A stretch of 64,000 bases of DNA from Streptomyces showdoensis. GTDB taxonomy: Bacteria > Actinomycetota > Actinomycetes > Streptomycetales > Streptomycetaceae. Position 1 is the first letter of the stretch; each line of letters begins with the position of its first letter. The notes under the pieces were generated by a model, which saw only the letters and a program-made list of their open reading frames with translations, was not told the DNA's origin and did no database searches. Position numbers and translations under genes: made by a program. The stretch is from NCBI RefSeq assembly GCF_039535475.1, contig NZ_BAAAXG010000010.1:48256-112255 (forward strand), in the 5' to 3' direction. This document shows positions 1-64,000 of the stretch, one piece after another.

Positions 1-2
1 TC

Positions 3-491
3 ATCGGCTCCGCCGTCCACTTCGCCGTCATCCCGCTCTGGGGCGCGCTCTCCGACCGGATCGGGCGGCGGCCGGTCTACCTCGTCGGCGCCGTGGGCGT
101 GGGGCTGTGGATGTTCCCCTTCTTCGCCCTCATCGACCAGGGGTCCTTCGGCAGCCTGCTGCTCGCCGTGACCGTCGGGCTCGTCCTGCACGGGGCCATG
201 TACGCGCCCCAGGCCGCCTTCTTCTCCGAGATGTTCGCGACCCGCATGCGGTACTCCGGGGCCTCCATCGGCGCCCAGTTCTCCTCCGTCGCCGCCGGTG
301 CCCCCGCCCCGCTCATCGCCACCGCGCTGCTCGCCGACTACGACAGCTCCACCCCGATCGCCCTCTACGTGATCGCGGCCGCCCTGCTCACCGTCGTCGC
401 CGTCGGCTGCGCCCGCGAGACCCGGCACCGCGACCTCGCCGAGGTCGCCGAGGACGCGCCCGCCGCCCCGGCCGTCCGCGCCGACGCCTGA
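3..491 (+). CDS. MFS transporter, MHS family, C-terminal part
   Basis: This is the last roughly 160 residues of a major facilitator superfamily permease whose start lies outside the window. The loop motif GALSDRIGRRPVYLVG is the conserved cytoplasmic MFS signature between membrane helices. The downstream segment with YAPQAAFFSEMFATRMRYSG is typical of the metabolite:proton symporter (MHS) branch, which includes proline/betaine, shikimate and alpha-ketoglutarate carriers. At least three hydrophobic segments follow, then a short charged cytoplasmic tail. The substrate cannot be told from this fragment. The gene is convergent with the next one and both run into a shared 20-bp hairpin. Confidence 0.85.
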   Translation: MGSAVHFAVIPLWGALSDRIGRRPVYLVGAVGVGLWMFPFFALIDQGSFGSLLLAVTVGLVLHGAMYAPQAAFFSEMFATRMRYSGASIGAQFSSVAAGAPAPLIATALLADYDSSTPIALYVIAAALLTVVAVGCARETRHRDLAEVAEDAPAAPAVRADA

Positions 492-520
492 GTCCGTTCG
501 GGACCTACAGGGCACGGGAA

Positions 521-563
521 CGGCGGAAGGGCCCCTCTCCCGAGGAGAGGGGCCCTTCCGCCG
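521..563. terminator. Bidirectional intrinsic terminator
   Basis: A perfect 20-bp inverted repeat with a 3-base loop lies at 521-540 and 544-563, between the stop codons of two convergent genes. Its position and strength suit a bidirectional terminator. There is no U-tract, as is common in Streptomyces. Confidence 0.85.
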
Positions 564-577
564 TCGTGCGGGGCGGG

Positions 578-2335
578 TCAGCGCCCGGGCTTCTCGCCCA
601 CGCACGTCACCTTGTCCCGTGGCGTGTAGTGGGTCGAGAAGGTCTGACGCTTCACCTCGGTCCCGCCGTTCTTGAAGACCCGGTCCACCGTGATGTCGAA
701 GCCCTCCAGCGGCTCCTGGACCTCGCACTTCGGGCTCGGGTCCTTGCGCTCGGCCGGCGGCTTGACGTTGGTGCGCGGTCCCGCGACCGCCTCCACCGAG
801 TCGTACTTCTTCGTGCCGAGGAAGCTGATCGTCACCGACTTGTCCGTCGAACTCGCCTTGATGTAGATCGGCTTGCCCGAGTCGTTGCGGAACTTCAGGT
901 CCAGCGTGCCCCACGCGACCGTCGCCTCGCGGCCGGCCGGGTAGCGCTCGATGTAGAAGGAGTGCGCGCCGTGCTCGACCGGCTGGACACCGGCGAAGAA
1001 CAGGGCGTTGTACATCGTGGTGGCCACCGCCGAGACGCCGCCGCCCGGCGCCTTCTGGTACTGGCCGTCCATGATCATCGTGCCGTCGACGAAGCCGTTG
1101 GCCTTCGTGCGCTCGCCCACCGTGCGGTTGAAGCTCCACACCTCGCCCGGCTTCACCACCGAGCCGTCGATCAGCTCGACCGCCCGGCCGATGTTGGTCG
1201 TCCGGTACGGCGCGGTCGGGAAGTTCACCGTGAACGTCGACATCTGCTCCTTGATGCCCAGCGCCGCCAGCGAGTCCGCCGTCAGCTCGGGCTGGGTCAC
1301 CTTGGTCGTGACCGGAGCCGTACGGGCCGCCGGGCCCTCCTTGGTGAGCAGCGGCTCCACCGCCCGGCCGAGGGCCGTCGCCGACACCTCGCGGCCCGGG
1401 CGGCCGTCCTGCTCGACGACCACCTTGCCGTCGCGTACACCGAGCCGGGCCTCCACCGGGGCGCCGGTGAAGGCGTCCAGCGGGCGGGCCACGTCCGGGT
1501 CGCGCATCAGCGAGGCCGGGTCGAGGGCGGAGCTCAGGCGCCCGCCGGACGAGGTCACCTTCAGGTGGTCGCCCAGGGTCGCGGCGGAGATCGCGAGCCG
1601 CTTGTCGCCCGCGGTGAGCGTCACCGGGCCCGACATGGCCGGGGTCGCGACCTCCTTCATGAAGCGGGAGACCTCGGCCGCCGTCACCTTCGGCTGCGTC
1701 ACGGAGACCGGCAGCACCACGGGGGCCGAGCCGCCCACCGCCGGGTACGCGCCGCGCAGCGCGTCCACCGCCGCCGCGGTGTCGAGCGCCCGCCCGTCCC
1801 GCGGCTGGGTGGCGACCGCCTTGCCGTCCTTGAACGCCACGGCGCCCTCGCGGACCGTACGGTCGTGCTCCTTCGCCGTCGCGGCGACGGCCGCCCGCGC
1901 CTTCGTGCCGTCGAAGGCGACGACCGGCTCGACGTCCCGCTCGCCCGAGGAGAAGAGGCGGCCGATCACGGTGAACGGATCGCGCGACGGGTCGGCCGCC
2001 TTGTCGGCGGTGGCGGCCACGTCCACGGTGAGTCCCGCCGCGGCGGGGTCCACGGTCGCGTCCGTGTCGCCGATACGGACCTTCAGCGGGTCCTTCCAGG
2101 CGGCGGGGGCGGCCGACGTCAGCCGGGCCGCGGCCTCGGCGCGGCTCAGCCCGCCGATGTCCACCCCGTCGACCCGGGTGCCGGCGGATATGTCGTCCCC
2201 GGCGGTGACCAGGCCGGCCACGTACAGTCCTCCGGCGACGGCCGCGACCGCGCCGGTCGCGAGCGCCGCCTTGCGTATATGGCCGCGGCGCCCCGAGGGG
2301 CCCGCGGTGGCGTGGTCGGTCGTGGAGCGGCGCAC
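578..2335 (-). CDS. VanW family protein with peptidoglycan-binding-like repeats
   Basis: The 585-residue product begins with a basic cytoplasmic tail and one hydrophobic segment (about residues 22-45, AALATGAVAAVAGGLYVAGL). This suggests an anchored or secreted protein facing the cell wall. The middle holds two copies of a putative peptidoglycan-binding domain (PF12229 type, with signatures such as VDGVDIGGLSRAEAAARL). The C-terminal third is a VanW domain with the recognisable run EVWSFNRTVGERTKANGF and the GGGVSAVATTMYNALFFAG block. VanW proteins occur near vancomycin-resistance and cell-wall genes, but their reaction is not known. The start is GTG. No neighbouring resistance genes are present, so a general wall role is the safer reading. 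Confidence 0.9.
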   Translation of the reverse strand: MRRSTTDHATAGPSGRRGHIRKAALATGAVAAVAGGLYVAGLVTAGDDISAGTRVDGVDIGGLSRAEAAARLTSAAPAAWKDPLKVRIGDTDATVDPAAAGLTVDVAATADKAADPSRDPFTVIGRLFSSGERDVEPVVAFDGTKARAAVAATAKEHDRTVREGAVAFKDGKAVATQPRDGRALDTAAAVDALRGAYPAVGGSAPVVLPVSVTQPKVTAAEVSRFMKEVATPAMSGPVTLTAGDKRLAISAATLGDHLKVTSSGGRLSSALDPASLMRDPDVARPLDAFTGAPVEARLGVRDGKVVVEQDGRPGREVSATALGRAVEPLLTKEGPAARTAPVTTKVTQPELTADSLAALGIKEQMSTFTVNFPTAPYRTTNIGRAVELIDGSVVKPGEVWSFNRTVGERTKANGFVDGTMIMDGQYQKAPGGGVSAVATTMYNALFFAGVQPVEHGAHSFYIERYPAGREATVAWGTLDLKFRNDSGKPIYIKASSTDKSVTISFLGTKKYDSVEAVAGPRTNVKPPAERKDPSPKCEVQEPLEGFDITVDRVFKNGGTEVKRQTFSTHYTPRDKVTCVGEKPGR

Positions 2336-2466
2336 ACACCCTCCCGGTGCGGTAAGGAGTCAGAGGTATCTGTACACCGTACGCGTAATCGGGCGTATCG
2401 GACTATGAGCCTGATCTCACCCACGAGCTCCCCCCGCCCTCGGCAGCCTCCGAGGCCAGGCGCCCC

Positions 2467-2472
2467 TAGGGT
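2467..2472 (+). promoter_or_regulatory. Likely -10 element of a leaderless IclR transcript
   Basis: TAGGGT lies seven bases before the GTG codon at 2480, which is the spacing of Streptomyces promoters that start transcription on the first base of the start codon. No good -35 element is visible, so this is an inference from spacing. Confidence 0.4.
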
Positions 2473-2479
2473 GGACCCC

Positions 2480-3253
2480 GTGCCCGTGCCTCCCTCCCCA
2501 CCCGGACCCCAGTCCGTCGACCGCGCCCTCGCGCTGCTCGACGCCGTCGCCGACGCCGACCGGCCCGTCCCCGCGAAGGCGCTCGCGCGCACGCTCGGCT
2601 GCGCCCTGTCGACCGTCTACCACCTGACCGGCCCGCTCATCGCCCGCGGCCATCTCGTCCGCACCCCCGAGGGGTACGCCCCCGGGCCCCGGGTCCCCGC
2701 GCTCCACCGCGCCTACCAGCGGCATCACGGGCTCGGCGGCGGCGAGGCCGGCATCGGCGAGCTGCTCGGGCTGCTGCGCCGCACCTCCGGGGCCGAGGCC
2801 TACTTCACCGCCTACCGGGACGGCCGGATCACCGTCGTCGACACCACCGCCCCCGTCACCGACACCGCCCACCCCTTCGTCCCCGGCGCCGAGCCCCGCG
2901 CCCACGCCACCGCCCACGGCAAGGCCCTGCTCGCCGAGCTGCCCGCGGCCCGGCGCAGGCGCTATCTGGCCGACCACGGCATGGCCCGCTTCACCGAGCG
3001 CACCATCACCAGCCCCGCGCGCTTCGAGGCGGAACTGGCCCGGGTGCGCGAGCGCGGCTTCGCCGTCTCCGTGGGGGAGGCGGACCCCGCGTACACCTGC
3101 CTGGCCACCGTGCTCCCCGCGCGCGGCGACGGTGTCGTGCACGCCGTCTCCGTCTCCCTGCCGACCGACGGGTTCCGGCAGCGGCACGGCGCGGTCCGCG
3201 CGGCGCTCGCCCGCGCGGTCCCGCTCTTCGCGGCGGCGCTCCCCACCGGGTGA
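2480..3253 (+). CDS. IclR family transcriptional regulator
   Basis: The protein has an N-terminal winged helix-turn-helix (SVDRALALLDAVADADRPVP, then ALARTLGCALSTVYHLTGPL) and a C-terminal IclR effector domain with the family-typical ATAHGKALLAELP motif and the later GFAVSVGEADPAYTCLATVLP segment. IclR proteins bind small metabolites and usually control neighbouring catabolic or transport genes. Three in-frame GTG codons (2471, 2480, 2486) and an ATG at 2405 are possible starts. 2480 is preferred because it fits a leaderless arrangement after TAGGGT. The target is unknown. The gene is divergent from the VanW gene and sits upstream of the monooxygenase-like gene. Confidence 0.85.
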   Translation: MPVPPSPPGPQSVDRALALLDAVADADRPVPAKALARTLGCALSTVYHLTGPLIARGHLVRTPEGYAPGPRVPALHRAYQRHHGLGGGEAGIGELLGLLRRTSGAEAYFTAYRDGRITVVDTTAPVTDTAHPFVPGAEPRAHATAHGKALLAELPAARRRRYLADHGMARFTERTITSPARFEAELARVRERGFAVSVGEADPAYTCLATVLPARGDGVVHAVSVSLPTDGFRQRHGAVRAALARAVPLFAAALPTG

Positions 3254-3271
3254 TCCGACGGGGCAGCGCCC

Positions 3272-3346
3272 CCGCGCATCCGACCCTGCCGGAATTTCCC
3301 CGCGCATCCGACCCTGCCGGATCCCCCCGCTTTCCGACCCTGCCGG
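3272..3346. repeat. Three direct repeats between IclR and monooxygenase genes
   Basis: The core cgaccctgcc occurs at 3281, 3309 and 3335 inside longer near-identical units, so the spacing is 28 and 26 bases. The spacing lies close to multiples of the helical turn and the array sits just ahead of a start codon, so it could be a regulator binding array. It could equally be a slipped repeat. Confidence 0.6.
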
Positions 3347-3399
3347 AATCCCGCCCGCCCCCGCTGGCCGTCGGCCCCGGGACGGCGCACCGTGGAGGC

Positions 3400-3720
3400 A
3401 TGATCTTCATCGCCGTACGGTTCACCGCCCGCCCCGAGCACGCCGACACCTGGCTCGACCTCGTCGCCGACTTCACCCGAGCCACCCGCGAGGAGCCCGG
3501 GAACCTGTTCTTCGACTGGTCCCGCAGCGTCGACGACCCGCACCAGTACGTCCTCCTGGAGGCCTTCGCCGACGCCGAGGCCGGCGCCGCCCACGTGGCG
3601 TCCGCCCACTTCAAGGCCGGTCTGGAGACGATGGCCGGGGCCATCGCCGCCACCCCCGAGATCATCAACGTCGAGGTGCCGCAGCAGGGCTGGGGCGCCA
3701 TGGCCGAGCTCGCCCGCTGA
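3400..3720 (+). CDS. Antibiotic biosynthesis monooxygenase (ABM) family, putative quinol monooxygenase
   Basis: This is a compact 106-residue protein of the ABM/YgiN dimeric ferredoxin-like fold. It opens with a beta strand (MIFIAVRFTARPEHADTWL) and carries the family pattern EEPGNLFFDWSRSVDDP followed by YVLLEAFAD and HFKAGLETM. Members oxidise quinols or aromatic intermediates without a cofactor, and some have other roles. The length matches the family. The ATG follows GGAGG with only about one base between, so the ribosome site is unusually close. A longer N-terminal extension in the same frame has no good start and is rejected. Confidence 0.85.
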   Translation: MIFIAVRFTARPEHADTWLDLVADFTRATREEPGNLFFDWSRSVDDPHQYVLLEAFADAEAGAAHVASAHFKAGLETMAGAIAATPEIINVEVPQQGWGAMAELAR

Positions 3721-3825
3721 CGCACCCCGGTCTCCCGGGCGCCGGCGCGAGATGCAGGGCCCCGCCGCACCCGGGAGACTGGACGTACTCTCCGGGCCCC
3801 CGGGCCACCAAGGGGGCGGTCGACG

Positions 3826-6800
3826 ATGCCGCTGCGACAGCTGACCGGGCCACTGAGCCGGTGGACCCTCGTGTACGTGCTGTTCGTGGCCGGCCTCACC
3901 GTCGCCTACCTGGAAGTCCCCTCACGGCACACCGTGCTCTGGGCGCTCATCGGACTCAGCGGCGTCGCCGCCATCCTCACCGGCGTCCGGCTGCACCGGC
4001 CGGCCCACCGCTGGCCCTGGCTCGTGCTCGCCGCCGCCAACTTCACCTTCGTCGCCGGCGACACCGCGTACAACGTGCTGGAGGCCTTCTTCCACCAGAA
4101 CAGGCCCTTCCCGTCCGTCGCCGACGCCTTCTACCTCGCCACCTACCCGCTCTTCGCGGTCGGCCTGTACGGCTTCATCCGGCACCGGGCCGCCGGGCGG
4201 GACCTCGCGGTGGCGCTCGACGCGCTCATCCTCACCTCCGGGCTCGCCCTGCTCTCCTGGGTCAACCTGATCACCCCGCTCGCCACCTCCCCGGACATGA
4301 CCTGGGTCGAGCGGGCGATCTCCGTCGCCTACCCCCTCGGCGACGTCCTGATGCTGGCGATGCTCGCCCGCCTCCTGGTCCCCGGCGGACTGCGCTCCCG
4401 CGCCGTACAGCTGCTCACCCTCGGCACCTGCGGCATCCTCTTCTCCGACGTCGTCTACGGGATGCAGCAGATGGAGGGCACCTGGCAGGTCGGCACCCCC
4501 TGGGACATCGGCTGGGTGGTCTTCTTCACCGCCTGGGGCCTCGCCGCCCTGCACCCCTCCATGACCGGCCTCACCGAGCCCGCGCCCGCACCGGCGCCCG
4601 GGATCGCCGAACGGCGCCTGCTCCTGCTCGCCGCCGCCTCCCTCATCGCCCCGGTCCTGCTGCTCTTCCAGTCGCTGCGCCGGGACCCCGAACGGGACGT
4701 CGGCGTCATCGCGATCTTCTCCGCGATCATGTTCCTGCTGGTCCTCGGCCGGCTCTGGGGCATGATGTCCGACCACCGCAGGGCCGAGGCCCGCGAACGC
4801 AGCCTGCGGGTCGCCGCCGCCTCCCTGGTCGCCGCCCTGGGCCCCCGCGAGGTCGCCGCTGCCGTCGAGACCGCGTCCGCCACCCTCTTCGGCGCCGGCA
4901 CCCCGCACCGCACGATGCTGCTCGCCCGGGACCGGCGCGGCCGGCTCGCCGCCGTGCCCACCGCGAGCCACCCGTGGAACATCCAGGTCGCCGGGATCAC
5001 CGGCCCCCCACGGCACCCCCTGGCCCGAGCTCCTCGCCGACGGCCGGCGCCTGCTGCCCGCCGCCCGGCTCGACCCGGCCCTCGCCGCCGCGGCCGACCC
5101 CGAGGACCACGTCCTGGTCTGCCCGCTCGCCCTCCAGGCCCCGGCCGCGGGCGAACCGCTGCTCGGCGCGCTCCTCTTCGCCGGCACGGACAAGAAGCTC
5201 TCCGAGATCGCCGGCCCCGCCCAGTCCCTCGCCTCCCAGGCGGCCCTCGCCCTGGAACGCTTCGGGCTCAGCGAGGAGGTCAACCGCCGCACCAGCGAGG
5301 CCTACTTCCGCACCCTCGTGCACAACACCTCGGACGTCATCCTCATCGTCGACGACGACGACACCGTCCGGTACGCCAGCCCCTCCGCCGAGTCGATGTT
5401 CGGGCACTCCCTGCTGCCCGGCACCCCGCTCACCGAACTCCTCGCCCCCGGCGACGCCCAGAGCGCCCTGCGCATCCTCGCCGACGTCCGCGCGCGCGGC
5501 GACGTCGACGCCCGCGACGACTGGAAGCTGCTGCACGGCGGCGCCGCCGACCTCGAGGTCGAGGTCCGCTGCAGCAACCTGCGCAACGAGGCCACCGTCC
5601 ACGGCCTGGTCCTGACCCTCCGGGACGTCACCGAGCAGCGCAAACTGGAACGCGAGCTCACCCACCGCGCCTTCCACGACTCGCTCACCGGCCTGCCCAA
5701 CCGGGTGCTGCTCCTGGAGCGCATCGAGCGCGCCCTGCTGCGCGGCCGCCGCGAATCGACCCTGACCTGCATGCTCTTCGTGGACCTGGACGACTTCAAG
5801 GTCGTCAACGACACCATGGGCCACTCCGTCGGCGACGAACTCCTCGTCGCCGTCGCCCGCCGCCTCAGCTCCGTGCTCCGGCTCACCGACACCGCCGCCC
5901 GGCTCGGCGGCGACGAGTTCGCCGTCCTCATCGAGGGCGCCCGCGAACCCGGCGACGCCGAGGCCCTCGCCGCGGAGATCGTGCACACCCTCAGCCAGCC
6001 CTTCCACCTCACCGACGGCGCCGTCTCCGTCTCCACCAGCGTCGGCGTCGCCACCGTCCTCGACAGCGCCCACGCCGAGGAACTCCTCGGCCACGCCGAC
6101 CTCGCCCTGTACGCGGCGAAGGCGGCCGGCAAGAAGCGCTGGCGCCGTTTCCGGCCCGAGCTGCACTCCCGTCTCGTCGCCCGCCACGAGCTCCAGGCCG
6201 GCATGGACACCGCCCTCGCCGACCACGCCTTCGCCCTGCGCTACCAGCCCATCGTCCACGTCGAGGACGGCGCCCTGGCCGGCTTCGAAGCGCTGATCCG
6301 CTGGCCGCACGCCCGCCGCGGCATGGTCCCGCCGGACCAGTTCATCACCCTCGCCGAGGAGAGCGGGCACATCATGCCGCTCGGCGCCTGGGTCCTCGAC
6401 CACGCGGCCAGGGACACCTCCCGCTGGCAGCGCTCCCGCCCCCGCACGCCGCCGCTGCGGGTCAACGTCAACGTCTCCGCCCGCCAGTTCCGCGACCCCG
6501 GGCTGCTCGACGTGGTCCGGCGCACCCTGCGGTCCTCCGGGCTCGCCGCGGACTCCCTCGTCCTGGAGCTGACCGAGAGCGTCCTGATGCGCGGGGACGA
6601 GCAGATCGGCACCACCATGCGGGCCCTGAAGGACCTCGGGGTCTCCATCGCCATCGACGACTTCGGCACCGGCTTCTCCTCGCTCAGCTATCTGCGCGAG
6701 TTCCCCATCGACGTCCTCAAGGTCGACAAGTCGTTCATCGACGACCTCACCACCGACCGGCAGCAGGTCGCCCTCGTCGAGGGCATCGTGCGCATCGCCG

Positions 6801-8395
6801 ACGTCCTCGGGCTCCAGGTCGTCGCCGAGGGCATCGAGAACGAGGACCAGCGGGCCCTCCTCGCCGACATGGGCTGCCGCTACGGACAGGGCTTCCTCTT
6901 CGCCCGCCCGATGACCGCCCACCAGGCCGAGGCCTTCCTGCACCGCGCCCCCGAACCGGCCGCTGCCGGCGCCCGGGGACTCACGTCCACCCCCGCCCGC
7001 ACCCCCGCCCGCGATTCCGTCCCCGCCGGTACGTCCCTCCCGCCCCGCCCGCCCCTCCCGCCCGGAGCCGCCCGCGCGTCCGCCCCGGAGCGCCCGCCCG
7101 CCCGCGCCCACCACGGGACCGGACCGCGTCACCGCCCCGACGCCCGCTGGCACGACCTGGAACGGCTCAAGCGCACCAGCCCCATGTGCGACGCCGTCAT
7201 CGACGAGGTCGACGGCCGCCGGCTCCGCGTCGGCGACCACTGGCTCGTCGACTTCGCCTCCTGCAACTACCTCGGCTTCGACCTCGACCCCGAGATCATG
7301 GCCGCCATCGACCCCCAGGTGCGCAGCTGGGGCACCCACCCCAGCTGGTCCCGGCTCATCGGCAGCCCCCGCCTCTACCCCCTGATCGAGGACCGGCTCA
7401 CCGCCCTGCTCGGCGCCCCCGACACCCTGCTGCTGCCCACGATCACCCTCATCCACCAGTCGGTCGTGCCGCTGCTCGCCGGCGGCGGCCGGATCTTCGT
7501 CGAGGCCCAGGCGCACCGCACGCTCTACGACGCCTGCGTGGTGGCCCGCGGCCAGGGCGCCGAGGTGCACCGTTTCCGGGCCGACCGGCCGTGGGAGCTC
7601 GACGCGATGCTGCGCGCGGCGCCCGGCGGCGGCCCCCGGCTGGTCTGCATGGACGGCGTCGACAGCATGACCGGCAACTACCCCGACCTGCCCGGCATCG
7701 CCCGGATCTGCCGCGACCACGGCGCCCTGCTGTACGTCGACGACGCCCACGGCTTCGGCGTCATCGGCGAACGCACCCCCGGGGAGAGCAGCCCCTACGG
7801 GGCCCGCGGCAACGGCATCGTGCGCCACCTCGGCGAGAGTTACGACGGCATCGTCCTGGTGGGCGGCTTCTCCAAGGCGTACTCCTCCCTGCTGGCCTTC
7901 CTCGCCGTGCCCCGCCGCCTCAAGGAGCACCTCAAGGTGGCCGCCGCCCCCTACCTCTACTCCGGCCCCTCGCCGACCGCCTCGCTCGCCACCGCCCTGG
8001 CCGGGCTCCAGGTCAACGACGAGCGAGGCGACGCGCTCCGCGCCGACCTGCACCGCAGGACCGCGAGGGTCCTCGGCCACGTACGCGGCCTGGGCATCGC
8101 CACCCCCAACACCGACGGCCTGCCCATCGTCGAGATCCCGCTCGCCGACCCGGACGACCTCGCCGCCGTCGCCGCCTTCCTCTGGGAACGCGGCATCTAC
8201 GTCACCCTCGCCGGCTATCCGCTGGTGCCCCGGGACCGGGTCGGCTTCCGCATCCAGATCACCGCCGCCAACACCGACGAGGAGATCGACCAGCTCGACG
8301 ACGCGCTCACCGCCCTCGCGCAGCGCTTCCCGCTCCAGCACCACGCGGCCGTCCGCCCCGGAGCGGTCCGGGCCGGACAGCGCCCGGAGTCCTGA
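3826..8395 (+). pseudogene. Membrane GAF/PAS-GGDEF-EAL protein fused to an alpha-oxoamine-synthase-like PLP domain (one apparent frameshift)
   Basis: The ATG at 3826 opens a protein with about ten membrane helices, then a GAF-like region. The frame breaks at a run of six C at 5004-5009. Removing one C restores a continuous reading frame to 8395. After the break come a PAS domain, a GGDEF domain (motif at 5916-5930, with an RxxD inhibitory site five residues before it) and an EAL domain (EAL at 6287-6295, with DDFGTG and the later glutamate motif VVAEGIEN intact). It should therefore both make and cleave cyclic di-GMP. After a proline/alanine-rich linker of about 60 residues the same frame continues into an aminotransferase class I/II fold resembling 8-amino-7-oxononanoate synthase, with VDDAHGFG and the PLP lysine in GGFSKAYSS (codon 7874-7876). 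No internal start precedes that domain, so a true fusion is likely. The frameshift is probably a homopolymer error. Confidence 0.8.
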
Positions 8396-9162
8396 TGCCG
8401 ACGGCCCGCCGTCCGGCCCGCGGCCCCACCGTCCGCCGCAACCGCGACGCGGACTGGAACGCCTGGCCCGTCGACGCCTACCTCGCCGAGAACTACCGCC
8501 GGATGCACCCCTGCGACATCGGCGTCATCCACCACCACTCCGCGTTCTACCGGACGTCGGCCCCCGGCTCCGTCGCCCGCTCCCTCGAACTCGGCGCCGG
8601 GCCCAACCTCTACCCGCTGATGCTCGCCGCGGGCACCGCCCGCCGCATCGACGCCCTCGAACCCGGCTCCGCCGGCCGCGACTACCTCAGGCGGCAGCTG
8701 GAGCACGGCCCCGAGGACAGCTGGCAGCCCTTCTACGCCCTGTGCCGGGCCCTCGACCCCACGCTCCCCGCCACCCTGCCCGAGGCCCTCGCCCGGGTCC
8801 GGGTCGTCGCCGGGGGCGCCGGGGACCTCCCCGACGGCGCCTACGACACGGCCTCGATGAACTTCGTCGCCGAGAGCGTCACCGAGGACTTCGGCGAGTT
8901 CACCTCCCTGTGCGAGGCCTTCGTCCACGCGGTCCGCCCCGGCGGGCGGCTCGTGGCCTCCTTCATGGAGCGCATGCCCAGCTACCGCATCGGCGGCGGC
9001 CCGGTCTGGCCCGCCTGCCCCGTCGACGAGACCGCCCTGCGCGCCGTGTTCGCCCCGCGCACCACCGGGCTGCGGATCTCCCGGCTGGCCAAGGACCGCA
9101 CCCTGCCCGAGTACGGGGACACCGGCGTCCTCCTCCTGACCGCCGAGCGGCCCGCGCCCTGA
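8395..9162 (+). CDS. Class I SAM-dependent methyltransferase
   Basis: The start codon overlaps the stop of the preceding gene by one base (TGATG), so translation is coupled and the two products probably act together. The 255-residue protein has a Rossmann-type SAM site, LELGAGPNLYPLMLAAG, an acidic motif after beta-2 (IDALEPGSAGRDYL) and a post-core strand RPGGRLVASFMERMPSYRIG. The sequence is reminiscent of the NNMT/PNMT/TEMT-type small-molecule methyltransferases, which fits a role in modifying the product of the upstream oxoamine-synthase-like domain. The substrate is not known. Confidence 0.85.
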   Translation: MPTARRPARGPTVRRNRDADWNAWPVDAYLAENYRRMHPCDIGVIHHHSAFYRTSAPGSVARSLELGAGPNLYPLMLAAGTARRIDALEPGSAGRDYLRRQLEHGPEDSWQPFYALCRALDPTLPATLPEALARVRVVAGGAGDLPDGAYDTASMNFVAESVTEDFGEFTSLCEAFVHAVRPGGRLVASFMERMPSYRIGGGPVWPACPVDETALRAVFAPRTTGLRISRLAKDRTLPEYGDTGVLLLTAERPAP

Positions 9163-9211
9163 CCCACCGGGCCGTCCTGCCCACCGGGCCGTCCTGCCCA
9201 CCGGGCCGTCA
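9163..9211. repeat. 17-bp tandem repeat, about three copies
   Basis: The unit cccaccgggccgtcctg is repeated head to tail at 9163, 9180 and 9197, immediately after the methyltransferase stop codon. The third copy is cut short. No function is evident. Confidence 0.8.
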
Positions 9212-9399
9212 GCTCCCGTCGAGTGGGATCCCGCGGCCGGCCGCCAACTCGGCAACACCCCACAGGCGTTGAGCCATGTCGCCCTGGTCGACACGGCCTT
9301 CACCCTGGACGGGACGCGGCGGCGCGAACGCAACGGCGGACGGCGCACGGCTGTGGCATGATCGCGCCGACAGCGGGACCACCGGGCTGGGGGCACGTC

Positions 9400-9693
9400 A
9401 TGAGCTCGTATCTGGGCATACCGAGCGTCGTACTCGGAATCCTTCTCCTGATCAGCGGGATCGCCGCGATCCGCACGGGCTGGACGTTCCGCCGGCAGCG
9501 GCGTCACATCCAGCGTCCCGCGGTGTTCGGCTGGGCGCAGATCATGATGGCCACGGCCCTCTTCGTCCAGGCCGCCTCGCTCCTGTCCGACGACACCGCG
9601 GTCCGCTCGACCGTCTCCCTCGCCGGCATGGGCCTCCTCCTCGCCGGCCTGCTCGTCTCCGTCGTCGCCCAGATGTCGAAGCGCACCCCCTGA
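9400..9693 (+). CDS. Small hypothetical membrane protein
   Basis: The predicted protein has 97 residues and three hydrophobic segments (around residues 5-25, 44-62 and 72-90) separated by a basic loop RTGWTFRRQRRHIQRP. A purine-rich GGGGG lies about eight bases before the ATG. An in-frame ATG at 9358 would add 14 residues without membrane character and has a weaker upstream site. No known domain is recognised. A role at the membrane is all that can be inferred. Confidence 0.65.
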   Translation: MSSYLGIPSVVLGILLLISGIAAIRTGWTFRRQRRHIQRPAVFGWAQIMMATALFVQAASLLSDDTAVRSTVSLAGMGLLLAGLLVSVVAQMSKRTP

Positions 9694-9768
9694 CGCCCGG
9701 CGCCCCGCCGCGTGTCGTTCGGGTGCCTCCAGCGGGCGGTCCCGCCCGTGCCGGGGTCGAATCGAGGC

Positions 9769-10806
9769 ATGGCACCCTTCGACAGGCCCCGTACCGGCGG
9801 CTCCCCGAGGAGCGTCGCGACGGCCGGTGACACCTGGTGGTACGCCGCCGTCGCCGCCGAGGCCGCCGGATCGTTCAGCGCCCGCATCCGCATACGCATG
9901 CGGCGCGCCTGCCTCGCCGCCGTCCTCCTGCTCACCGTCGCCTACGCGGGTCTCGTCCTCACCGCGACCGGCAGACGCTGGGGGGACGCCGCGCTCGCCG
10001 GGCGGCTCGCCGACCCCGCCGTCGCCCAGTTCCTCCGCGAGCACCCCTCGCTCCGCGGCCTCGGCACCCTCTCCCTGGTCCTCGCCCCTCTGCTGCTCGC
10101 CGGCGTCGGCGCGCTGCGCCGGCGGTACGCCCTGACCGGCGCCGCCCTCGGCACCGTGGCCGCCGCCCTGGTCGCCGCCGAGCTCCTCCAGCGGTACGCG
10201 CCCGGCCCGCACCTCGTCGACGCCTCGGGCGCCGTCGTGCGGAGCGGCTTCCCGAGCAGTACCTCGGTGCTCGCCGCCGGCACCGCCCTCGGCCTCGTCC
10301 TGGTCGTGCCGCACCGGCTGCGGGCGGTCGTCGTGGGCCTCGCCGCCCTGTGGGCCGCCGCCCTCGGCGCGTACGGCATCGCCTCCGGGCGGCTCCGGCC
10401 CGGCGACGTGATCGCCGCCGACCTGCTGGTGCTCGCCGGCTTCGCCGCGGTCGTCGCCCTCCTCGCCCGCAAGGGCAAGATCCGCCCCGCTCCCCGGCGC
10501 CGCCTGCCCCCGCAGCGGCTCCTCGTCGCCGTCCCGCTCGTCCTGGTCGCCGCCGCCGGGCTCGCCACCGGGGCGTACCTGCTGCTCTCCTGCCTGCCGG
10601 GTCCCGGCCCGCTCCCCGCCGACCTGGCCCGGACCGCCCATCGCTGCGGCCAGGCCCTCGCCGCGGGCACCGGCGCGGGCGTCGCCGCCCTGCTGCTCGG
10701 CCTGCTGCGCCACGTCGACCTGGACCCGGGGCCCGCCCCGTACCGGCTCGCGAGTCCGGTTCCGGAGGACCCCTTTCCCGAGGACCCCGATCACGAGATA
10801 TCTTGA
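9769..10806 (+). CDS. PAP2-like multi-pass membrane protein with degenerate phosphatase motifs
   Basis: The 345-residue protein has six or more membrane helices. The order of motifs resembles a type 2 phosphatidic acid phosphatase: RSGFPSSTSVLAAG sits where the PSGH motif is expected and SGRLRPGDVIAADLLVLAG where the SR..H..D motif is expected. The key histidines of both motifs are not present, so catalysis is doubtful. The chosen ATG has a modest upstream GAGG. An internal ATG at 9898 just before the first helix is a possible alternative start. Confidence 0.65.
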   Translation: MAPFDRPRTGGSPRSVATAGDTWWYAAVAAEAAGSFSARIRIRMRRACLAAVLLLTVAYAGLVLTATGRRWGDAALAGRLADPAVAQFLREHPSLRGLGTLSLVLAPLLLAGVGALRRRYALTGAALGTVAAALVAAELLQRYAPGPHLVDASGAVVRSGFPSSTSVLAAGTALGLVLVVPHRLRAVVVGLAALWAAALGAYGIASGRLRPGDVIAADLLVLAGFAAVVALLARKGKIRPAPRRRLPPQRLLVAVPLVLVAAAGLATGAYLLLSCLPGPGPLPADLARTAHRCGQALAAGTGAGVAALLLGLLRHVDLDPGPAPYRLASPVPEDPFPEDPDHEIS

Positions 10807-13077
<2,271 letters not shown>

Positions 13078-13104
13078 TCAGCGAGGACCCGACGCGGGAC
13101 CAGG

Positions 13105-13140
13105 GCCGCCCCGGCCGGACATCCGTCCGGCCGGGGCGGT
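13105..13140 (+). terminator. Intrinsic terminator of the isocitrate dehydrogenase gene
   Basis: A 16-bp stem (15 Watson-Crick pairs plus one G-U) with a 4-base loop lies 27 bases after the stop codon. It is very GC-rich and followed by no clear T run. Confidence 0.85.
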
Positions 13141-13183
13141 CGCGTCGGTGGCGCATCCGCCGTCCGGGTGTGAGTCTGGATGG

Positions 13184-13474
13184 ATGAGCTGGGCATCATG
13201 GACGACCGCCGGTGTCTACACCGGGCGGGGCGGGGTGCTGACCGTCGAGGCCGGTGTGCTCACGGGCGACCTGACCGTGCACACCACCTACATCGACGCC
13301 GAGGCACGTGTGGCCGTGCAGTACAGCGGCGCATCCGACTGGTTCACCATGTCGGGCAGTCCGGTTCCCTGCGGATCGGAGGAGGAGAGCCGCGACCTGC
13401 ACGACGCCGTCGTCGCGGCGGTACGGGAAGGGGGCGGGGCGACGGTGCCGACCCTGCCGCACCTCTCGGGGTAG
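13184..13474 (+). CDS. Conserved hypothetical protein
   Basis: The 96-residue protein has no hydrophobic segment. It contains a beta-rich stretch (GVLTVEAGVLTGDLTVHTTYID, then VAVQYSGASDWFTMSG) and a helical C-terminal part (SRDLHDAVVAAVREGG). I do not recognise a named domain. The ATG at 13184 is preferred over the GTG at 13148 because coding bias begins there, but the upstream ribosome site is weak. Confidence 0.55.
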   Translation: MSWASWTTAGVYTGRGGVLTVEAGVLTGDLTVHTTYIDAEARVAVQYSGASDWFTMSGSPVPCGSEEESRDLHDAVVAAVREGGGATVPTLPHLSG

Positions 13475-13601
13475 CGGTCCCCCCCGGGACACCCACGCCG
13501 GAGATTCCCGGAAAAGTGTTGTCCGGGCCGCTCCCCGCGGTCTCCTGACGACGGCCCGCACCGGGCGGACACCGTCACCGGGGACGAGGGAGCAACAGGA
13601 C

Positions 13602-15161
13602 ATGAACAGCGTCGAGCACCGCACCGCCGAGCTCGTCGAGGCGGCGCGGGCCGGTGACGCGCGCGCCGGTGACGATCTCGTACGGGCCTACCTCCCGCTC
13701 GTCTACAACATCGTCGGCCGCGCCCTCGACGGCCACGCCGACGTGGACGACCTCGTCCAGGACACGATGATCCGCGCCCTCGACGGCCTCCCGGCCCTGC
13801 GCGATCCCGCGCGCTTCCGCTCCTGGATCGTCGCCATCGCGATGAACCGGATACGGCGCCGCTGGCGCGAACGCCAGCAGGCGCCCCAGCCCGGCCTCGA
13901 CGGGGCCGCGGCCCTCGCCGACCCGGCCGGCGACTTCACCGAGCTCGCCATCCTGCGCCTCGGCCTGACCGGCCAGCGCCGCGAGGTGGCCGAGGCGACC
14001 CGCTGGCTCGACGAGGAGGACCGCGAGCTCCTCTCCCTGTGGTGGCTGGAGGCCGCCGGCGAGCTGAGCCGCGCCGAACTCGCCGCCGCCCTCGACCTGC
14101 CGCCCCGGCACGCCGCCGTCCGCGTCCAGCGCATGAAGGCCCGCCTGGAGACCGGCCGCACCGTCGTCCGCGCCCTCGCCGCGGCACCGCCCTGCCCCAC
14201 GCTCGCCGAGACCACCGCCGGCTGGGACGGCCACCCCTCCCCGCTCTGGCGCAAACGTCTCGCCCGCCACCTCGACACCTGCCCCCACTGCGCCCCGACC
14301 CGCACGGGCCTCGCCCCGGCCGAAGGGCTCCTGGTGGGCTTCGGCCTGGTGCCGCCGCTGCTCGTCTGGGCCGGGCGGGGCGGGACCGGGGCGATGGAGA
14401 CGGCGGGGTGGGCCGCCGGGGAGGGCCCCGAGGCCGGATCCGCCGTCCAGGATCCCGGAGTCGGTTCCGCCGCGGGTGACGGGGGATCCCCTGTCCAGGA
14501 TCCGGGAACCACGCCTCAGGACGGCACCGGATCCGCCGTCCCGGACGGCGCGTCCACCCTCCCGCCCCGCCCCCTCTGGCCCGCGGCCACCGCCGCCCTC
14601 GCCGTCCTCGGCGCCGTCCTCCTCCTCGTGCCCGGCGCCCCCGGTCCGCGCGCGGAGCTGCGCACCCTCGCACCCCCGCCCCCGGTGCAGGCGCCCCCGA
14701 CCGTCACGCCCACCACGACCCCGCCGCCCACGCCACGCCCGACGCCGAGCCCCAGCCGGACCCGGAAGCCGCGCCCCAGCGTGGAGGAGCGGGTGAACGC
14801 GCTGGTCAACGCCCACCGGGCCGAGGCGGGGTGCGGACCGCTCCGGGCCGATCCGAAGCTCTCGGCCGCGGCGCGCGCCTACGGACGGGACATGGTGGAC
14901 CGCGGCTACTACGGGCACACGACCCCGGAGGGCACCGACGCCGGGAACCGCTTCGAGACCGTCGGGTACTCCTGGAGCGCCTGGGCCGAGAACCTCGCCC
15001 GGGGGCAGCGCGACCCGGCGGCCGTCGTCGCCGACTGGATGGCCGACCCCCCGCACCGCAGCAACCTGCTCGACTGCCGCTACCGGGACACCGGCGTCGC
15101 CGCCGTGAGCGGGCCCGACGGCACGATCTGGGTGCAGGAGCTCGCCACGCCCCTGGGCTGA
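13602..15161 (+). CDS. ECF sigma factor fused to a zinc motif, membrane helix and extracellular CAP domain
   Basis: The 519-residue protein is a chain of modules. Residues about 1-190 form an ECF sigma-70 factor: region 2 (LVRAYLPLVYNIVGRALDG, DVDDLVQDTMIRAL) and region 4 (ELSRAELAAALDLPPRHAAV). Around residue 225 the pattern HLDTCPHC matches the H-x3-C-x2-C zinc motif of ZAS anti-sigma domains. A hydrophobic segment near residue 330 (PAATAALAVLGAVLLLVPG) is followed by a proline/threonine-rich stalk. The C-terminus is a CAP/SCP domain (VNALVNAHRAEAGCGPL, GYYGHTTPEG, WAENLARG). One polypeptide thus appears to hold the sigma factor, its likely regulator and a wall-facing sensor. It is convergent with a second CAP protein. 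The ATG has an upstream GAGGGAG. Confidence 0.9.
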   Translation: MNSVEHRTAELVEAARAGDARAGDDLVRAYLPLVYNIVGRALDGHADVDDLVQDTMIRALDGLPALRDPARFRSWIVAIAMNRIRRRWRERQQAPQPGLDGAAALADPAGDFTELAILRLGLTGQRREVAEATRWLDEEDRELLSLWWLEAAGELSRAELAAALDLPPRHAAVRVQRMKARLETGRTVVRALAAAPPCPTLAETTAGWDGHPSPLWRKRLARHLDTCPHCAPTRTGLAPAEGLLVGFGLVPPLLVWAGRGGTGAMETAGWAAGEGPEAGSAVQDPGVGSAAGDGGSPVQDPGTTPQDGTGSAVPDGASTLPPRPLWPAATAALAVLGAVLLLVPGAPGPRAELRTLAPPPPVQAPPTVTPTTTPPPTPRPTPSPSRTRKPRPSVEERVNALVNAHRAEAGCGPLRADPKLSAAARAYGRDMVDRGYYGHTTPEGTDAGNRFETVGYSWSAWAENLARGQRDPAAVVADWMADPPHRSNLLDCRYRDTGVAAVSGPDGTIWVQELATPLG

Positions 15162-15180
15162 GGGGCCCGGCGGACGGCCC

Positions 15181-16083
15181 TCACGGGGAGGCGAAGTCCT
15201 GCACCCACCACGGGCCGTTGTCCGTGAGGCTCACCCCGACGCCGACCTCCTTGAACGCGCAGTTGAGGATGTTCTTCCGGTGCCCCTCGCTGTTCATCCA
15301 GCCCTCGACCGCCTCCGCGGCCGTGTGCGGACCGCGGAAGATGTTCTCGCCCCAGGCCGACCAGTCGTACCCCGCCGCGGTGATCCGGTCGCCCGGGGTG
15401 CGCCCCTCCGGGGTGGTGTGGTCGTAGTAGTCGCGGGCGGCCATGTCGTCGGCGTGCTTCTGCGCCGCCCGCCGCAGCTTGGCGTCGGACCGGAGCGGAT
15501 CGCACCCGGCCTTCCGGCGCTCGGCGTTGGCGAGGGCGAGGACCTGGTCGACGTACTGCGCGGCCGTCGCCGCCGCGGGAGCCGCCTTCGCCGCCACCGG
15601 CGCCACCGCGCGAGGCGCGCGCTCAGCGGACCGCGAGGCCGGGTCGGCGGAGGTCCGCCCGGCCGGGTCCGGCGAGGTCTCCACGGCGCCGGGGGACGAC
15701 GTGGCGGCCTGCGCGGCCGGCCCGGCGGCGGACGTCCCGGTCACGACCGCGGCCGCGCCCGCGTCCCGGGCGGAGGCGGGCGCCGCGCCGGCGGCCGTTC
15801 CCGGGCCGTCCGCCGCCGGAGCCACGGGCAGCGGGGCCAGGGCCCCGGCCGCGGCCGCACGGGCGCCCGCGTCGGCCGGCGTGCCGAGCGTCGCCACGTA
15901 CAGCGCGGTCGCGACCGTCAGCGCCGCCGCGACCGCCCCGGCCGTCATCGCCGCGCGTCCCCCGGGAGCTCCCGGGCGGCCGCGGCGCCGGGTGTCCCTG
16001 CGGTGCCGGCCGACGGTGCCCCGCCCGGGCGGCCGGCCAGGGCGATCGTCCGTGCCACCTGCGTCGTACGCGTCGTGCTGCAT
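15181..16083 (-). CDS. CAP/SCP-domain protein, membrane anchored or secreted
   Basis: The 300-residue product has a basic N-terminal cytoplasmic region, one hydrophobic segment (AAMTAGAVAAALTVATALYV, about residues 45-66), a long alanine/proline-rich linker and a C-terminal CAP domain. The CAP domain (LALANAERRKAGCDPLRSD, HTTPEGRTPGDR, GYDWSAWGENIFRG, EGWMNSEGHRKNIL) closely parallels that of the adjacent convergent sigma-factor fusion. CAP domains of this bacterial type (YkwD-like) are of unknown reaction and usually face the cell wall. The start is set at 16083 because GGAG lies just upstream. A longer frame extends beyond but lacks a ribosome site. Confidence 0.88.
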   Translation of the reverse strand: MQHDAYDAGGTDDRPGRPPGRGTVGRHRRDTRRRGRPGAPGGRAAMTAGAVAAALTVATALYVATLGTPADAGARAAAAGALAPLPVAPAADGPGTAAGAAPASARDAGAAAVVTGTSAAGPAAQAATSSPGAVETSPDPAGRTSADPASRSAERAPRAVAPVAAKAAPAAATAAQYVDQVLALANAERRKAGCDPLRSDAKLRRAAQKHADDMAARDYYDHTTPEGRTPGDRITAAGYDWSAWGENIFRGPHTAAEAVEGWMNSEGHRKNILNCAFKEVGVGVSLTDNGPWWVQDFASP

Positions 16084-16188
16084 GGGCTCCGCTCTCTGTT
16101 CGGGGCCGCCGGACGGTCCGGCACTCGGGAGAGCCACCGGGGCGACGGCGATAACACTTTCCGGCCCCGGACAGCGCGACACTCCTCG

Positions 16189-17076
16189 TCAATCTTGTGC
16201 GTCAACCTCGTGCGGGACCACTGCGACCGGGCAGGGGGCGAGGTGCAGTGCCGCGTGCGCCACCGAACCGATCCGTGAGCCGAGCGCCCCGCGCCGGGCC
16301 CGCCGCCCCACCACGAGCAGCTGCGCGGCGCCCGAACCCGACAGCAGCACCTGCCCCGCGCTGCCCAGTTCCACGTGTTCGGTCACCGGGACGTCGGGGT
16401 ACCGCTCCCGCCAGGGGGCGAGCGCCTCGCGCAGCGCCTTCTCCTCGTACGGCACGAGCCCGCCGGCCTCGTCGGCGAGCCGCAGCGAGGCCGGGCTGTA
16501 CGCGAGGAGCGGCGGGAGGCTCCAGGCCCGCACCGCCCTGACGGCCGCCCCGCGGGCCGCGGCCGTCTCGAAGGCGAACCGCAGCGCGGGCGCGCTGTCC
16601 TCGGGGCCGCCCTGCTGGCCGACCAGGATCTCCCCGGCGGGCGGTTCGGCCGGGGCGCCGTCGCGGGAGCGGACCGCGACGACCGGGCACCGCGCGGCGG
16701 CGATGACCTGCTGCCCGTACGAGCCGAGGAGGTAGCCGGTGACGGCGCCGTGCCCGCGCGAGCCCAGGACGAGCAGGTCGGCCTCGCGGGAGGTGTCGAG
16801 CAGCGCGGCGACCGGGGTGTCGCCGATGACCTGGGCGGTCAGCGCGAGTTCCGGGTGGCGTTCCGCGACCGCCGCCTCGGCCTCCCGGAGCACGCCCTGG
16901 GCGGCCTGCTGCTGGGTCGCCGGGTCCTGGAGGAGCGGCAGGTCGAGCGGCTCCCAGCGCCAGGCGTGCACCAGCCGGAGCGGCAGCCCCCGGTGCAGCG
17001 CCTCGCGGGCGGCCCAGTCCGCCGCGGCCAGGCTCTCGGGGGAGCCGTCCACTCCCGCGACGATCTCACGACTCAT
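16189..17076 (-). CDS. Universal stress protein, tandem UspA domains
   Basis: The 295-residue protein contains two UspA domains. The first opens with EIVAGVDGSPESLAAADWA and ends in GSRGHGAVTGYLLGSYGQQV, matching the G-x2-G-x9-G nucleotide-binding motif. The second has VVGRRARRGALGSRIGSVAH. Such tandem proteins bind ATP and are induced by stress or low oxygen in actinobacteria. The ATG at 17076 has a good GGAGG seven bases before it. A long upstream open frame is not used. Confidence 0.92.
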   Translation of the reverse strand: MSREIVAGVDGSPESLAAADWAAREALHRGLPLRLVHAWRWEPLDLPLLQDPATQQQAAQGVLREAEAAVAERHPELALTAQVIGDTPVAALLDTSREADLLVLGSRGHGAVTGYLLGSYGQQVIAAARCPVVAVRSRDGAPAEPPAGEILVGQQGGPEDSAPALRFAFETAAARGAAVRAVRAWSLPPLLAYSPASLRLADEAGGLVPYEEKALREALAPWRERYPDVPVTEHVELGSAGQVLLSGSGAAQLLVVGRRARRGALGSRIGSVAHAALHLAPCPVAVVPHEVDAQD

Positions 17077-17281
17077 CAGGCTGCCTCCGTCGGCTCGGCG
17101 TCGGGCCGGCCGGGTGGCCGGCCCTCGGTCTCCAGCTTGGGCCCATCGGCCGTCCGGGGAGAGGGCCGGAGGTCCCGGAACCGCCCGCCGTCCGGCCCTG
17201 ATCCGGCCCTCGGCGGCCGGCCCTTCCGCCGCCACGCGTGAGGCCGTGCCCTCCGGATCGTGCCGGGCCGAAAGACGGGGC

Positions 17282-18709
17282 CTAGGCCAGCAGGGTGAGC
17301 CGGGCGTGGGTGCCGTTGAGGTAGTGGTCGCCGATGTCCCGCAGCCGGTGGTCCGGCGAGACCGAGGCCGTGAGGGCCCGGACGTTGCGCCAGAAGCGGT
17401 CGAAACCCTGGCCGCCGGCGTGTGGGCGGGCCGCGGTCGCCGGCTCGACCAGTTCGAGGATGCGGGTGGTGATCTCCACCGCGGCCCGGTTGGTGACCGT
17501 CTCGGCCGCCGCGACCAGCACCGCGATGTCCGCGAGGTCCTCGACGCCGAGGGCCCGCTCCTCGACCAGACCGTGGGCGAGGGCGTCCGTGGCCCGCTCG
17601 ACCACCGCGGCGGCGGCGTGCGCGGCCGTCGCCAACTCCCCGTAGGCCAGGAGGAGGTACGGGTCGTCCCCCGGTCCGCCGCCGGTGAAGCCCACCGGGC
17701 CCGGGGCCGGGAACCCGGCGGCGCCCGAGAGCCCCGGGATCCCCGTGCGGCCGGCGGGTCCCGGACGGCCGTCGGTGCCCGTGGCGGCGAAGTCCGCCGC
17801 GAAGCCGTTCGCGAAGTCCGTCGCGAACGCGGCCCGCCCCCGGGCCCCTTCGGCGGGTGGCGGCGCGGCCTGGGTGGCGCGGCTGATGTCGCGGGCCTCG
17901 GCGAGCGCGCCCTCGGCGATGCCGAGCCCCACGTGGACCAGGAGCAGCCGCAGCGCGAGGGGTGCGAGGGTCGAGTACGGGGCGACGGCGTGCTCGTCCT
18001 GGGGGAGCGCGCCGAGCACCTGGCCCGCCGCGACCGGCACCTGGTCGAAGGTGACCGTGCCGGCGCCCGCGAGGCGCTGGCCGACGCGTTCGGCGCCCGC
18101 GTCGGTGAACACGGCCGGGTGGGCCGGGTCGACCAGGACGACGAGCAGGTCGCCCGTCTCCGTACAGCGGGCGCCGACGACCAGCCGGTCGGCGACGGTG
18201 ACGCCGGAGGCGAAGGCGCGCCGCCCGTCGAGGACGTAGGCGCCGCCGCCGGCCGGTGTCAGGGTGAGCCCGGCCGGCGCGTGGTCCACGCGCGGCGGCT
18301 CGACGGCCCCGGCGAGCAGCCAGCGCTCGTCGGCGGTCCGGGTGTCGAGGTCGAGAGGTCCCGCGGCGGGGCCGAGGAACCGCGAGGTCCAGGACAGCAC
18401 GCAGTGGTGGGCGAGGAGTTCGCCGATCGAGCCGTCGGCGGCGGAGATCTCCCGGACCACCCCGCAGGCGGTGCGCCAGTCGGCGCCGCGGCCGCTCGGT
18501 CCCGGCGCGGTGAGCAGGGCGGGCAGGCCCGCCTCCTGGAGCCGGGCCACCTCGTCGAAGGGTGCCTTGCCGGCACGGTCCCTGGTCAGGGCGTCCACGG
18601 CGAGGTCGTCGGCGAGCTCTCTGGTGACGCGGGGCCAGATCTCGTCGTCGGCCGGGCGTTCGGCCGGCGCGGAGGTGGGCCGTATCGCGGTCTTCTTCGG
18701 CGTTCTCAC
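17282..18709 (-). CDS. Acyl-CoA dehydrogenase-like flavoprotein (SfnB/DszC-type monooxygenase)
   Basis: The 475-residue protein follows the acyl-CoA dehydrogenase fold: an N-terminal helical domain (FDEVARLQEAGLPALLTAPG), a middle beta domain (GGGAYVLDGRRAFASGVTVA) and a C-terminal four-helix domain (LGVEDLADIAVLVAAAETVT, HAGGQGFDRFWRNVRALT). The last motif resembles flavin-dependent desulphurisation enzymes such as SfnB and DszC more than beta-oxidation enzymes. The C-terminal half carries an unusual insertion rich in glycine and proline between about residues 280 and 330. The start is GTG preceded by GAGGTGAC. It lies downstream of a region containing an inverted repeat that may be an operator. 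Confidence 0.8.
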   Translation of the reverse strand: MRTPKKTAIRPTSAPAERPADDEIWPRVTRELADDLAVDALTRDRAGKAPFDEVARLQEAGLPALLTAPGPSGRGADWRTACGVVREISAADGSIGELLAHHCVLSWTSRFLGPAAGPLDLDTRTADERWLLAGAVEPPRVDHAPAGLTLTPAGGGAYVLDGRRAFASGVTVADRLVVGARCTETGDLLVVLVDPAHPAVFTDAGAERVGQRLAGAGTVTFDQVPVAAGQVLGALPQDEHAVAPYSTLAPLALRLLLVHVGLGIAEGALAEARDISRATQAAPPPAEGARGRAAFATDFANGFAADFAATGTDGRPGPAGRTGIPGLSGAAGFPAPGPVGFTGGGPGDDPYLLLAYGELATAAHAAAAVVERATDALAHGLVEERALGVEDLADIAVLVAAAETVTNRAAVEITTRILELVEPATAARPHAGGQGFDRFWRNVRALTASVSPDHRLRDIGDHYLNGTHARLTLLA

Positions 18710-18722
18710 GTCACCTCACATG

Positions 18723-18754
18723 ATCCCTAGTATCCCCACTGGAATAGTAGGGAT
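18723..18754. promoter_or_regulatory. Near-perfect inverted repeat, possible operator
   Basis: Arms atccctagtat (18723-18733) and atagtagggat (18744-18754) match with one mismatch around a 10-base spacer. The site is AT-rich compared with its surroundings and lies just upstream of the acyl-CoA-dehydrogenase-like gene, with the end of the Rrf2 regulator gene on the other side. It may be bound by that regulator or another one. Confidence 0.5.
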
Positions 18755-18865
18755 AGTGGCAGAGGGGCCGCCCGGGCCCCAAGGGGCGTCCGCATCGCGG
18801 ACAACGACATCTTGAAAGGTGGAACGGAGGGTGGCTGACCAGCGGCGGCGTGAGCGGCCGGACGG

Positions 18866-19324
18866 TTACGGATTGGTCCAGGCGTCCGGGTCCTCGGCGA
18901 GCGCCACGACCTCGGGCGGCAGCTTCGCCGAGGCCAGCTCCGCCAGCGACACCCCGTCGAGCACGTTGCGCACGTTCGCCCGCAGCGCCACCCAGAGGGT
19001 CAGCAGCGACTCGGCGGGACCGGTGTACGACAGCTCCGGCGGGCGCACCCCGCGCACGGAGACCAGCGGGCCCTCCACGCAGCGGATCACGTCCGCGACC
19101 GAGATCTCCCCGGCCGGCTTCGCCAGCCAGTAGCCGCCGTTGCCGCCGCGCTGGCTCTGCACCAGGCCGCCCTTGCGCATGTCGCCGAGGATGCCTTCGA
19201 GGAACTTGTGGGAGATCCCCTGGCAGTCGGCGATGGCCTCGGCCTTCAGCGGCCCGGTGTCCTGGGCCGCGGCGAGCTGGAGGGCGGCCCGCACCGCGTA
19301 GTCGGCCCTGGCTGAAATGCGCAT
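18866..19324 (-). CDS. Rrf2 family transcriptional regulator
   Basis: The 152-residue protein starts with the family signature MRISARADYAVRAALQLA and has the winged helix (EAIADCQGISHKFLEGILGDM, then GGNGGYWLAKPAGEISVADV). Rrf2 proteins such as IscR, NsrR and CymR sense iron-sulphur status, nitric oxide or cysteine supply. The three clustered cysteines that bind a cluster in IscR or NsrR are absent here, so sensing by another ligand is likely. The TAA stop is unusual for this genome. It is divergent from a sulphur-type leader peptide and a glutathione-transferase-like gene, which hints at a sulphur or redox role. Confidence 0.88.
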   Translation of the reverse strand: MRISARADYAVRAALQLAAAQDTGPLKAEAIADCQGISHKFLEGILGDMRKGGLVQSQRGGNGGYWLAKPAGEISVADVIRCVEGPLVSVRGVRPPELSYTGPAESLLTLWVALRANVRNVLDGVSLAELASAKLPPEVVALAEDPDAWTNP

Positions 19325-19408
19325 ACGAGCATTATTCCGCACCCTTGACGGGGGGCGCGGACGATCCCACACTCGTGGACGGGAAACCGAGCGGACAGGT
19401 AGGGAATC

Positions 19409-19519
19409 ATGGGAGCCACGGACGCGGCGGACAGGGCACACGCCGCCCGCCTGCCCCGCTCCCTGCCGCTGACCTCCCGCCGCCACATCGACCTGCTGCG
19501 GGTCTGCAGCGCGGCGTAG
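19409..19519 (+). CDS. Short leader peptide of the RRHIDL-RV type
   Basis: This 36-residue peptide ends in LTSRRHIDLLRVCSAA. That matches the small peptides annotated in Streptomyces as putative leader peptides ahead of sulphur and cysteine metabolism genes, which share the RRH(I/V)DL..RV core and a cysteine near the end. An AGGGA ribosome site precedes the ATG. Such peptides are thought to act by stalling ribosomes when cysteine or a related amino acid is scarce. It lies upstream of the glutathione-transferase-like gene and is divergent from the Rrf2 gene. Confidence 0.7.
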   Translation: MGATDAADRAHAARLPRSLPLTSRRHIDLLRVCSAA

Positions 19520-19782
19520 CGCCCGTTCGGCGGACCGCCACCGGTGGACCACCGTCACCCGGGCCGAGCAGAGCCGCCCGCCCGGGATCCCGGACGCCGC
19601 CCCGTACCGCACCGCCGCGCCCCGCACCGGCCGTCACCGGCCACCGCTCGGCACTTCCGCACCTTCAGCAGCTCCAGCAGCTCCAGTGCCCTGACTCCTT
19701 CCCGTACCTCTGCTGCCTCCGGGCGCGCGCCGACACCGTCGTGCGCCACCGCGACCCAGCACCGAGCACCCCAGGGAGAAGC

Positions 19783-20676
19783 ATGTCCGTCATCCCCACC
19801 ACCGCCCCGTCCGCCCTCGACTCCGGCCTTCCCTCCGTCGTCCCGTCGATCGTGCCCGCCACCGCCACCCCGGCCTTCCGCGGCCGGATCGGCCGCGACG
19901 TGCGCAGCGGCCACTACGCCGTGCCGCACCGCTACCGGCTCCATCTGGCACCCGCCGACCCCAGTTGTCTGGGCATCGCCGTGACCCACAGCCTCCTGGG
20001 CCTCGACGGGACGCTGCCGCTGACCGTCCTGCCCGCCACCCCCGACACCGCCGACGGCGGCTACGCCGCCCTGCGCCCCCTGTACGAGGCCAGCGCCCAC
20101 CAGTACACGGGACCCGCCGCCGCGCCCGTCCTCAGCGACGACTGGACCGGCCGCATCGTCTCCACACACGTGCCCGACATCCTGCGCGACCTCGCCCTGC
20201 GCTTCCGCGGCGACGGACCCGAACTCCTCCCCGAGGCCGACCAGGACGAGATCCGCGCCGTCGCCGACCTGTGCGCGCGCAGCGTGCACGCCGCCGCCCA
20301 GCGGGCCGGCGAGCTCGGCCTCGACGACCAGGCCGCCCACCACGATCCGCTCACCGTGCTCTTCGCCGCGCTCGGCTCCCTCGAACGACGGCTCGCCCGG
20401 AACCCGTACGTCCTCGGCGACGCGCCCACCGCCGCCGACGTCACCGTCTGGGTGACCCTCGTCCAGCTCGACACCGTCCACCGCTGGCACCTCGACGCCG
20501 CCGCCATGGACCGGGTCGCCGGACACCCCGCGCTCTGGGCCTACGCCCAACGGCTCGCCGCACTCCCCGCGTTCGGCCGCCACCTCGACATCGACGCCGT
20601 CCTCGCCCACCACCGCGCCCACTGCCGGGGCCGGGAGGCGGCCGGCGCCGCCATGCGCATCGTCGACTGGGGCTGA
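19783..20676 (+). CDS. Glutathione S-transferase-like protein, xi class (glutathionyl-hydroquinone reductase type)
   Basis: The 297-residue protein resembles the ECM4/YqjG group that reduces glutathionyl-hydroquinones. A cysteine sits at the expected active site (DPSCLGIAVTHSLLGLDG), followed by the typical region ending in SDDWTGRIVSTHVPDIL. The C-terminal helical domain contains LERRLARNPYVLGDAPTAADVTVWVTL, the GST-C signature. In actinobacteria, which use mycothiol, the thiol partner may not be glutathione. A good AGGGAGAA site precedes the ATG. The leader peptide upstream suggests control by sulphur supply. Confidence 0.82.
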   Translation: MSVIPTTAPSALDSGLPSVVPSIVPATATPAFRGRIGRDVRSGHYAVPHRYRLHLAPADPSCLGIAVTHSLLGLDGTLPLTVLPATPDTADGGYAALRPLYEASAHQYTGPAAAPVLSDDWTGRIVSTHVPDILRDLALRFRGDGPELLPEADQDEIRAVADLCARSVHAAAQRAGELGLDDQAAHHDPLTVLFAALGSLERRLARNPYVLGDAPTAADVTVWVTLVQLDTVHRWHLDAAAMDRVAGHPALWAYAQRLAALPAFGRHLDIDAVLAHHRAHCRGREAAGAAMRIVDWG

Positions 20677-20688
20677 CGGATCCGTACG

Positions 20689-20712
20689 CCGGACCGGTGA
20701 CGGCCGGTCCGG
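20689..20712. terminator. Possible bidirectional terminator
   Basis: A perfect 9-bp inverted repeat (ccggaccgg / ccggtccgg) with a 6-base spacer lies between the convergent glutathione-transferase-like gene and the epimerase gene. Confidence 0.5.
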
Positions 20713-20723
20713 TGACACCGCGG

Positions 20724-21764
20724 TCAGGCCGCGGAACGCCGGCCCGCGAGCGGCTCCGTGGCGTCACCGGCGCCGGTGCGGACCCCGCGCAGGAACGCCT
20801 CCAGGGCCTCGACCGAGGTCCTGGACGGCGCCCACTCCAGCTCCCTCCGGGCCCGGTCGGTGGCCAGCAGCGGCAGCCGCAGCACCGCGTCGAAGAGGCC
20901 GGGCGACGACGGGGCGACCCGCAGCCGCCAGGCCGTCGCGAGCGCGCCGCGCACCGCGGCGTTCGGCACCTTCACCGGGCGGGCGTCGAGCAGCCCGGCG
21001 AGCGTCCCGGCGTCGACCACCGGACCGGCCGCCAGGTTGAACGCGCCCCGCACGTCCCGCAGCAGCGCGCGCCGGTAGGCATCGGCCGCGTCATCGGTGT
21101 GCAAGGCCTGGAACCGCAGGCCGGACAGCTCCGGCACCAGCGGGAGCAGGTCCGGCCGGAAGAGCCGGCCGGGGAGGAAGCGCCCCGCGAAGATCCGCCG
21201 CTGCTCGCTCGCCGACTCCTCCTTGAACTGGAATCCGGGCCGCATCCGGACCACCCGCGTCTGCGGGTGGTCCCGCTCGAAGGTGTCCAGGACCCGCTCC
21301 AGATACGCCTTCTCCCGGGTGTACGCGGCCCCCGGCCAGCCGTGCGTCGGCCAGGACTCCGAGACGGGCGGGCCGCCCTCCGGCCCGGGGGAGTAGGCGC
21401 CGACCGACGAGGCGTGCACCAGGACCGGGACGTGCGCGGCGGCGACCGCGTCGAAGACCCGTACCGCGCCGAGCACGTTGGTCCGCCAGGTCTCCACCGG
21501 GTCGTGCGTCGGCTGGAAGCGCCAGGCCAGGTGGACGACCGCGTCCGCGTCCTCCACGTACTGGGCGAGCCGGGGCCCGGCGGCCTCCTGCGACAGGTCC
21601 AGCTCCGCCCACTCCGTCTTCGCGAGCTCCAGCCGCGGCAGCCGGCGGGCCAGACCGAGCACGGAGCCGACCCTCGGCTCCCGCTCCAGGGCGCGGACCA
21701 GACTCGTGCCGACGTTCCCGGTGGCGCCGGTGACGACGACCCGCAGGCGATCGCTCGGGTTCAT
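20724..21764 (-). CDS. NAD-dependent epimerase/dehydratase (extended SDR)
   Basis: The 346-residue product has a Rossmann NAD(P) site, VVVTGATGNVGTSLVRAL, the acidic strand WAELDLS, and the SDR active-site tyrosine and lysine in GAAYTREKAYLERVL. A catalytic serine is expected in LVHASSVGAYSPG. Members epimerise or dehydrate nucleotide sugars, or reduce other carbonyls, and the substrate is not evident. The ATG at 21764 has a strong GGAGGG eight bases upstream. The longer open frame to 21839 is rejected. Confidence 0.88.
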   Translation of the reverse strand: MNPSDRLRVVVTGATGNVGTSLVRALEREPRVGSVLGLARRLPRLELAKTEWAELDLSQEAAGPRLAQYVEDADAVVHLAWRFQPTHDPVETWRTNVLGAVRVFDAVAAAHVPVLVHASSVGAYSPGPEGGPPVSESWPTHGWPGAAYTREKAYLERVLDTFERDHPQTRVVRMRPGFQFKEESASEQRRIFAGRFLPGRLFRPDLLPLVPELSGLRFQALHTDDAADAYRRALLRDVRGAFNLAAGPVVDAGTLAGLLDARPVKVPNAAVRGALATAWRLRVAPSSPGLFDAVLRLPLLATDRARRELEWAPSRTSVEALEAFLRGVRTGAGDATEPLAGRRSAA

Positions 21765-21946
21765 GACCTGACCCTCCGACCTTCCCGACCCCGGCCTTCC
21801 CCTCATCTCGACCTTCCGCCCTCGGCGCCGCCCGCGCACGCGGGGAGGAGGGCCCGGTCACGGAGCGTCGCGCCGCGGGTCGCGTCGGTGAGGATGTGCC
21901 CCGAGGATGGTGGGGTCGGGGGGCCAGGGCGTACCAGGAGGAACGG

Positions 21947-22216
21947 ATGCTGCTCCCCGACCGCAACACGATCGACCGGCTGCTGCGGAGCTACCGCGCC
22001 CAGGAACGGAAGGTCCTGTCCCGGCCGTGCGACCCCGCGGTCCGCCGACGGCTGGAGGACACCTCGTACACCCTCTGCGTCCTCATGGGGGTCCGGAGCG
22101 CCCACGAGGCGGTCCACGCCGCCGAGCACTACCTCGCCACGCCCCGGCCGGCCGTCGCCGCCATGGCCCCGGGAGCCGCCGGACGGCACGCGCGGGGCCC
22201 GGTGGGCGCAGACTAG
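21947..22216 (+). CDS. DUF5133 domain protein
   Basis: This 89-residue protein matches the Streptomyces-specific DUF5133 pattern: MLLPDRNTIDRLLRSYRAQE at the start and RRLEDTSYTLCVLMGVRSA in the middle, then a helical HEAVHAAEHYLA. The function is unknown. The ATG is chosen because an AGGAGG site stands 6 bases away. Confidence 0.8.
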   Translation: MLLPDRNTIDRLLRSYRAQERKVLSRPCDPAVRRRLEDTSYTLCVLMGVRSAHEAVHAAEHYLATPRPAVAAMAPGAAGRHARGPVGAD

Positions 22217-22286
22217 GGAGGGTGGGCGACCACGGCCCGGGCACGCCGGCCGGACGTGCTGCGCCGCCCGCCTGGAGGTGTCGGCG

Positions 22287-22625
22287 ATGGACGAGGCACG
22301 GCTCTCGCCGCGGGAGCGGCGCATCCTGGCCGAGATCGAACAGGGCCTGGGCGCGGACCGGTCCCTGGCCCGGGGCCTTCGCTCCGGGCGGCCGCGGCAC
22401 CGGCCGCGGATCCGCCTCCTGGGCGGACGGGCCACCCTCCTCCTCGGCGCGGTGGCGCTCGGCCTCTTCGTGGCCGCCGTCGCCACCGAGTCGCCCCCGC
22501 TGATCTGGGCCTTCGCCGTGGTGTGGGTGGTGACGCTGGTGTGCGGGCTCCGGCTGCTGCTGCGCTGGTCCCGGCGCCACCTGACGGGAGCGGAGCGGCC
22601 CCGCCCGGACGAGCCGGACCGCTGA
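22287..22625 (+). CDS. DUF3040 small membrane protein
   Basis: The 112-residue protein starts with the DUF3040 hallmark LSPRERRILAEIEQGLGAD and then has two hydrophobic segments (RATLLLGAVALGLFVAAVAT and PPLIWAFAVVWVVTLVCGL). DUF3040 proteins are common in actinobacteria and their role is unknown. GGAGG lies about ten bases before the ATG. It follows the DUF5133 gene after 70 bases and may be co-transcribed. Confidence 0.85.
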   Translation: MDEARLSPRERRILAEIEQGLGADRSLARGLRSGRPRHRPRIRLLGGRATLLLGAVALGLFVAAVATESPPLIWAFAVVWVVTLVCGLRLLLRWSRRHLTGAERPRPDEPDR

Positions 22626-22635
22626 GGCGCACCCC

Positions 22636-23871
22636 TCAGTTCCCGCGCGCCCCGAACCGCCGCCAGAGCCACAGGGAGAGCGCCGCGCCGAGCGCCGCAC
22701 CCACCAGCGCCAGCGGGAGCCCGGCCGTCCTGCCCGACGGGGCGGCCTCCCGCCGCGGCGCGCCGCCGACCGCCCCGACCGGGCGGGCCGGGCCGGCCGG
22801 CGCCGCCGCGGGAGCGACCTCCGGACCCGCCCGGTCCACCTGCCGCGCGGCGGCGTGCACGGTGCCCGCCGCCTCCTTCCGGACCGCCTTCGCGGGCTTC
22901 AGGGAACCCACCGGCCGCACCCGCCCCGCCGCCTCGAAGCCCCAGTCGAGCAGCTCCCGGGCCTCCTCGTACACGGCGAACCCGCCGCCGCCCTGCGGGT
23001 TCATCACCGACACGACCAGCGTGCGGGCCCCGCGTCGCGCGCCCACCACCAGGGTGTTCCCGGCGCCGCTCGTGTAGCCGTTCTTGATGCCGATGAGCCC
23101 CGGGTAGCGCGCCACCCCGTCCGCGCCGGTGAGCAGGCGGTTGGTGTTGGCGATGCCGTACGACCAGGATCCGGCCGGGAAGTCCGCGTAACGGGTCGAG
23201 CAGTAGCGGGTGAACTGCGGGTCCTGCAGGCCCGCGCGCCCGAAGACCGCCAGGTCGTACGCGGAGGACACCTGGCCCGGCGCGTCGTAGCCGTCCGGCG
23301 AGACCACGTGGGTGTCGCGGGCGCCCAAGGCGCGCGCCTTCTCCTGCATCTGCCGGGTCATCGACTCCCAGCCGCCGTTCATCGCGGCCAGGACGTGCAC
23401 CGCGTCGTTGCCGGAGCTGAGGAAGACGCCGTTCCACAGGTCCGACACCTTGTACGTGTAGCCCTCCTTCACCCCGACGAGGCTGCTCCCCTCCCCGATG
23501 CCGGTCAGCTCCTCGTCCTTGACGGTGTGCCGCTCGCCCCCGTCGTGCCGCGGCAGCGCGGTCAGCGCGAACAGGGTCTTCAGGGTGCTCGCCGGCGGCA
23601 GCGGCCGGTGCGCGTCGCGGGCCGCGAGCACCTCGCCGGTGGTCGCGTCGGCCACCACCCACGAGAGGGCCGACACCGAGGGCAGACCGGGCGCGCCCCG
23701 CAGCGCCTCCACCTGCGTGCCGGAACGGTCGAGCCGGGCGGGATCGACGAACGACCGCACCGGAGGGGTGGGCTCGGCGACGGAGGAGGCCGAGGCCGTG
23801 GGGACCGGCAGGACGAGCAGCAGCACCGCGGCACCGGCGGCGGCATGACGAACAGCTGGCATGACGATCAT
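22636..23871 (-). CDS. D-alanyl-D-alanine carboxypeptidase (penicillin-binding protein 5/6 family)
   Basis: This enzyme trims the terminal D-alanine from peptidoglycan stem peptides outside the membrane. A signal peptide (AAAGAAVLLLVLPVPTASAS) precedes a serine peptidase S11 domain with the active-site motif STLK (SxxK), SGN (SxN) and KNG, the actinobacterial form of the KTG triad. The C-terminus has an alanine/proline-rich spacer and one membrane helix (GLPLALVGAALGAALSLWLW) with a short basic tail. The product has 411 residues. A second ATG three codons in is an equally possible start because neither has a clear ribosome site. Confidence 0.92.
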   Translation of the reverse strand: MIVMPAVRHAAAGAAVLLLVLPVPTASASSVAEPTPPVRSFVDPARLDRSGTQVEALRGAPGLPSVSALSWVVADATTGEVLAARDAHRPLPPASTLKTLFALTALPRHDGGERHTVKDEELTGIGEGSSLVGVKEGYTYKVSDLWNGVFLSSGNDAVHVLAAMNGGWESMTRQMQEKARALGARDTHVVSPDGYDAPGQVSSAYDLAVFGRAGLQDPQFTRYCSTRYADFPAGSWSYGIANTNRLLTGADGVARYPGLIGIKNGYTSGAGNTLVVGARRGARTLVVSVMNPQGGGGFAVYEEARELLDWGFEAAGRVRPVGSLKPAKAVRKEAAGTVHAAARQVDRAGPEVAPAAAPAGPARPVGAVGGAPRREAAPSGRTAGLPLALVGAALGAALSLWLWRRFGARGN

Positions 23872-24022
23872 TCAGCCACCCTAGGAACGCGCCGCGGAGC
23901 CCGCAGGGCGGAGTGCGCCGACCGGCGTAGCGGCTCTGCCGGAGGGTGGGCGCGTCGCCCCCGGCGGGGCCGGGGGCGCGGGTGCCGTCCGGGCTGTCGG
24001 TGGCGCAGGGCATGCTGGTGAC

Positions 24023-26008
24023 GTGTCCTCATTCCCGAACCAGAGCAGGCCCGTTGCCCCGCCGGGCTCCGACGGCCCCGCCCCCGCCGAGCACATGATC
24101 GTCTGCGGCGACGACGTGCTGGCCCACCGTCTCGCGGCCGAGCTGCACGAGATGTACGGGGAGCGCGTCACCCTGCTCGTCCCCGCGCCCGTCGAGACGC
24201 CCAGCCGCCCCGCGGCCCGCACGGGGCGGGCGGCGGCGCTCTTCGGACGGGTCACCGCGGCCGTCAGCAGGACCGCCGCCGCGACGGGCACCGCGGGCGC
24301 GGCGGGCACCACGGGCGGGGCGGGGTCCGGGGGCGACCCACGCGGCGGGCCGCCGGCCCGGTCGATCCGGGTCATGGAGACCGGCGAGGCCGACGACCAG
24401 GCCCTGCTCGACGCGGGCGTGGAGCGCGCCGCCGCGCTCGCCCTGGTGCACGAGGACGACGAGCGCAACATCCGGGCCGCGCTCGCCGCCCGCCGGCTCA
24501 ACCCCAGGCTCCGCCTGGTCATCCGGCTCTACAACCGCAAGCTCGGGCAGCACCTGGCCACCCTCCTCGACCAGGCCGCGGCCGTCTCCGAACCCGGCCT
24601 CGACCCCGAGAAGCTCGACGCGGCGACGACCGTCCTGTCCGACGCCGACACCGCCGCGCCCGCCCTGGCCGCCACCGCCATCGCCGGGAGCAAGAAGGTG
24701 ATCCAGGCCGGCGGCCTGCTGCTGCACGCCGTCGACCGCACCCCGCCCGCGCGCGGCGAGGTCGCCGACCCGGGCCTGTGCACCCTGGCGCTGCTCTCCG
24801 CGACGGCCAGCGACCCGGCCGGCAGCGAGGGCTCCGAGCTCAGCGGCGACCAGGGCCCGCAACTGCTCCCGGACGACGCGGCCGTCGCCGCCGCCACCGG
24901 GCGCGGGATCGTCGCCCTGGAAGCCGTCAGCTACGAGGGCCCGGCGCAGGCCACCGGCTGGTTCGGCGGCTCCTCGCTGCCCGTCGGCTCGCTCTTCTCC
25001 CGGCGGCTGCGCTGGTCCCTCGCGGGCGTGGCGGCCGCCGTCCTCGCGCTCGCCCTGGCCTCGACGTTCGCCACCGGGGACCACCCCCTGCACGCCGCCT
25101 ACCTGACCCTGCTCGACGTCTTCGCGATCGGCGACCCCGCGGTGGGCGAGCCGACCAGCCGTCAGCTGCTCCAGATCCTCGCCGGCTTCGTGGGGCTGCT
25201 CCTGCTGCCCGTCCTCGTCGCCGCCCTCCTCGAAGCCCTCGGCACCTTCCGGTCCGCGACCACCCTGCGCCGCCCGCCGCGCGGACTGTCCGGACACGTG
25301 GTGCTGCTCGGTCTCGGCAAGGTCGGCACCCGGGTGCTCGCCCGGCTGCGCAGGATGAACATCCCGGTGGTCTGCGTCGAGGCCGACCCGGAGGCCCGCG
25401 GCCTCGCGCTCGCCCGCCGGCTGCGGGTGCCCACGGTCATCGGCGACGTCACCGAGGAGGGCGTCCTGGAGGCCGCCCGCATCCACCGGGCACGCGCCCT
25501 GCTCGCCCTGACCAGCGTCGACATCACCAACCTGGAGGCGGCGCTGCACGCCCGGTCGATCAGCCCCGACCTGCGCGTGGCGCTGCGCCTGTACGACGAC
25601 GACTTCGCCACCGCCGTCTACCGCACCCTGCGCGCCGCGCACCCCGGCGCCCTCACCCGCAGCCGCAGCGTCTCGCACCTGTCGGCGCCCGCGTTCGCCG
25701 GGGCGATGATGGGCCGCCAGGTCCTGGGCGCCATCCCCGTGGAACGCCGGGTGCTGCTCTTCGCCGCGCTCGACGTCACGGACCATCCGCTCCTGGAGGG
25801 CCGGACGGTCGCCCAGGCGTTCCGGCCCGGCGCCTGGCGGGTCATCGCCCGGGGGGCGGCCGGGGTGCCCGCGAACCGGGCCGGCTACGGCCTGGTCTGG
25901 CAGGTGCCGCCGGGCGAGGTCCTCGGCCCCGGCGACCGGGTCGTGGTCGCCGCCACCCGCCGAGGCCTCGCCGAACTCCTCGGCCGCCGCTCCGCCGTCC
26001 GGACCTGA
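24023..26008 (+). CDS. Double RCK (TrkA-N) membrane protein resembling a potassium channel
   Basis: The 661-residue protein has an N-terminal Rossmann-like domain (HMIVCGDDVLAHRLAAELHE), a central pair of membrane helices, and a second complete RCK domain (GHVVLLGLGKVGTRVLARL, VCVEADPEARGLALARRL, VPTVIGDVTEEGVLEAARI) with a C-terminal RCK-C part. Between the helices the pore-like segment AAYLTLLDVFAIGDP aligns with the channel pore loop but lacks the VGYG filter. It may be a modified channel, a subunit, or a nucleotide-sensing transporter. The start is GTG. Confidence 0.82.
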   Translation: MSSFPNQSRPVAPPGSDGPAPAEHMIVCGDDVLAHRLAAELHEMYGERVTLLVPAPVETPSRPAARTGRAAALFGRVTAAVSRTAAATGTAGAAGTTGGAGSGGDPRGGPPARSIRVMETGEADDQALLDAGVERAAALALVHEDDERNIRAALAARRLNPRLRLVIRLYNRKLGQHLATLLDQAAAVSEPGLDPEKLDAATTVLSDADTAAPALAATAIAGSKKVIQAGGLLLHAVDRTPPARGEVADPGLCTLALLSATASDPAGSEGSELSGDQGPQLLPDDAAVAAATGRGIVALEAVSYEGPAQATGWFGGSSLPVGSLFSRRLRWSLAGVAAAVLALALASTFATGDHPLHAAYLTLLDVFAIGDPAVGEPTSRQLLQILAGFVGLLLLPVLVAALLEALGTFRSATTLRRPPRGLSGHVVLLGLGKVGTRVLARLRRMNIPVVCVEADPEARGLALARRLRVPTVIGDVTEEGVLEAARIHRARALLALTSVDITNLEAALHARSISPDLRVALRLYDDDFATAVYRTLRAAHPGALTRSRSVSHLSAPAFAGAMMGRQVLGAIPVERRVLLFAALDVTDHPLLEGRTVAQAFRPGAWRVIARGAAGVPANRAGYGLVWQVPPGEVLGPGDRVVVAATRRGLAELLGRRSAVRT

Positions 26009-26019
26009 CGCAACGGGCG

Positions 26020-26063
26020 AGGCCCGTGCGAGCCGGACCGTCCGGTCCGGCTCACACGGGCCT
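26020..26063. terminator. Bidirectional terminator hairpin
   Basis: A 20-bp stem with one mismatch (26020-26039 with 26044-26063) and a 4-base loop lies between two convergent genes and includes the stop codon of the small minus-strand gene. Confidence 0.8.
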
Positions 26064-26297
26064 TCCCCGTTCCACGGCGGGAGACGCCCGCAGGGACGCC
26101 ACCAGGTGCAGCAGATGGGCTTCGTTCCCCGAGAAGCCCGCTTCGCGCAGCGCCTGGTCGGCCTCGGCCATCGGATGCGTGAGCATCGCCGCCGCGTACG
26201 GCTCCAGGCGCGGATCGGCGAGCACCGCCTGGGTGGATTCGAGCAGGCGCAGGTAGGCCTGGGCGGCGGCGCGCTCACGGCCGGTGATCGTCGTCAT
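26052..26297 (-). CDS. Conserved hypothetical helical protein
   Basis: The 81-residue protein is predicted to be all helical (RERAAAQAYLRLLESTQAVL, EADQALREAGFSGNEAHLLH) with no membrane segment. A GAGAGGGAG site stands about seven bases from the ATG. I do not recognise a named family. Confidence 0.6.
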   Translation of the reverse strand: MTTITGRERAAAQAYLRLLESTQAVLADPRLEPYAAAMLTHPMAEADQALREAGFSGNEAHLLHLVASLRASPAVERGRPV

Positions 26298-26359
26298 GTC
26301 GGGCTCCCTCTCGAGCTTGCGGCGGTCGTCGCCACCACCCTCTCCTACGGGTCTGACAA

Positions 26360-26839
26360 TCAGGCCTCTGGCCCGCCGAGCTGCGCCGCGAGGCGCTCCA
26401 GGAAGGCCTGCTGACCGGCCACCAGCAGGGGCGCCGCCGCCTCGAAGGAGAACCAGCCGACCCGGTCCAGCTCCGGGAACTCCCGCACCACGCCCGAGTG
26501 GGGCGGCCACTCCATGGTGAACGTGCCCGGCACGATGCGCTCCGGGTCGAGATCCGCCTCGACGGCCCACACGGTGACGGTCTTTCCGTTGGCCTGCCGG
26601 ACCTCGCCCAGCGGGAGCGGCTCCCCGTCCGGCGGCGGAAGTCCCAGCTCCTCCTCGAACTCCCGCCGCGCGGCGGCCTCGGGCGGCTCCTCGGGCCCGT
26701 ACTCCCCCTTGGGGATCGACCAGGCGGCCGTCGACCGCCCGGCCCACAACGGGCCTCCCATGTGGCCGATGAGCACCTCCGTACCGCCGTCGGCGGTCCT
26801 GCGGTAGAGGAGGAGACCGGCGCTGCGCTTGTCGGGCAT
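26360..26839 (-). CDS. NUDIX hydrolase
   Basis: The 159-residue protein contains a full Nudix box GEYGPEEPPEAAARREFEEE followed by LG, matching GX5EX7REUXEEXGU. It begins MPDKRSAGLLLYRRTADGG and has a tryptophan-rich C-terminal half (MEWPPHSGVVREFPELDRVGW). The sequence resembles the NTP pyrophosphohydrolase type that removes oxidised nucleotides, but the substrate cannot be assigned. Confidence 0.92.
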   Translation of the reverse strand: MPDKRSAGLLLYRRTADGGTEVLIGHMGGPLWAGRSTAAWSIPKGEYGPEEPPEAAARREFEEELGLPPPDGEPLPLGEVRQANGKTVTVWAVEADLDPERIVPGTFTMEWPPHSGVVREFPELDRVGWFSFEAAAPLLVAGQQAFLERLAAQLGGPEA

Positions 26840-26844
26840 ACCGC

Positions 26845-28164
26845 TCAGTGTGGCCGAGACCGGGCGGGAGCGGGAGTGGGGCGCGCCCCCGTTCCGTCGA
26901 GCCGGATCACGACCGGACCGCCCGCCGGGTCGACGTCCGCCGTCCAGCCGGTGGGCGGGCGCAGCGAGCGGTGCGGCTCCACGAGCCCGGGGAGCCTGGC
27001 CTCGTACAGGATCCGGTCGTCCTGCGTCACGGTGAGGAGCGGGCGGACCAGCCGGTCGGCGGGGCGGAGCAGCACGGCCGGGGCGGGCCCGGTCAGGCGG
27101 TTGGGGGAGGCCCAGCGCAGGGCGCCCTCCGGGGCGACCGGGACCCCGGGGCCCGGCCAGGGCGCGCCCGCGAGCCGGGCGAGGACGGCGGCGGCGACCG
27201 CCCGGCCCTCCGCCGCGGCCACCACGGCGGGCTCCACGCCCCGCAGCAGGTTGCCGACGGCGAACACCCCCGGCACCGGGGTGCGGAACGCGGGGTCGAC
27301 GGCCGGCCCGAGGGTGGCCCGGTCGAGCGGGACGCCGCCGGTGCGGGCCAGTTCGTGCTCGGGGATCCAGTCCCCGGTGAAGACGACCGTGTCGCACCGG
27401 AGCAGCCCGGTGCGCCCGTCCGCGCCGCGCACCACGACGCCCGACAGGCGCCCCCGGCCGACGAGTTCCACGACCGTCGCCCCGCGCAGCACGGGCCCCG
27501 GCAGGCGCGGTCCGCGCGGCCGGTCCGCGACCACGGCCGCGACCGTGACCCCGGCCCGGCGCAGCGTGCGCGCCGCGTGCCGGGCGACCGGTTCCGAACC
27601 GACCACGACCGCCCGCCGCCCGATCCGCTCCCGGCGCAGCCCGAACAGCTCGACGGACTGCTGGAGTTCCCCGGTGCCGAACACCCCGGCGGGGCGGCTG
27701 CCCGGCACCAGGCGGGCGCCGCGGGGCCGCTCGCGCGCGCCGGTGGCGAGGACCACGGCCCGGGCGGTGATCCGTTCCAGTCCGGTCGGCGCGGTGACCT
27801 CCAGGGTCAGCGGCCCGGCCCAGCCCGTCGCGCCCGCCCCGGTGCGGACCACCGCCCCGGCCCGTACGGCGGCGCGCACCGCACGGCGGGCGTAGCCGGG
27901 TCCGGTGAACGCCCCGAAGCCGCCGCGCGCGCAGTGCCGGGGCACGCCCCCGGCGGTCCGCTCCCGCTCCAGGACCTCGACCCGGCCCGCTCCCGCCGCC
28001 GCGAGCCGCGCGGCGGCGGCCAGGCCGGCCGGGCCCGCGCCGACGATCAGCACGTCGACGGCACGCTCCACCGCGCCGCCACCCGCCGCCACCCGGTCCC
28101 GTGCCGTCACCGGGTCCTCTCCCGTCACCGGGTCCCCTCCCGTCACCGGGCTCTCTCCCGTCAC
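26845..28164 (-). CDS. NAD(P)/FAD-dependent oxidoreductase, partner of the GlpA-like dehydrogenase
   Basis: The 439-residue flavoprotein has an N-terminal FAD site ([20 protein letters not shown]), a second Rossmann site (RRAVVVGSEPVARHAARTL) and the C-terminal FAD motif (TPVPGVFAVGNLLRGVEP). A GTGA overlap with the preceding gene couples their translation. The order glycerol kinase, GlpA-like protein, then this flavoprotein matches glycerol operons in other bacteria. There the second flavoprotein probably passes electrons from the dehydrogenase to NAD(P) or a carrier. Its first codons consist of an 18-bp tandem repeat, so the true start could be any of several GTG codons. Confidence 0.82.
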   Translation of the reverse strand: MTGESPVTGGDPVTGEDPVTARDRVAAGGGAVERAVDVLIVGAGPAGLAAAARLAAAGAGRVEVLERERTAGGVPRHCARGGFGAFTGPGYARRAVRAAVRAGAVVRTGAGATGWAGPLTLEVTAPTGLERITARAVVLATGARERPRGARLVPGSRPAGVFGTGELQQSVELFGLRRERIGRRAVVVGSEPVARHAARTLRRAGVTVAAVVADRPRGPRLPGPVLRGATVVELVGRGRLSGVVVRGADGRTGLLRCDTVVFTGDWIPEHELARTGGVPLDRATLGPAVDPAFRTPVPGVFAVGNLLRGVEPAVVAAAEGRAVAAAVLARLAGAPWPGPGVPVAPEGALRWASPNRLTGPAPAVLLRPADRLVRPLLTVTQDDRILYEARLPGLVEPHRSLRPPTGWTADVDPAGGPVVIRLDGTGARPTPAPARSRPH

Positions 28165-28176
28165 CGGGTCCCCTCC
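28105..28176. repeat. 18-bp tandem repeat, four units, at a gene junction
   Basis: Units begin at 28105, 28123, 28141 and 28159 with the core cgtcaccggg. They span the end of the GlpA-like gene and the N-terminus of the following flavoprotein, where they encode repeats of six residues such as VTGEDP. Each unit contains a GTG, so several start codons are present. Confidence 0.85.
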
Positions 28177-29582
28177 TCGAACAGCACCCGCACGGCGGCC
28201 CCGCAGGAGAAGCCCTGGCAGCGCCCGCCCCGCGCCCGGGTCCTGCGGCGCAGCCCGTCGAGCGAGGCGGGCGGCACCGTGGAGGCGAGCGCGTCGCGGA
28301 TCTCGCCCCGGGTGACCCGCTCGCAGTGGCAGACGATCTCGCCGTACGCGGGGTCGCGGGCGATGCGGGCGGCGTCGCGGTACGGGCGGGGGAAGGCCTC
28401 GCCGAGGTTCGGCATCGTCACCGGGGCCAGCGGGCGCTCGGGGCCGAGCTCCAGGCCCGCGTCGGCGAGCAGGCCGACGGTGTGGCGGCCGAGGGCCAGG
28501 GAGGCGGTGAGTCCGGTGGAGCGGATCCCGCCGACCGTCACGTACCGCAGCCCGGGGTGGGCGGCGATCCGGTAGTCCTCGGCGCCGGTGGCGGCCCGCA
28601 GCCCGGCGTAGACGGCGGTGACCTCCTCGTCGAGCAGCGCGGGCAGGATCCGGCCCCCCTGGGCGCGCAGCGCGGCGAGCCCCTCGGCGGTGGAGCCGGT
28701 GGCCGTCTTGTCGTCGAGGTCCTCGGCGGTGGGGCCGAGCAGCACGTTGCCGTAGACGGTCGGCGCGACGAGCACGCCCTTGCCGAGGACGCCGGGCACG
28801 GGCAGCAGGATGTGCCGGACCAGCCCGCGCGCGAGCTTGTCGAAGACGAGGAGCTGCCCGCGCCGCGGGGTGACGGTGAAGTCGTACCGCCCGACCAGGG
28901 CGTCGAACGCGTCGGCGTACAGGCCGCAGGCGTTGACGAGGTAGCGGGTGCGCAGCACGCCGCGCCGGGTGATCAGCCGGTGCGGGGTCCCGGGGCCGCC
29001 GGGCCGCACCTTCTCCACCGGGCAGTCGAGATGGAGGTCGACCCCGGAGCGCACGGCCTGGGTGGCGTAGGCGAGCGGGGTGGTCCAGGGGCAGACGACC
29101 GACTCGTCGGGTACGGCCAGCGCGCCGAGCGCCCCCGGCCCCAGGTGGGGTTCGAGGGTGCGCAGTTCCGCCGCGCCGACGGGCCGCGTGCCGTGGTGGC
29201 CGTTGCGCTCGGCCTTGGCGGCGAGCCGGGGGAGCGCGGCGAGCTGCTCCTCGTCCCAGGCGACCAGCAGCGCGCCGACCGGCTCGACGGGGATGCCGGT
29301 CTCCCGGGCGTACGCGGCGAGCAGCCGGCCGCCCTCGCGGACCAGCCGGGCCTCCAGGGAGCCGGGGACGGCGTCGAAACCGGTGTGCAGGATCGCCGTG
29401 TTGGCCTTGGAGCTGCCTTCGCCGACGTCCCCGGAGGCCTCCACGAGCGCGACCCGCAGCGAGTACCTGGCGAGCTCGCGGGCGATGGCGCAGCCCACCA
29501 CGCCCGCGCCGACCACGGTGACGTCGTACGCGGCGCCCGGGCCCGGTCCGTCCGGGAGGGCCCCGCGCCGGGTGACGGTCAC
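28161..29582 (-). CDS. GlpA-like FAD-dependent glycerol-3-phosphate dehydrogenase with BFD-type iron-sulphur domain
   Basis: The 473-residue protein has a DAO-family FAD domain (DVTVVGAGVVGCAIARELAR, GEGSSKANTAILHTGFD, YVTVGGIRSTGLTASLALG) and a C-terminal BFD-like [2Fe-2S] domain with cysteines in EIVCHCERVTRGEI and GRCQGFSCG. This is the architecture of the large subunit of anaerobic glycerol-3-phosphate dehydrogenase, which oxidises glycerol-3-phosphate to dihydroxyacetone phosphate. The product is shorter than E. coli GlpA. A GTG start overlaps the stop of the kinase gene (GTGA). An L-2-hydroxyglutarate-oxidase-like role is a weaker alternative, given the kinase next door. Confidence 0.85.
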   Translation of the reverse strand: MTVTRRGALPDGPGPGAAYDVTVVGAGVVGCAIARELARYSLRVALVEASGDVGEGSSKANTAILHTGFDAVPGSLEARLVREGGRLLAAYARETGIPVEPVGALLVAWDEEQLAALPRLAAKAERNGHHGTRPVGAAELRTLEPHLGPGALGALAVPDESVVCPWTTPLAYATQAVRSGVDLHLDCPVEKVRPGGPGTPHRLITRRGVLRTRYLVNACGLYADAFDALVGRYDFTVTPRRGQLLVFDKLARGLVRHILLPVPGVLGKGVLVAPTVYGNVLLGPTAEDLDDKTATGSTAEGLAALRAQGGRILPALLDEEVTAVYAGLRAATGAEDYRIAAHPGLRYVTVGGIRSTGLTASLALGRHTVGLLADAGLELGPERPLAPVTMPNLGEAFPRPYRDAARIARDPAYGEIVCHCERVTRGEIRDALASTVPPASLDGLRRRTRARGGRCQGFSCGAAVRVLFEEGTR

Positions 29583-31105
29583 GCGGCGGTCCCACCGGGT
29601 GCGACGGCGGGTGCGCCGGGTGCCGCCGGGGCCCCGCCCGGTGCCGTGGCGGTCCCGCCGGGCGCGGTGGCGGCCCCTTCGGCCAGCAGCCGTGCCACCG
29701 CGGTACGGAAGCGGCCCAGGCGCTCCGCGGCCTCGGCGGGCGTGATCCGGGGCTCGTACACGGCGGACGGCTTCCAGTCGGGCACGGCCTCGTGGACGGC
29801 GAGTCCCGGGGTGTGGCCGAGCCGGGCGACCGCCGCCACGCCGAGCGCGGTGGCGTCCGGGAGCGCGGAGACCTCGACGGGCCGCTGGAGGAGGTCGGCC
29901 TGGGTCTGCATGAGCAGTGCGGACCGGGTGAGGCCGCCGTCGACCCGCAGCGCGGTGAGCGGGGCGCCCAGGTCGGCCGCGGCGGCGCCGGCGAGCTCCA
30001 CGACCTGCGCGGCGATGCCCTCGCACAGGGCCCGGACCAGGTGGCCGGGTCCGGTGTCGAGGCCGAGTCCGGTGAGCGAGCCGCGCACCTCGCCGCGCCA
30101 CCAGGGGGCCGCGAGCCCGGTGAGCGCGGGGACGAAGGTGACGCCGCCCGCGTCGGGGACGGCGCCGCCGACGGGGTCGAGGTCGGCCGCGCCCGCGATC
30201 ACCCCGAGACCGGTGAGCCACCGGACGGCGGACGCGGCCGTGAACACCTGCCCGTCCAGGCAGTAGCTGGTCCGCCCGCGCAGCCGCCAGGCCACGCAGG
30301 AGACCAGGCCGGAGTCGCCGCGGCGCGGCACGGTCCCCGTCTGGGCGAGCAGGAACGCCCCGGTGCCGTAGGTGCACTTGGCGGTGCCGGGCTCGGTCAC
30401 GTCCTGGGCGAGGAGGGCCGCCTGCTGGTCGACGAGGAGTCCGGTCAGGGGGAGCGGCGGGCCGAAGGCGGTGGTGGTGCCGACCGGGGTGTCACAGTCC
30501 ACCACGCGCGGCAGGCGCTCCCCGGCGAGGCCGAAGACGTCGAGGGCGGGTCCGGACCAGGCGGCGGTGTCGAGGTCGAGCAGCCCGGTGCGGCCCGCGG
30601 TGGCGGCGTCGGTGACGAAGGCGCCCGTGAGCCGGTGCACGAGCCAGGCGTCGCTCGTGGTGACGACACCGGCGCCGGTGAGGCTGCGGCGGATCCAGGC
30701 CATCTTGGGGGCGGCGAAGTAAGGGTCGAGCGGCAGACCGGTGATACGTTTCAACTCGCCTTCGTGCTCTGCGAGTTGAGTGCACAGCTGGGCGGCCCTG
30801 CGGTCCTGCCAGACGAGGGCGTCGGTGAGCGGTGCGCCGGTCGCAGGGTCCCAGGCGAGCACCGTCTCGCCCTGGTTGGCGAGGCCCACCGCGACGGCGG
30901 GCTCCCCGGCCTCGGCGAGTGCGGTCCGGCCGGCCGCGACCACGGAGTCGTACAGCTCACGGGGGTCGACCTCGACCAGGCCGCCGGGCAGGGCGCGCGG
31001 GTGCACGGGGGTGAATCCGCTCCCGATCACCCCGCGCGCGGGGCAGACGACGAGCGCCTTGGTGCCCGACGTGCCCTGGTCGACGGCGAGTACCGGGCCC
31101 GTCAT
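29579..31105 (-). CDS. glpK: Glycerol kinase (FGGY family)
   Basis: The enzyme phosphorylates glycerol to glycerol-3-phosphate using ATP. The N-terminal FGGY domain carries VLAVDQGTSGTKALVV and the substrate-binding NQGETVLAWDPATGAPL with WQDRRAA. The C-terminal domain carries KCTYGTGAFLLAQTG and LRVDGGLTRSALLMQTQADL. The length of 508 residues fits the family, although the last 30 residues are a low-complexity alanine/proline/glycine tail. The ATG follows AGGGAG. It is the first gene of a three-gene operon in which each gene overlaps the next by four bases. Other FGGY sugar kinases cannot be fully excluded. Confidence 0.85.
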   Translation of the reverse strand: MTGPVLAVDQGTSGTKALVVCPARGVIGSGFTPVHPRALPGGLVEVDPRELYDSVVAAGRTALAEAGEPAVAVGLANQGETVLAWDPATGAPLTDALVWQDRRAAQLCTQLAEHEGELKRITGLPLDPYFAAPKMAWIRRSLTGAGVVTTSDAWLVHRLTGAFVTDAATAGRTGLLDLDTAAWSGPALDVFGLAGERLPRVVDCDTPVGTTTAFGPPLPLTGLLVDQQAALLAQDVTEPGTAKCTYGTGAFLLAQTGTVPRRGDSGLVSCVAWRLRGRTSYCLDGQVFTAASAVRWLTGLGVIAGAADLDPVGGAVPDAGGVTFVPALTGLAAPWWRGEVRGSLTGLGLDTGPGHLVRALCEGIAAQVVELAGAAAADLGAPLTALRVDGGLTRSALLMQTQADLLQRPVEVSALPDATALGVAAVARLGHTPGLAVHEAVPDWKPSAVYEPRITPAEAAERLGRFRTAVARLLAEGAATAPGGTATAPGGAPAAPGAPAVAPGGTAA

Positions 31106-31435
31106 GCGCGCGACTCCCTGCTGCTGTGCGGTGGGTGGAGGTCCTTGATCGTGGAACCGGTCAGCCTGATGCAGCCGGGGCGCCGCGTCAAGGTTTCCCC
31201 GGTGAACCCGTCAGTTTCCGAAACATCACTGACATCAAGTCAAATTCAGTCGCTGGCTTGATAGTTACGGTCACAGATGAAAGTGGACCGGTCACGTCCA
31301 GCGACCTCTATAGTGATCGCCGATCAACGGCCGGGATGGCCACGGGGGACTGACCACCCCCCTCCACCCACCTCACCGAGGAACCATGTCTCCCACCCGC
31401 CACCCTGCCTCGCCCACCCGCGGCAGGGCCTCCTG
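31106..31435. promoter_or_regulatory. Divergent intergenic region with palindrome and possible promoter
   Basis: This 330-base region between glpK and a plus-strand gene is partly AT-rich. It holds a perfect palindrome gtttccgaaac at 31214-31224, a possible -10 TATAGT at 31309-31314 with a weak -35 TGGACC at 31284, and no gene. The palindrome could be the operator for the glycerol operon. Confidence 0.45.
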
Positions 31436-32431
31436 ATGGCCGCGCAGGGCTTCCGGCCCGTCTACCACCCGGCGGGCCACGACCATGCCCTGCGGGGTGC
31501 CGTCCAGGACCTGCGGACCGGCCGCTGGGTGGCCATGGCCCGGCTCCTCGACGAGACCACCGGCTGGCCCGGCTGGACCCGGCGCACCCAGGTCCTCGCC
31601 GCCGTCGCGGCCGGCACCGACGTGGTCGCCGCCTGGCGGGCGGAGCAGCCCGACTCCATCGCCGCCGCCGTCATGCACTCCCGCGTCGCCGTCGAGCGCG
31701 CCGTCCGCGCCCACCGGGCCGGCCACGCCCGGACCCGCGAACTGTGGCAGGAGGCCTGGACCGCCTGCCGGGAGGCCGTCGAACGCGCCCCGGCCGACCC
31801 CGTGCCCTGGGTGGGCCGCCTCGCCCTGTCGTTACTCGACGCCCGGCAGAGCATGGAGGAGCACCGGCTCCCGCCGCCCGCCCCGATGCTGCCCCCGGGG
31901 CCCTGGGGACTGCTCGCCGAGGCCGAGAAGCGCGACCCGTACAACCGCGAGGCGCACCACCGGATGCTCCAGTTCGTGTACGCCCGGCGGCCCGGCCCGC
32001 TCTCCGAGGCGGTCAACTACGCCCAGTGGGCCTCCTCCGCCGCCCCCGTCGGCTCCGCGCTGCACGCCCTGCCGCTGTACGTGCGCGTCGAGCGCTACCG
32101 GCGCGACCGCGGCCACGAGCGCGCCCTGGACCTGCACTGGGTCGCCGAGGACGCGGTCCGCGACGCCCGCCGCGCCATGGACGCCTGGTTCCTCTTCTGC
32201 GCCACCGAGGAGGCCAGTCTGCTCGACCTCAACCACCTGGCCCACGCCCTGTACGGCGCCCTCAAGTTCGCCGACGCGGCCCGGGTGTTCGAGTCCCTCG
32301 GCCCGTACTGGACCCCGCAGCCCTGGGCGTACCGCACCGCGCTCCCGGACGAACGCGGGCCCGCCGAGGAGGTCTTCCTGCGGGCCAGGGCCCGCTGCCT
32401 GACCGCCCCGGAGTCCCGGCCGGGCACCTGA
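31436..32431 (+). CDS. Uncharacterised protein with a TTA codon, TPR-like helices
   Basis: The 331-residue soluble protein is rich in paired helices (RTQVLAAVAAGTDVVAAWRA, ELWQEAWTACREAVERAPAD, HLAHALYGALKFADAARVFE) that look like tetratricopeptide-type repeats. I do not recognise a named domain. An in-frame TTA codon lies at 31832-31834, so in Streptomyces its translation would depend on the bldA leucyl-tRNA and be delayed to late growth. AGGG stands before the ATG. It is followed 62 bases later by an amino acid permease and may share its transcript. Confidence 0.7.
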   Translation: MAAQGFRPVYHPAGHDHALRGAVQDLRTGRWVAMARLLDETTGWPGWTRRTQVLAAVAAGTDVVAAWRAEQPDSIAAAVMHSRVAVERAVRAHRAGHARTRELWQEAWTACREAVERAPADPVPWVGRLALSLLDARQSMEEHRLPPPAPMLPPGPWGLLAEAEKRDPYNREAHHRMLQFVYARRPGPLSEAVNYAQWASSAAPVGSALHALPLYVRVERYRRDRGHERALDLHWVAEDAVRDARRAMDAWFLFCATEEASLLDLNHLAHALYGALKFADAARVFESLGPYWTPQPWAYRTALPDERGPAEEVFLRARARCLTAPESRPGT

Positions 32432-32493
32432 CCGGCCGCCGCGCGTCTCCCCCCACCCACACCCCCGTACGCCCCCCGTCCCCGGAGGAACGC

Positions 32494-34026
32494 ATGTCCC
32501 GCACCGCCCCCACCGACGCGATACGCAAGCCGCCCCCGGCCAAGGACGACGAGGAGGCGCGGCTCAGAGAGCTCGGCTACCAGCCGGTCCTCGCCCGCCG
32601 GATGGGCGGCTTCGGCAACTTCGCCATCAGCTTCTCGGTCATCTCCATCCTCTCCGGCTGCATGACCCTGTACGGCTTCGGGCTCGGCACCGGCGGCCCC
32701 GCCGTCATGCTCTGGGGCTGGGCCGGCGTCGGGCTCTTCGTGCTGTGCGTCGGCCTCGCCCTCGCCGAGGTCACCAGCGCCTACCCGACCTCGGGCGCGC
32801 TCTACTACATGGCCGACCGGCTCGGCGGACGCCGCTGGGGCTGGTACACCGGCTGGCTGAACCTCCTGGGCCTGCTCGGCGCCATCGCGGGCATCGACTA
32901 CGGCGCCGCCCTGTTCACCGGCGCCTTCCTCAACCTCCAGTGGGGCATCGTCCCCACCGCCGGATCCACCTTCCTCATCTTCCTGGTGATCCTGCTGCTC
33001 CACGCCGTGCTCAACCTCTACGGCGTCCGCCTGGTCAGCGTGCTCAACTCGATCAGCGTCTGGTGGCACCTCGGCGGCGTCGCCCTCATCGTGGGCGCGC
33101 TCGCCCTCGTCCCCGACCACCACCAGTCCGCCTCGTTCGTCTTCACCGAGTTCGTGAACGACACCGGCTGGAGCAACCCGCTCTACGTCGCCGCGATCGG
33201 CCTGCTCCTCGCCCAGTACACCTTCTCCGGCTACGACGCCTCCGCCCACCTCTCGGAGGAGACCGCGAACGCCTCGGTGACCGCGGCCAAGGGCATCGTC
33301 CGCTCCATCTGGGCCTCCTGGATCGCCGGCTTCGCCCTCCTCGCCGGACTCACCTTCGCCATCCAGGACTACGCGGGCACGCAGAACAGCGCGACCGGGG
33401 TGCCGCCCGCCCAGATCCTCCTGGACGCGCTCGGCGAGGGCGGCGCCAAGGCCCTGCTCCTCGTCGTGATCGTGGCCCAGCTCTTCTGCGGCAACGCCGA
33501 GGTGGCCGCCGCCAGCCGCATGGTCTTCGCCTTCAGCCGCGACAACGCCCTGCCCGGCTCGGCGCTCTGGCGCCGGGTCAGCAGCCGCACCCAGACCCCG
33601 GTGCCGGCCGTCTGGCTCTCCGTCGCGGTGGCCGCGCTGCTCGCCCTGCCGTCGCTGTACTCCGCCACCGCGTACGGTGCCGTCACCGCCATCAACGTCA
33701 TCGGCATCACGCCCGCCTACGCCATCCCGATCTACCTGCGGCTGCGCGCGGGACGGAACTTCGTCCCCGGCCCCTGGAGCCTGGGCCGCTGGAGCAGGCC
33801 GATCGGCTGGATCGCGGTGGTCTGGGTGGCCGGCGTGACCGTGCTCTTCTGCCTGCCGCAGAAGTCCCCGGTGACCGTCGACAGCATGAACTACGCCGTG
33901 ATCGCGCTGGCGGTCGTGCTCGTCCTCGCCAGCGTCTGGTGGTACGTCGCCCGCCGCTCGTACGGGACGCCCTCGGCGTACGGCAGCGCCCGCGAGGAGG
34001 CGGAGATCGCCGAGGGCATCGTCTGA
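32494..34026 (+). CDS. Amino acid permease (APC superfamily)
   Basis: The 510-residue protein has about twelve membrane helices. The first helix region MGGFGNFAISFSVISILSGC and the motif AYPTSGALYYMADRLGGRRW are hallmarks of the GABA/choline-type amino acid permease subgroup (BAT1-like). A later conserved segment FSGYDASAHLSEETANAS is also typical. The substrate is not certain, with GABA, other amino acids and polyamines all possible. A strong GGAGGAA site precedes the ATG. Confidence 0.92.
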   Translation: MSRTAPTDAIRKPPPAKDDEEARLRELGYQPVLARRMGGFGNFAISFSVISILSGCMTLYGFGLGTGGPAVMLWGWAGVGLFVLCVGLALAEVTSAYPTSGALYYMADRLGGRRWGWYTGWLNLLGLLGAIAGIDYGAALFTGAFLNLQWGIVPTAGSTFLIFLVILLLHAVLNLYGVRLVSVLNSISVWWHLGGVALIVGALALVPDHHQSASFVFTEFVNDTGWSNPLYVAAIGLLLAQYTFSGYDASAHLSEETANASVTAAKGIVRSIWASWIAGFALLAGLTFAIQDYAGTQNSATGVPPAQILLDALGEGGAKALLLVVIVAQLFCGNAEVAAASRMVFAFSRDNALPGSALWRRVSSRTQTPVPAVWLSVAVAALLALPSLYSATAYGAVTAINVIGITPAYAIPIYLRLRAGRNFVPGPWSLGRWSRPIGWIAVVWVAGVTVLFCLPQKSPVTVDSMNYAVIALAVVLVLASVWWYVARRSYGTPSAYGSAREEAEIAEGIV

Positions 34027-34028
34027 GA

Positions 34029-34060
34029 CCCGTCCGGCGGGCCGGGTGCGGGCGGACGGG
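34029..34060. terminator. Weak hairpin between convergent genes
   Basis: An 8-bp perfect stem (cccgtccg / cggacggg) with a 16-base loop sits between the permease and the GntR gene. It is the only candidate terminator in the short gap. Confidence 0.4.
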
Positions 34061-34071
34061 CCCGCGCCCGG

Positions 34072-34854
34072 TCAGCCGCTGAACTCGTAGGTCCAGGAAC
34101 CGGTCCGGGCCGCCACGTCGATGTCGGTGACCTCCAGCGCGTGCCCGTGCTGGTCGCTCACCACCCGGTGGACGCTCAGCCGGGCCCCGCCGCCGGCCGC
34201 CTGGACGGCCCCGTCGGCGGCGTGGCCCGCCGGAACCTGCGGCACCCCGACCGACTCCCGGTGGGTGGTGCGCAGGCCCGCGTGGTGCATCCAGTGGTAC
34301 AGCAGCCGCAGGTCCGGCTGCTGCTGGAACCGCTCGGCGCTGCGCCGGTAGCGGCCCAGCTGCGGGATCTCCGCCAGGGCGGGCCGGGAGAACCAGGACA
34401 CCGACCGCTGCAGCGAGACCCCCGAAGGTGCCAGCACCGCGTGCCGGTGGACCAGCGTCGGCTCGCCCGGCGCGAGCGAGAGCCGGGCGGCGAGCGCGAC
34501 CGGCGGCGCCTCCCAGGCCAGCGCGGCGCGCACCAGGGCGTCCGCCGCCCGGGGCCCGCCCGGGAAGGAGCGCCGGAGCGCCGTCGGCCCGGGGCCGCGC
34601 GGGTCCTGGTCGGCGGCCGCCGCGAAGGTGCCCCGCCGGTCGGTGACCACGAGCCGCTCGTCCCGCAGCAGCTGGAGCGCGCCGCGGACGGTCTGGCGGT
34701 TGACGTGGAAGCGGTGGGCGAGGTGGCGCTCGGACGGCAGTCGGCTGCCGGGGGAGATGCGGCGCTGGATGAGGTCGTCCCGCAGCACTGCGGCGACCCG
34801 GAGGTAGAGCGGAAGCGCCGCCCTCGGTCCGGGCTCGGAAACGGGCTCGGCCAT
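34072..34854 (-). CDS. GntR family regulator, HutC/FarR-like
   Basis: The 260-residue product has an N-terminal winged helix (LYLRVAAVLRDDLIQRRISP, SRLPSERHLAHRFHVNRQTV) of GntR type and a C-terminal UTRA-like ligand domain (LVHRHAVLAPSGVSLQRS). The start at 34854 is preferred because GAGAGGG lies eight bases upstream. ATG codons at 34875 and 34890 extend the protein without a ribosome site. The upstream region carries sites matching the GntR/HutC consensus, so self-regulation and control of the divergent DUF2252 gene are likely. Confidence 0.87.
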   Translation of the reverse strand: MAEPVSEPGPRAALPLYLRVAAVLRDDLIQRRISPGSRLPSERHLAHRFHVNRQTVRGALQLLRDERLVVTDRRGTFAAAADQDPRGPGPTALRRSFPGGPRAADALVRAALAWEAPPVALAARLSLAPGEPTLVHRHAVLAPSGVSLQRSVSWFSRPALAEIPQLGRYRRSAERFQQQPDLRLLYHWMHHAGLRTTHRESVGVPQVPAGHAADGAVQAAGGGARLSVHRVVSDQHGHALEVTDIDVAARTGSWTYEFSG

Positions 34855-34877
34855 GTCACGGACCCTCTCTGTCATGC

Positions 34878-34948
34878 ATGGTTCAACCATTGCTCGGTGT
34901 GAGCATCTGAACCGCGTGGGTGAGCAATTCCTATCATTGGTCTAAACC
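34878..34948. promoter_or_regulatory. Likely GntR operators in the divergent promoter region
   Basis: GGTCTAAACC at 34939-34948 fits the HutC-subfamily consensus GTxTAxAC inside an imperfect longer palindrome. A second perfect palindrome, atggttcaaccat, lies at 34878-34890, within the possible N-terminal extension of the GntR gene. Both share the GGT...ACC half sites. Confidence 0.6.
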
Positions 34949-35056
34949 ATTCTGGAAGTCCGTTCGTCGAGAGTGGCCGAATCGAGCGTCCCGATTTGTA
35001 ATGGATCGCGACGGAACAGTGGAGGCAGCGGCGGTGGAAGAAGTGGGTGAGGCCGG

Positions 35057-36397
35057 ATGACGACACCCTCCGAACGGGCCGAGAGGGGCCGGGCCGCGCG
35101 CAAGCGCGTCCCCCGCTCCTCGCACGGGCGCTGGATACCCTCCTCGCAGCGCCCGGACCCGCTGGGCGTCCTGGAGCGCCAGTCCGTCGACCGGGTGCCC
35201 GAACTCGTCCCGATCCGCTACGGCCGCATGGCCGTGTCCCCCTTCGCCTTCCTGCGCGGCGCGGCCGCCGTCATGGCCGCCGACCTCGCCGCCCAGCGGC
35301 ACACCGGACTCACCGTCCAGCTCTGCGGCGACGCCCATCTGCTCAACTTCGGGGTGTACGCCTCACCCGAACGGGCGCTCCTCTTCGACGTGAACGACTT
35401 CGACGAGACGCTGCCCGGCCCCTTCGAGTGGGACGTCAAGCGGCTCGCCGCCTCCATCGCCGTGGCCGCCCTCCAGAACGGCACCACCAAGGCCAAGGCC
35501 CACCGCGCCGCCCAGGTCTCCGCCGAGGGCTACCGCACGGCCATGCGCCGCCTCGCCGGCCTGGGCGAACTGGAGGTCTGGTACGAGCGGATCTCCGCCG
35601 ACGACGTCTCAGGCCTCGTCCGCGGCGCCTCCGACCGCAAACGCCTGGAGAGCCGACTCGCCCGCGCCCGGCGCCGCACCAGCCTCCAGGCCTTCGGCAA
35701 GCTCACCGAGAAGGACGAGACCGGCCGGCACATCGTCGAGGACCCGCCGCTGCTCGAACGGGTCACGGACGTCGACCGGGTCACCATCGGGAAGATCTTC
35801 AGCGACTACCGCAGCTCGCTCTCCGAGGAGCGCCGGACGCTCCTCGACCGCTTCCACTACGTCGACGCCGCCCGCAAGGTCGTCGGCGTCGGCAGCGTCG
35901 GCACCCGTTGCTTCATCCTGCTCCTGGAGGGCCGCGACGACGGCGACCCGCTCTTCCTCCAGATCAAGGAGGCCGGACCCTCGGTCCTGGAGGAGTACCT
36001 GACCCCCAGCGCCTTCAGCCACCAGGGCCGCCGGGTGGTCTGCGGCCAGCGGCTCACCCAGGCCGCCAGCGACATCTTCCTCGGCTGGATGACCGGCCCC
36101 GAACAACGCCACTTCTACTGGCGCCAGCTGCGCGACATGAAGGGCTCCGCCGAGGTCGAGACCATGTCCCCGGCGGTGCTGCGCCAGTACGCGCGGCTGT
36201 GCGGCTGGGCCCTCGCCCGCGCCCACGCCCGCTCCGGCGACCGGATCGCCATCGCCGCGTACCTCGGCTCCTCCGACGTCTTCGACCGCGGCATCGCCGA
36301 CTTCGCCCTGCGGTACGCGGGGCAGAACGCCGACGACTACGCGGCGCTGAGCGCGGGCATCGCGGCGGGCGTGGTGACGGCGGCCCCGGGGGTGTGA
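35057..36397 (+). CDS. DUF2252 domain protein
   Basis: The 446-residue protein matches DUF2252 from start to end: RVPELVPIRYGRMAVSPFAF, the acidic LCGDAHLLNFGVYASPE, and FDVNDFDETLPGPFEWDVKR. The GDxHxxN and later acidic motifs recall the phosphotransferase (kinase-like) fold, so a small-molecule kinase activity is conceivable, but the function of the family is unknown. The ATG follows GAGG. It is divergent from the GntR regulator and probably under its control. Confidence 0.9.
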   Translation: MTTPSERAERGRAARKRVPRSSHGRWIPSSQRPDPLGVLERQSVDRVPELVPIRYGRMAVSPFAFLRGAAAVMAADLAAQRHTGLTVQLCGDAHLLNFGVYASPERALLFDVNDFDETLPGPFEWDVKRLAASIAVAALQNGTTKAKAHRAAQVSAEGYRTAMRRLAGLGELEVWYERISADDVSGLVRGASDRKRLESRLARARRRTSLQAFGKLTEKDETGRHIVEDPPLLERVTDVDRVTIGKIFSDYRSSLSEERRTLLDRFHYVDAARKVVGVGSVGTRCFILLLEGRDDGDPLFLQIKEAGPSVLEEYLTPSAFSHQGRRVVCGQRLTQAASDIFLGWMTGPEQRHFYWRQLRDMKGSAEVETMSPAVLRQYARLCGWALARAHARSGDRIAIAAYLGSSDVFDRGIADFALRYAGQNADDYAALSAGIAAGVVTAAPGV

Positions 36398-36619
36398 GGA
36401 GCCGAGGGGTCGGCCACTCCGGCGCGACCCCCGCCCGCCGACCGGCCCGGAGCGACATCACCAGGCGAAAGTCCCGGTCATCGGGGACGTCGGTCCCACG
36501 GAATCCGGGGTCCGGCGACGTCGAGATCGCCTACCGTGGAGGCGCGAACGTCCGCGCGACACCGGGAGCCCTCCCATGCGTCACCCTCCGCGCCGCGTCG
36601 CCGGCGCCCGGGGCACCGC

Positions 36620-37081
36620 ATGAACGCGGACGGGCCGCCGGCGCGGCTGCGCCGGGCACTGGCCGCCCACACCACCCTCTCGCTCGCCTACGCCGACGAG
36701 GACGGACCGGGCGCCTGCGCCGTCCTCTACGCCGTCACCGGCACGGGCGCCCTCGTCTTCCTCACCGCCCGCTCCACTCGCCACGGCGCCGCCCTCGCAC
36801 GCCAGGCGCCGGGGGCACGGGTCGCGTTCACCGCGCACCGGGACGCGCAGCAGTGGAGCTCGCTCACCGGCCTGCAGGGCCGCGGCCCGTGCGAGCGGGC
36901 GAGCGGCCCGGCCCTGGCGGCGGCGCGCGCCGCGTACGCGCGCCGCTTCCCCTTCGTCGCCACGGCCGGGCGCCTCGCGCAGGCCCTGTCCCGCGCCGAC
37001 CACTGGGTGATCCACCCGACCTGGCTGCGCCTCGTCGACAACAGCCGGGGCTTCGGCCACAGGACGGAGTGGGCGGCTTAG
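36620..37081 (+). CDS. Pyridoxamine 5'-phosphate oxidase-like FMN-binding split-barrel protein
   Basis: The 153-residue protein shows the flavin split-barrel order of strands: TTLSLAYADEDGPGACAVLY, ALVFLTARSTRHGAALARQ and ARVAFTAHRDAQQWSSLTGL. It resembles the YhbP-like group, which may bind FMN, F420 or heme. The start at 36620 was chosen because the 28 residues before it are arginine-rich and unlike the family. Its stop overlaps the end of the next convergent gene by four bases. Confidence 0.72.
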   Translation: MNADGPPARLRRALAAHTTLSLAYADEDGPGACAVLYAVTGTGALVFLTARSTRHGAALARQAPGARVAFTAHRDAQQWSSLTGLQGRGPCERASGPALAAARAAYARRFPFVATAGRLAQALSRADHWVIHPTWLRLVDNSRGFGHRTEWAA

Positions 37082-38481
37082 GACCCTCCGGCCTCCCCGC
37101 GCAGCAGCGGCGGCTCCGCCGGCGTCTCCGGCACCGGCCCGAACAGCACCGCGCGGGCCACCGAGGGGGCGAACAGGCCCGTCAGCGGGGCCGTCAGCGT
37201 CAGCGCCGCCCGGAAGGGCGTGCCCACCACCGGGTTGCCCGAGGCGCGCGCCTGCACCCGGCGCATGTACCAGCCGGTCAGTCTGTCGGTCACCCCCGTC
37301 CCGACCGCGTTGCCGGTCACGCCCGGCATATTCTTGTCGGCGCCCGCCGAGATGTCCCAGGCCTGCTTGGAAGCGTCGAACAGGGCCCGCTGCACCCGCC
37401 GCGTCGTCGGCGTGCGCCGCGGGTCCGCCAGGGCCTTGCGCAGCGCCAGCGCGGACAGCGCGGCGACCGCCATGCCCTGCCCGTAGATCGGGTTGAAGGC
37501 GCACAGCGCGTCGCCGGTCGCGAGGAAACCGGCCGGACGGCGCCCCGGACGGTCGTACCGGCGGCGGACGTTGGTCGTCTTGCGGGAGCCGTACACCGGC
37601 GTCAGGGGCTCGGCCTTCGCGAGCCACTCGCTCACCACGGGGTGCGGCAGCTTGCGCGCGTACTCCTCGAACAGGTCCTCGTCCGTGGACGGCACGTCGT
37701 CGCGCAGCCCGCCGAGGGTGACCACGTGCCGGCCGTCGCCGAGCGGCAGCACCACACCGCTGTGCACCTGTGTCGGGTTCGGCACCACGTAGTAGCCGAG
37801 CGCGTCCGTGGACGGGTCCGCGGCGGGGGAACGGTAGAACCGGGTGCCGTACGCCAGGCCCGTGTCCAGGGTCTCCTCGTGCGGGGCCTCCGCGCCGATC
37901 GCGGCCAGCCAGTCCGGCGCCTTGGTCGAGCGGCCCGAGGCGTCCACCACCAGATCGGCCTCCAGCGCCCGCGGCTCCCGGTCCGTGCCGGCCCCGCGCT
38001 CGCGCACCAGTACGCCCCGCACCCGGGCCGCGTCGCCGAGCAGGCCGACCGTCTCGGTGCCCTCCACGAGTTCGATCCGGGGATCGGCGGCGACCCGTTG
38101 CCGCACCAGCCACTCCAACTGGGGCCGGGGGCCCGTGTAGAAGTACGCCGTCGCCTCGGAGCGGACGTACCAATGCCCGTTCTGCCACTGGACCATGTCC
38201 TGCGGGACGCCCACCTTGGGCGCGCCCAGCCCGTGCAGCTCGTCCATGAAGCCGGGCAGCAGCTCGTCGAGCGCCCGCTGCCCGCCCTCGATCAGCACGT
38301 GGAGGTGCCGGCCCTGCGGAACGCCCGGCCGTGCCTCCGGTCCCTCCGGGTAGCGGTCTCGCTCCACGACCGTGACCCGCTCGGCGTGTTCGCTGAGCAC
38401 CCGCGCGGCCAGCAGGCCCGCCAGGCTCCCCCCGATGACCACCGCATGACGTGTCCTGCGGTGACCCAACTCGTCGGCCAT
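37078..38481 (-). CDS. FAD-dependent monooxygenase (PHBH-like/tryptophan-halogenase-like fold)
   Basis: The 467-residue protein has an N-terminal dinucleotide site HAVVIGGSLAGLLAARVLSE, the motif DLVVDASGRSTKAPDWL and the second FAD motif FLATGDALCAFNPIYGQGMA, all typical of class A flavin hydroxylases. The sequence GVPQGRHLHVLIEGGQRALD is common in actinobacterial members of unknown substrate. AAGGGCGAGG precedes the ATG at 38481. The PadR regulator gene directly upstream on the same strand may control it. Confidence 0.87.
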   Translation of the reverse strand: MADELGHRRTRHAVVIGGSLAGLLAARVLSEHAERVTVVERDRYPEGPEARPGVPQGRHLHVLIEGGQRALDELLPGFMDELHGLGAPKVGVPQDMVQWQNGHWYVRSEATAYFYTGPRPQLEWLVRQRVAADPRIELVEGTETVGLLGDAARVRGVLVRERGAGTDREPRALEADLVVDASGRSTKAPDWLAAIGAEAPHEETLDTGLAYGTRFYRSPAADPSTDALGYYVVPNPTQVHSGVVLPLGDGRHVVTLGGLRDDVPSTDEDLFEEYARKLPHPVVSEWLAKAEPLTPVYGSRKTTNVRRRYDRPGRRPAGFLATGDALCAFNPIYGQGMAVAALSALALRKALADPRRTPTTRRVQRALFDASKQAWDISAGADKNMPGVTGNAVGTGVTDRLTGWYMRRVQARASGNPVVGTPFRAALTLTAPLTGLFAPSVARAVLFGPVPETPAEPPLLRGEAGGS

Positions 38482-38557
38482 CCTCGCCCTTTCGCGTGTG
38501 TGGACGTTGTCGGTCCAGGACTGACCAGTATCCACCGCGGGCGGGCGCGCGGTCGTT

Positions 38558-39109
38558 TCAGGGCGTCGCCGTGCCCGGACCGTCCAGCTCCCGCAGCGCC
38601 TGGGTCAGCCACTCCACCCAGAAGCGCTCCAGGTCGATGCCGCCGCGCAGCACCAGGTGCCGCAGCCGGTCCGGCTCCGCCGCCCGCCGCTCCGGCGGGA
38701 AGTCCCGCACCTCGATCTCCCGGTACTCGGCCAACTGGCGCCGGTGCAGCTCCAGATGGCGCTCCAGCTCCGCCCGCAGCCCCCTGCCGCCCACCACGGC
38801 CGCCGCCCGCATCCGCAGCAGCAGCGCCGAGCGGAGCGGCTTGGGGTCCTCCGCGGTGTCCACCCAGCCGGCGAGCTCCTCGCGGCCCGCCGGCAGCACC
38901 TCGTACTCCTTCTTCTGCCCCCGCGCGGGCACCGGCGCGGGCAGGGCACGGATGTACCCCGCCTGCTCCAGCTTCCCCAGCTCGCGGTAGATCTGCTGGT
39001 GGGTGGACGACCAGAAGTAGCCGATCGACCGGTCGAATCGGCGGGTCAGTTCGAGGCCCGACGAAGGCTTCTCGAGCAGCGCCGTGAGGATCGCGTGCGG
39101 GAGGGACAT
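38558..39109 (-). CDS. PadR family transcriptional regulator
   Basis: The 183-residue protein has a PadR winged helix (LPHAILTALLEKPSSGLELT, FDRSIGYFWSSTHQQIYREL, YEVLPAGREELAGWV) and a C-terminal helical Vir-like dimer domain. Family members repress detoxification or efflux genes and release DNA on binding aromatic compounds. A TAGGAT element ends seven bases before the ATG, so the mRNA is probably leaderless. It lies just upstream of the flavin monooxygenase on the same strand. Confidence 0.92.
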   Translation of the reverse strand: MSLPHAILTALLEKPSSGLELTRRFDRSIGYFWSSTHQQIYRELGKLEQAGYIRALPAPVPARGQKKEYEVLPAGREELAGWVDTAEDPKPLRSALLLRMRAAAVVGGRGLRAELERHLELHRRQLAEYREIEVRDFPPERRAAEPDRLRHLVLRGGIDLERFWVEWLTQALRELDGPGTATP

Positions 39110-39116
39110 GGCCGCA

Positions 39117-39122
39117 ATCCTA
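39117..39122 (-). promoter_or_regulatory. -10 element for a leaderless PadR transcript
   Basis: TAGGAT on the minus strand lies seven bases before the ATG at 39109, and no ribosome site stands between. Transcription is predicted to begin at the A of the start codon. Confidence 0.55.
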
Positions 39123-39142
39123 GGTTCGGCCGGCCGGGGCGC

Positions 39143-41400
<2,258 letters not shown>

Positions 41401-41402
41401 GC

Positions 41403-41505
41403 GGGGGCCGGGGCGGGGGTGGGGTGTCCGGACTGCGACCTTCACTTCGCTTCGCTCGTTACGGGCGCCGCCACGTCCGGACACCCCACCCCCGCCCCGG
41501 CCCCC
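41403..41505 (-). terminator. Very long perfect hairpin after dhaM
   Basis: Two 30-base arms (41403-41432 and 41476-41505) are perfectly complementary around a 43-base loop. The hairpin begins 24 bases after the dhaM stop on the minus strand, so it most likely ends the dhaKLM transcript. Confidence 0.85.
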
Positions 41506-41529
41506 TCCGCGCCGTCGCCGTGTGCGGAG

Positions 41530-41934
41530 TCAGTCCTTGCGGTACGCGTACGCCTCCGAGGCCGCCGCCACCACCTGGTCCAGGTCGCCGCCCGCCGTCG
41601 CCGTCACCAGGGCGGCCACCGCGCCCTCCACGAAGGGGGCGTCGACCAGGCGGGCGCCCTCCGGGAGCTCGTCGCCCTCGGCCAGGAGGGCCTTCACCGT
41701 CAGGACCGCGCTGCCCAGGTCGACCAGAACGGCCACGCCGACGCCGCCGTCCGCGGCCTCGGCCGCCCGGACGATCAGGTCCGCGCTGGTGCCCAGGCCG
41801 CCGTCCGGGGTACCGCCCGCCGGCACGATCGGCGCCGTGTCGCCGCCGCCCGAGAGACCCCGGGCCAGCTCGGCCACCGCCGTGGCCACGGCCGCGCTGT
41901 GCGAGACCAGGACGATGCCCACCCGGCCGCTCAT
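41530..41934 (-). CDS. dhaM: Dihydroxyacetone kinase phosphoryl donor subunit DhaM
   Basis: DhaM receives phosphate from HPr of the PTS and hands it to ADP bound on DhaL. The 134-residue protein is the single EIIA-mannose-like domain form: the histidine in GIVLVSHSAAVATAVAELA is the phosphorylation site, and GGLGTSADLIVRA and VLVDLGSAVLTVKALL follow. Its ATG overlaps the dhaL stop (ATGA). Confidence 0.95.
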   Translation of the reverse strand: MSGRVGIVLVSHSAAVATAVAELARGLSGGGDTAPIVPAGGTPDGGLGTSADLIVRAAEAADGGVGVAVLVDLGSAVLTVKALLAEGDELPEGARLVDAPFVEGAVAALVTATAGGDLDQVVAAASEAYAYRKD

Positions 41935-42539
41935 GCCGCCACCTCCGCGAGCGCGGCGATCAGCAGCGCGGACGAGGTCGCCCCCGGGTCCTGGTGGCCG
42001 ATGGAACGCTCGCCCAGATAGCTCGCCCTGCCCTTGCGGGCCTGCAGCGGCACGGTCGCCAGCGCGCCCGCCTCCGCGGCCTCCCGGGCCGCCTCGAACG
42101 AGGTGCCGAGCGCCTCGGCCGCCGGGACGAGCGCGTCCAGCATCGTCTTGTCGCCGAGCTGCGCCCCGCCGAGCTGCGACACGGCGGCCACCGCTGTCGT
42201 CAGCGCCTCGGCGAGGGCCGTACGGGAGACCTCCGGCGCTTCGCCCAGGGCCTTGCCCGTGCGGCGCAGCAGCGTCCCGTACAGCGGTCCCGACGCGCCG
42301 CCGACCGTGGAGATCAGTTGCCGTCCGGCCGTCGCGAGCACCGCGCCCGGGGTGGCCGGAGGTTCCTTCTCCAAGGTCGCGGTCACCGCCGCGAAGCCGC
42401 GCTTGAGGTTGGCGCCGTGGTCGGCGTCGCCGATCGCCGAGTCCAGCTCGGTCAGCCGGTCCGCCTCGCGGTCCACGGCGGCCGCCGCCCCCTCCAGCCA
42501 GGCGCGGAAGAACGCCGCGTCGTAGGTGGGCTCGCTCAT
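41931..42539 (-). CDS. dhaL: Dihydroxyacetone kinase ADP-binding subunit DhaL
   Basis: DhaL holds ADP as a bound cofactor and passes phosphate to dihydroxyacetone on DhaK. The 202-residue protein carries the metal/ADP-binding aspartates in LDSAIGDADHGANLKRGF, and GGASGPLYGTLLRR and LGERSIGHQDPGATSSALL follow. All are diagnostic. The gene lies between dhaK and dhaM in one operon. Confidence 0.96.
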   Translation of the reverse strand: MSEPTYDAAFFRAWLEGAAAAVDREADRLTELDSAIGDADHGANLKRGFAAVTATLEKEPPATPGAVLATAGRQLISTVGGASGPLYGTLLRRTGKALGEAPEVSRTALAEALTTAVAAVSQLGGAQLGDKTMLDALVPAAEALGTSFEAAREAAEAGALATVPLQARKGRASYLGERSIGHQDPGATSSALLIAALAEVAA

Positions 42540-42546
42540 CGCCGGA

Positions 42547-43539
42547 TCACCGACCCCATCGCAGCGCGGCCGTCTGCACCGGGGCGTCCCACAGGCGCAG
42601 GAGCTCCTCGTCGGCCTCGCACAGCGTCACCGAGCAGCCCGCCATGTCCAGCGACGTCACGTAGTTGCCCACGAGCGTGCGGGCCACCGGCACCCCGCGC
42701 TCGGCGAGCGCGCGCTGCACCTCCGCGTTGAACCCGTACAGCTCCAGCAGGGGCGTCGCCCCCATCCCGTTCACCAGCGCGAGCACCGGGCCCTTGGGCC
42801 GCAGGTCCTCCAGGACGACGTCGACGGTGTGGTCCGCGATCTCCCGCGCGGTCATCATCGGGCGCCGCTCACGGCCCGGCTCCCCGTGGATCCCGATGCC
42901 CAGCTCCAGCTCCCCTTCGGGGAGGTCGAAGGTCGGCGAGCCCTTCGCCGGGGTCGTGCAGGCGCTCAGCGCCACCCCGAAGCTCCGCGCGCGCTCGTTG
43001 ACCCGGCGCGCGATCGACTCGACCCGCTCCAGCGGGGCGCCCTCCTCCGCGGCGGCCCCGGCGATCTTCTCCACGAAGAGCGTCGCCCCGGTGCCGCGCC
43101 GCCCCGCCGTGTACAGGCTGTCGGTCACGGCCACGTCGTCGTCGACGAGCACCTTCGCGATCTGCACGCCCTCGTCCTCGGCGAGTTCGGCTGCCATCTC
43201 GAAGTTCAGGACGTCGCCCGTGTAGTTCTTCACCACGAACAGCACGCCCGCCCCGCTGTCGACCGCGGCCGCCGCCCGCACCATCTGGTCCGGCACCGGC
43301 GAGGTGAACACCTCGCCCGGGCAGGCCGCCGAGAGCATCCCCGGCCCCACGAACCCCGCGTGCAGCGGCTCGTGCCCCGAGCCCCCGCCCGACACCAGCG
43401 CCACCTTCCCGGCCACCGGCGCGTCCCGCCGCACCACGACCCGGTTCTCCACATCGACGTTCAGGTCGGGGTGCGCGGCGGCGATCCCGCGCAGCGCGTC
43501 CGCGACGACGGTCTCCGGAACATTGATCAACATCCTCAC
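42547..43539 (-). CDS. dhaK: Dihydroxyacetone kinase substrate-binding subunit DhaK
   Basis: DhaK binds dihydroxyacetone covalently through a histidine and is phosphorylated to dihydroxyacetone phosphate. The 330-residue protein shows VALVSGGGSGHEPLHAGFVG, with the GSGHEP motif and a hemiaminal histidine, and VKNYTGDVLNFEMAAELAED. The first codon is GTG at 43539, five bases after GGAGG. An ATG two codons later is possible. Seven bases separate it from dhaL. Confidence 0.96.
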   Translation of the reverse strand: MRMLINVPETVVADALRGIAAAHPDLNVDVENRVVVRRDAPVAGKVALVSGGGSGHEPLHAGFVGPGMLSAACPGEVFTSPVPDQMVRAAAAVDSGAGVLFVVKNYTGDVLNFEMAAELAEDEGVQIAKVLVDDDVAVTDSLYTAGRRGTGATLFVEKIAGAAAEEGAPLERVESIARRVNERARSFGVALSACTTPAKGSPTFDLPEGELELGIGIHGEPGRERRPMMTAREIADHTVDVVLEDLRPKGPVLALVNGMGATPLLELYGFNAEVQRALAERGVPVARTLVGNYVTSLDMAGCSVTLCEADEELLRLWDAPVQTAALRWGR

Positions 43540-43674
43540 GGATGCCTCCTAGTGAGAGGAGCGGGCAAGGCGCCGATCACGATCCTCGCAGCTCGGTCCC
43601 GGGGGCGCGGGGTGTTCCGCCGTCGGGACCACCGCGCGGGCGCCGTCGGGCGGAGCCGCGACCCCGCGGGAGCG

Positions 43675-44757
43675 TCAGCCCCGCTGGAAGAACTCCACCT
43701 CCGCCAGGGCCAGATGGCGGCCCCCGGTCAGACCCGCGGGCGCCTCCAGGACCAGCCGGATCGCGGTGACGTCGCTGATGCCGGTCGGGAACGTCTGCGG
43801 GCCCGCCTTGTCGCTCAGGCCCAGCGAGGTGCGGACCGTCCCGCCGTCCTTCGTCGTCACCTCCATCCCGATCCGCAGCGCCCGCCCCTGGAGCGCGTAC
43901 TCCTCCGGCGCCGACGAGGCCCCGTTCGTGACGATCACGTCCACCAGGCGGAAGGGCCTGGCGAACGTGTACGTCACCGAGGCGCCCGCCCCGGGCGCGC
44001 CCCAGTAGCGGTTGCTGAGCCCGTCGGTCGTGTCGTCCGCGGGGTGCCCGGGGAGTTCGGCACTCGCCCGGACCCGGGCCGGCGTCACCGCCTTCGCCTT
44101 GCCCAGCTTGTCCCGGGTGTCCTCGAAGAGGTGACGGCCGGCCGGGAGGAGCAGCAGCCCCGCCGCGCCCAGCGCCAGGACCACCACCAGGACCGTCAGG
44201 AAGCGGACCGCCCGGCCCGAGCCCGCCCGCACCCGGCGCCGGAACGGCCGGACCCGCCACCAGGGCGGCGCGGGCGGCTCGGCGGTCGGCGTCAGCGGGG
44301 CCGCGCACCGACGGCAGAAGCGCCGGTCCGCCGCGTTGGGCGTGCCGCAGGCGGGGCACGGCAGCCCGGACACCGTGTCGTCCACCGGGGCGGCCCGGAC
44401 CTGCGGGCGGGCCGTCACCGCCCTCGCGGGCTGCACGGGGAGCGGCGAGGCGTCCGGGGACGACGTGGGGGCGGGGGGAGCAGGGGGAGTGGGGGCCGCG
44501 GGAGCGGGGTGGGGAAGGGGCCGGGCTTCCGGGGGTGCCGCCGGAAGGGTGGGTGGCGCCGGCCGCTGGGGCTCGGTCCGTGCTGCCTGCGGCCGGTTCT
44601 CCGGGGGCTCCGGCTCGGCCGCGGCGGGCGGTTGCGGGCCCGTCCCCCCGGGAGCCGGGGGCCGGGCCTGGTCCGACCAGTCCAGGTAGGCGCCGCAGTT
44701 GCCGCAGAAGTCGTCCGTCGCACCGTTGGGCGCCCCGCACGCCGGGCATTCACGCAA
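43675..44757 (-). CDS. Zinc-ribbon protein with membrane helix and galactose-binding-like C-terminal domain (eCIS-linked)
   Basis: The 360-residue product starts with a zinc ribbon (CPACGAPNGATDDFCGNCGA), then a proline-rich linker, a second ribbon (CPACGTPNAADRRFCRRC), one membrane helix (FLTVLVVVLALGAAGLLLLP) and a C-terminal beta-rich domain (GLSNRYWGAPGAGASVTYTF, ending HLALAEVEFFQRG) that resembles discoidin-type ligand-binding folds. The best start is TTG at 44757, overlapping the stop of the tail protein gene by eight bases, with GAAAGGGG upstream. It is the last gene of the injection-system operon. It could tether or sense the particle at the membrane, but this is inference. Confidence 0.75.
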   Translation of the reverse strand: MRECPACGAPNGATDDFCGNCGAYLDWSDQARPPAPGGTGPQPPAAAEPEPPENRPQAARTEPQRPAPPTLPAAPPEARPLPHPAPAAPTPPAPPAPTSSPDASPLPVQPARAVTARPQVRAAPVDDTVSGLPCPACGTPNAADRRFCRRCAAPLTPTAEPPAPPWWRVRPFRRRVRAGSGRAVRFLTVLVVVLALGAAGLLLLPAGRHLFEDTRDKLGKAKAVTPARVRASAELPGHPADDTTDGLSNRYWGAPGAGASVTYTFARPFRLVDVIVTNGASSAPEEYALQGRALRIGMEVTTKDGGTVRTSLGLSDKAGPQTFPTGISDVTAIRLVLEAPAGLTGGRHLALAEVEFFQRG

Positions 44758-45331
44758 GGCCGTCGCCCCTTTCGCCGCCGCCGGAAGGCGGGCCGGGCAG
44801 GACCTCCACCCGGCAGACCGTGTGGACCGGGCACAGCGCGCGGACGAGCGCGCGGACCCGGTCGGCGTCGACCGTAGGCTCGCGGTGCGGCCACACCCGG
44901 ACGAGGACCTCGTCGGCCGGGGCGGGCGGCAGCGCGGCCCCGGGAGTCCCGGACCAGATGGCCGCACCGTCCCCCTCGACCTCGGCGGACACGCCCAGGA
45001 CCAGCCGCAGGGCGTCGACCAGGCCGCGCCGGGTGCCGCGCCGGCGGTGCAGTTCGACCGCGCGGGCCACCGCCTCGCGCCGCTGGTCCGGCGGCCACCG
45101 CGGGTCGTCCACGCCCCCCACCCAGGTGGCCAGCCAGGACAGGAAGTCGGCCGGGGTCACCCGCGGGTCGAAGTAGGCGGGCAGGTTGTCCAGGGTCGCG
45201 AACACCGGGGCCAGGACCGTGTCGAGCCCGGCCGTGAACCGCTGGGCGAAGTCGTCCTCGGCGTACAGCGCGGGCAGCTGCCCGCCGATCGGGTGCCGGC
45301 TGGGCAGCCCCGGGACCGCGGCCCGGCTCAT
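44750..45331 (-). CDS. eCIS baseplate protein, phage tail protein I family
   Basis: The 193-residue protein matches the phage tail protein I/Pvc12-related baseplate family: HPIGGQLPALYAEDDFAQRF, then LDNLPAYFDPRVTPADFLSW and VGGVDDPRWPPDQRREAVA. It would be part of the baseplate next to the J-like protein. Its ATG overlaps the preceding stop (ATGA), so the products are made together. Confidence 0.88.
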   Translation of the reverse strand: MSRAAVPGLPSRHPIGGQLPALYAEDDFAQRFTAGLDTVLAPVFATLDNLPAYFDPRVTPADFLSWLATWVGGVDDPRWPPDQRREAVARAVELHRRRGTRRGLVDALRLVLGVSAEVEGDGAAIWSGTPGAALPPAPADEVLVRVWPHREPTVDADRVRALVRALCPVHTVCRVEVLPGPPSGGGERGDGLA

Positions 45332-47298
45332 CCGCGCTCCTCCTCGGCCCGGGCCGCCACGACGACCTGGTGCTGGTACGAGAAGACCAGCGCGCCCGCG
45401 GCGACCTCGATCCGGTCGACCGGGGCGCCGCGCCGGCCGGTGACCGGGTCGGCCGCGAACATCCGGATCTCCTCCACCAGGACGTCCCCGACGGCGCGTT
45501 GCAGGACGCCGAACACCTCCCCGTACTGCACCGGCCGGCCGAACGGCCACCCCGTGCCGTCGGGCCCGCCGCGCAGCGGGTCGAGGTGCCGGAACAGCGC
45601 GGCGAGCGCCGCCTCCCGCACCCGGTCCGCCTCCGCGGCCGGCGCCGACAGCCGGGCCACCACCGTCACGCCCTGGTAGAACGGCGGCTCCACGACCAGA
45701 CGGGTGCCGATCAGGCGCCGTTCGTCGAGCGCGCCGGTGATCGCCCCGAGCACCTGCTCCGAGGGGATCAGCTGCTCGAAGCGGAGCCGGTCGCCCTCGT
45801 CCGCCACGGCGTCCGGGACCACCAGGACCCGTACGGCTCCCGCGCCGCCCCCGGCGTCCGGAAGGCAGCGGACCCTGAGCACCGAAGGCGCCGCCTGCCG
45901 GGCGATGATCTCGTAGTCCTCGGCCGTCACCGCGCGCTCCTGCATGCGCAGCGCTTCGGGGGCCCGCAGCCTGGCGTTGTCGAGGGTCTCCCCGGCGACC
46001 CCGCCCCGCGCGGCCTCCCGGTTGGCGACCCGGGTGACGTACGGGACGGAACTGCGCAGCACCGAGACGGCGCCCCGGGCGACGTTGCCCGCCGGGCCGC
46101 CGCCGGTCCGGTAGCGGGCCACCCGGATGTGCGCCCCCTTGGGCGGCACGGCCCCGCGCGAGCCCAGGGTGCCGTCGGGCTCGCGCAGCACCGGCGGGAA
46201 CGTGAACTCGCCGAGGGTGGCGTCGACCCGCACGTGCCGGTCCTCCGGGCCCGAACGGCCGAAGTGCTCCACCAGCTCCCAGCGCTGCCACCCCTCCGGG
46301 GAGGACACCTCCACCACCGGCGGCTCCCCGTCCAGCAGCACCGGCGGGCGGCCGAGCCGGAAACTCTGTCCCGCCACCCCCTCCGAGACGCCCAGCGGCA
46401 CGTCGGTCACCGTCTCGGCGTGCTCCACGGTCATCGTGCCCCCGACGGTGAAGACGGCCGCCTCCCGCACGGTCGGGGACTCCGAGTAGAACGGCTGGCC
46501 GGGCTCCGCCTCCGTCACCCGGCACCGCAGCCAGCCCGCGCGCGTCCCCGCGACCACCGAAGCGGTGTGCCCGGCCGGGACGTACACGATGACCTCGCCC
46601 GGCCGGTTCAGGCCGCCCGTGCTGTCGGAGCCCGTCTCGCAGCGCCGCCAGCGCCCGCCGTCCCAGGCCTCCCACACCAGCGGGGGCTGGCGCGGGTCCA
46701 CGCCGACGCCCTGCACCCGGCTGTCCAGGCGCACGGCGACCACGCAGCGCGGCACCGCCGTGGGCAGCCCGAACAGCAGCGCGTCGCCGGGCTCCGGGGC
46801 CGCCTGGAAGCACGGGACGTCCCGCCCCTCCGCGAGCGCGCCGGTCACGTCGGTCTGTCCGCCGGACCTGGGCGCCGTCACCAGCCGCGTCAACTCGCTC
46901 GGCACGATCCGGAGTCGGTCCACGGTCGCGAAGACCACGCCCTCGTCCGGCTCGTCGGGCCCGCCCGCCGCCGTCGTCACCTCGGTCCCCGCGGGCAGCG
47001 TCACCGTGTCCGGCTGCGGGGCCGACAGCCAGAAGTCGACCTCGGCGACGGCCGCCGAGGGCGGGAACAGCCGGATGCCCAACAGGTCGAGGAACGCCAG
47101 GTAGTTCTTGTCCGGCACCCGGTTCAGCCGGTAGAGCAGCTGGTCCACGAGGTAGGCGAAGGTCTCGATCAGGGTGACGCCCGGATCGGACACGTTGTGG
47201 TCGGTCCACTCCGGCGCGCGCTGCTGCACGTACCGCTTCGCCTCGTCGACGAGCTGCTGGAACCGTCGGTCGTCCAGGTTCGGGGAGGGGAGGGCCAT
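45328..47298 (-). CDS. eCIS putative baseplate assembly protein (gpJ/Pvc11-like)
   Basis: The 656-residue protein begins MALPSPNLDDRRFQQLVDEA followed by HNVSDPGVTLIETFAYLVDQ, the signature of the large baseplate wedge proteins related to phage P2 gpJ and T4 gp6. The C-terminal half has ALRMQERAVTAEDYEIIARQ and PFYQGVTVVARLSAPA, also typical. It forms the wedges that link sheath and spike. The start overlaps the gp25 stop by one base (TGATG). Confidence 0.92.
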   Translation of the reverse strand: MALPSPNLDDRRFQQLVDEAKRYVQQRAPEWTDHNVSDPGVTLIETFAYLVDQLLYRLNRVPDKNYLAFLDLLGIRLFPPSAAVAEVDFWLSAPQPDTVTLPAGTEVTTAAGGPDEPDEGVVFATVDRLRIVPSELTRLVTAPRSGGQTDVTGALAEGRDVPCFQAAPEPGDALLFGLPTAVPRCVVAVRLDSRVQGVGVDPRQPPLVWEAWDGGRWRRCETGSDSTGGLNRPGEVIVYVPAGHTASVVAGTRAGWLRCRVTEAEPGQPFYSESPTVREAAVFTVGGTMTVEHAETVTDVPLGVSEGVAGQSFRLGRPPVLLDGEPPVVEVSSPEGWQRWELVEHFGRSGPEDRHVRVDATLGEFTFPPVLREPDGTLGSRGAVPPKGAHIRVARYRTGGGPAGNVARGAVSVLRSSVPYVTRVANREAARGGVAGETLDNARLRAPEALRMQERAVTAEDYEIIARQAAPSVLRVRCLPDAGGGAGAVRVLVVPDAVADEGDRLRFEQLIPSEQVLGAITGALDERRLIGTRLVVEPPFYQGVTVVARLSAPAAEADRVREAALAALFRHLDPLRGGPDGTGWPFGRPVQYGEVFGVLQRAVGDVLVEEIRMFAADPVTGRRGAPVDRIEVAAGALVFSYQHQVVVAARAEEERG

Positions 47299-47720
47299 CA
47301 GTCGTCGACCGCTTTCCCGAGCCCCTCCTCGGAGGGGATCGTGTAGAAGGGGAAGACCAGGTTGCGCCGGTCGTTGGTGGTCCGCACGGTGTAGTGCACG
47401 TCGATGTAGAGGGTCCCCGCGTCCACGGAGTCGAAGGCCACGACGACCTCGTCCACCACGATCCGCGGCTCCCACCGCTCCAGCGCCTCGCGCACCCGCT
47501 GCGCGACCCGCCCGGCGGTGTCGCCGTCGCCGGGCGCGAAGACGTACTCGTGGATCCCGCAGCCGAACTCGGGCCGCATCGGACGCTCGCCGGGGGCGGT
47601 CCCCAGGACCAGCCGGATCGCCTCCTCCAGCTCCCGCTCCCGTTCGACCATCACGATCCCGCCGGTGGGCCCGACCCGCAGCGGGAACGCCCAGCCGCGG
47701 CCGATGAACCGCTCGCTCAT
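47298..47720 (-). CDS. eCIS baseplate protein, GPW/gp25 family
   Basis: The 140-residue protein has the gp25 core EEAIRLVLGTAPGERPMRPE followed by FGCGIHEYVF. In tailed phages and injection systems gp25 starts sheath assembly at the baseplate. The reading frame begins MSERFIGRGWAFPLRVGPTG. Its ATG overlaps the PAAR stop (TGATG). Confidence 0.95.
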   Translation of the reverse strand: MSERFIGRGWAFPLRVGPTGGIVMVERERELEEAIRLVLGTAPGERPMRPEFGCGIHEYVFAPGDGDTAGRVAQRVREALERWEPRIVVDEVVVAFDSVDAGTLYIDVHYTVRTTNDRRNLVFPFYTIPSEEGLGKAVDD

Positions 47721-48037
47721 CACACGCCCCCGATCAGGACGTCCGGCGCGCCGGTCAGGATCGTCGCGCCGCACGCCGTCCGGTCGCGGGCCCGCGCCGC
47801 CGGCAGTCCGCCGATCAGCACCGCGCCCGCGGCGAGCCCGGCCGGGTCGGGCAGCACCACGTTGGCCGGTCCGAGGGCGACGTGCGGCGGGACCACGCAG
47901 ACGTGCAGGCTGCCCACCACGGCGGCCGGCAGCCCGCCGATCAGCACCGTCGCCACGGTCGCGGCGGCGCCGGGCGGCGGAGTGGCGATCCGGCCGCCGT
48001 GGTCGGTCGGATCGCCGGTACGGGCGGCGGACGGCAT
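47720..48037 (-). CDS. eCIS PAAR-type spike tip protein
   Basis: The 105-residue protein is built of short repeats with PPGAAATVATVLIGGLPAAV, PANVVLPDPAGLAAG and ATILTGAPDVLIGG, the PAAR-like pattern that folds into the sharp tip on a VgrG spike. Cysteine and histidine residues that could bind metal are present (HGGRIATP, HVCVVPPHVAL, TACG). It follows the VgrG-like gene after 94 bases. Confidence 0.88.
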   Translation of the reverse strand: MPSAARTGDPTDHGGRIATPPPGAAATVATVLIGGLPAAVVGSLHVCVVPPHVALGPANVVLPDPAGLAAGAVLIGGLPAARARDRTACGATILTGAPDVLIGGV

Positions 48038-48131
48038 CAGGGGCTCCTCGGGAGGAAGGGGGCTGCGGCGGGAAGACCGGAAAGTGGGACACAGGAGGGA
48101 CGGGGGGTGGGGAACGGAGGGACAGGAGAGG

Positions 48132-49949
48132 TCAGTTGATGCGGACGAGGCGGGCCTTGAGGACCGCCAGGAGGCCGCCGTCGACGGTGACCTCGGCCGT
48201 TCCGGCCACCCGGACCGTCCGCCCGCCGACGCGCACCGCGGCCGTGGCGTCGATGTCCACCTCGCGGCCGGTCACCTTCACCGTGCCCTGCCGGGCGTCC
48301 AGCGTGATGCCGTCCCGGTCCAGCAGCACGGAGCTCACCGGCCGGTTCCGCCCGGCGTACACGGTGAGCTCGATCCGGTCCCGGCGGTCGTCGAGGCGGA
48401 CCTCGAGGCGTTCGTCACCGGTCACCAGACGCAGCCCCGACGGGCCCGGCGCCGGCGCGTCCAGCAGCTCCACCCGATGGCCCGAACGCGACACCACCGA
48501 CCGCCGGTTGACCTTGCCGCTGGTCCGGTCGACCAGGGGCACGTCGTGCGGCGAGGGCTCGTCCACCCCGTTGTAGAGGCCGCCGATGACGTACGGACTG
48601 TCCAACAGCCCCTGCTCGAAGCCGACGAGCACCTCGTCGTTCACCTCGGGGCTCACGACGCCACCGCCGCCCTTGCCGCCCCACTGGACCGTCCGCACCC
48701 AGTCCGTGACGTACGTGTCGTCCAGCCACGGGAACCGCAGCCGCACCGCCCCGCGCTCCGAGCCGTTCGGCTCCCGCACGTCCGTCACCACGCCGATCGC
48801 GAGGCCCGGGACGCGCGGGCCGCGCCCCGGGGCGTTGGCGCCCGTCACCAGACCCGTCAGCGAGCGGTCGGGGCTCGCGCTGACCCACACCGTGGTGCGG
48901 TAGCCGCCGTGCGGCTCCAGGACGTGCTGCACGGCGGTCGCCGTGTACCGGCCGGAGAACGCGGGACCCACGTTGCCCAGGGCCACCGCCCGGCCCGCCC
49001 GCAGCAGCGGATTGCCCTCGGCCACCGCCTCCAGCTCGCCGAAACCGGCGCTGATCTGCGCCGCCGTCGCCCCCGCGACCGCCGTCGTCTCGGCCTGCGT
49101 GCGGTACGGCGTGTCCGTCACCGTCACGGTCGACGACCCGAACCGCGCGGCGGCCTGCGGACCGAGCCCCGGGACCACCGTGTCGCTGACCACGGCCGGC
49201 CGCTCGGCGACCAGGGGCCGCTTGGTGGTCACGTCCCAGCCGCGCACCGCCACCTTCGCCGCGCCGTCGGCCGCCGACAGCGCCGCCCGCAGGGCCAACA
49301 GGTTGCGCCCGTACTCCAGCACCATCGGATGCCGCGTGGCCGACGTCGACGGGGCGGGCGCCCCGGACGCCTTGGCCGGCCGGGTGAACTGGAGCAGCCC
49401 CTTGTCGTCCACCCGCACCTGCGCGCCGCTCTCCCCGGCGAGGAACTGCAGGAAGTCCCAGTCGGAGACGTTCGCCTGGGACAGCTGCCGGTACGTCACC
49501 GGCGCGGCCTCCACCGCCCCGACCGCGAGCCCCGCCCCGGCGGCCACCTTGCGCACGATGGCCGCGGCCGTCATGTTCCGGTACGCCACGACCTTGCGGC
49601 CCCGCTGGAGCCGGTGGGCCTTGGAGTAGGCGCGGACGACGGTGAACGAACCGGTGCGGTCCCGGTCGATCTCCAGGGCCGTCACCTCGCCGTTGAACAG
49701 CCGCTCCCGCGCCTGCCCCTTCACCGTCACCACCGACACCCGCAGCGGGGTGCCGATGGTGATGCCGGTCGCGCGCAGGAACTCGTGGTCGGGGTCCCGG
49801 TAGGTGAGCACCGCCGTGTCGGGCAGCGCCACGTTCTCGTCGACCACGCAGCTCACCAGCTGCGCGGCCCAGACGGGCGGCAGCTCACCCGGGGCCTCCA
49901 CGATCGGATCGGCCGCGAACGACCGGCCTCCGGCGTCGGACGTGCTCAT
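48132..49949 (-). CDS. eCIS spike protein, VgrG/phage late control D family
   Basis: The 605-residue protein has an N-terminal gpD-like domain (LSQANVSDWDFLQFLAGESG with DDKGLLQF) and a gp5/VgrG beta-domain (GVVTDVREPNGSERGAVRLR, FPWLDDTYVTDWVRTVQWGG, VNDEVLVGFEQGLLDSPYVI). The C-terminal repeats rich in glycine, valine and arginine fit a spike beta-helix. It would trimerise into the central spike and carry the PAAR tip. GGAGGGG stands near the ATG, which overlaps the LysM stop (ATGA). Confidence 0.93.
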   Translation of the reverse strand: MSTSDAGGRSFAADPIVEAPGELPPVWAAQLVSCVVDENVALPDTAVLTYRDPDHEFLRATGITIGTPLRVSVVTVKGQARERLFNGEVTALEIDRDRTGSFTVVRAYSKAHRLQRGRKVVAYRNMTAAAIVRKVAAGAGLAVGAVEAAPVTYRQLSQANVSDWDFLQFLAGESGAQVRVDDKGLLQFTRPAKASGAPAPSTSATRHPMVLEYGRNLLALRAALSAADGAAKVAVRGWDVTTKRPLVAERPAVVSDTVVPGLGPQAAARFGSSTVTVTDTPYRTQAETTAVAGATAAQISAGFGELEAVAEGNPLLRAGRAVALGNVGPAFSGRYTATAVQHVLEPHGGYRTTVWVSASPDRSLTGLVTGANAPGRGPRVPGLAIGVVTDVREPNGSERGAVRLRFPWLDDTYVTDWVRTVQWGGKGGGGVVSPEVNDEVLVGFEQGLLDSPYVIGGLYNGVDEPSPHDVPLVDRTSGKVNRRSVVSRSGHRVELLDAPAPGPSGLRLVTGDERLEVRLDDRRDRIELTVYAGRNRPVSSVLLDRDGITLDARQGTVKVTGREVDIDATAAVRVGGRTVRVAGTAEVTVDGGLLAVLKARLVRIN

Positions 49950-50683
49950 CGCCCCTCCTCGTCCTCGTCGCCCGCGTCCCGCATCCCCGGCACCACGAGC
50001 TCCGTCCCGGGGACCAGCGCCATCGGATCGTCGATCCCGTTCGCCTCCGCGATGGCCCGCCAGGCCGTCGCGTCGCCGTACTCGTGCCACGCCAGCATCG
50101 CCAGGCTGTCGCCCGCCACCACGGTGTGCGTGCTGCGCGCGGTGCGCCCGCCGGACGTCGGGTTCTGTCCGGGCGGGTCGACGCTCGCCTCCTCGATGGA
50201 CAGCGCGCAGGTGGCCCGCAACGGCTTCCCGTCCACGTCGAACAGCGTGTAGGTCACCGACAGGCTGGACAGCACCCCGTCGAACGACGTCGTCCGCGCG
50301 TTGCCCCACTCGAAGCGCACCCACGGGCTCGCCGGCTTCTTCCGCCCCAGGCTCGCCGGGGTCGGCACGCACGCCTTCATCAGCTTCTCCACCGCCTGCT
50401 CCACGGAGTTGTCGTGCGTGGCCGTGGCGTCCAGGAAGACCTCCAGGCTGAGCGCGCGCGGGCCGCTGCCCACGAACTCGGGCAGCGCCGACTGCCCGGC
50501 CATCCGGGACGGCGAGCGCCGCCACTCGGTGGTCTTGCGCAGCTCCAGCGACGAGGGGTTGAACTGGAGGTCGAGCCGGGCGATCGTCCCGCCGGGCTTG
50601 GCCCCGACCGAGGCGGGGGGCTCCTTCAGGGTGAGCTGGGCCCTGGCGCGGCTGGCGCGAGCCGATGCGGGCATGGCGTGCAC
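49946..50683 (-). CDS. eCIS LysM-domain tube/baseplate connector (Pvc7-like)
   Basis: The 245-residue protein has an N-terminal part typical of the gp53-like connector (ARLDLQFNPSSLELRKTTEW, ALSLEVFLDATATHDNSVEQ) and a C-terminal LysM domain (HTVVAGDSLAMLAWHEYGDA). In injection systems this protein sits between tube and spike. GTG at 50683 and ATG at 50674 are both possible starts. GGAAGGGAG precedes both. Confidence 0.9.
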   Translation of the reverse strand: MHAMPASARASRARAQLTLKEPPASVGAKPGGTIARLDLQFNPSSLELRKTTEWRRSPSRMAGQSALPEFVGSGPRALSLEVFLDATATHDNSVEQAVEKLMKACVPTPASLGRKKPASPWVRFEWGNARTTSFDGVLSSLSVTYTLFDVDGKPLRATCALSIEEASVDPPGQNPTSGGRTARSTHTVVAGDSLAMLAWHEYGDATAWRAIAEANGIDDPMALVPGTELVVPGMRDAGDEDEEGR

Positions 50684-50734
50684 TCCCTTCCGGAGCGGGG
50701 ACGAGGTACGGGTGTGGAAAGGGGAAACGGCACA

Positions 50735-50764
50735 GGTGCGGGTGCGGGTGCGGGTGCGGGTGCG
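50735..50764. repeat. Hexanucleotide repeat (ggtgcg)5
   Basis: Five perfect copies of ggtgcg lie in the 139-base gap between the second tube-like gene and the LysM gene. Slippage could vary the length of the untranslated region. No other function is evident. Confidence 0.85.
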
Positions 50765-50822
50765 GGGGCGGGGGCCGGTGCGGGGCGCTCGCGCGAGGGC
50801 CGGGTGCGGGCGGCTGCCGGGG

Positions 50823-51248
50823 TCAGCTGGGCAGAAGGCCCGCGTGGGCGATCTCCAGGGTCTCCACCGCCGCTTCCGAGTGGGCCGGGTCGAAGGAGGG
50901 CCCCTGCCAGCGCACCGGCACGATCCCGAAGACCTGCCAGCTGATGATCCGGCTCAGGTCGGGCCGCAGGGCGACGATCTCGCCGTCCTTCGGCTCGACC
51001 CTGCGCAGCGTCTCGTCCAGCCAGCGGCCGATCTTCGCCGTGTCCGCCGTGACCGGCCGGGTGAGCGTGATGTTCGACCAGGTGACCCGGCCCGGCAGCT
51101 GCCAGGTGAAGCCGTTGTTGCCGCCCTCGGCATAGCTCTCCATCTCGACCTCGGCCCCCATGCCCGAGCACGTGTGGAACGCGCCCAGGTCGTTGCCGCC
51201 GATCGCCAGCCGGAAGAACACGCTGGTCGCGAAGATGCTGTCGGTCAT
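50823..51248 (-). CDS. eCIS tube-like tail protein (second copy, Pvc5-like)
   Basis: The 141-residue protein belongs to the T4 gp19-like tube family: FFRLAIGGNDLGAFHTCSGM, EMESYAEGGNNGFTWQLPGR and NITLTRPVTADTAKIGRWLD. It probably forms the first ring of the tube next to the spike, distinct from the main tube protein encoded upstream. The ATG at 51248 follows GGCGGA. It is intact, unlike the genes upstream. Confidence 0.9.
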   Translation of the reverse strand: MTDSIFATSVFFRLAIGGNDLGAFHTCSGMGAEVEMESYAEGGNNGFTWQLPGRVTWSNITLTRPVTADTAKIGRWLDETLRRVEPKDGEIVALRPDLSRIISWQVFGIVPVRWQGPSFDPAHSEAAVETLEIAHAGLLPS

Positions 51249-51282
51249 CGTTCCGCCGTCCGTCTCTCGTTCGTCCGTCTTC

Positions 51283-54257
51283 TCAGCGACGCCCGTCGAA
51301 GGGCCTGCCCGCGCGCTCGCGCCCGCGCCGCAACTCGGTGCGCAGCAGCCGCGCGACCGGATCCAGCAGCCGCCGGGCCAGGTCGTCCAACTCGGTGTCC
51401 GAGCCCTGCGGCCCCGTCTCCCGCACCCGCTCCGCCCGGCCCGGCACCGCGGCCGCCTGCACCGGGCGCGCGGCACCGGGTGCGGGGGGCGGTCCGCCGT
51501 CGGGACGCGGGGTGCCGGTGGCGCGTTGCAGCGGCGGCGGGTTCGCCCCACCGGCACCGCGCGCCACCGCGGGCCGCGCCACCGGGATCGGACGGCCCGG
51601 TGGCAGCCCGCCCGGGGCCGTGGGGGCCGGGGCCGGCCGGACCACGAGCGGCGGCGTCGGAGCGCCGGCCACGGGCAGCGGCGCCGGACCCGACGCGGGT
51701 ACGGGGCGTGCGGCGCGGCCGACGGAGACCGTGGGCGCCTGCGCGGTGCCGGTACGGGGGGAGGCCGCCCCCGTCGTCACCCGCGGCCCGTCCGCCGCGC
51801 GCCGGCCCGGGGGCGCGGCCGAGGGTGCGTCCGGCCACCGGGCGGGCACCACGGGCCTGGACGCCGGGCCCGTACGGGGCGGGTCCGGACTCCCCGTGTC
51901 GACGGCGTCCAGGCCCAGGGCAGAGGACGGGCCGCCAGAAGCCGGAGGACCGGCACAGGGGAGTCCGCGGGGCCGCCGCTGCCGCCGTCGGCGACGGGGT
52001 CCGGCTCGACGAGCGGGACCGGGACGGGCCGTCGGTCGCCGTGGTCCCCCGAAGGCCCGGTGAGGGCGGTGCGCTGGAGCGGGGTCGCCTGCGGTGTGCG
52101 GGTCCGGGCCGCAGGGGCGGTGCCCGGGAGCGCCGCGCTCGCCGGCAAGGCGTGCAGGGGTGCCCCGAGCCCGCTCCGCGCCCGGGGCCCGGGCCCGGCG
52201 GGCGGCTCGGCCGGACGTCGGACGGCGGGCATCGACGGCCCGGTGACCGTCACCTCCGACGACTGCGCCGTGTCGCGCGCCCAACGGCGCCGCGGTGGAA
52301 GGCAGTTGGGCGAGGGGCGCGCCGAGCGGTGGCCTGGTGACCGGTGGTGTCGCCGGGGTGGCGGGTGTCTCGGCTCGACGCTGGACCGTGGGCAGGGGCG
52401 GCGAAGGGTCGGAGGGGTCGCCTCCGACGGCTGCGCGGTGGGCGGCAGTTCGGTGAGGGGCGCGCCGAGCGGTGGCCTGGTGACCGGTGGTGTCGCTGGA
52501 GTGGCGGGTGTCTCGGCTTGGCGCTGGACCGTGGGCAAGGCGGCGACGGGTCCGGAGGGGTCGTCCTCGGCGGCCGCGGGATGGGCGGTGGTGAGGTGAG
52601 GGGTGTGTCGGGCGACGGCCTGCCGGTCCGAGGCGATTCCGGGGCGGTCGGCGTCTCGGCTCGACGCTGGACCGTGGGCAGGGACGGCGATGGCTCGGGA
52701 GTAGTCGCCTCCGGCGGCTTCGTGGCGGCCGTCGGTCCGGTGGGCGGGGCTCCGAGCGGTGGCCTGGTGGCCGACGGTGTCGCCGGGGCGGTGGCCGTCT
52801 CGGCCTGCTGCCGGACCAGGGGCATCGGCGAGCCGGGGACCGTCACGTCCGACGGCTCGCCGCCACGGGCGGTTCGGCGACCGGAGCCCCGAGCGGGGCC
52901 CTGCTCGCCCGCTGCACCGGGGGCGTGGCCGGAGGGGTGGTCCCGGAAGCGGGGCGGCACGACCGCCACGCGGCGCCTGGGCATCGCGGGAGTGCGGGCG
53001 ACGGTCGACGGCCGCCCGATGGTGCGCGGGCGCACCACGGCGCGGGGCGCCGGTGGCCGCGGACCGGCGCCGGACCGGGCGCGGGAGCCGAGGAGGCGGC
53101 GCGTTCCCCGTGCGATGCCGGGGCGCCGGCCGCCCCCTCCCGGAGGGGACGCCTCGCGGGCGCGGGACGCCGGGGCACCGGACGGCGCCGGTCGGCCGCG
53201 GCTGCCGCCCCCGCCGTGGGCGGCACCGGAGCGCCGGCCACGGCCCGTCGGGTGGGGAGTGCGGCGGTGCCGGAGGCGCGTGAGGGCGTCGTTCCCCGTG
53301 GCGGGGCGCCGTCCACCGGCGCCTGGGGAACCACGGCGATCCGCCGTATCAGAGGGAAATCCGTAGCCGCGGGCGCTCCGGACGCTCGGGGCGTGCCGGC
53401 CCGGTGGGCCCTGCCGGAACGCGCCGGGGCGCGGGTCCGACCGGGACCGGCCGCCCCTGCCGCACCGGAGGGTTCGGCGCGCTGTACTGCCGTACCGAGG
53501 CCGGGGGGTGACAGGAGCCGCCGGTTCCCGGTCCGTTGCCGCGCGCGTCCGTGACCGGCGCAGCAGGGGCGGGGTCCCGCCGCGCCAGGAGGCTCCTCCC
53601 CGCGGGGTCCCGGCCGCGTTCCCGGCCGGGGCCGGCGTTCCGGAGCCCCCGGTCGGCTCCCGCCCCGACCACGGTCCGCGCCACGACCGGTCCCGGCGTG
53701 ACGTCGGAGGGCGGAGCCGTCGTCGGGGCCCCGGCCTCGGGCGCGGGTGTGCCGAGCGTCTGCGCCTCGGCCCCGGGCCCGTCGTACGGGGCCGGGCTTC
53801 GACGGGCGCGCGGTGCGGGGCGCGGAGGGCTCCGGCGTCGGGTCCTGCTCGGGCTCCGCCCCGTACGGGCCGAGGGCGCGGATGCAGCAGCGGGGCCCCC
53901 GCCGCTGTGGGTGGGCGGGTCGGCGGCGGGGCGGGCCACCCCGCGGACGAGGCCGGGCGGGGCGGAGGGGGCCAGGCCGTGGGCGAGTCCGGTGTCGAAC
54001 GACGGGTCCTGCCAGGCGGCCAGGCCGGCGCGGAAGACGAGGCCGTCGCTGACGGCCAGCGGGGCGCGGGAGACGGTCAGCCGGGGGCTCGTCGTCATGC
54101 GCCAGCCGCCGTCCCAGTTCCCGGGCACGCCGGACCCGGGTGGGGCGGCGGCGTCCCGCGGCGCCGCCGGGCCCGGTGCCGCGGCGTCCGTGGGAGCCGG
54201 CCCCGGGAGGGCCCGGCGCCGCGCCGCCGCAGCCTGTCCGCCATGCCATGATGTCAA
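51283..54257 (-). pseudogene. Long proline-rich repeat protein of the eCIS locus, frame-disrupted
   Basis: This stretch reads as one long protein broken by several frameshifts. The N-terminal part (SPRLTVSRAPLAVSDGLVF, then AAWQDPSFDTGLAHGLAP) is in one frame. Proline/alanine/arginine-rich blocks follow in three frames, and the C-terminus LDDLARRLLDPVARLLRTEL lies in another. Between about 52.3 and 52.8 kb a unit of about 144 bases (48 residues, with VQR.AETP and TRPPLGAP) recurs. Copies spaced 143 bases apart reveal single-base losses. The function is unknown. It lies where a tape-measure or extended linker protein could be expected. The disruptions are probably sequence errors, so the gene may be intact in the organism. 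Confidence 0.6.
52328..52800. repeat. About 144-bp tandem repeats in the proline-rich gene
   Basis: The marker ggtggcctggtg recurs at 52328, 52471 and 52758, with a diverged copy between. Copies encode about 48 residues each. The 143-base interval between the first two shifts the frame and points to a base miscall or true loss. Confidence 0.65.
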
Positions 54258-54267
54258 CCGCCTTCGT

Positions 54268-54411
54268 TCACACGGTGTTGATACGGGCGATCTCGGTGAC
54301 CCAGTCCTGGCGCTCGCGATGGGTCAGGTCGAGGATGTCGTCGCGCTGCCAGTGGAAGTGGTAGGCGATGTACGCGATCTCCTCCCGCAGCCGGGGGAGG
54401 GCGTACGTCAC
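54268..54411 (-). CDS. DUF6760-like small eCIS protein
   Basis: This 47-residue protein, too short for most gene callers, reads VTYALPRLREEIAYIAYHFH then WQRDDILDLTHRERQDWV, which matches the small protein found between tail assembly and structural genes in Streptomyces injection loci. It is intact in an otherwise error-rich region. The GTG follows GGGGGA and overlaps the stop of the previous gene (GTGA) if one extra G upstream is removed. Confidence 0.75.
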   Translation of the reverse strand: MTYALPRLREEIAYIAYHFHWQRDDILDLTHRERQDWVTEIARINTV

Positions 54412-54905
54412 GATTCCCCCCAGGCGCCCACCGGAGAGGTCGACCTCGAAGCCGCCCTCGCAGTGCGGGCAGGTGACGGCCCGCGCGGGTGTGGCCCTCG
54501 CTGTTGACGCGCCGGTAGAAGTCCTGGAGGAAGGCGACGTCGGTCGCGTACATGCGCTCCACGACGCCCGCGTGCACGTCGGTGAGCGTGCCGAGCCGGG
54601 TGATCACCTGGCTGAGCAGCACCACGCTCAGGTACGCCGGGTTTCTCCTTGACCCGCAGGTCGATCTGGGGCCGCAGCTCGTCCCGCGCGGTGGCCAGGC
54701 GCATCGCGCCGTGCCGGTGCAGGGTGTCCGTCCTCGTCCACGTACCCGCGCGGCAGCTCGAACTCGAAATCGGTGTGCGCAGCCCGTGGTCCTGCCGCGG
54801 TGCCGGTGCGGCGGCGGCGGGGGCCGGCTGCTCGGGGCCGGGGCGGGCGCCGTGGCCTGGAGGATCTCCTCCAGGCTGCCCGCCGGTCACCGTACGACGC
54901 CTCAT
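54408..54905 (-). pseudogene. eCIS tail assembly protein, frameshifted
   Basis: After correcting several one-base shifts the protein reads from SLEEILQATAPAPAP through FEFELPRGYVDEDG and LHRHGAMRLATARDEL to LSVVLLSQVITRLGTLTDV, TDVAFLQDFYRRVNSEG and a CPHCEGGFEVDLSGG end. This is the conserved assembly protein that follows the tube gene in actinobacterial injection loci. A run of six G at its end must be five for the frame to reach TGA. The ATG overlaps the tube stop (ATGA). Confidence 0.7.
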
Positions 54906-55343
54906 TCGACGATGATCTCTCTCGAACACGATGTCACGGTCTCGGTGGCCCCGGACGACTCGCCGGCCTTCAGCGAGGGGCCCTCCCACTTGGAGGCCCA
55001 GCCCTGCATCAGCTGGATGCGCCGGACGGTCGAGCCGGTGCTGTCCTTGATCTCGATGGTGATGTTCTGCCAGGGCGGTGTCGACGGCCCCGTTGTTCAG
55101 GTCTCCTGATCCACTTGGTGAACTCGCTGCTCTGTCGAGTCCCCGGGTGATCGTGATCTCCCCCGCCTGGCGGGCGCCGTGCTGCTTGCGGATGATACTG
55201 CTTGCCGGTCGCGCTGACCTGGCGGACCTCGACGACCTCCTCCTCGACGCTCAGCGCCGCTGATCTCCTGGACCGACTCGACCAGATAGCCGCCCCAGTT
55301 GCACGCCGAAGACATGGGTGGAAAGAGCATCGCCCTCTGCCAT
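54902..55343 (-). pseudogene. eCIS tube protein (main tube, gp19/Pvc1-like), frameshifted
   Basis: The start MAEGDALSTHVFGVQLG is followed, after one extra G is removed, by GYLVESVQEISG, then EEEVVEVRQVSATGKQ, GARQAGEITITRGLD and RIQLMQGWASKWEGPSLKAG. This is the inner tube protein of the injection system, about 147 residues long. The observed length of 442 bases fits that size, but several insertions or deletions break the frame. Read errors in long homopolymers explain most of them. Confidence 0.82.
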
Positions 55344-55431
55344 GACCGTCTATCCCTCTCTCACTGTCCGCTCATCTGATTCATCTGATTCATCCGCCGT
55401 GCCGGATTCCGGGGTCCGGCGGCCCCGCGCC

Positions 55432-57150
55432 TCACTCGTCGACGAGGCTGGTTGCTGTCCGAGAACTGGGCCATCCGCAGCGGAACACCACGAACTCGGC
55501 CGGCTTGACGGGCGCCACGCCGATCTCGCAGACCACCCGCCCTGGTCGATCGACTCCTGCGCGGTTGTTGTCCCGTCGCACATTCACGTGAGAACGCCTC
55601 CGCCGCGCCGTCCGGCCGAACAGGCGCCTCACGGCGCCACTCTCTCGGTGAGGAAGGCCGTGACGTGCGCCACGGATGCTGGACCACAGGCCGGTCGTCG
55701 TTCGGCTCGAAGACCACCGCACTGGGGTGCCAGCAGGATCGACTCCTCCAGGTGAGTTGAAACGAGGCGGCGCGCACGTTCAGATAGCGCCCAGGCCGGG
55801 TCGGTAGGATAGTAGGGTGTCTTTGTGTCTTGGTCAGGGGTACCCAGCACGCGGATGCCACGCGGCCGGTGTCAGCGCCCCAGCAACGCAGGTCCACCCG
55901 ATCAGGGCTTTACACTCAGGTCCTGCTACTGCCCTTGCTGAGCATTCAGCTCAGTCCACGACGCACTCTATCTGATCACCTCGTATTGGCGGGCCCTTGT
56001 GGACGGGCGCAGCTCGGCGTCGCTGCGCGCCACACACGCCCGCGAGTGTGCACACGCTCGGCGGGCACGGTCGTGTTGCGCCCGGCCGCCGCGGGCGCAA
56101 GACACCGCACCAGGCCGGTAGTATACATGAGCGTCGCAAACCGGGCAGTCGTGCAGCCCGCCTCACGTCGTGCTGAGTGCACCGCCTAGTGCGCCGCACC
56201 TGCTGCCGGAGAGCCCGGGCCTTCTGGAGGGGCGTCCCATGGACGGCACACGTGACTCGCCACATCTGCTACGCAGTGCGAGGATCACCGTCGAGTCAGC
56301 TGCACACGGTGGCGCACGCCCCTCGGCGATCAGATGTCGCCGCGCTGGTAGGCGCTCATCAGGTACGGCACCCGACCATGTTGTGATCTCCTGTACGATC
56401 CGTCTTCCAGGGCCGGCGAAAAAAGCCGTGTATCGGGCATAATCTAAGGGCATGTTCTGTTCGTCGACTGGCATACGTGTTAACGTAATCGGCCTGGGTC
56501 GAGCCGGGTTACCTGCCCGACGGCCGCCACCGCTTTCAGAGGGCGCCGGGGCGCCGGCCCGTCGGTGAGGGGTCGACCGTGCTGGGGGCTGTGCGGGCCG
56601 CGTCTGGGCGGGCCGTCGCGCTTCTCGGAGACCCGATGATGGCGCGAGGCCCGCGTCTGTTGTGACGACGTAGCCTCTTGACGCTCTTGCGGGTTGTTTG
56701 TTTTGTGGACAACTCGTACGTCTCGGCCACCTGGTCGCCCTGGCGGCAGGATCCGTGAATCGGTCCTCGGCGGGTTGTTCTCGACCTGGGTCCGTGCTGA
56801 TGCTCGACGGACACGCGGTGAACGCCGGGCCGGGCCGCGGACGTGGGGAAGCCGCCGAGTTCTCACGAACGGCACGATGGCCAGCCGCCCCCGCCACACC
56901 TGAGCTCAGCTCCCTGGGCCCCGCCGGAACCGCGAAGCGTCCCTGCACCCGCGCGGGTTACGGCTAATGCGTCACCCCGTACGCTCCCAAGTCCACAAGT
57001 CACGGACGAAGGGGCGGCCGACCCGGACGACGTACGCGGCGCCGCCGCCGTGGCGAGTTAGCCGTGCACGCGAGGGGCATGTAGGCGCCGCCGGAGAGCG
57101 TCTAGTGACACAACCTGACGACCGGGACACTAGACGCCCGCTGAACTCGC
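55432..57150 (-). pseudogene. eCIS contractile sheath protein, badly disrupted
   Basis: The C-terminus is readable as VCEIGVAPVKPAEFVVFR (55480-55535) with the end LVDE and stop at 55432, preceded by AVVFEPND and FGRTAA. Farther in, the run LMSAYQRGDI is exact at 56333-56362, and GVYAR-SDAE-GVHKAPANEVIRGVVD can be traced at about 55954-56043. VAETYEL lies near 56.7 kb. All are typical of the sheath that contracts to drive the tube. Between these islands bases are inserted or changed so often that no frame survives. The upstream limit is estimated from the usual length of about 520 residues. Confidence 0.7.
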
Positions 57151-59830
57151 ACCTGGACCTCAGAATAAGTGGATGACTGGAGCACGAGGTAGAACACACA
57201 CAAAGAAATGAAAGGGTACCGGACTCACCTATGGCACATAGTCGACGGTAGATATGGGCCCGGACAACCGCATAGTGTATTCCTTTATGGTTTGCTGGCA
57301 GCAAACACTGCATCCGTAATTGCTTACGATGCAGGAACTCACTGCGACGGCTCCCATATATTAACCAACCGAGAACACTGGCCATTAATCGCCACCCCGC
57401 ACCCCTCTCTCGCAGCGTCCCGAATGGTAGCACGAGTCAACCAAACGAGTCATACATGACGCGGCGGTACCCAGAATACTGTAGAGACACTCACCACGTT
57501 CCCTATCCACGTTTACACGACGACTCCGTAGCCCAGTGATGAGCTCCCCATGGTGGACTTCGTATTCGCGGCATGCACACGCTCCAGTTGTTACGTGCGC
57601 TAGCAGTGTACACACACGTCTGAGAGCAGGCGCGGGCAGGGCGCGATGAAGTGCGCAACGAAATCAGCGCGTAGGGCTGCAAAACACCTGTCCGACGGAA
57701 CGTCGGCCCGAGGGGCTAGGCGGGCAGTTTGCCATCTAGTACGCCAGAGGAAAGTACAGTGGCTACAGACGCGCGAGGGCACGCTCCGTCAGCACAGGCG
57801 CGTACTGCCCCGCCGTCCGGGCACGCACGCCATAGAAATTGATGCGACACGCAGAAGGCACCGCGGGTAGTCACCAATCAGCACGGGTGACTCGACTGCT
57901 AAAAACACTGGGTCACAGGTACGGGGCCGATCACTACGCTCCACTATCCAGCGTGGAGGGAAGACACGGCAGAATCCAGGGCACACTCAGATTGGTCCAC
58001 GGTGTGTGTGTACTTACCTCGGTGGCGCCACCCCGACCAACACCAGCTGAGCACCATGTGTGTCATAGCGGCCCAGCCACAGGCACACTCACGGGGCCGG
58101 TTACGGGCAGGGACAAGGCGAGCTTGAGACGAGACAAGTCCCGCCAGGCACAAAGTGAAAGTACGACTTGCGGCTTGAACAAGACAACAGGCACCAGGCG
58201 ATCGACCCCCCGGCACAGCTACAAGAAAACCACGATAGGGATTATCCGCGGCAGACAAGCAGAGGTAGCGCAGAGAGTACCGTCACAGCATGGGAGGCAG
58301 GCCCGCATCGTGGGCATCTGCAGGCACCGCTCCCACAGGCCAGCCGGTCTGGGGCCGCGTCCACTCCGGCGAGAAAAACCCGAGCGCGGCACAGTCCAGA
58401 AGACTACAGCGCGACACGTCGAGGCGCGCGTTGCACCCATTACGAACCGGGAATCAGATGAAGAGAACGCCTCGTCAGAGTGTTCGGCGGAGAGGAAGGG
58501 TCTATGGCATGGTATACAAAGGATCGGCCAGGCTCGGGGATTTCCGATATGGGACTCAACGCCGCTGGAGAAAGTACAGCGACTCGATGCTATGGCCGGT
58601 CGCCGGTCGTGCGCGGCCTTACACCACTCCGCGCGCTGACTTGTGACCCGATAGAGCGCGTCGCTCGTCATGTACCGAACAGCAACCGCGTGACGGCACC
58701 GCGCCGCCTCCGTGAAGATCCGAAACTTCCAGTTCTATCTCGCGTATCGGCGCGACGTACTTGTTCGACGACCGCTCAGTCGACAGGTCACCACGTACAG
58801 GCCTCCATGCACGAGGTCGAGCAAACCACGGACCACGACCCCCTCGGCGACAGGTACCAACTGGTATTTCTTCCACGTGCCGGAACGGGCACAACGCGGA
58901 AGAGCGCGATCACCCCCAACGCGGCCCACGCGCGCCAGCCGCCATTGGGGCCGCATCCCCCACAGCGACTCTGAGAGCACAATCTAGCGAGCTCGCAGAG
59001 TGGCGGCCCGCACGCAGAGCTCACTTCCAGCCGCCGGGTGCGTGGCGGGCAGCACCAGGTGACCTCCCAGACCCCACCGCGCGGGACTCCAACCGGCGGG
59101 CCAAACCGGGCGAGCCCCGCTACGGTGTGCTGGGCCGCGCACGGCGGCGACAGTTCCCCTCCGGGCGTTACACGGCCCGACGCCGTGTCGGCGTGCCGTT
59201 GCGCCACACGTGACAGAGTGCAAACCGGCGGCCCGGTGCAGCTGCCCAGGCGTTCCGAGCCTAGTCCGCCTTCGTCACGCACACGGGGGGTCCTTTCAGA
59301 CACGAAAACTTAGCACACACGACAGGCAGGACTGACCACGCAGGCAATAGACGACAGCGCACGCGCCCTGCACGGGACTGTTCCGCCACCACACCCAGTA
59401 CCGATCCCTCGGTCCGGTCCCGCGCCACAAGGGCACTGCTGTGCACCGCACGCAGCGGCCGCCCTGCCGTAGACGAGGGGAGGGGACGGCCGACCGCTCG
59501 AGGGTTACGAACGGACGAGAGGTGGTGTGTCTCAAAGAGGGCCCAGGCCGGGCTCCACCCACAAGCCCGCTCGATCGCCGTAGTCGTGCACAGCTGTGAT
59601 CAGATGGAGAAAGGACAGTCGGGACCCCGGTGCTAATCCAGAATGTATCGCGCAGAGAGCGATTCGTAGGCCCAGTGACACAGACTATTCTCCTGCTGGA
59701 CTAACGGCCGGCCAGGTCCTGTCAGACCGCAGTCGCACCCGCGGTCGTTGTATCGGCAAGCTAGATGTATCAACGGCGGGCCCAGGACAACTAGCCCAGC
59801 TGACGACAAGTCAGACCGCGAAGCGGATCC
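57150..59830. other. Sequence without coding signal inside the eCIS locus
   Basis: About 2.7 kb with visibly lower GC than the flanks, frequent stops in all frames, and no long open frame or recognisable domain. By position it should hold the C-terminal part of the AAA ATPase (with its Walker motifs) and possibly another gene. I find no RNA gene, insertion sequence or repeat that would make it a real insertion. It is best read as an error-rich stretch. Confidence 0.55.
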
Positions 59831-60930
59831 CACGCGGGAGCGACCCGGGCGAGTCCCGGTCCGCCACCGTGCCGCCGTGGCCGCCCAGGGCCGCCGCGTC
59901 CAGCGGCAGGGACGCCAGCCCGCGGGCGCGCAGCGCGGCGGCGGCGAGGCCCGCGGGTCCCCCGCCGGTGGGAGCGCAGGTGGACTGTGGCCGTGACCGG
60001 ACGCGGCGGCGGCCCGGTCCCGTTCGGCCGGGGTCGGCGGCCGGAGTCCTCGGCGCGCCGCCCGAGGACCCCGGCGAGCAGCGGGTCGGGCGAGGAGCTC
60101 GCCCAGCAGGTGCGCGGTGACCCGGTCGGGCACGGCCAGACGCGGACAGCGGCGGGGCGCTGTTCGGGCTCGGTTGACCTCGACGAGGCCCCCGGAGGAC
60201 GAGCGGGGCGGTGGGGGCGAGCCGGAACCGGGCGGCCGGGACCCCGGCGAGCCGCAGAGTTCGAGGGCCGAGCCCGACGTGGGCCGACCGGGCGCGTCAG
60301 GTCGTCGTTGAGGTAGCCGTAGAGCCGCTCCGAAGCGCGCGTCCAGGTCCGGGGCCCAGCGCGATCAGGAGCAGGTCCACGTCCGGCGGGGCGAGGGAGA
60401 AGCGGGCGGCCAGCACGTCGAGCGGCGAACGGCCGGCGGAGCGGCCGGCGCGAGCGGCGGGGGAGGACGGGTCGTACGGCGGATTCCAGGACCCGGCGAC
60501 GCATCGGGCGTCAGGAACTGCCCCCGGTACGGGTCGTCCGGGTCGGGATCGACGCGAGCCGCACCGCACACCGCCCGCCGCACCCGCCTCCTCGGACGAG
60601 CACCAGCCGGCTCCACAGGTACGGGGGAGGGGGAGTCCGGGGGCGGGACCCGTTCGGCCGGTCGCCTCCGGGACCCGTTCGGCCGTCGCCTCCCGGACGC
60701 GTTCGGCCGTCGCGCCGGGCCCGGGCCGGGTTGTCGGCTCCCCCGTCGGCGGGGCAGGCGTCGGCCTCCCGGGCCGGGTGGGCGGCGCCTCCGGGGCCGG
60801 GTCGGGAGGCGTCGCCCGGGTCTGGCGGGGGCCGTGCCGCCCGGGCCTGGTCAGTGCTCGGCTCCCCGTCGGTGGCGGTGTCGGCACGGTGCCGGTCACG
60901 GTCTGCTGCGCTCTCCTCGTCGGCGGCGGG
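59830..60930 (-). pseudogene. eCIS AAA ATPase (Pvc15-like), N-terminal half, frameshifted
   Basis: Fragments in several frames give RVDPDPDDPYRGQFLTPD, SPLDVLAARFSLAPPDVDLL, LLIALGPDLDARFERLYGY and LNDDLTRP, then PDRVTAHLLGELL and LAAAALRARGLASLPLDAAA. This is the winged-helix N-terminal half of the ATPase found in these loci, which may help remodel or assemble the particle. The Walker A and B motifs are expected beyond 59.83 kb and are not readable. A proline-rich leader precedes it. The exact start is uncertain. Confidence 0.6.
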
Positions 60931-61147
60931 CGGGGGCGGGCGGGCTCCCGGGTGGCGCGCCGAAAGCCCTCGTCGGGGGGGGGCGCGTCCACCTCGGTGT
61001 AGCGCAGGCGGCGCGCCTCGTCCGCGCGCGTCCGGGCCGGAGGCGGGTGCCGAAGACGCACCAACCGAGCCCCTCGCGGTGACCGGCGGGGCGGCGACCC
61101 CGGCCGTGCCCGCGAGCGGGCCCGGACCCCGACCCCGATCGACTCTG

Positions 61148-61640
61148 CGTTCAGCTCACCGCCGAGCGCCGACGCACACGTCGGCGGGCGAGGGGGCGTC
61201 GGGGTCGCTGGTGGGCGCCACGCGTCGAAGCGGGGGACAGGAGCAGGTTCCGAGTTCGGCGAGCGTCCCGCCGAGCAGGTGTTGCGCGGGAGGGTCGTTC
61301 GCGGGCCCGTGAGCGCAGACGAGCACCTGGGACAGCAAGAGCCGGGGTGCTCGTCCTCGGGGCGGCCCGCCCACGCGGAGACCAGGTACGCAGCTCGAAC
61401 CCAGCGGGGGGGGTGCGGCGCGCGACGACGAAGCCCCCTCGTCGTACACCCTCTCCCCGCCGCGCCGCGGGGGCGTGGTCCTCGCGATGTCGAACAGGAA
61501 GACGCACACGGGGGCGGTGTCGTCGCCGCGCCGCCCAGTCAGGTCTCATGGCGCGTCGAACACCAACCTCGACGCCCGCCGGCCTCCAGCCGGGACTCCA
61601 CGAGCAGGCGGCGCAGCGCTCGTCGACCTCGTTGGATCAC
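61148..61640 (-). pseudogene. eCIS cap protein, Pvc16/DUF4255 family, frameshifted
   Basis: The start GTG at 61640 gives VIQ, then EVDERLRRLLVES after one base shift, followed by LEAGGVEVVFDAP, DWAARR and VCVFLFDI, PEDEHRLLSQVL and LLGGTLAELGT. These match DUF4255 (Pvc16_N), the protein that terminates the tail at the far end. The C-terminal ALGGELNAE block near 61.15 kb is the usual end. At least four frame changes are needed. Confidence 0.68.
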
Positions 61641-61644
61641 GGCG

Positions 61645-63900
61645 GCCACACGTCGGGCGGCTGCCCGTGCCGTGAACACGAGGAAGTCCGTCCGCACCGG
61701 CCGAAGCCCGGCCCGCTCGCGGTGATCTCCCGCGGGCCGGTCTGATCCTTGGCGAGGATCAGCAGCGGCCGACGAACGAGCCGTCCGGGCCGGGCACGGT
61801 CGCCGCCGCGGCGGCCGTGATGCCGGGCCGCAGGTGAACCCGTTACGGGCACCCGGGCGGGAAGTCCCGGCCGCGCACCGAGGTGACCGAAAGCCGGCTT
61901 GCCGATCCGGGGGACCCGCGACGATCCGCGGTTGGAGGACCGGATGCGCTGCCGGGCGGTGTTGCGCGGGGGTTCCGGCGTCCGTGCCGGTGGTGGTGAG
62001 GACCCCGCGTGACCCGGCCGGTGTGAACGCCCGGTCGCGGGGGCGAGGACGACTGGAGGACGGCGCGGGCGCCGGCGCCAGGTCCGGAAGCGCGCGCGGT
62101 CCAGCCGCTGTCGCAGCTCCGGCGGCGGCCCGTTGGAGGGCACGCCCGGGGGCAGCCGATGCGCAGCCTGAGGCCGGTCGCGAGCGCGTTGCGCCCGTTG
62201 CGGAACCGTGTACGTTGACGACGACGCGCCCGCCCACGTACCCCGGTCGGGGCGCGCGGTGATCCGCACGCCGGTCCGGCCGGGCACGGGCGGCTCGGAG
62301 GCGGCGGGGGAGTGGTCGTCGGCGGGGGGCGCGGTGGTCGGGGGAGGCGGAGTCGTCGGGGGGGGCGGTTGTGGTCGGCGCAGGGGTCGACGGCCGAAGG
62401 CGTCGGGGTCGGGGGATCCAACCACCTCGCGCACGGCACGAGCGTGCGGCCCGCGTTGTCGCTCGGGCGGGGCGAGGACGGCGCCGGTCACCCGACCAGT
62501 CACCGGAGGTCGCCGGGAGCGAGTGTGCCGGTGAAGGTGACGCCACCGGAACGGTGCCGCCCGGCGGACGAGCGCCCAGGGAACAGGTCAGGGCCGCCCG
62601 CGTCGCAGGAGGCGCCGGCGCGGTGACGCGGTGACGGTCAGCCAAGCGGGGGCGCCAGGGTCAGCCGGGGTGCCGGGCGAGGCGGCCGGGGGCCGCCGTT
62701 GACGACCTCGACCCGGACGATCCCGGGCACGCCGACGGTCAGCGGCGGGACGCCGGCGTGGGGCCCGTACGGCAGGGTCGACGGACTGCTGACGGCGGGC
62801 TCCTTTGACGGCCCGCAGGCCGGCGGTCAGCGGGGTGGGGCACCGGTTCGCGAAGTCCACCAGGTGCAGCTTCTGGGCTGTTCGGGCCGAGCGCGGCCGG
62901 GAGCTGAACACCAGGTCCCCTGCCGTCGGCCGTCCAGGCGGCGTCGGCGGGGCTGGAAGGGCCCGGTCGCCGAGGTGTCGGGGAGCTTCCTGGTGGCAGG
63001 CCTCCGGGCACGTCGCGGGCGGCGTCCGGGCAGCAGGACCCGGCAGCCGGCGTCGAACCCGCCGCCGGCCAGGGGCGCGAGCAGGAAGGCCGTTGCGCTC
63101 GTCGACGCGGCCGCCGCCGTTCTTCGGTTGAGAGGCGATGACGGTGCCGTCCGGCGAGAACGCCGGGTGTCGTCGATGACCTCGCAGCCGGCGGGCACAT
63201 CGCCCGGCGCTCAGGTCCCGCTGCCGGTCGAGCCGGTCCACGGGCACGGTCCAGATTGCTTGTTCCCCCGTTGCCGCCGATGACTGGTGCGGGTGAACGC
63301 CAGCGTCGTGCCGCGGACGACCAGGTCGGCTGGGCGTCACGCCCTCGCACCTGCCGTCCGCGGGACGACTCGCCGCGCAGCGCCCCGGTGCGGCCGTCGG
63401 CGATCAGGATGCGCCCGGGGCCCGAGGCTGGCGTCCGCCCACCCCTCCGGGCGAGGTGCGCGTGAAGGCGAGGAGGGCGCCCGTCGGGGGAGAAGTTCGG
63501 GATCGGTGTCCAGTCCCGGGGCCCCCGCCCGGCCAGCGGCAGCGCCGCCTCGTTCGTGCCGTCTCGGCGTCCGCGATCAGATCGTTCGATCCGCACGACA
63601 CACCGGTCGCCGTCTGATGCCGTCCTACGAAGCGGCTGTGAACTACGATCCTCGCGCCCGTCGTGGGGTGTAGTTCTGCCGCTCGGCTCCACGGATCGAA
63701 CCACGAGCGGGCAACGGAAACAGCGGATCCCGCGTCGTGCGGTCGCGGTACGTCGCGGCGCGGCCGGATCCTACGGTCGGGAGAGGCCCGTCGAGGTCGC
63801 GCGGAGTCGGCTCCAGTCCGACATGGACGTCTGGAGCGAGTCACACTGGTGCGGACACGGCCGCCTGTGACCCGACTGCGATACGAGCGCGCCGCGCCGT
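61645..63900 (-). pseudogene. Beta-propeller (TolB/PD40) plus CARDB-like protein at the head of the eCIS locus, frameshifted
   Basis: In minus frames the upstream part shows propeller-type repeats: PNFSPDG, ALLAFTRTSPGG, LIADGRTGALRGESSRG and AFSPDGTVIASQPKNGGG. Farther on come VRITARPDRG, VVVNV, NALATGLRLRIGCP and ASGPGFGPVRTDFLVF, which look like CARDB or DUF11 adhesion-type domains after a proline/threonine-rich linker. One long protein with a propeller and several beta-sandwich domains is likely. Its role is unknown. It could bind a surface or a cargo. The upstream end may lie beyond the window. Confidence 0.5.
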
Positions 63901-64000
63901 CGGACGGGGCGAGCAGGGGGGCGAGCCGACCTCGCGGTAATCCTCCACTGAGGGACGCACTCGTACGGCGTGTCCAGCCGTGCGGGCGGGCGCCGGAAGA
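63900..64000. other. Window edge, no gene assigned
   Basis: The last 100 bases are GC-rich but carry no recognisable domain. They may hold the start of the propeller protein. Confidence 0.3.

Follow-up and report, generated by a model that had tools for sequence, protein, structure and literature searches.

A CisA homologue in the fibre position of a Streptomyces showdoensis contractile injection system

The last third of a 64,000-nucleotide stretch of S. showdoensis DNA (the window) carries an operon for a contractile injection system (CIS), in which the position usually given to a tail fibre gene is taken by a homologue of CisA, a published membrane adaptor. I propose that this is a cytoplasmic, fibre-less system of the CIS-Sc/SLP type (dbeCIS subtype IId), recruited to the producer's own membrane by CisA, and I hold this to be very probably correct. 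Both the fibre-less design of this type and CisA are already published, so the locus mostly adds a clean example, in a genome with two such systems, each with a cisA gene. Of greater consequence is a length-conserved protein encoded in the cluster, which makes the particle-length question in S. coelicolor directly testable.

An operon divided between two contig ends

The gene list of the first-pass annotation stands. Sheath, two gp19-type tubes, AAA+ ATPase, Pvc16_N (DUF4255) cap, LysM connector, VgrG, PAAR, gp25, J-like Cis11 and Tail_P2_I are all found, and all in the single orientation that it had described (Table 1). The short gene overlaps it had mentioned can be read off as 1 base between gp25 and Cis11, 4 bases between Cis11 and Tail_P2_I, and 8 bases between Tail_P2_I and CisA. 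Part of these components are corrupted in the window, and clean versions of the sheath, ATPase, cap and tube 1 were read from C15, another contig of the same genome.

Table 1. Genes of the injection-system operon, by window position
Feature	Position	Strand	Remarks
CisA homologue	43675..44757	-	360 aa from TTG; two zinc ribbons, Pro-rich linker, TM helix, discoidin/CBM32-like C-terminal domain
Tail_P2_I (Cis12-like baseplate wedge)	44750..45331	-	
J-like Cis11 baseplate wedge	45328..47298	-	656 aa
gp25-like (Cis9)	47298..47714	-	start approximate; domain position within longer ORF
PAAR tip (Cis10-like)	47720..48037	-	
VgrG-like spike (Cis8)	48132..49950	-	start approximate; ORF open to 50525
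LysM/CIS_tube connector (Cis7)	49946..50683	-	sequence taken from the identical stretch L082:12824-13561
Tube 2 / tube initiator (Cis1b)	50823..51248	-	gp19 domain
Pro/Ala-rich repeat protein, candidate length ruler	51283..54249	-	~990 aa; frame-broken in window; C15:27258-30224
Small conserved protein	54254..54411	-	~52 aa
Zinc-ribbon protein after tube 1	54408..54902	-	weak match, below cut-off
Tube 1 (Cis1a)	54902..55343	-	gp19 domain; C15:26173-26613
Sheath (Cis2)	55432..57609	-	corrupted in window; intact C15:24404-26083
AAA+ ATPase (Cis15)	57794..60899	-	corrupted in window; intact C15:21985-24303
Pvc16_N/DUF4255 cap (Cis16)	60896..61639	-	corrupted in window; intact C15:21281-21988
PD40/DUF11 protein, 3' part	61636..64000	-	corrupted in window; 1075 aa on C15:18057-21284

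Window position 64000 is the end of its contig, C10, whose minus strand and the end of C15 form a dovetail. A run of 2057 bases is identical between the two ends, and window 51387-48390 aligns to C15 with 2997 matches, no mismatches and 5 gaps. Sequence errors increase toward the end of each contig: the window is frame-broken from about 51.4 to 64 kb, and the last 4 kb of C15 are corrupt where the window reads clean. Among 20 minus-strand ORFs in window 50.8-64 kb, 19 have no Pfam match, tube 2 at 50.8 kb being the only one that does. Searches of the whole genome find two sheaths, on contigs C7 and C15 with none on C10, and two Tail_P2_I matches, on C7 and C10. This is as expected for two loci, one of them split over two contigs; the other, on C7, is a second, S. 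coelicolor-like CIS.

It might be supposed that window 51-64 kb is instead a second copy of the operon, decaying as a pseudogene. The region is frame-broken, its GC content is low (0.64-0.66 at 56-60 kb), and its interval 59832-55368 is 1386 bases longer than the C15 counterpart. This is very unlikely, however. The two copies sit precisely at the ends of their contigs and are oriented as a dovetail, with their long identical run, errors that climb toward each end, and a single recognisable sheath and a single Tail_P2_I between the pair. Window 51-64 kb is an error-riddled contig-end copy of a locus that is clean on C15, and its unreadable stretch is assembly error, not biology.

What occupies the fibre position

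The gene directly after Tail_P2_I, ending at 43675, is identified as a CisA homologue by position and domain plan rather than by alignment to SCO4242. In a database record this protein is given a later start and 253 aa. Its zinc-ribbon Pfam matches are above cut-off, and a match to NADase_transloc is weak (20.8 against a cut-off of 27). The AlphaFold2 model (mean pLDDT 73.3) has a predicted TM helix at about residues 180-203, and by structure match its C-terminal fold resembles CBM32, F5-8C, lectinolysin and NAD-glycohydrolase translocation domains.

The same arrangement recurs. Of 69 related loci (L008-L076), 67 have a CisA match immediately following Tail_P2_I, the exceptions, L031 and L038, ending before or at CisA. 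Of the matches, 54 are full-length with a strong hydrophobic segment and 13 are cut by contig ends. CisA also goes with the sheath type. By a hand count of 41 genomes, 20 have a sheath scoring at least 600 bits against that of C15, and 19 of these have a CisA match, as against 1 of the other 21. One genome (G028) has the sheath with no CisA match, and another (G022) gives a short match (48.4 bits) but lacks the sheath.

Is there nonetheless a fibre? The first-pass annotation had called the locus fibre-less, and had named the DNA upstream of 64 kb and the unreadable 57-60 kb as places where a fibre gene could undo that claim. Both were searched on C15, and none was recognised among the ORFs scanned. 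There is no hidden fibre at 57-60 kb because in the clean copy the space is filled by ATPase and sheath, 100 bases apart. Upstream, none of 13 ORFs scanned in C15:1-21284, on either side of 2.3-5.0 kb, belongs to a known fibre family, and those at 97-1119, 1306-2337 and 12823-13335 match no family. As to single-TM effectors of the SCO4256-4258 kind, C15:15466-17070 encodes an Ig-like N-terminal part with a single TM segment, and relatives of this protein go under the name hydrolytic protein/COG1470, which is also the one given to SCO4257. Downstream, five ORFs at 37.1-43.5 kb encode FAD- and FMN-dependent oxidoreductases, DhaK, DhaL and a PTS IIA-type protein. An Afp13/Pvc13 fibre was not recognised at the locus or among the flanking ORFs scanned. 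Six ORFs of a locus from another CIS lineage (G007), taken as a possible positive control for fibre finding, gave no fibre match and so supplied no such control. A search for Adeno_shaft matched neither this genome nor any control and is thus uninformative. The fibre-less reading holds, then, in that no fibre gene is recognised, clean copy included, but the fibre slot is not empty.

A rival reading is an ordinary extracellular CIS, its fibre encoded elsewhere in the genome or too diverged to recognise. Fibres evolve fast, three upstream ORFs on C15 have no Pfam match, and PMC12923769 reports many fibre genes in CIS of Actinobacteriota, a phylum that is not fibre-free. I consider this very unlikely nonetheless: the slot after Tail_P2_I belongs to CisA in nearly all related loci, 0 of 8 proteins matched a PHROGs fibre family, and no Collar domain was found genome-wide by a search whose control was positive in 4 of 14 genomes. 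A less improbable objection, though still one I doubt, is that CisA anchors no particle and is an effector or sensor merely sitting in the fibre slot. The fold of its predicted outside domain is of a sugar-binding type, and according to PMC12237407 the cryoEM particle did not show CisA, nor could it be confirmed that CisA touches Cis11 directly. Against this, the same source reports that deletion of cisA in S. coelicolor abolishes both contraction in cells and stress death.

The assignment to type IId draws on a CIS-Sc-lineage sheath and baseplate, the AAA+ ATPase with a Pvc16_N cap, the lack of a recognisable fibre among the ORFs scanned, and CisA after the baseplate, all found here. Compared with solved structures, the sheath (read on C15) matches 8bky/9gtp at 745.9 bits, Cis11 matches 9gtp at 862.5 bits, Tail_P2_I matches chain E of 9gtp at 138.4 bits, and VgrG matches 9gtr at 397.1 bits. 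The listing names no organism for these entries, which I take to be the S. coelicolor particle.

By analogy with what papers describe for S. coelicolor and S. lividans, the particle would be assembled in the producer's cytoplasm, with no receptor-binding fibre. The bitopic CisA, encoded where a fibre usually is, would recruit it to the cell's own membrane, and CisA-dependent contraction there would deliver effectors that damage or remodel their own producer, perhaps fatally, under stress or in development. Intracellular action, mentioned in the first-pass annotation for Streptomyces systems of this type, is indeed described in PMC10066040 and PMC12237407.

A candidate length ruler between the tube genes

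A Pro/Ala-rich protein of about 1000 residues is encoded between the genes for tube 1 and tube 2. It has QR-motif repeats and conserved N-terminal and C-terminal blocks, the latter helix-like, and its middle is about 22% identical. Its length is conserved nonetheless (CV 5.4% across 53 loci, the near set), and in those loci it has the trait expected of a tape measure, length conserved and sequence free. The length control is moderate (binomial p 0.036, Wilcoxon p 0.0005). Between lineages the slot varies from 618 to 1301 codons.

The protein matches nothing in Pfam or PHROG, known tape measure proteins included, and a protein search with residues 800-988 gave nothing at E 0.001. The latter is probably because the frame is wrong: at about 29.3-29.9 kb of C15, relatives match a frame other than the 988-codon one. 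C15 itself is not error-free.

I suggest, tentatively and with the odds against it, that this protein is the tape measure said in published work to be absent from this class, its own length fixing the uniform length of the particle and its middle able to vary freely. If so, particles should be shorter in lineages whose slot holds about 620-820 codons, and longer where it holds about 1200-1300. Against it, a Pro content of 11-21% in the proteins inspected is unlike helical tape measures. Those of phages span 1.5 Angstrom per residue, and about 988 residues against 268 nm does not give that ratio. According to PMC12237407, S. coelicolor particles are uniform, at 268 nm and 61 sheath layers, and no tape measure is known for them. 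Judging from gene order, the S. coelicolor gene in the same slot would be SCO4249. Also against the ruler, it is not among the particle proteins of unknown function that PMC10020575 names (SCO4242, SCO4256 and SCO4251).

Comparison with known systems

The extracellular Afp and PVC systems share the tail architecture but have Afp13/Pvc13 fibres and the Afp14 tape measure, neither recognised here. The S. davawensis CIS with Tme differs in the region before tube 2. In the Tme-like locus G007, a 2247-aa eCIS_core protein precedes the CIS_tube gene, and the residue numbers in the Tme paper likewise give that protein 2247 aa, whereas the region here encodes the Pro-rich protein without Pfam match. 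SLP of S. lividans is fibre-less like the present locus, shares with it a LuxR-type regulator adjoining the cluster, and is intracellular, as the present system would be. For SLP, however, neither a tape measure nor a PAAR has been reported, and the present locus has a larger DUF4157 protein (617 aa), encoded on the operon's strand.

CIS-Sc of S. coelicolor (SCO4242-SCO4260) is like this system in the solved entries matched by sheath, Cis11, Tail_P2_I and VgrG, and in having CisA after the baseplate and no fibre; purified S. coelicolor particles reportedly show no fibre density by electron microscopy. It differs in lacking PAAR, according to PMC10066040, and no effector genes lie between ATPase and sheath here. 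The same source describes, in S. venezuelae, a PAAR-bearing variant of the same type (CIS-Sv), and by that description the present locus resembles it in carrying PAAR.

Overlapping contigs and gene order

Contig C10 is 112255 bases long, so window position 64000 (window G000:C10:48256-112255) is its very end, in an assembly of 29 contigs and 8.5 Mb. The window's minus strand, from its end at 64000 down to roughly 44550, is colinear by alignment with C15:18958-37644 of the same genome, a stretch that reaches C15's own contig end. Without interruption the two copies are identical for up to 2057 bases, and over window 51387-48390 the alignment counts 2997 matches against 5 gap positions and 0 mismatches. 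The window copy degrades toward its end (59832-55368: 2377 matches, 702 mismatches and 1386 extra bases relative to C15) and the C15 copy toward its own (window 46899-44550: 493 mismatches, and 601 bases of C15 that the window lacks). Errors rise toward each contig's own end and a long identical run is shared, as expected where the poor ends of two contigs overlap. Family searches of the whole genome agree, finding sheaths on C7 and C15 only and Tail_P2_I on C10 and C7 only. About 19 kb of overlap (window 44550-64000; L081 and L082 on C15), error-rich at the end of each contig, was left unmerged.

The first-pass annotation allowed for a fibre gene hidden in the unreadable 57-60 kb stretch. The cause of that doubt was the assembly: the clean copy on C15 reads through as cap, ATPase, sheath and tubes.

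Gene order of the injection system and its neighbors (C15 is the contig overlapping the window)
Feature	C15	Window
eCIS_core (DUF4157) protein	13357-15210 (L081)	
Divergent Ig-like, one-TM protein	15466-17070	
LuxR-type regulator	17094-17891	
PD40/DUF11 protein	18057-21284	61636-64000
Pvc16_N cap	21281-21988	
AAA+ ATPase	21985-24303	
Sheath	24404-26083	
Tube 1	26173-26613	
Zinc-ribbon protein, then small protein	between tube 1 and Pro-rich protein	
Pro-rich protein	27258-30224	
Tube 2	end at 30684	
LysM connector	30824-31561	
VgrG, PAAR, gp25, Cis11, Tail_P2_I, CisA		clean, in this order after LysM connector
DhaK/DhaL/PTS IIA-type genes		41530-43539, minus strand, after CisA

The DhaK group has the same orientation as the preceding CisA. 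The PD40 beta-propeller/DUF11 protein, directly upstream of the cap gene, has 1075 aa and a hydrophobic N-terminal stretch. The genome holds two eCIS_core frames, candidate cargo, one upstream of the operon on C15 and the other at C28:112902-113117.

CisA in the slot after Tail_P2_I

That the locus shows no fibre gene, as first noticed, was right in substance. The slot after Tail_P2_I is occupied by CisA. The gene's TTG start lies within the end of Tail_P2_I, giving an 8-base overlap with its stop, and the product has 360 residues. Pfam finds two zinc ribbons in it above cut-off, and NADase_transloc below threshold. Among 52 aligned homologues, C134, C137 and C151 of the second ribbon are invariant, and C18, C21 and C148 are kept at 90% or more. 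In the AlphaFold2 model (mean pLDDT 73.3, pTM 0.47), the linker is disordered, residues 180-203 form a helix and the C-terminal domain is rich in beta structure. Among the best 50 of 167 Foldseek matches at E <=0.001, this domain resembles CBM32, F5/8 type C, lectinolysin and NAD-glycohydrolase translocation domains, the top match being an APC10-type domain (E 3.1e-06).

VgrG relatives, mostly from Streptomyces and at closest 86% identical, gave 73 loci from genome contigs, of which 69 were used (L008-L076) and four distant ones (L077-L080) left out. With a profile of 119 homologues plus the window protein, CisA is matched immediately behind Tail_P2_I in 67 of the 69, with 13 matches short, at contig ends, and one of these (L043) doubtful. 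The other two loci either stop at Tail_P2_I (L031) or show no Tail_P2_I (L038).

CisA also co-occurs with this type of sheath. Across 41 genomes, counted by hand and including this one, 20 have a sheath scoring 600 bits or more, a cut-off set after seeing the gap in scores between 615 and 421. CisA is matched in 19 of these (the exception is G028) and in 1 of the 21 remaining, weakly (G022). For the one-TM COG1470 protein (query P0158), the same two groups give relatives in 20/20 and 1/21 (G010). In the seven genomes with lower-scoring sheaths only, neither CisA nor a P0158 relative was found.

A candidate ruler between the tube genes

We consider it possible, if rather unlikely, that the Pro/Ala-rich protein between the two tube genes sets the length of the particle. 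Of 71 sources (the 69 loci, C15 and C7), 55 contained the N-terminal marker as well as tube 2; L024 and L028 were dropped because the stop had to lie no more than 300 bases from tube 2, which left 53. From marker to stop the length is 899-1113 (mean 990, SD 53). The majority-residue frequency is 0.79 and 0.75 at the conserved ends and 0.08-0.17 in some middle blocks; median identity in the middle is 0.22, gaps counted. [VLIPM]QR motifs average 10.5 per protein versus 0.66 after one shuffle each, with only 5 in the C15 protein. Pairs differ in length by a median of 52-58 aa whichever identity band below 0.6 is taken, and the 7 closest pairs by 30 aa.

In the CisA linker, whose length is estimated by subtracting 230 from that of the protein, the CV is 36% over the 46 loci where both proteins were measured. 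On the Cis11 tree (45 contrasts), length changes per residue about 6x more slowly in the Pro-rich protein than in the linker, whose change is the larger in 30 of 45 (binomial p 0.036, Wilcoxon p 0.0005). Absolute change differs modestly, with medians over distance classes of 32-63 residues versus 41-108. In 14 of a further 17 stretches, drawn from 13 genomes, the slot spans 618-1301 codons; it is unmeasurable in one (G014) and absent from two (G037b, G016b). Length is therefore tight within the near set and stepped between lineages.

The protein shows no Pfam match, no PHROG match and no tape measure homology; a search with its C-terminal part found no homologue, and no paper among the matches listed in literature searches, as excerpted, names such a protein as a ruler. 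If it is one, particle lengths should match slot lengths across lineages, and this is the portion of the finding worth taking to the bench.

The second system on C7 and known particles

A second system, with its own LuxR-type regulator, spans C7:17429-36179 (L083, L084). It is closer to the solved entries for the Streptomyces particle than the C15/window system (sheath, 915.2 versus 745.9 bits; Cis11, 986.5 versus 862.5) and encodes its own Tail_P2_I and a 453-aa CisA-like protein. Between its ORFs for VgrG and gp25 there are 46 bases and hence no PAAR gene; excerpts of PMC10066040 report PAAR, of two species compared, in S. venezuelae only. Divergent one-TM proteins adjoin both operons (C15:15466-17070 and C7:20801-22405, minus strand), related in their Ig-like N-terminal parts and different in their C-terminal parts, that of C7 ending in a peptidoglycan-binding domain (PF01471). 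They may be effectors like SCO4256-4258, which the same excerpts name along with Sco4242. SLP is described in PMC13277306 and PMC10286715.

As a caution, many Actinobacteriota systems do carry fibres, according to the part of PMC12923769 consulted. G007, of another lineage, encodes an eCIS_core protein of 2247 aa before a CIS_tube gene (L090:2304-9047), the same length as Tme of S. davawensis. Genes for a fibre and a typical tape measure are given as absent in the PMC10066040 excerpts. Those of PMC12237407 describe firing that requires CisA and a particle of 268 nm and 61 sheath layers, free of fibre density, with a tape measure gene stated to be absent. The machine is well confirmed as one of known type, and the window protein, likened by description and not by alignment, shares the domain plan reported for CisA/SCO4242 of S. 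coelicolor in the portions seen of both papers.
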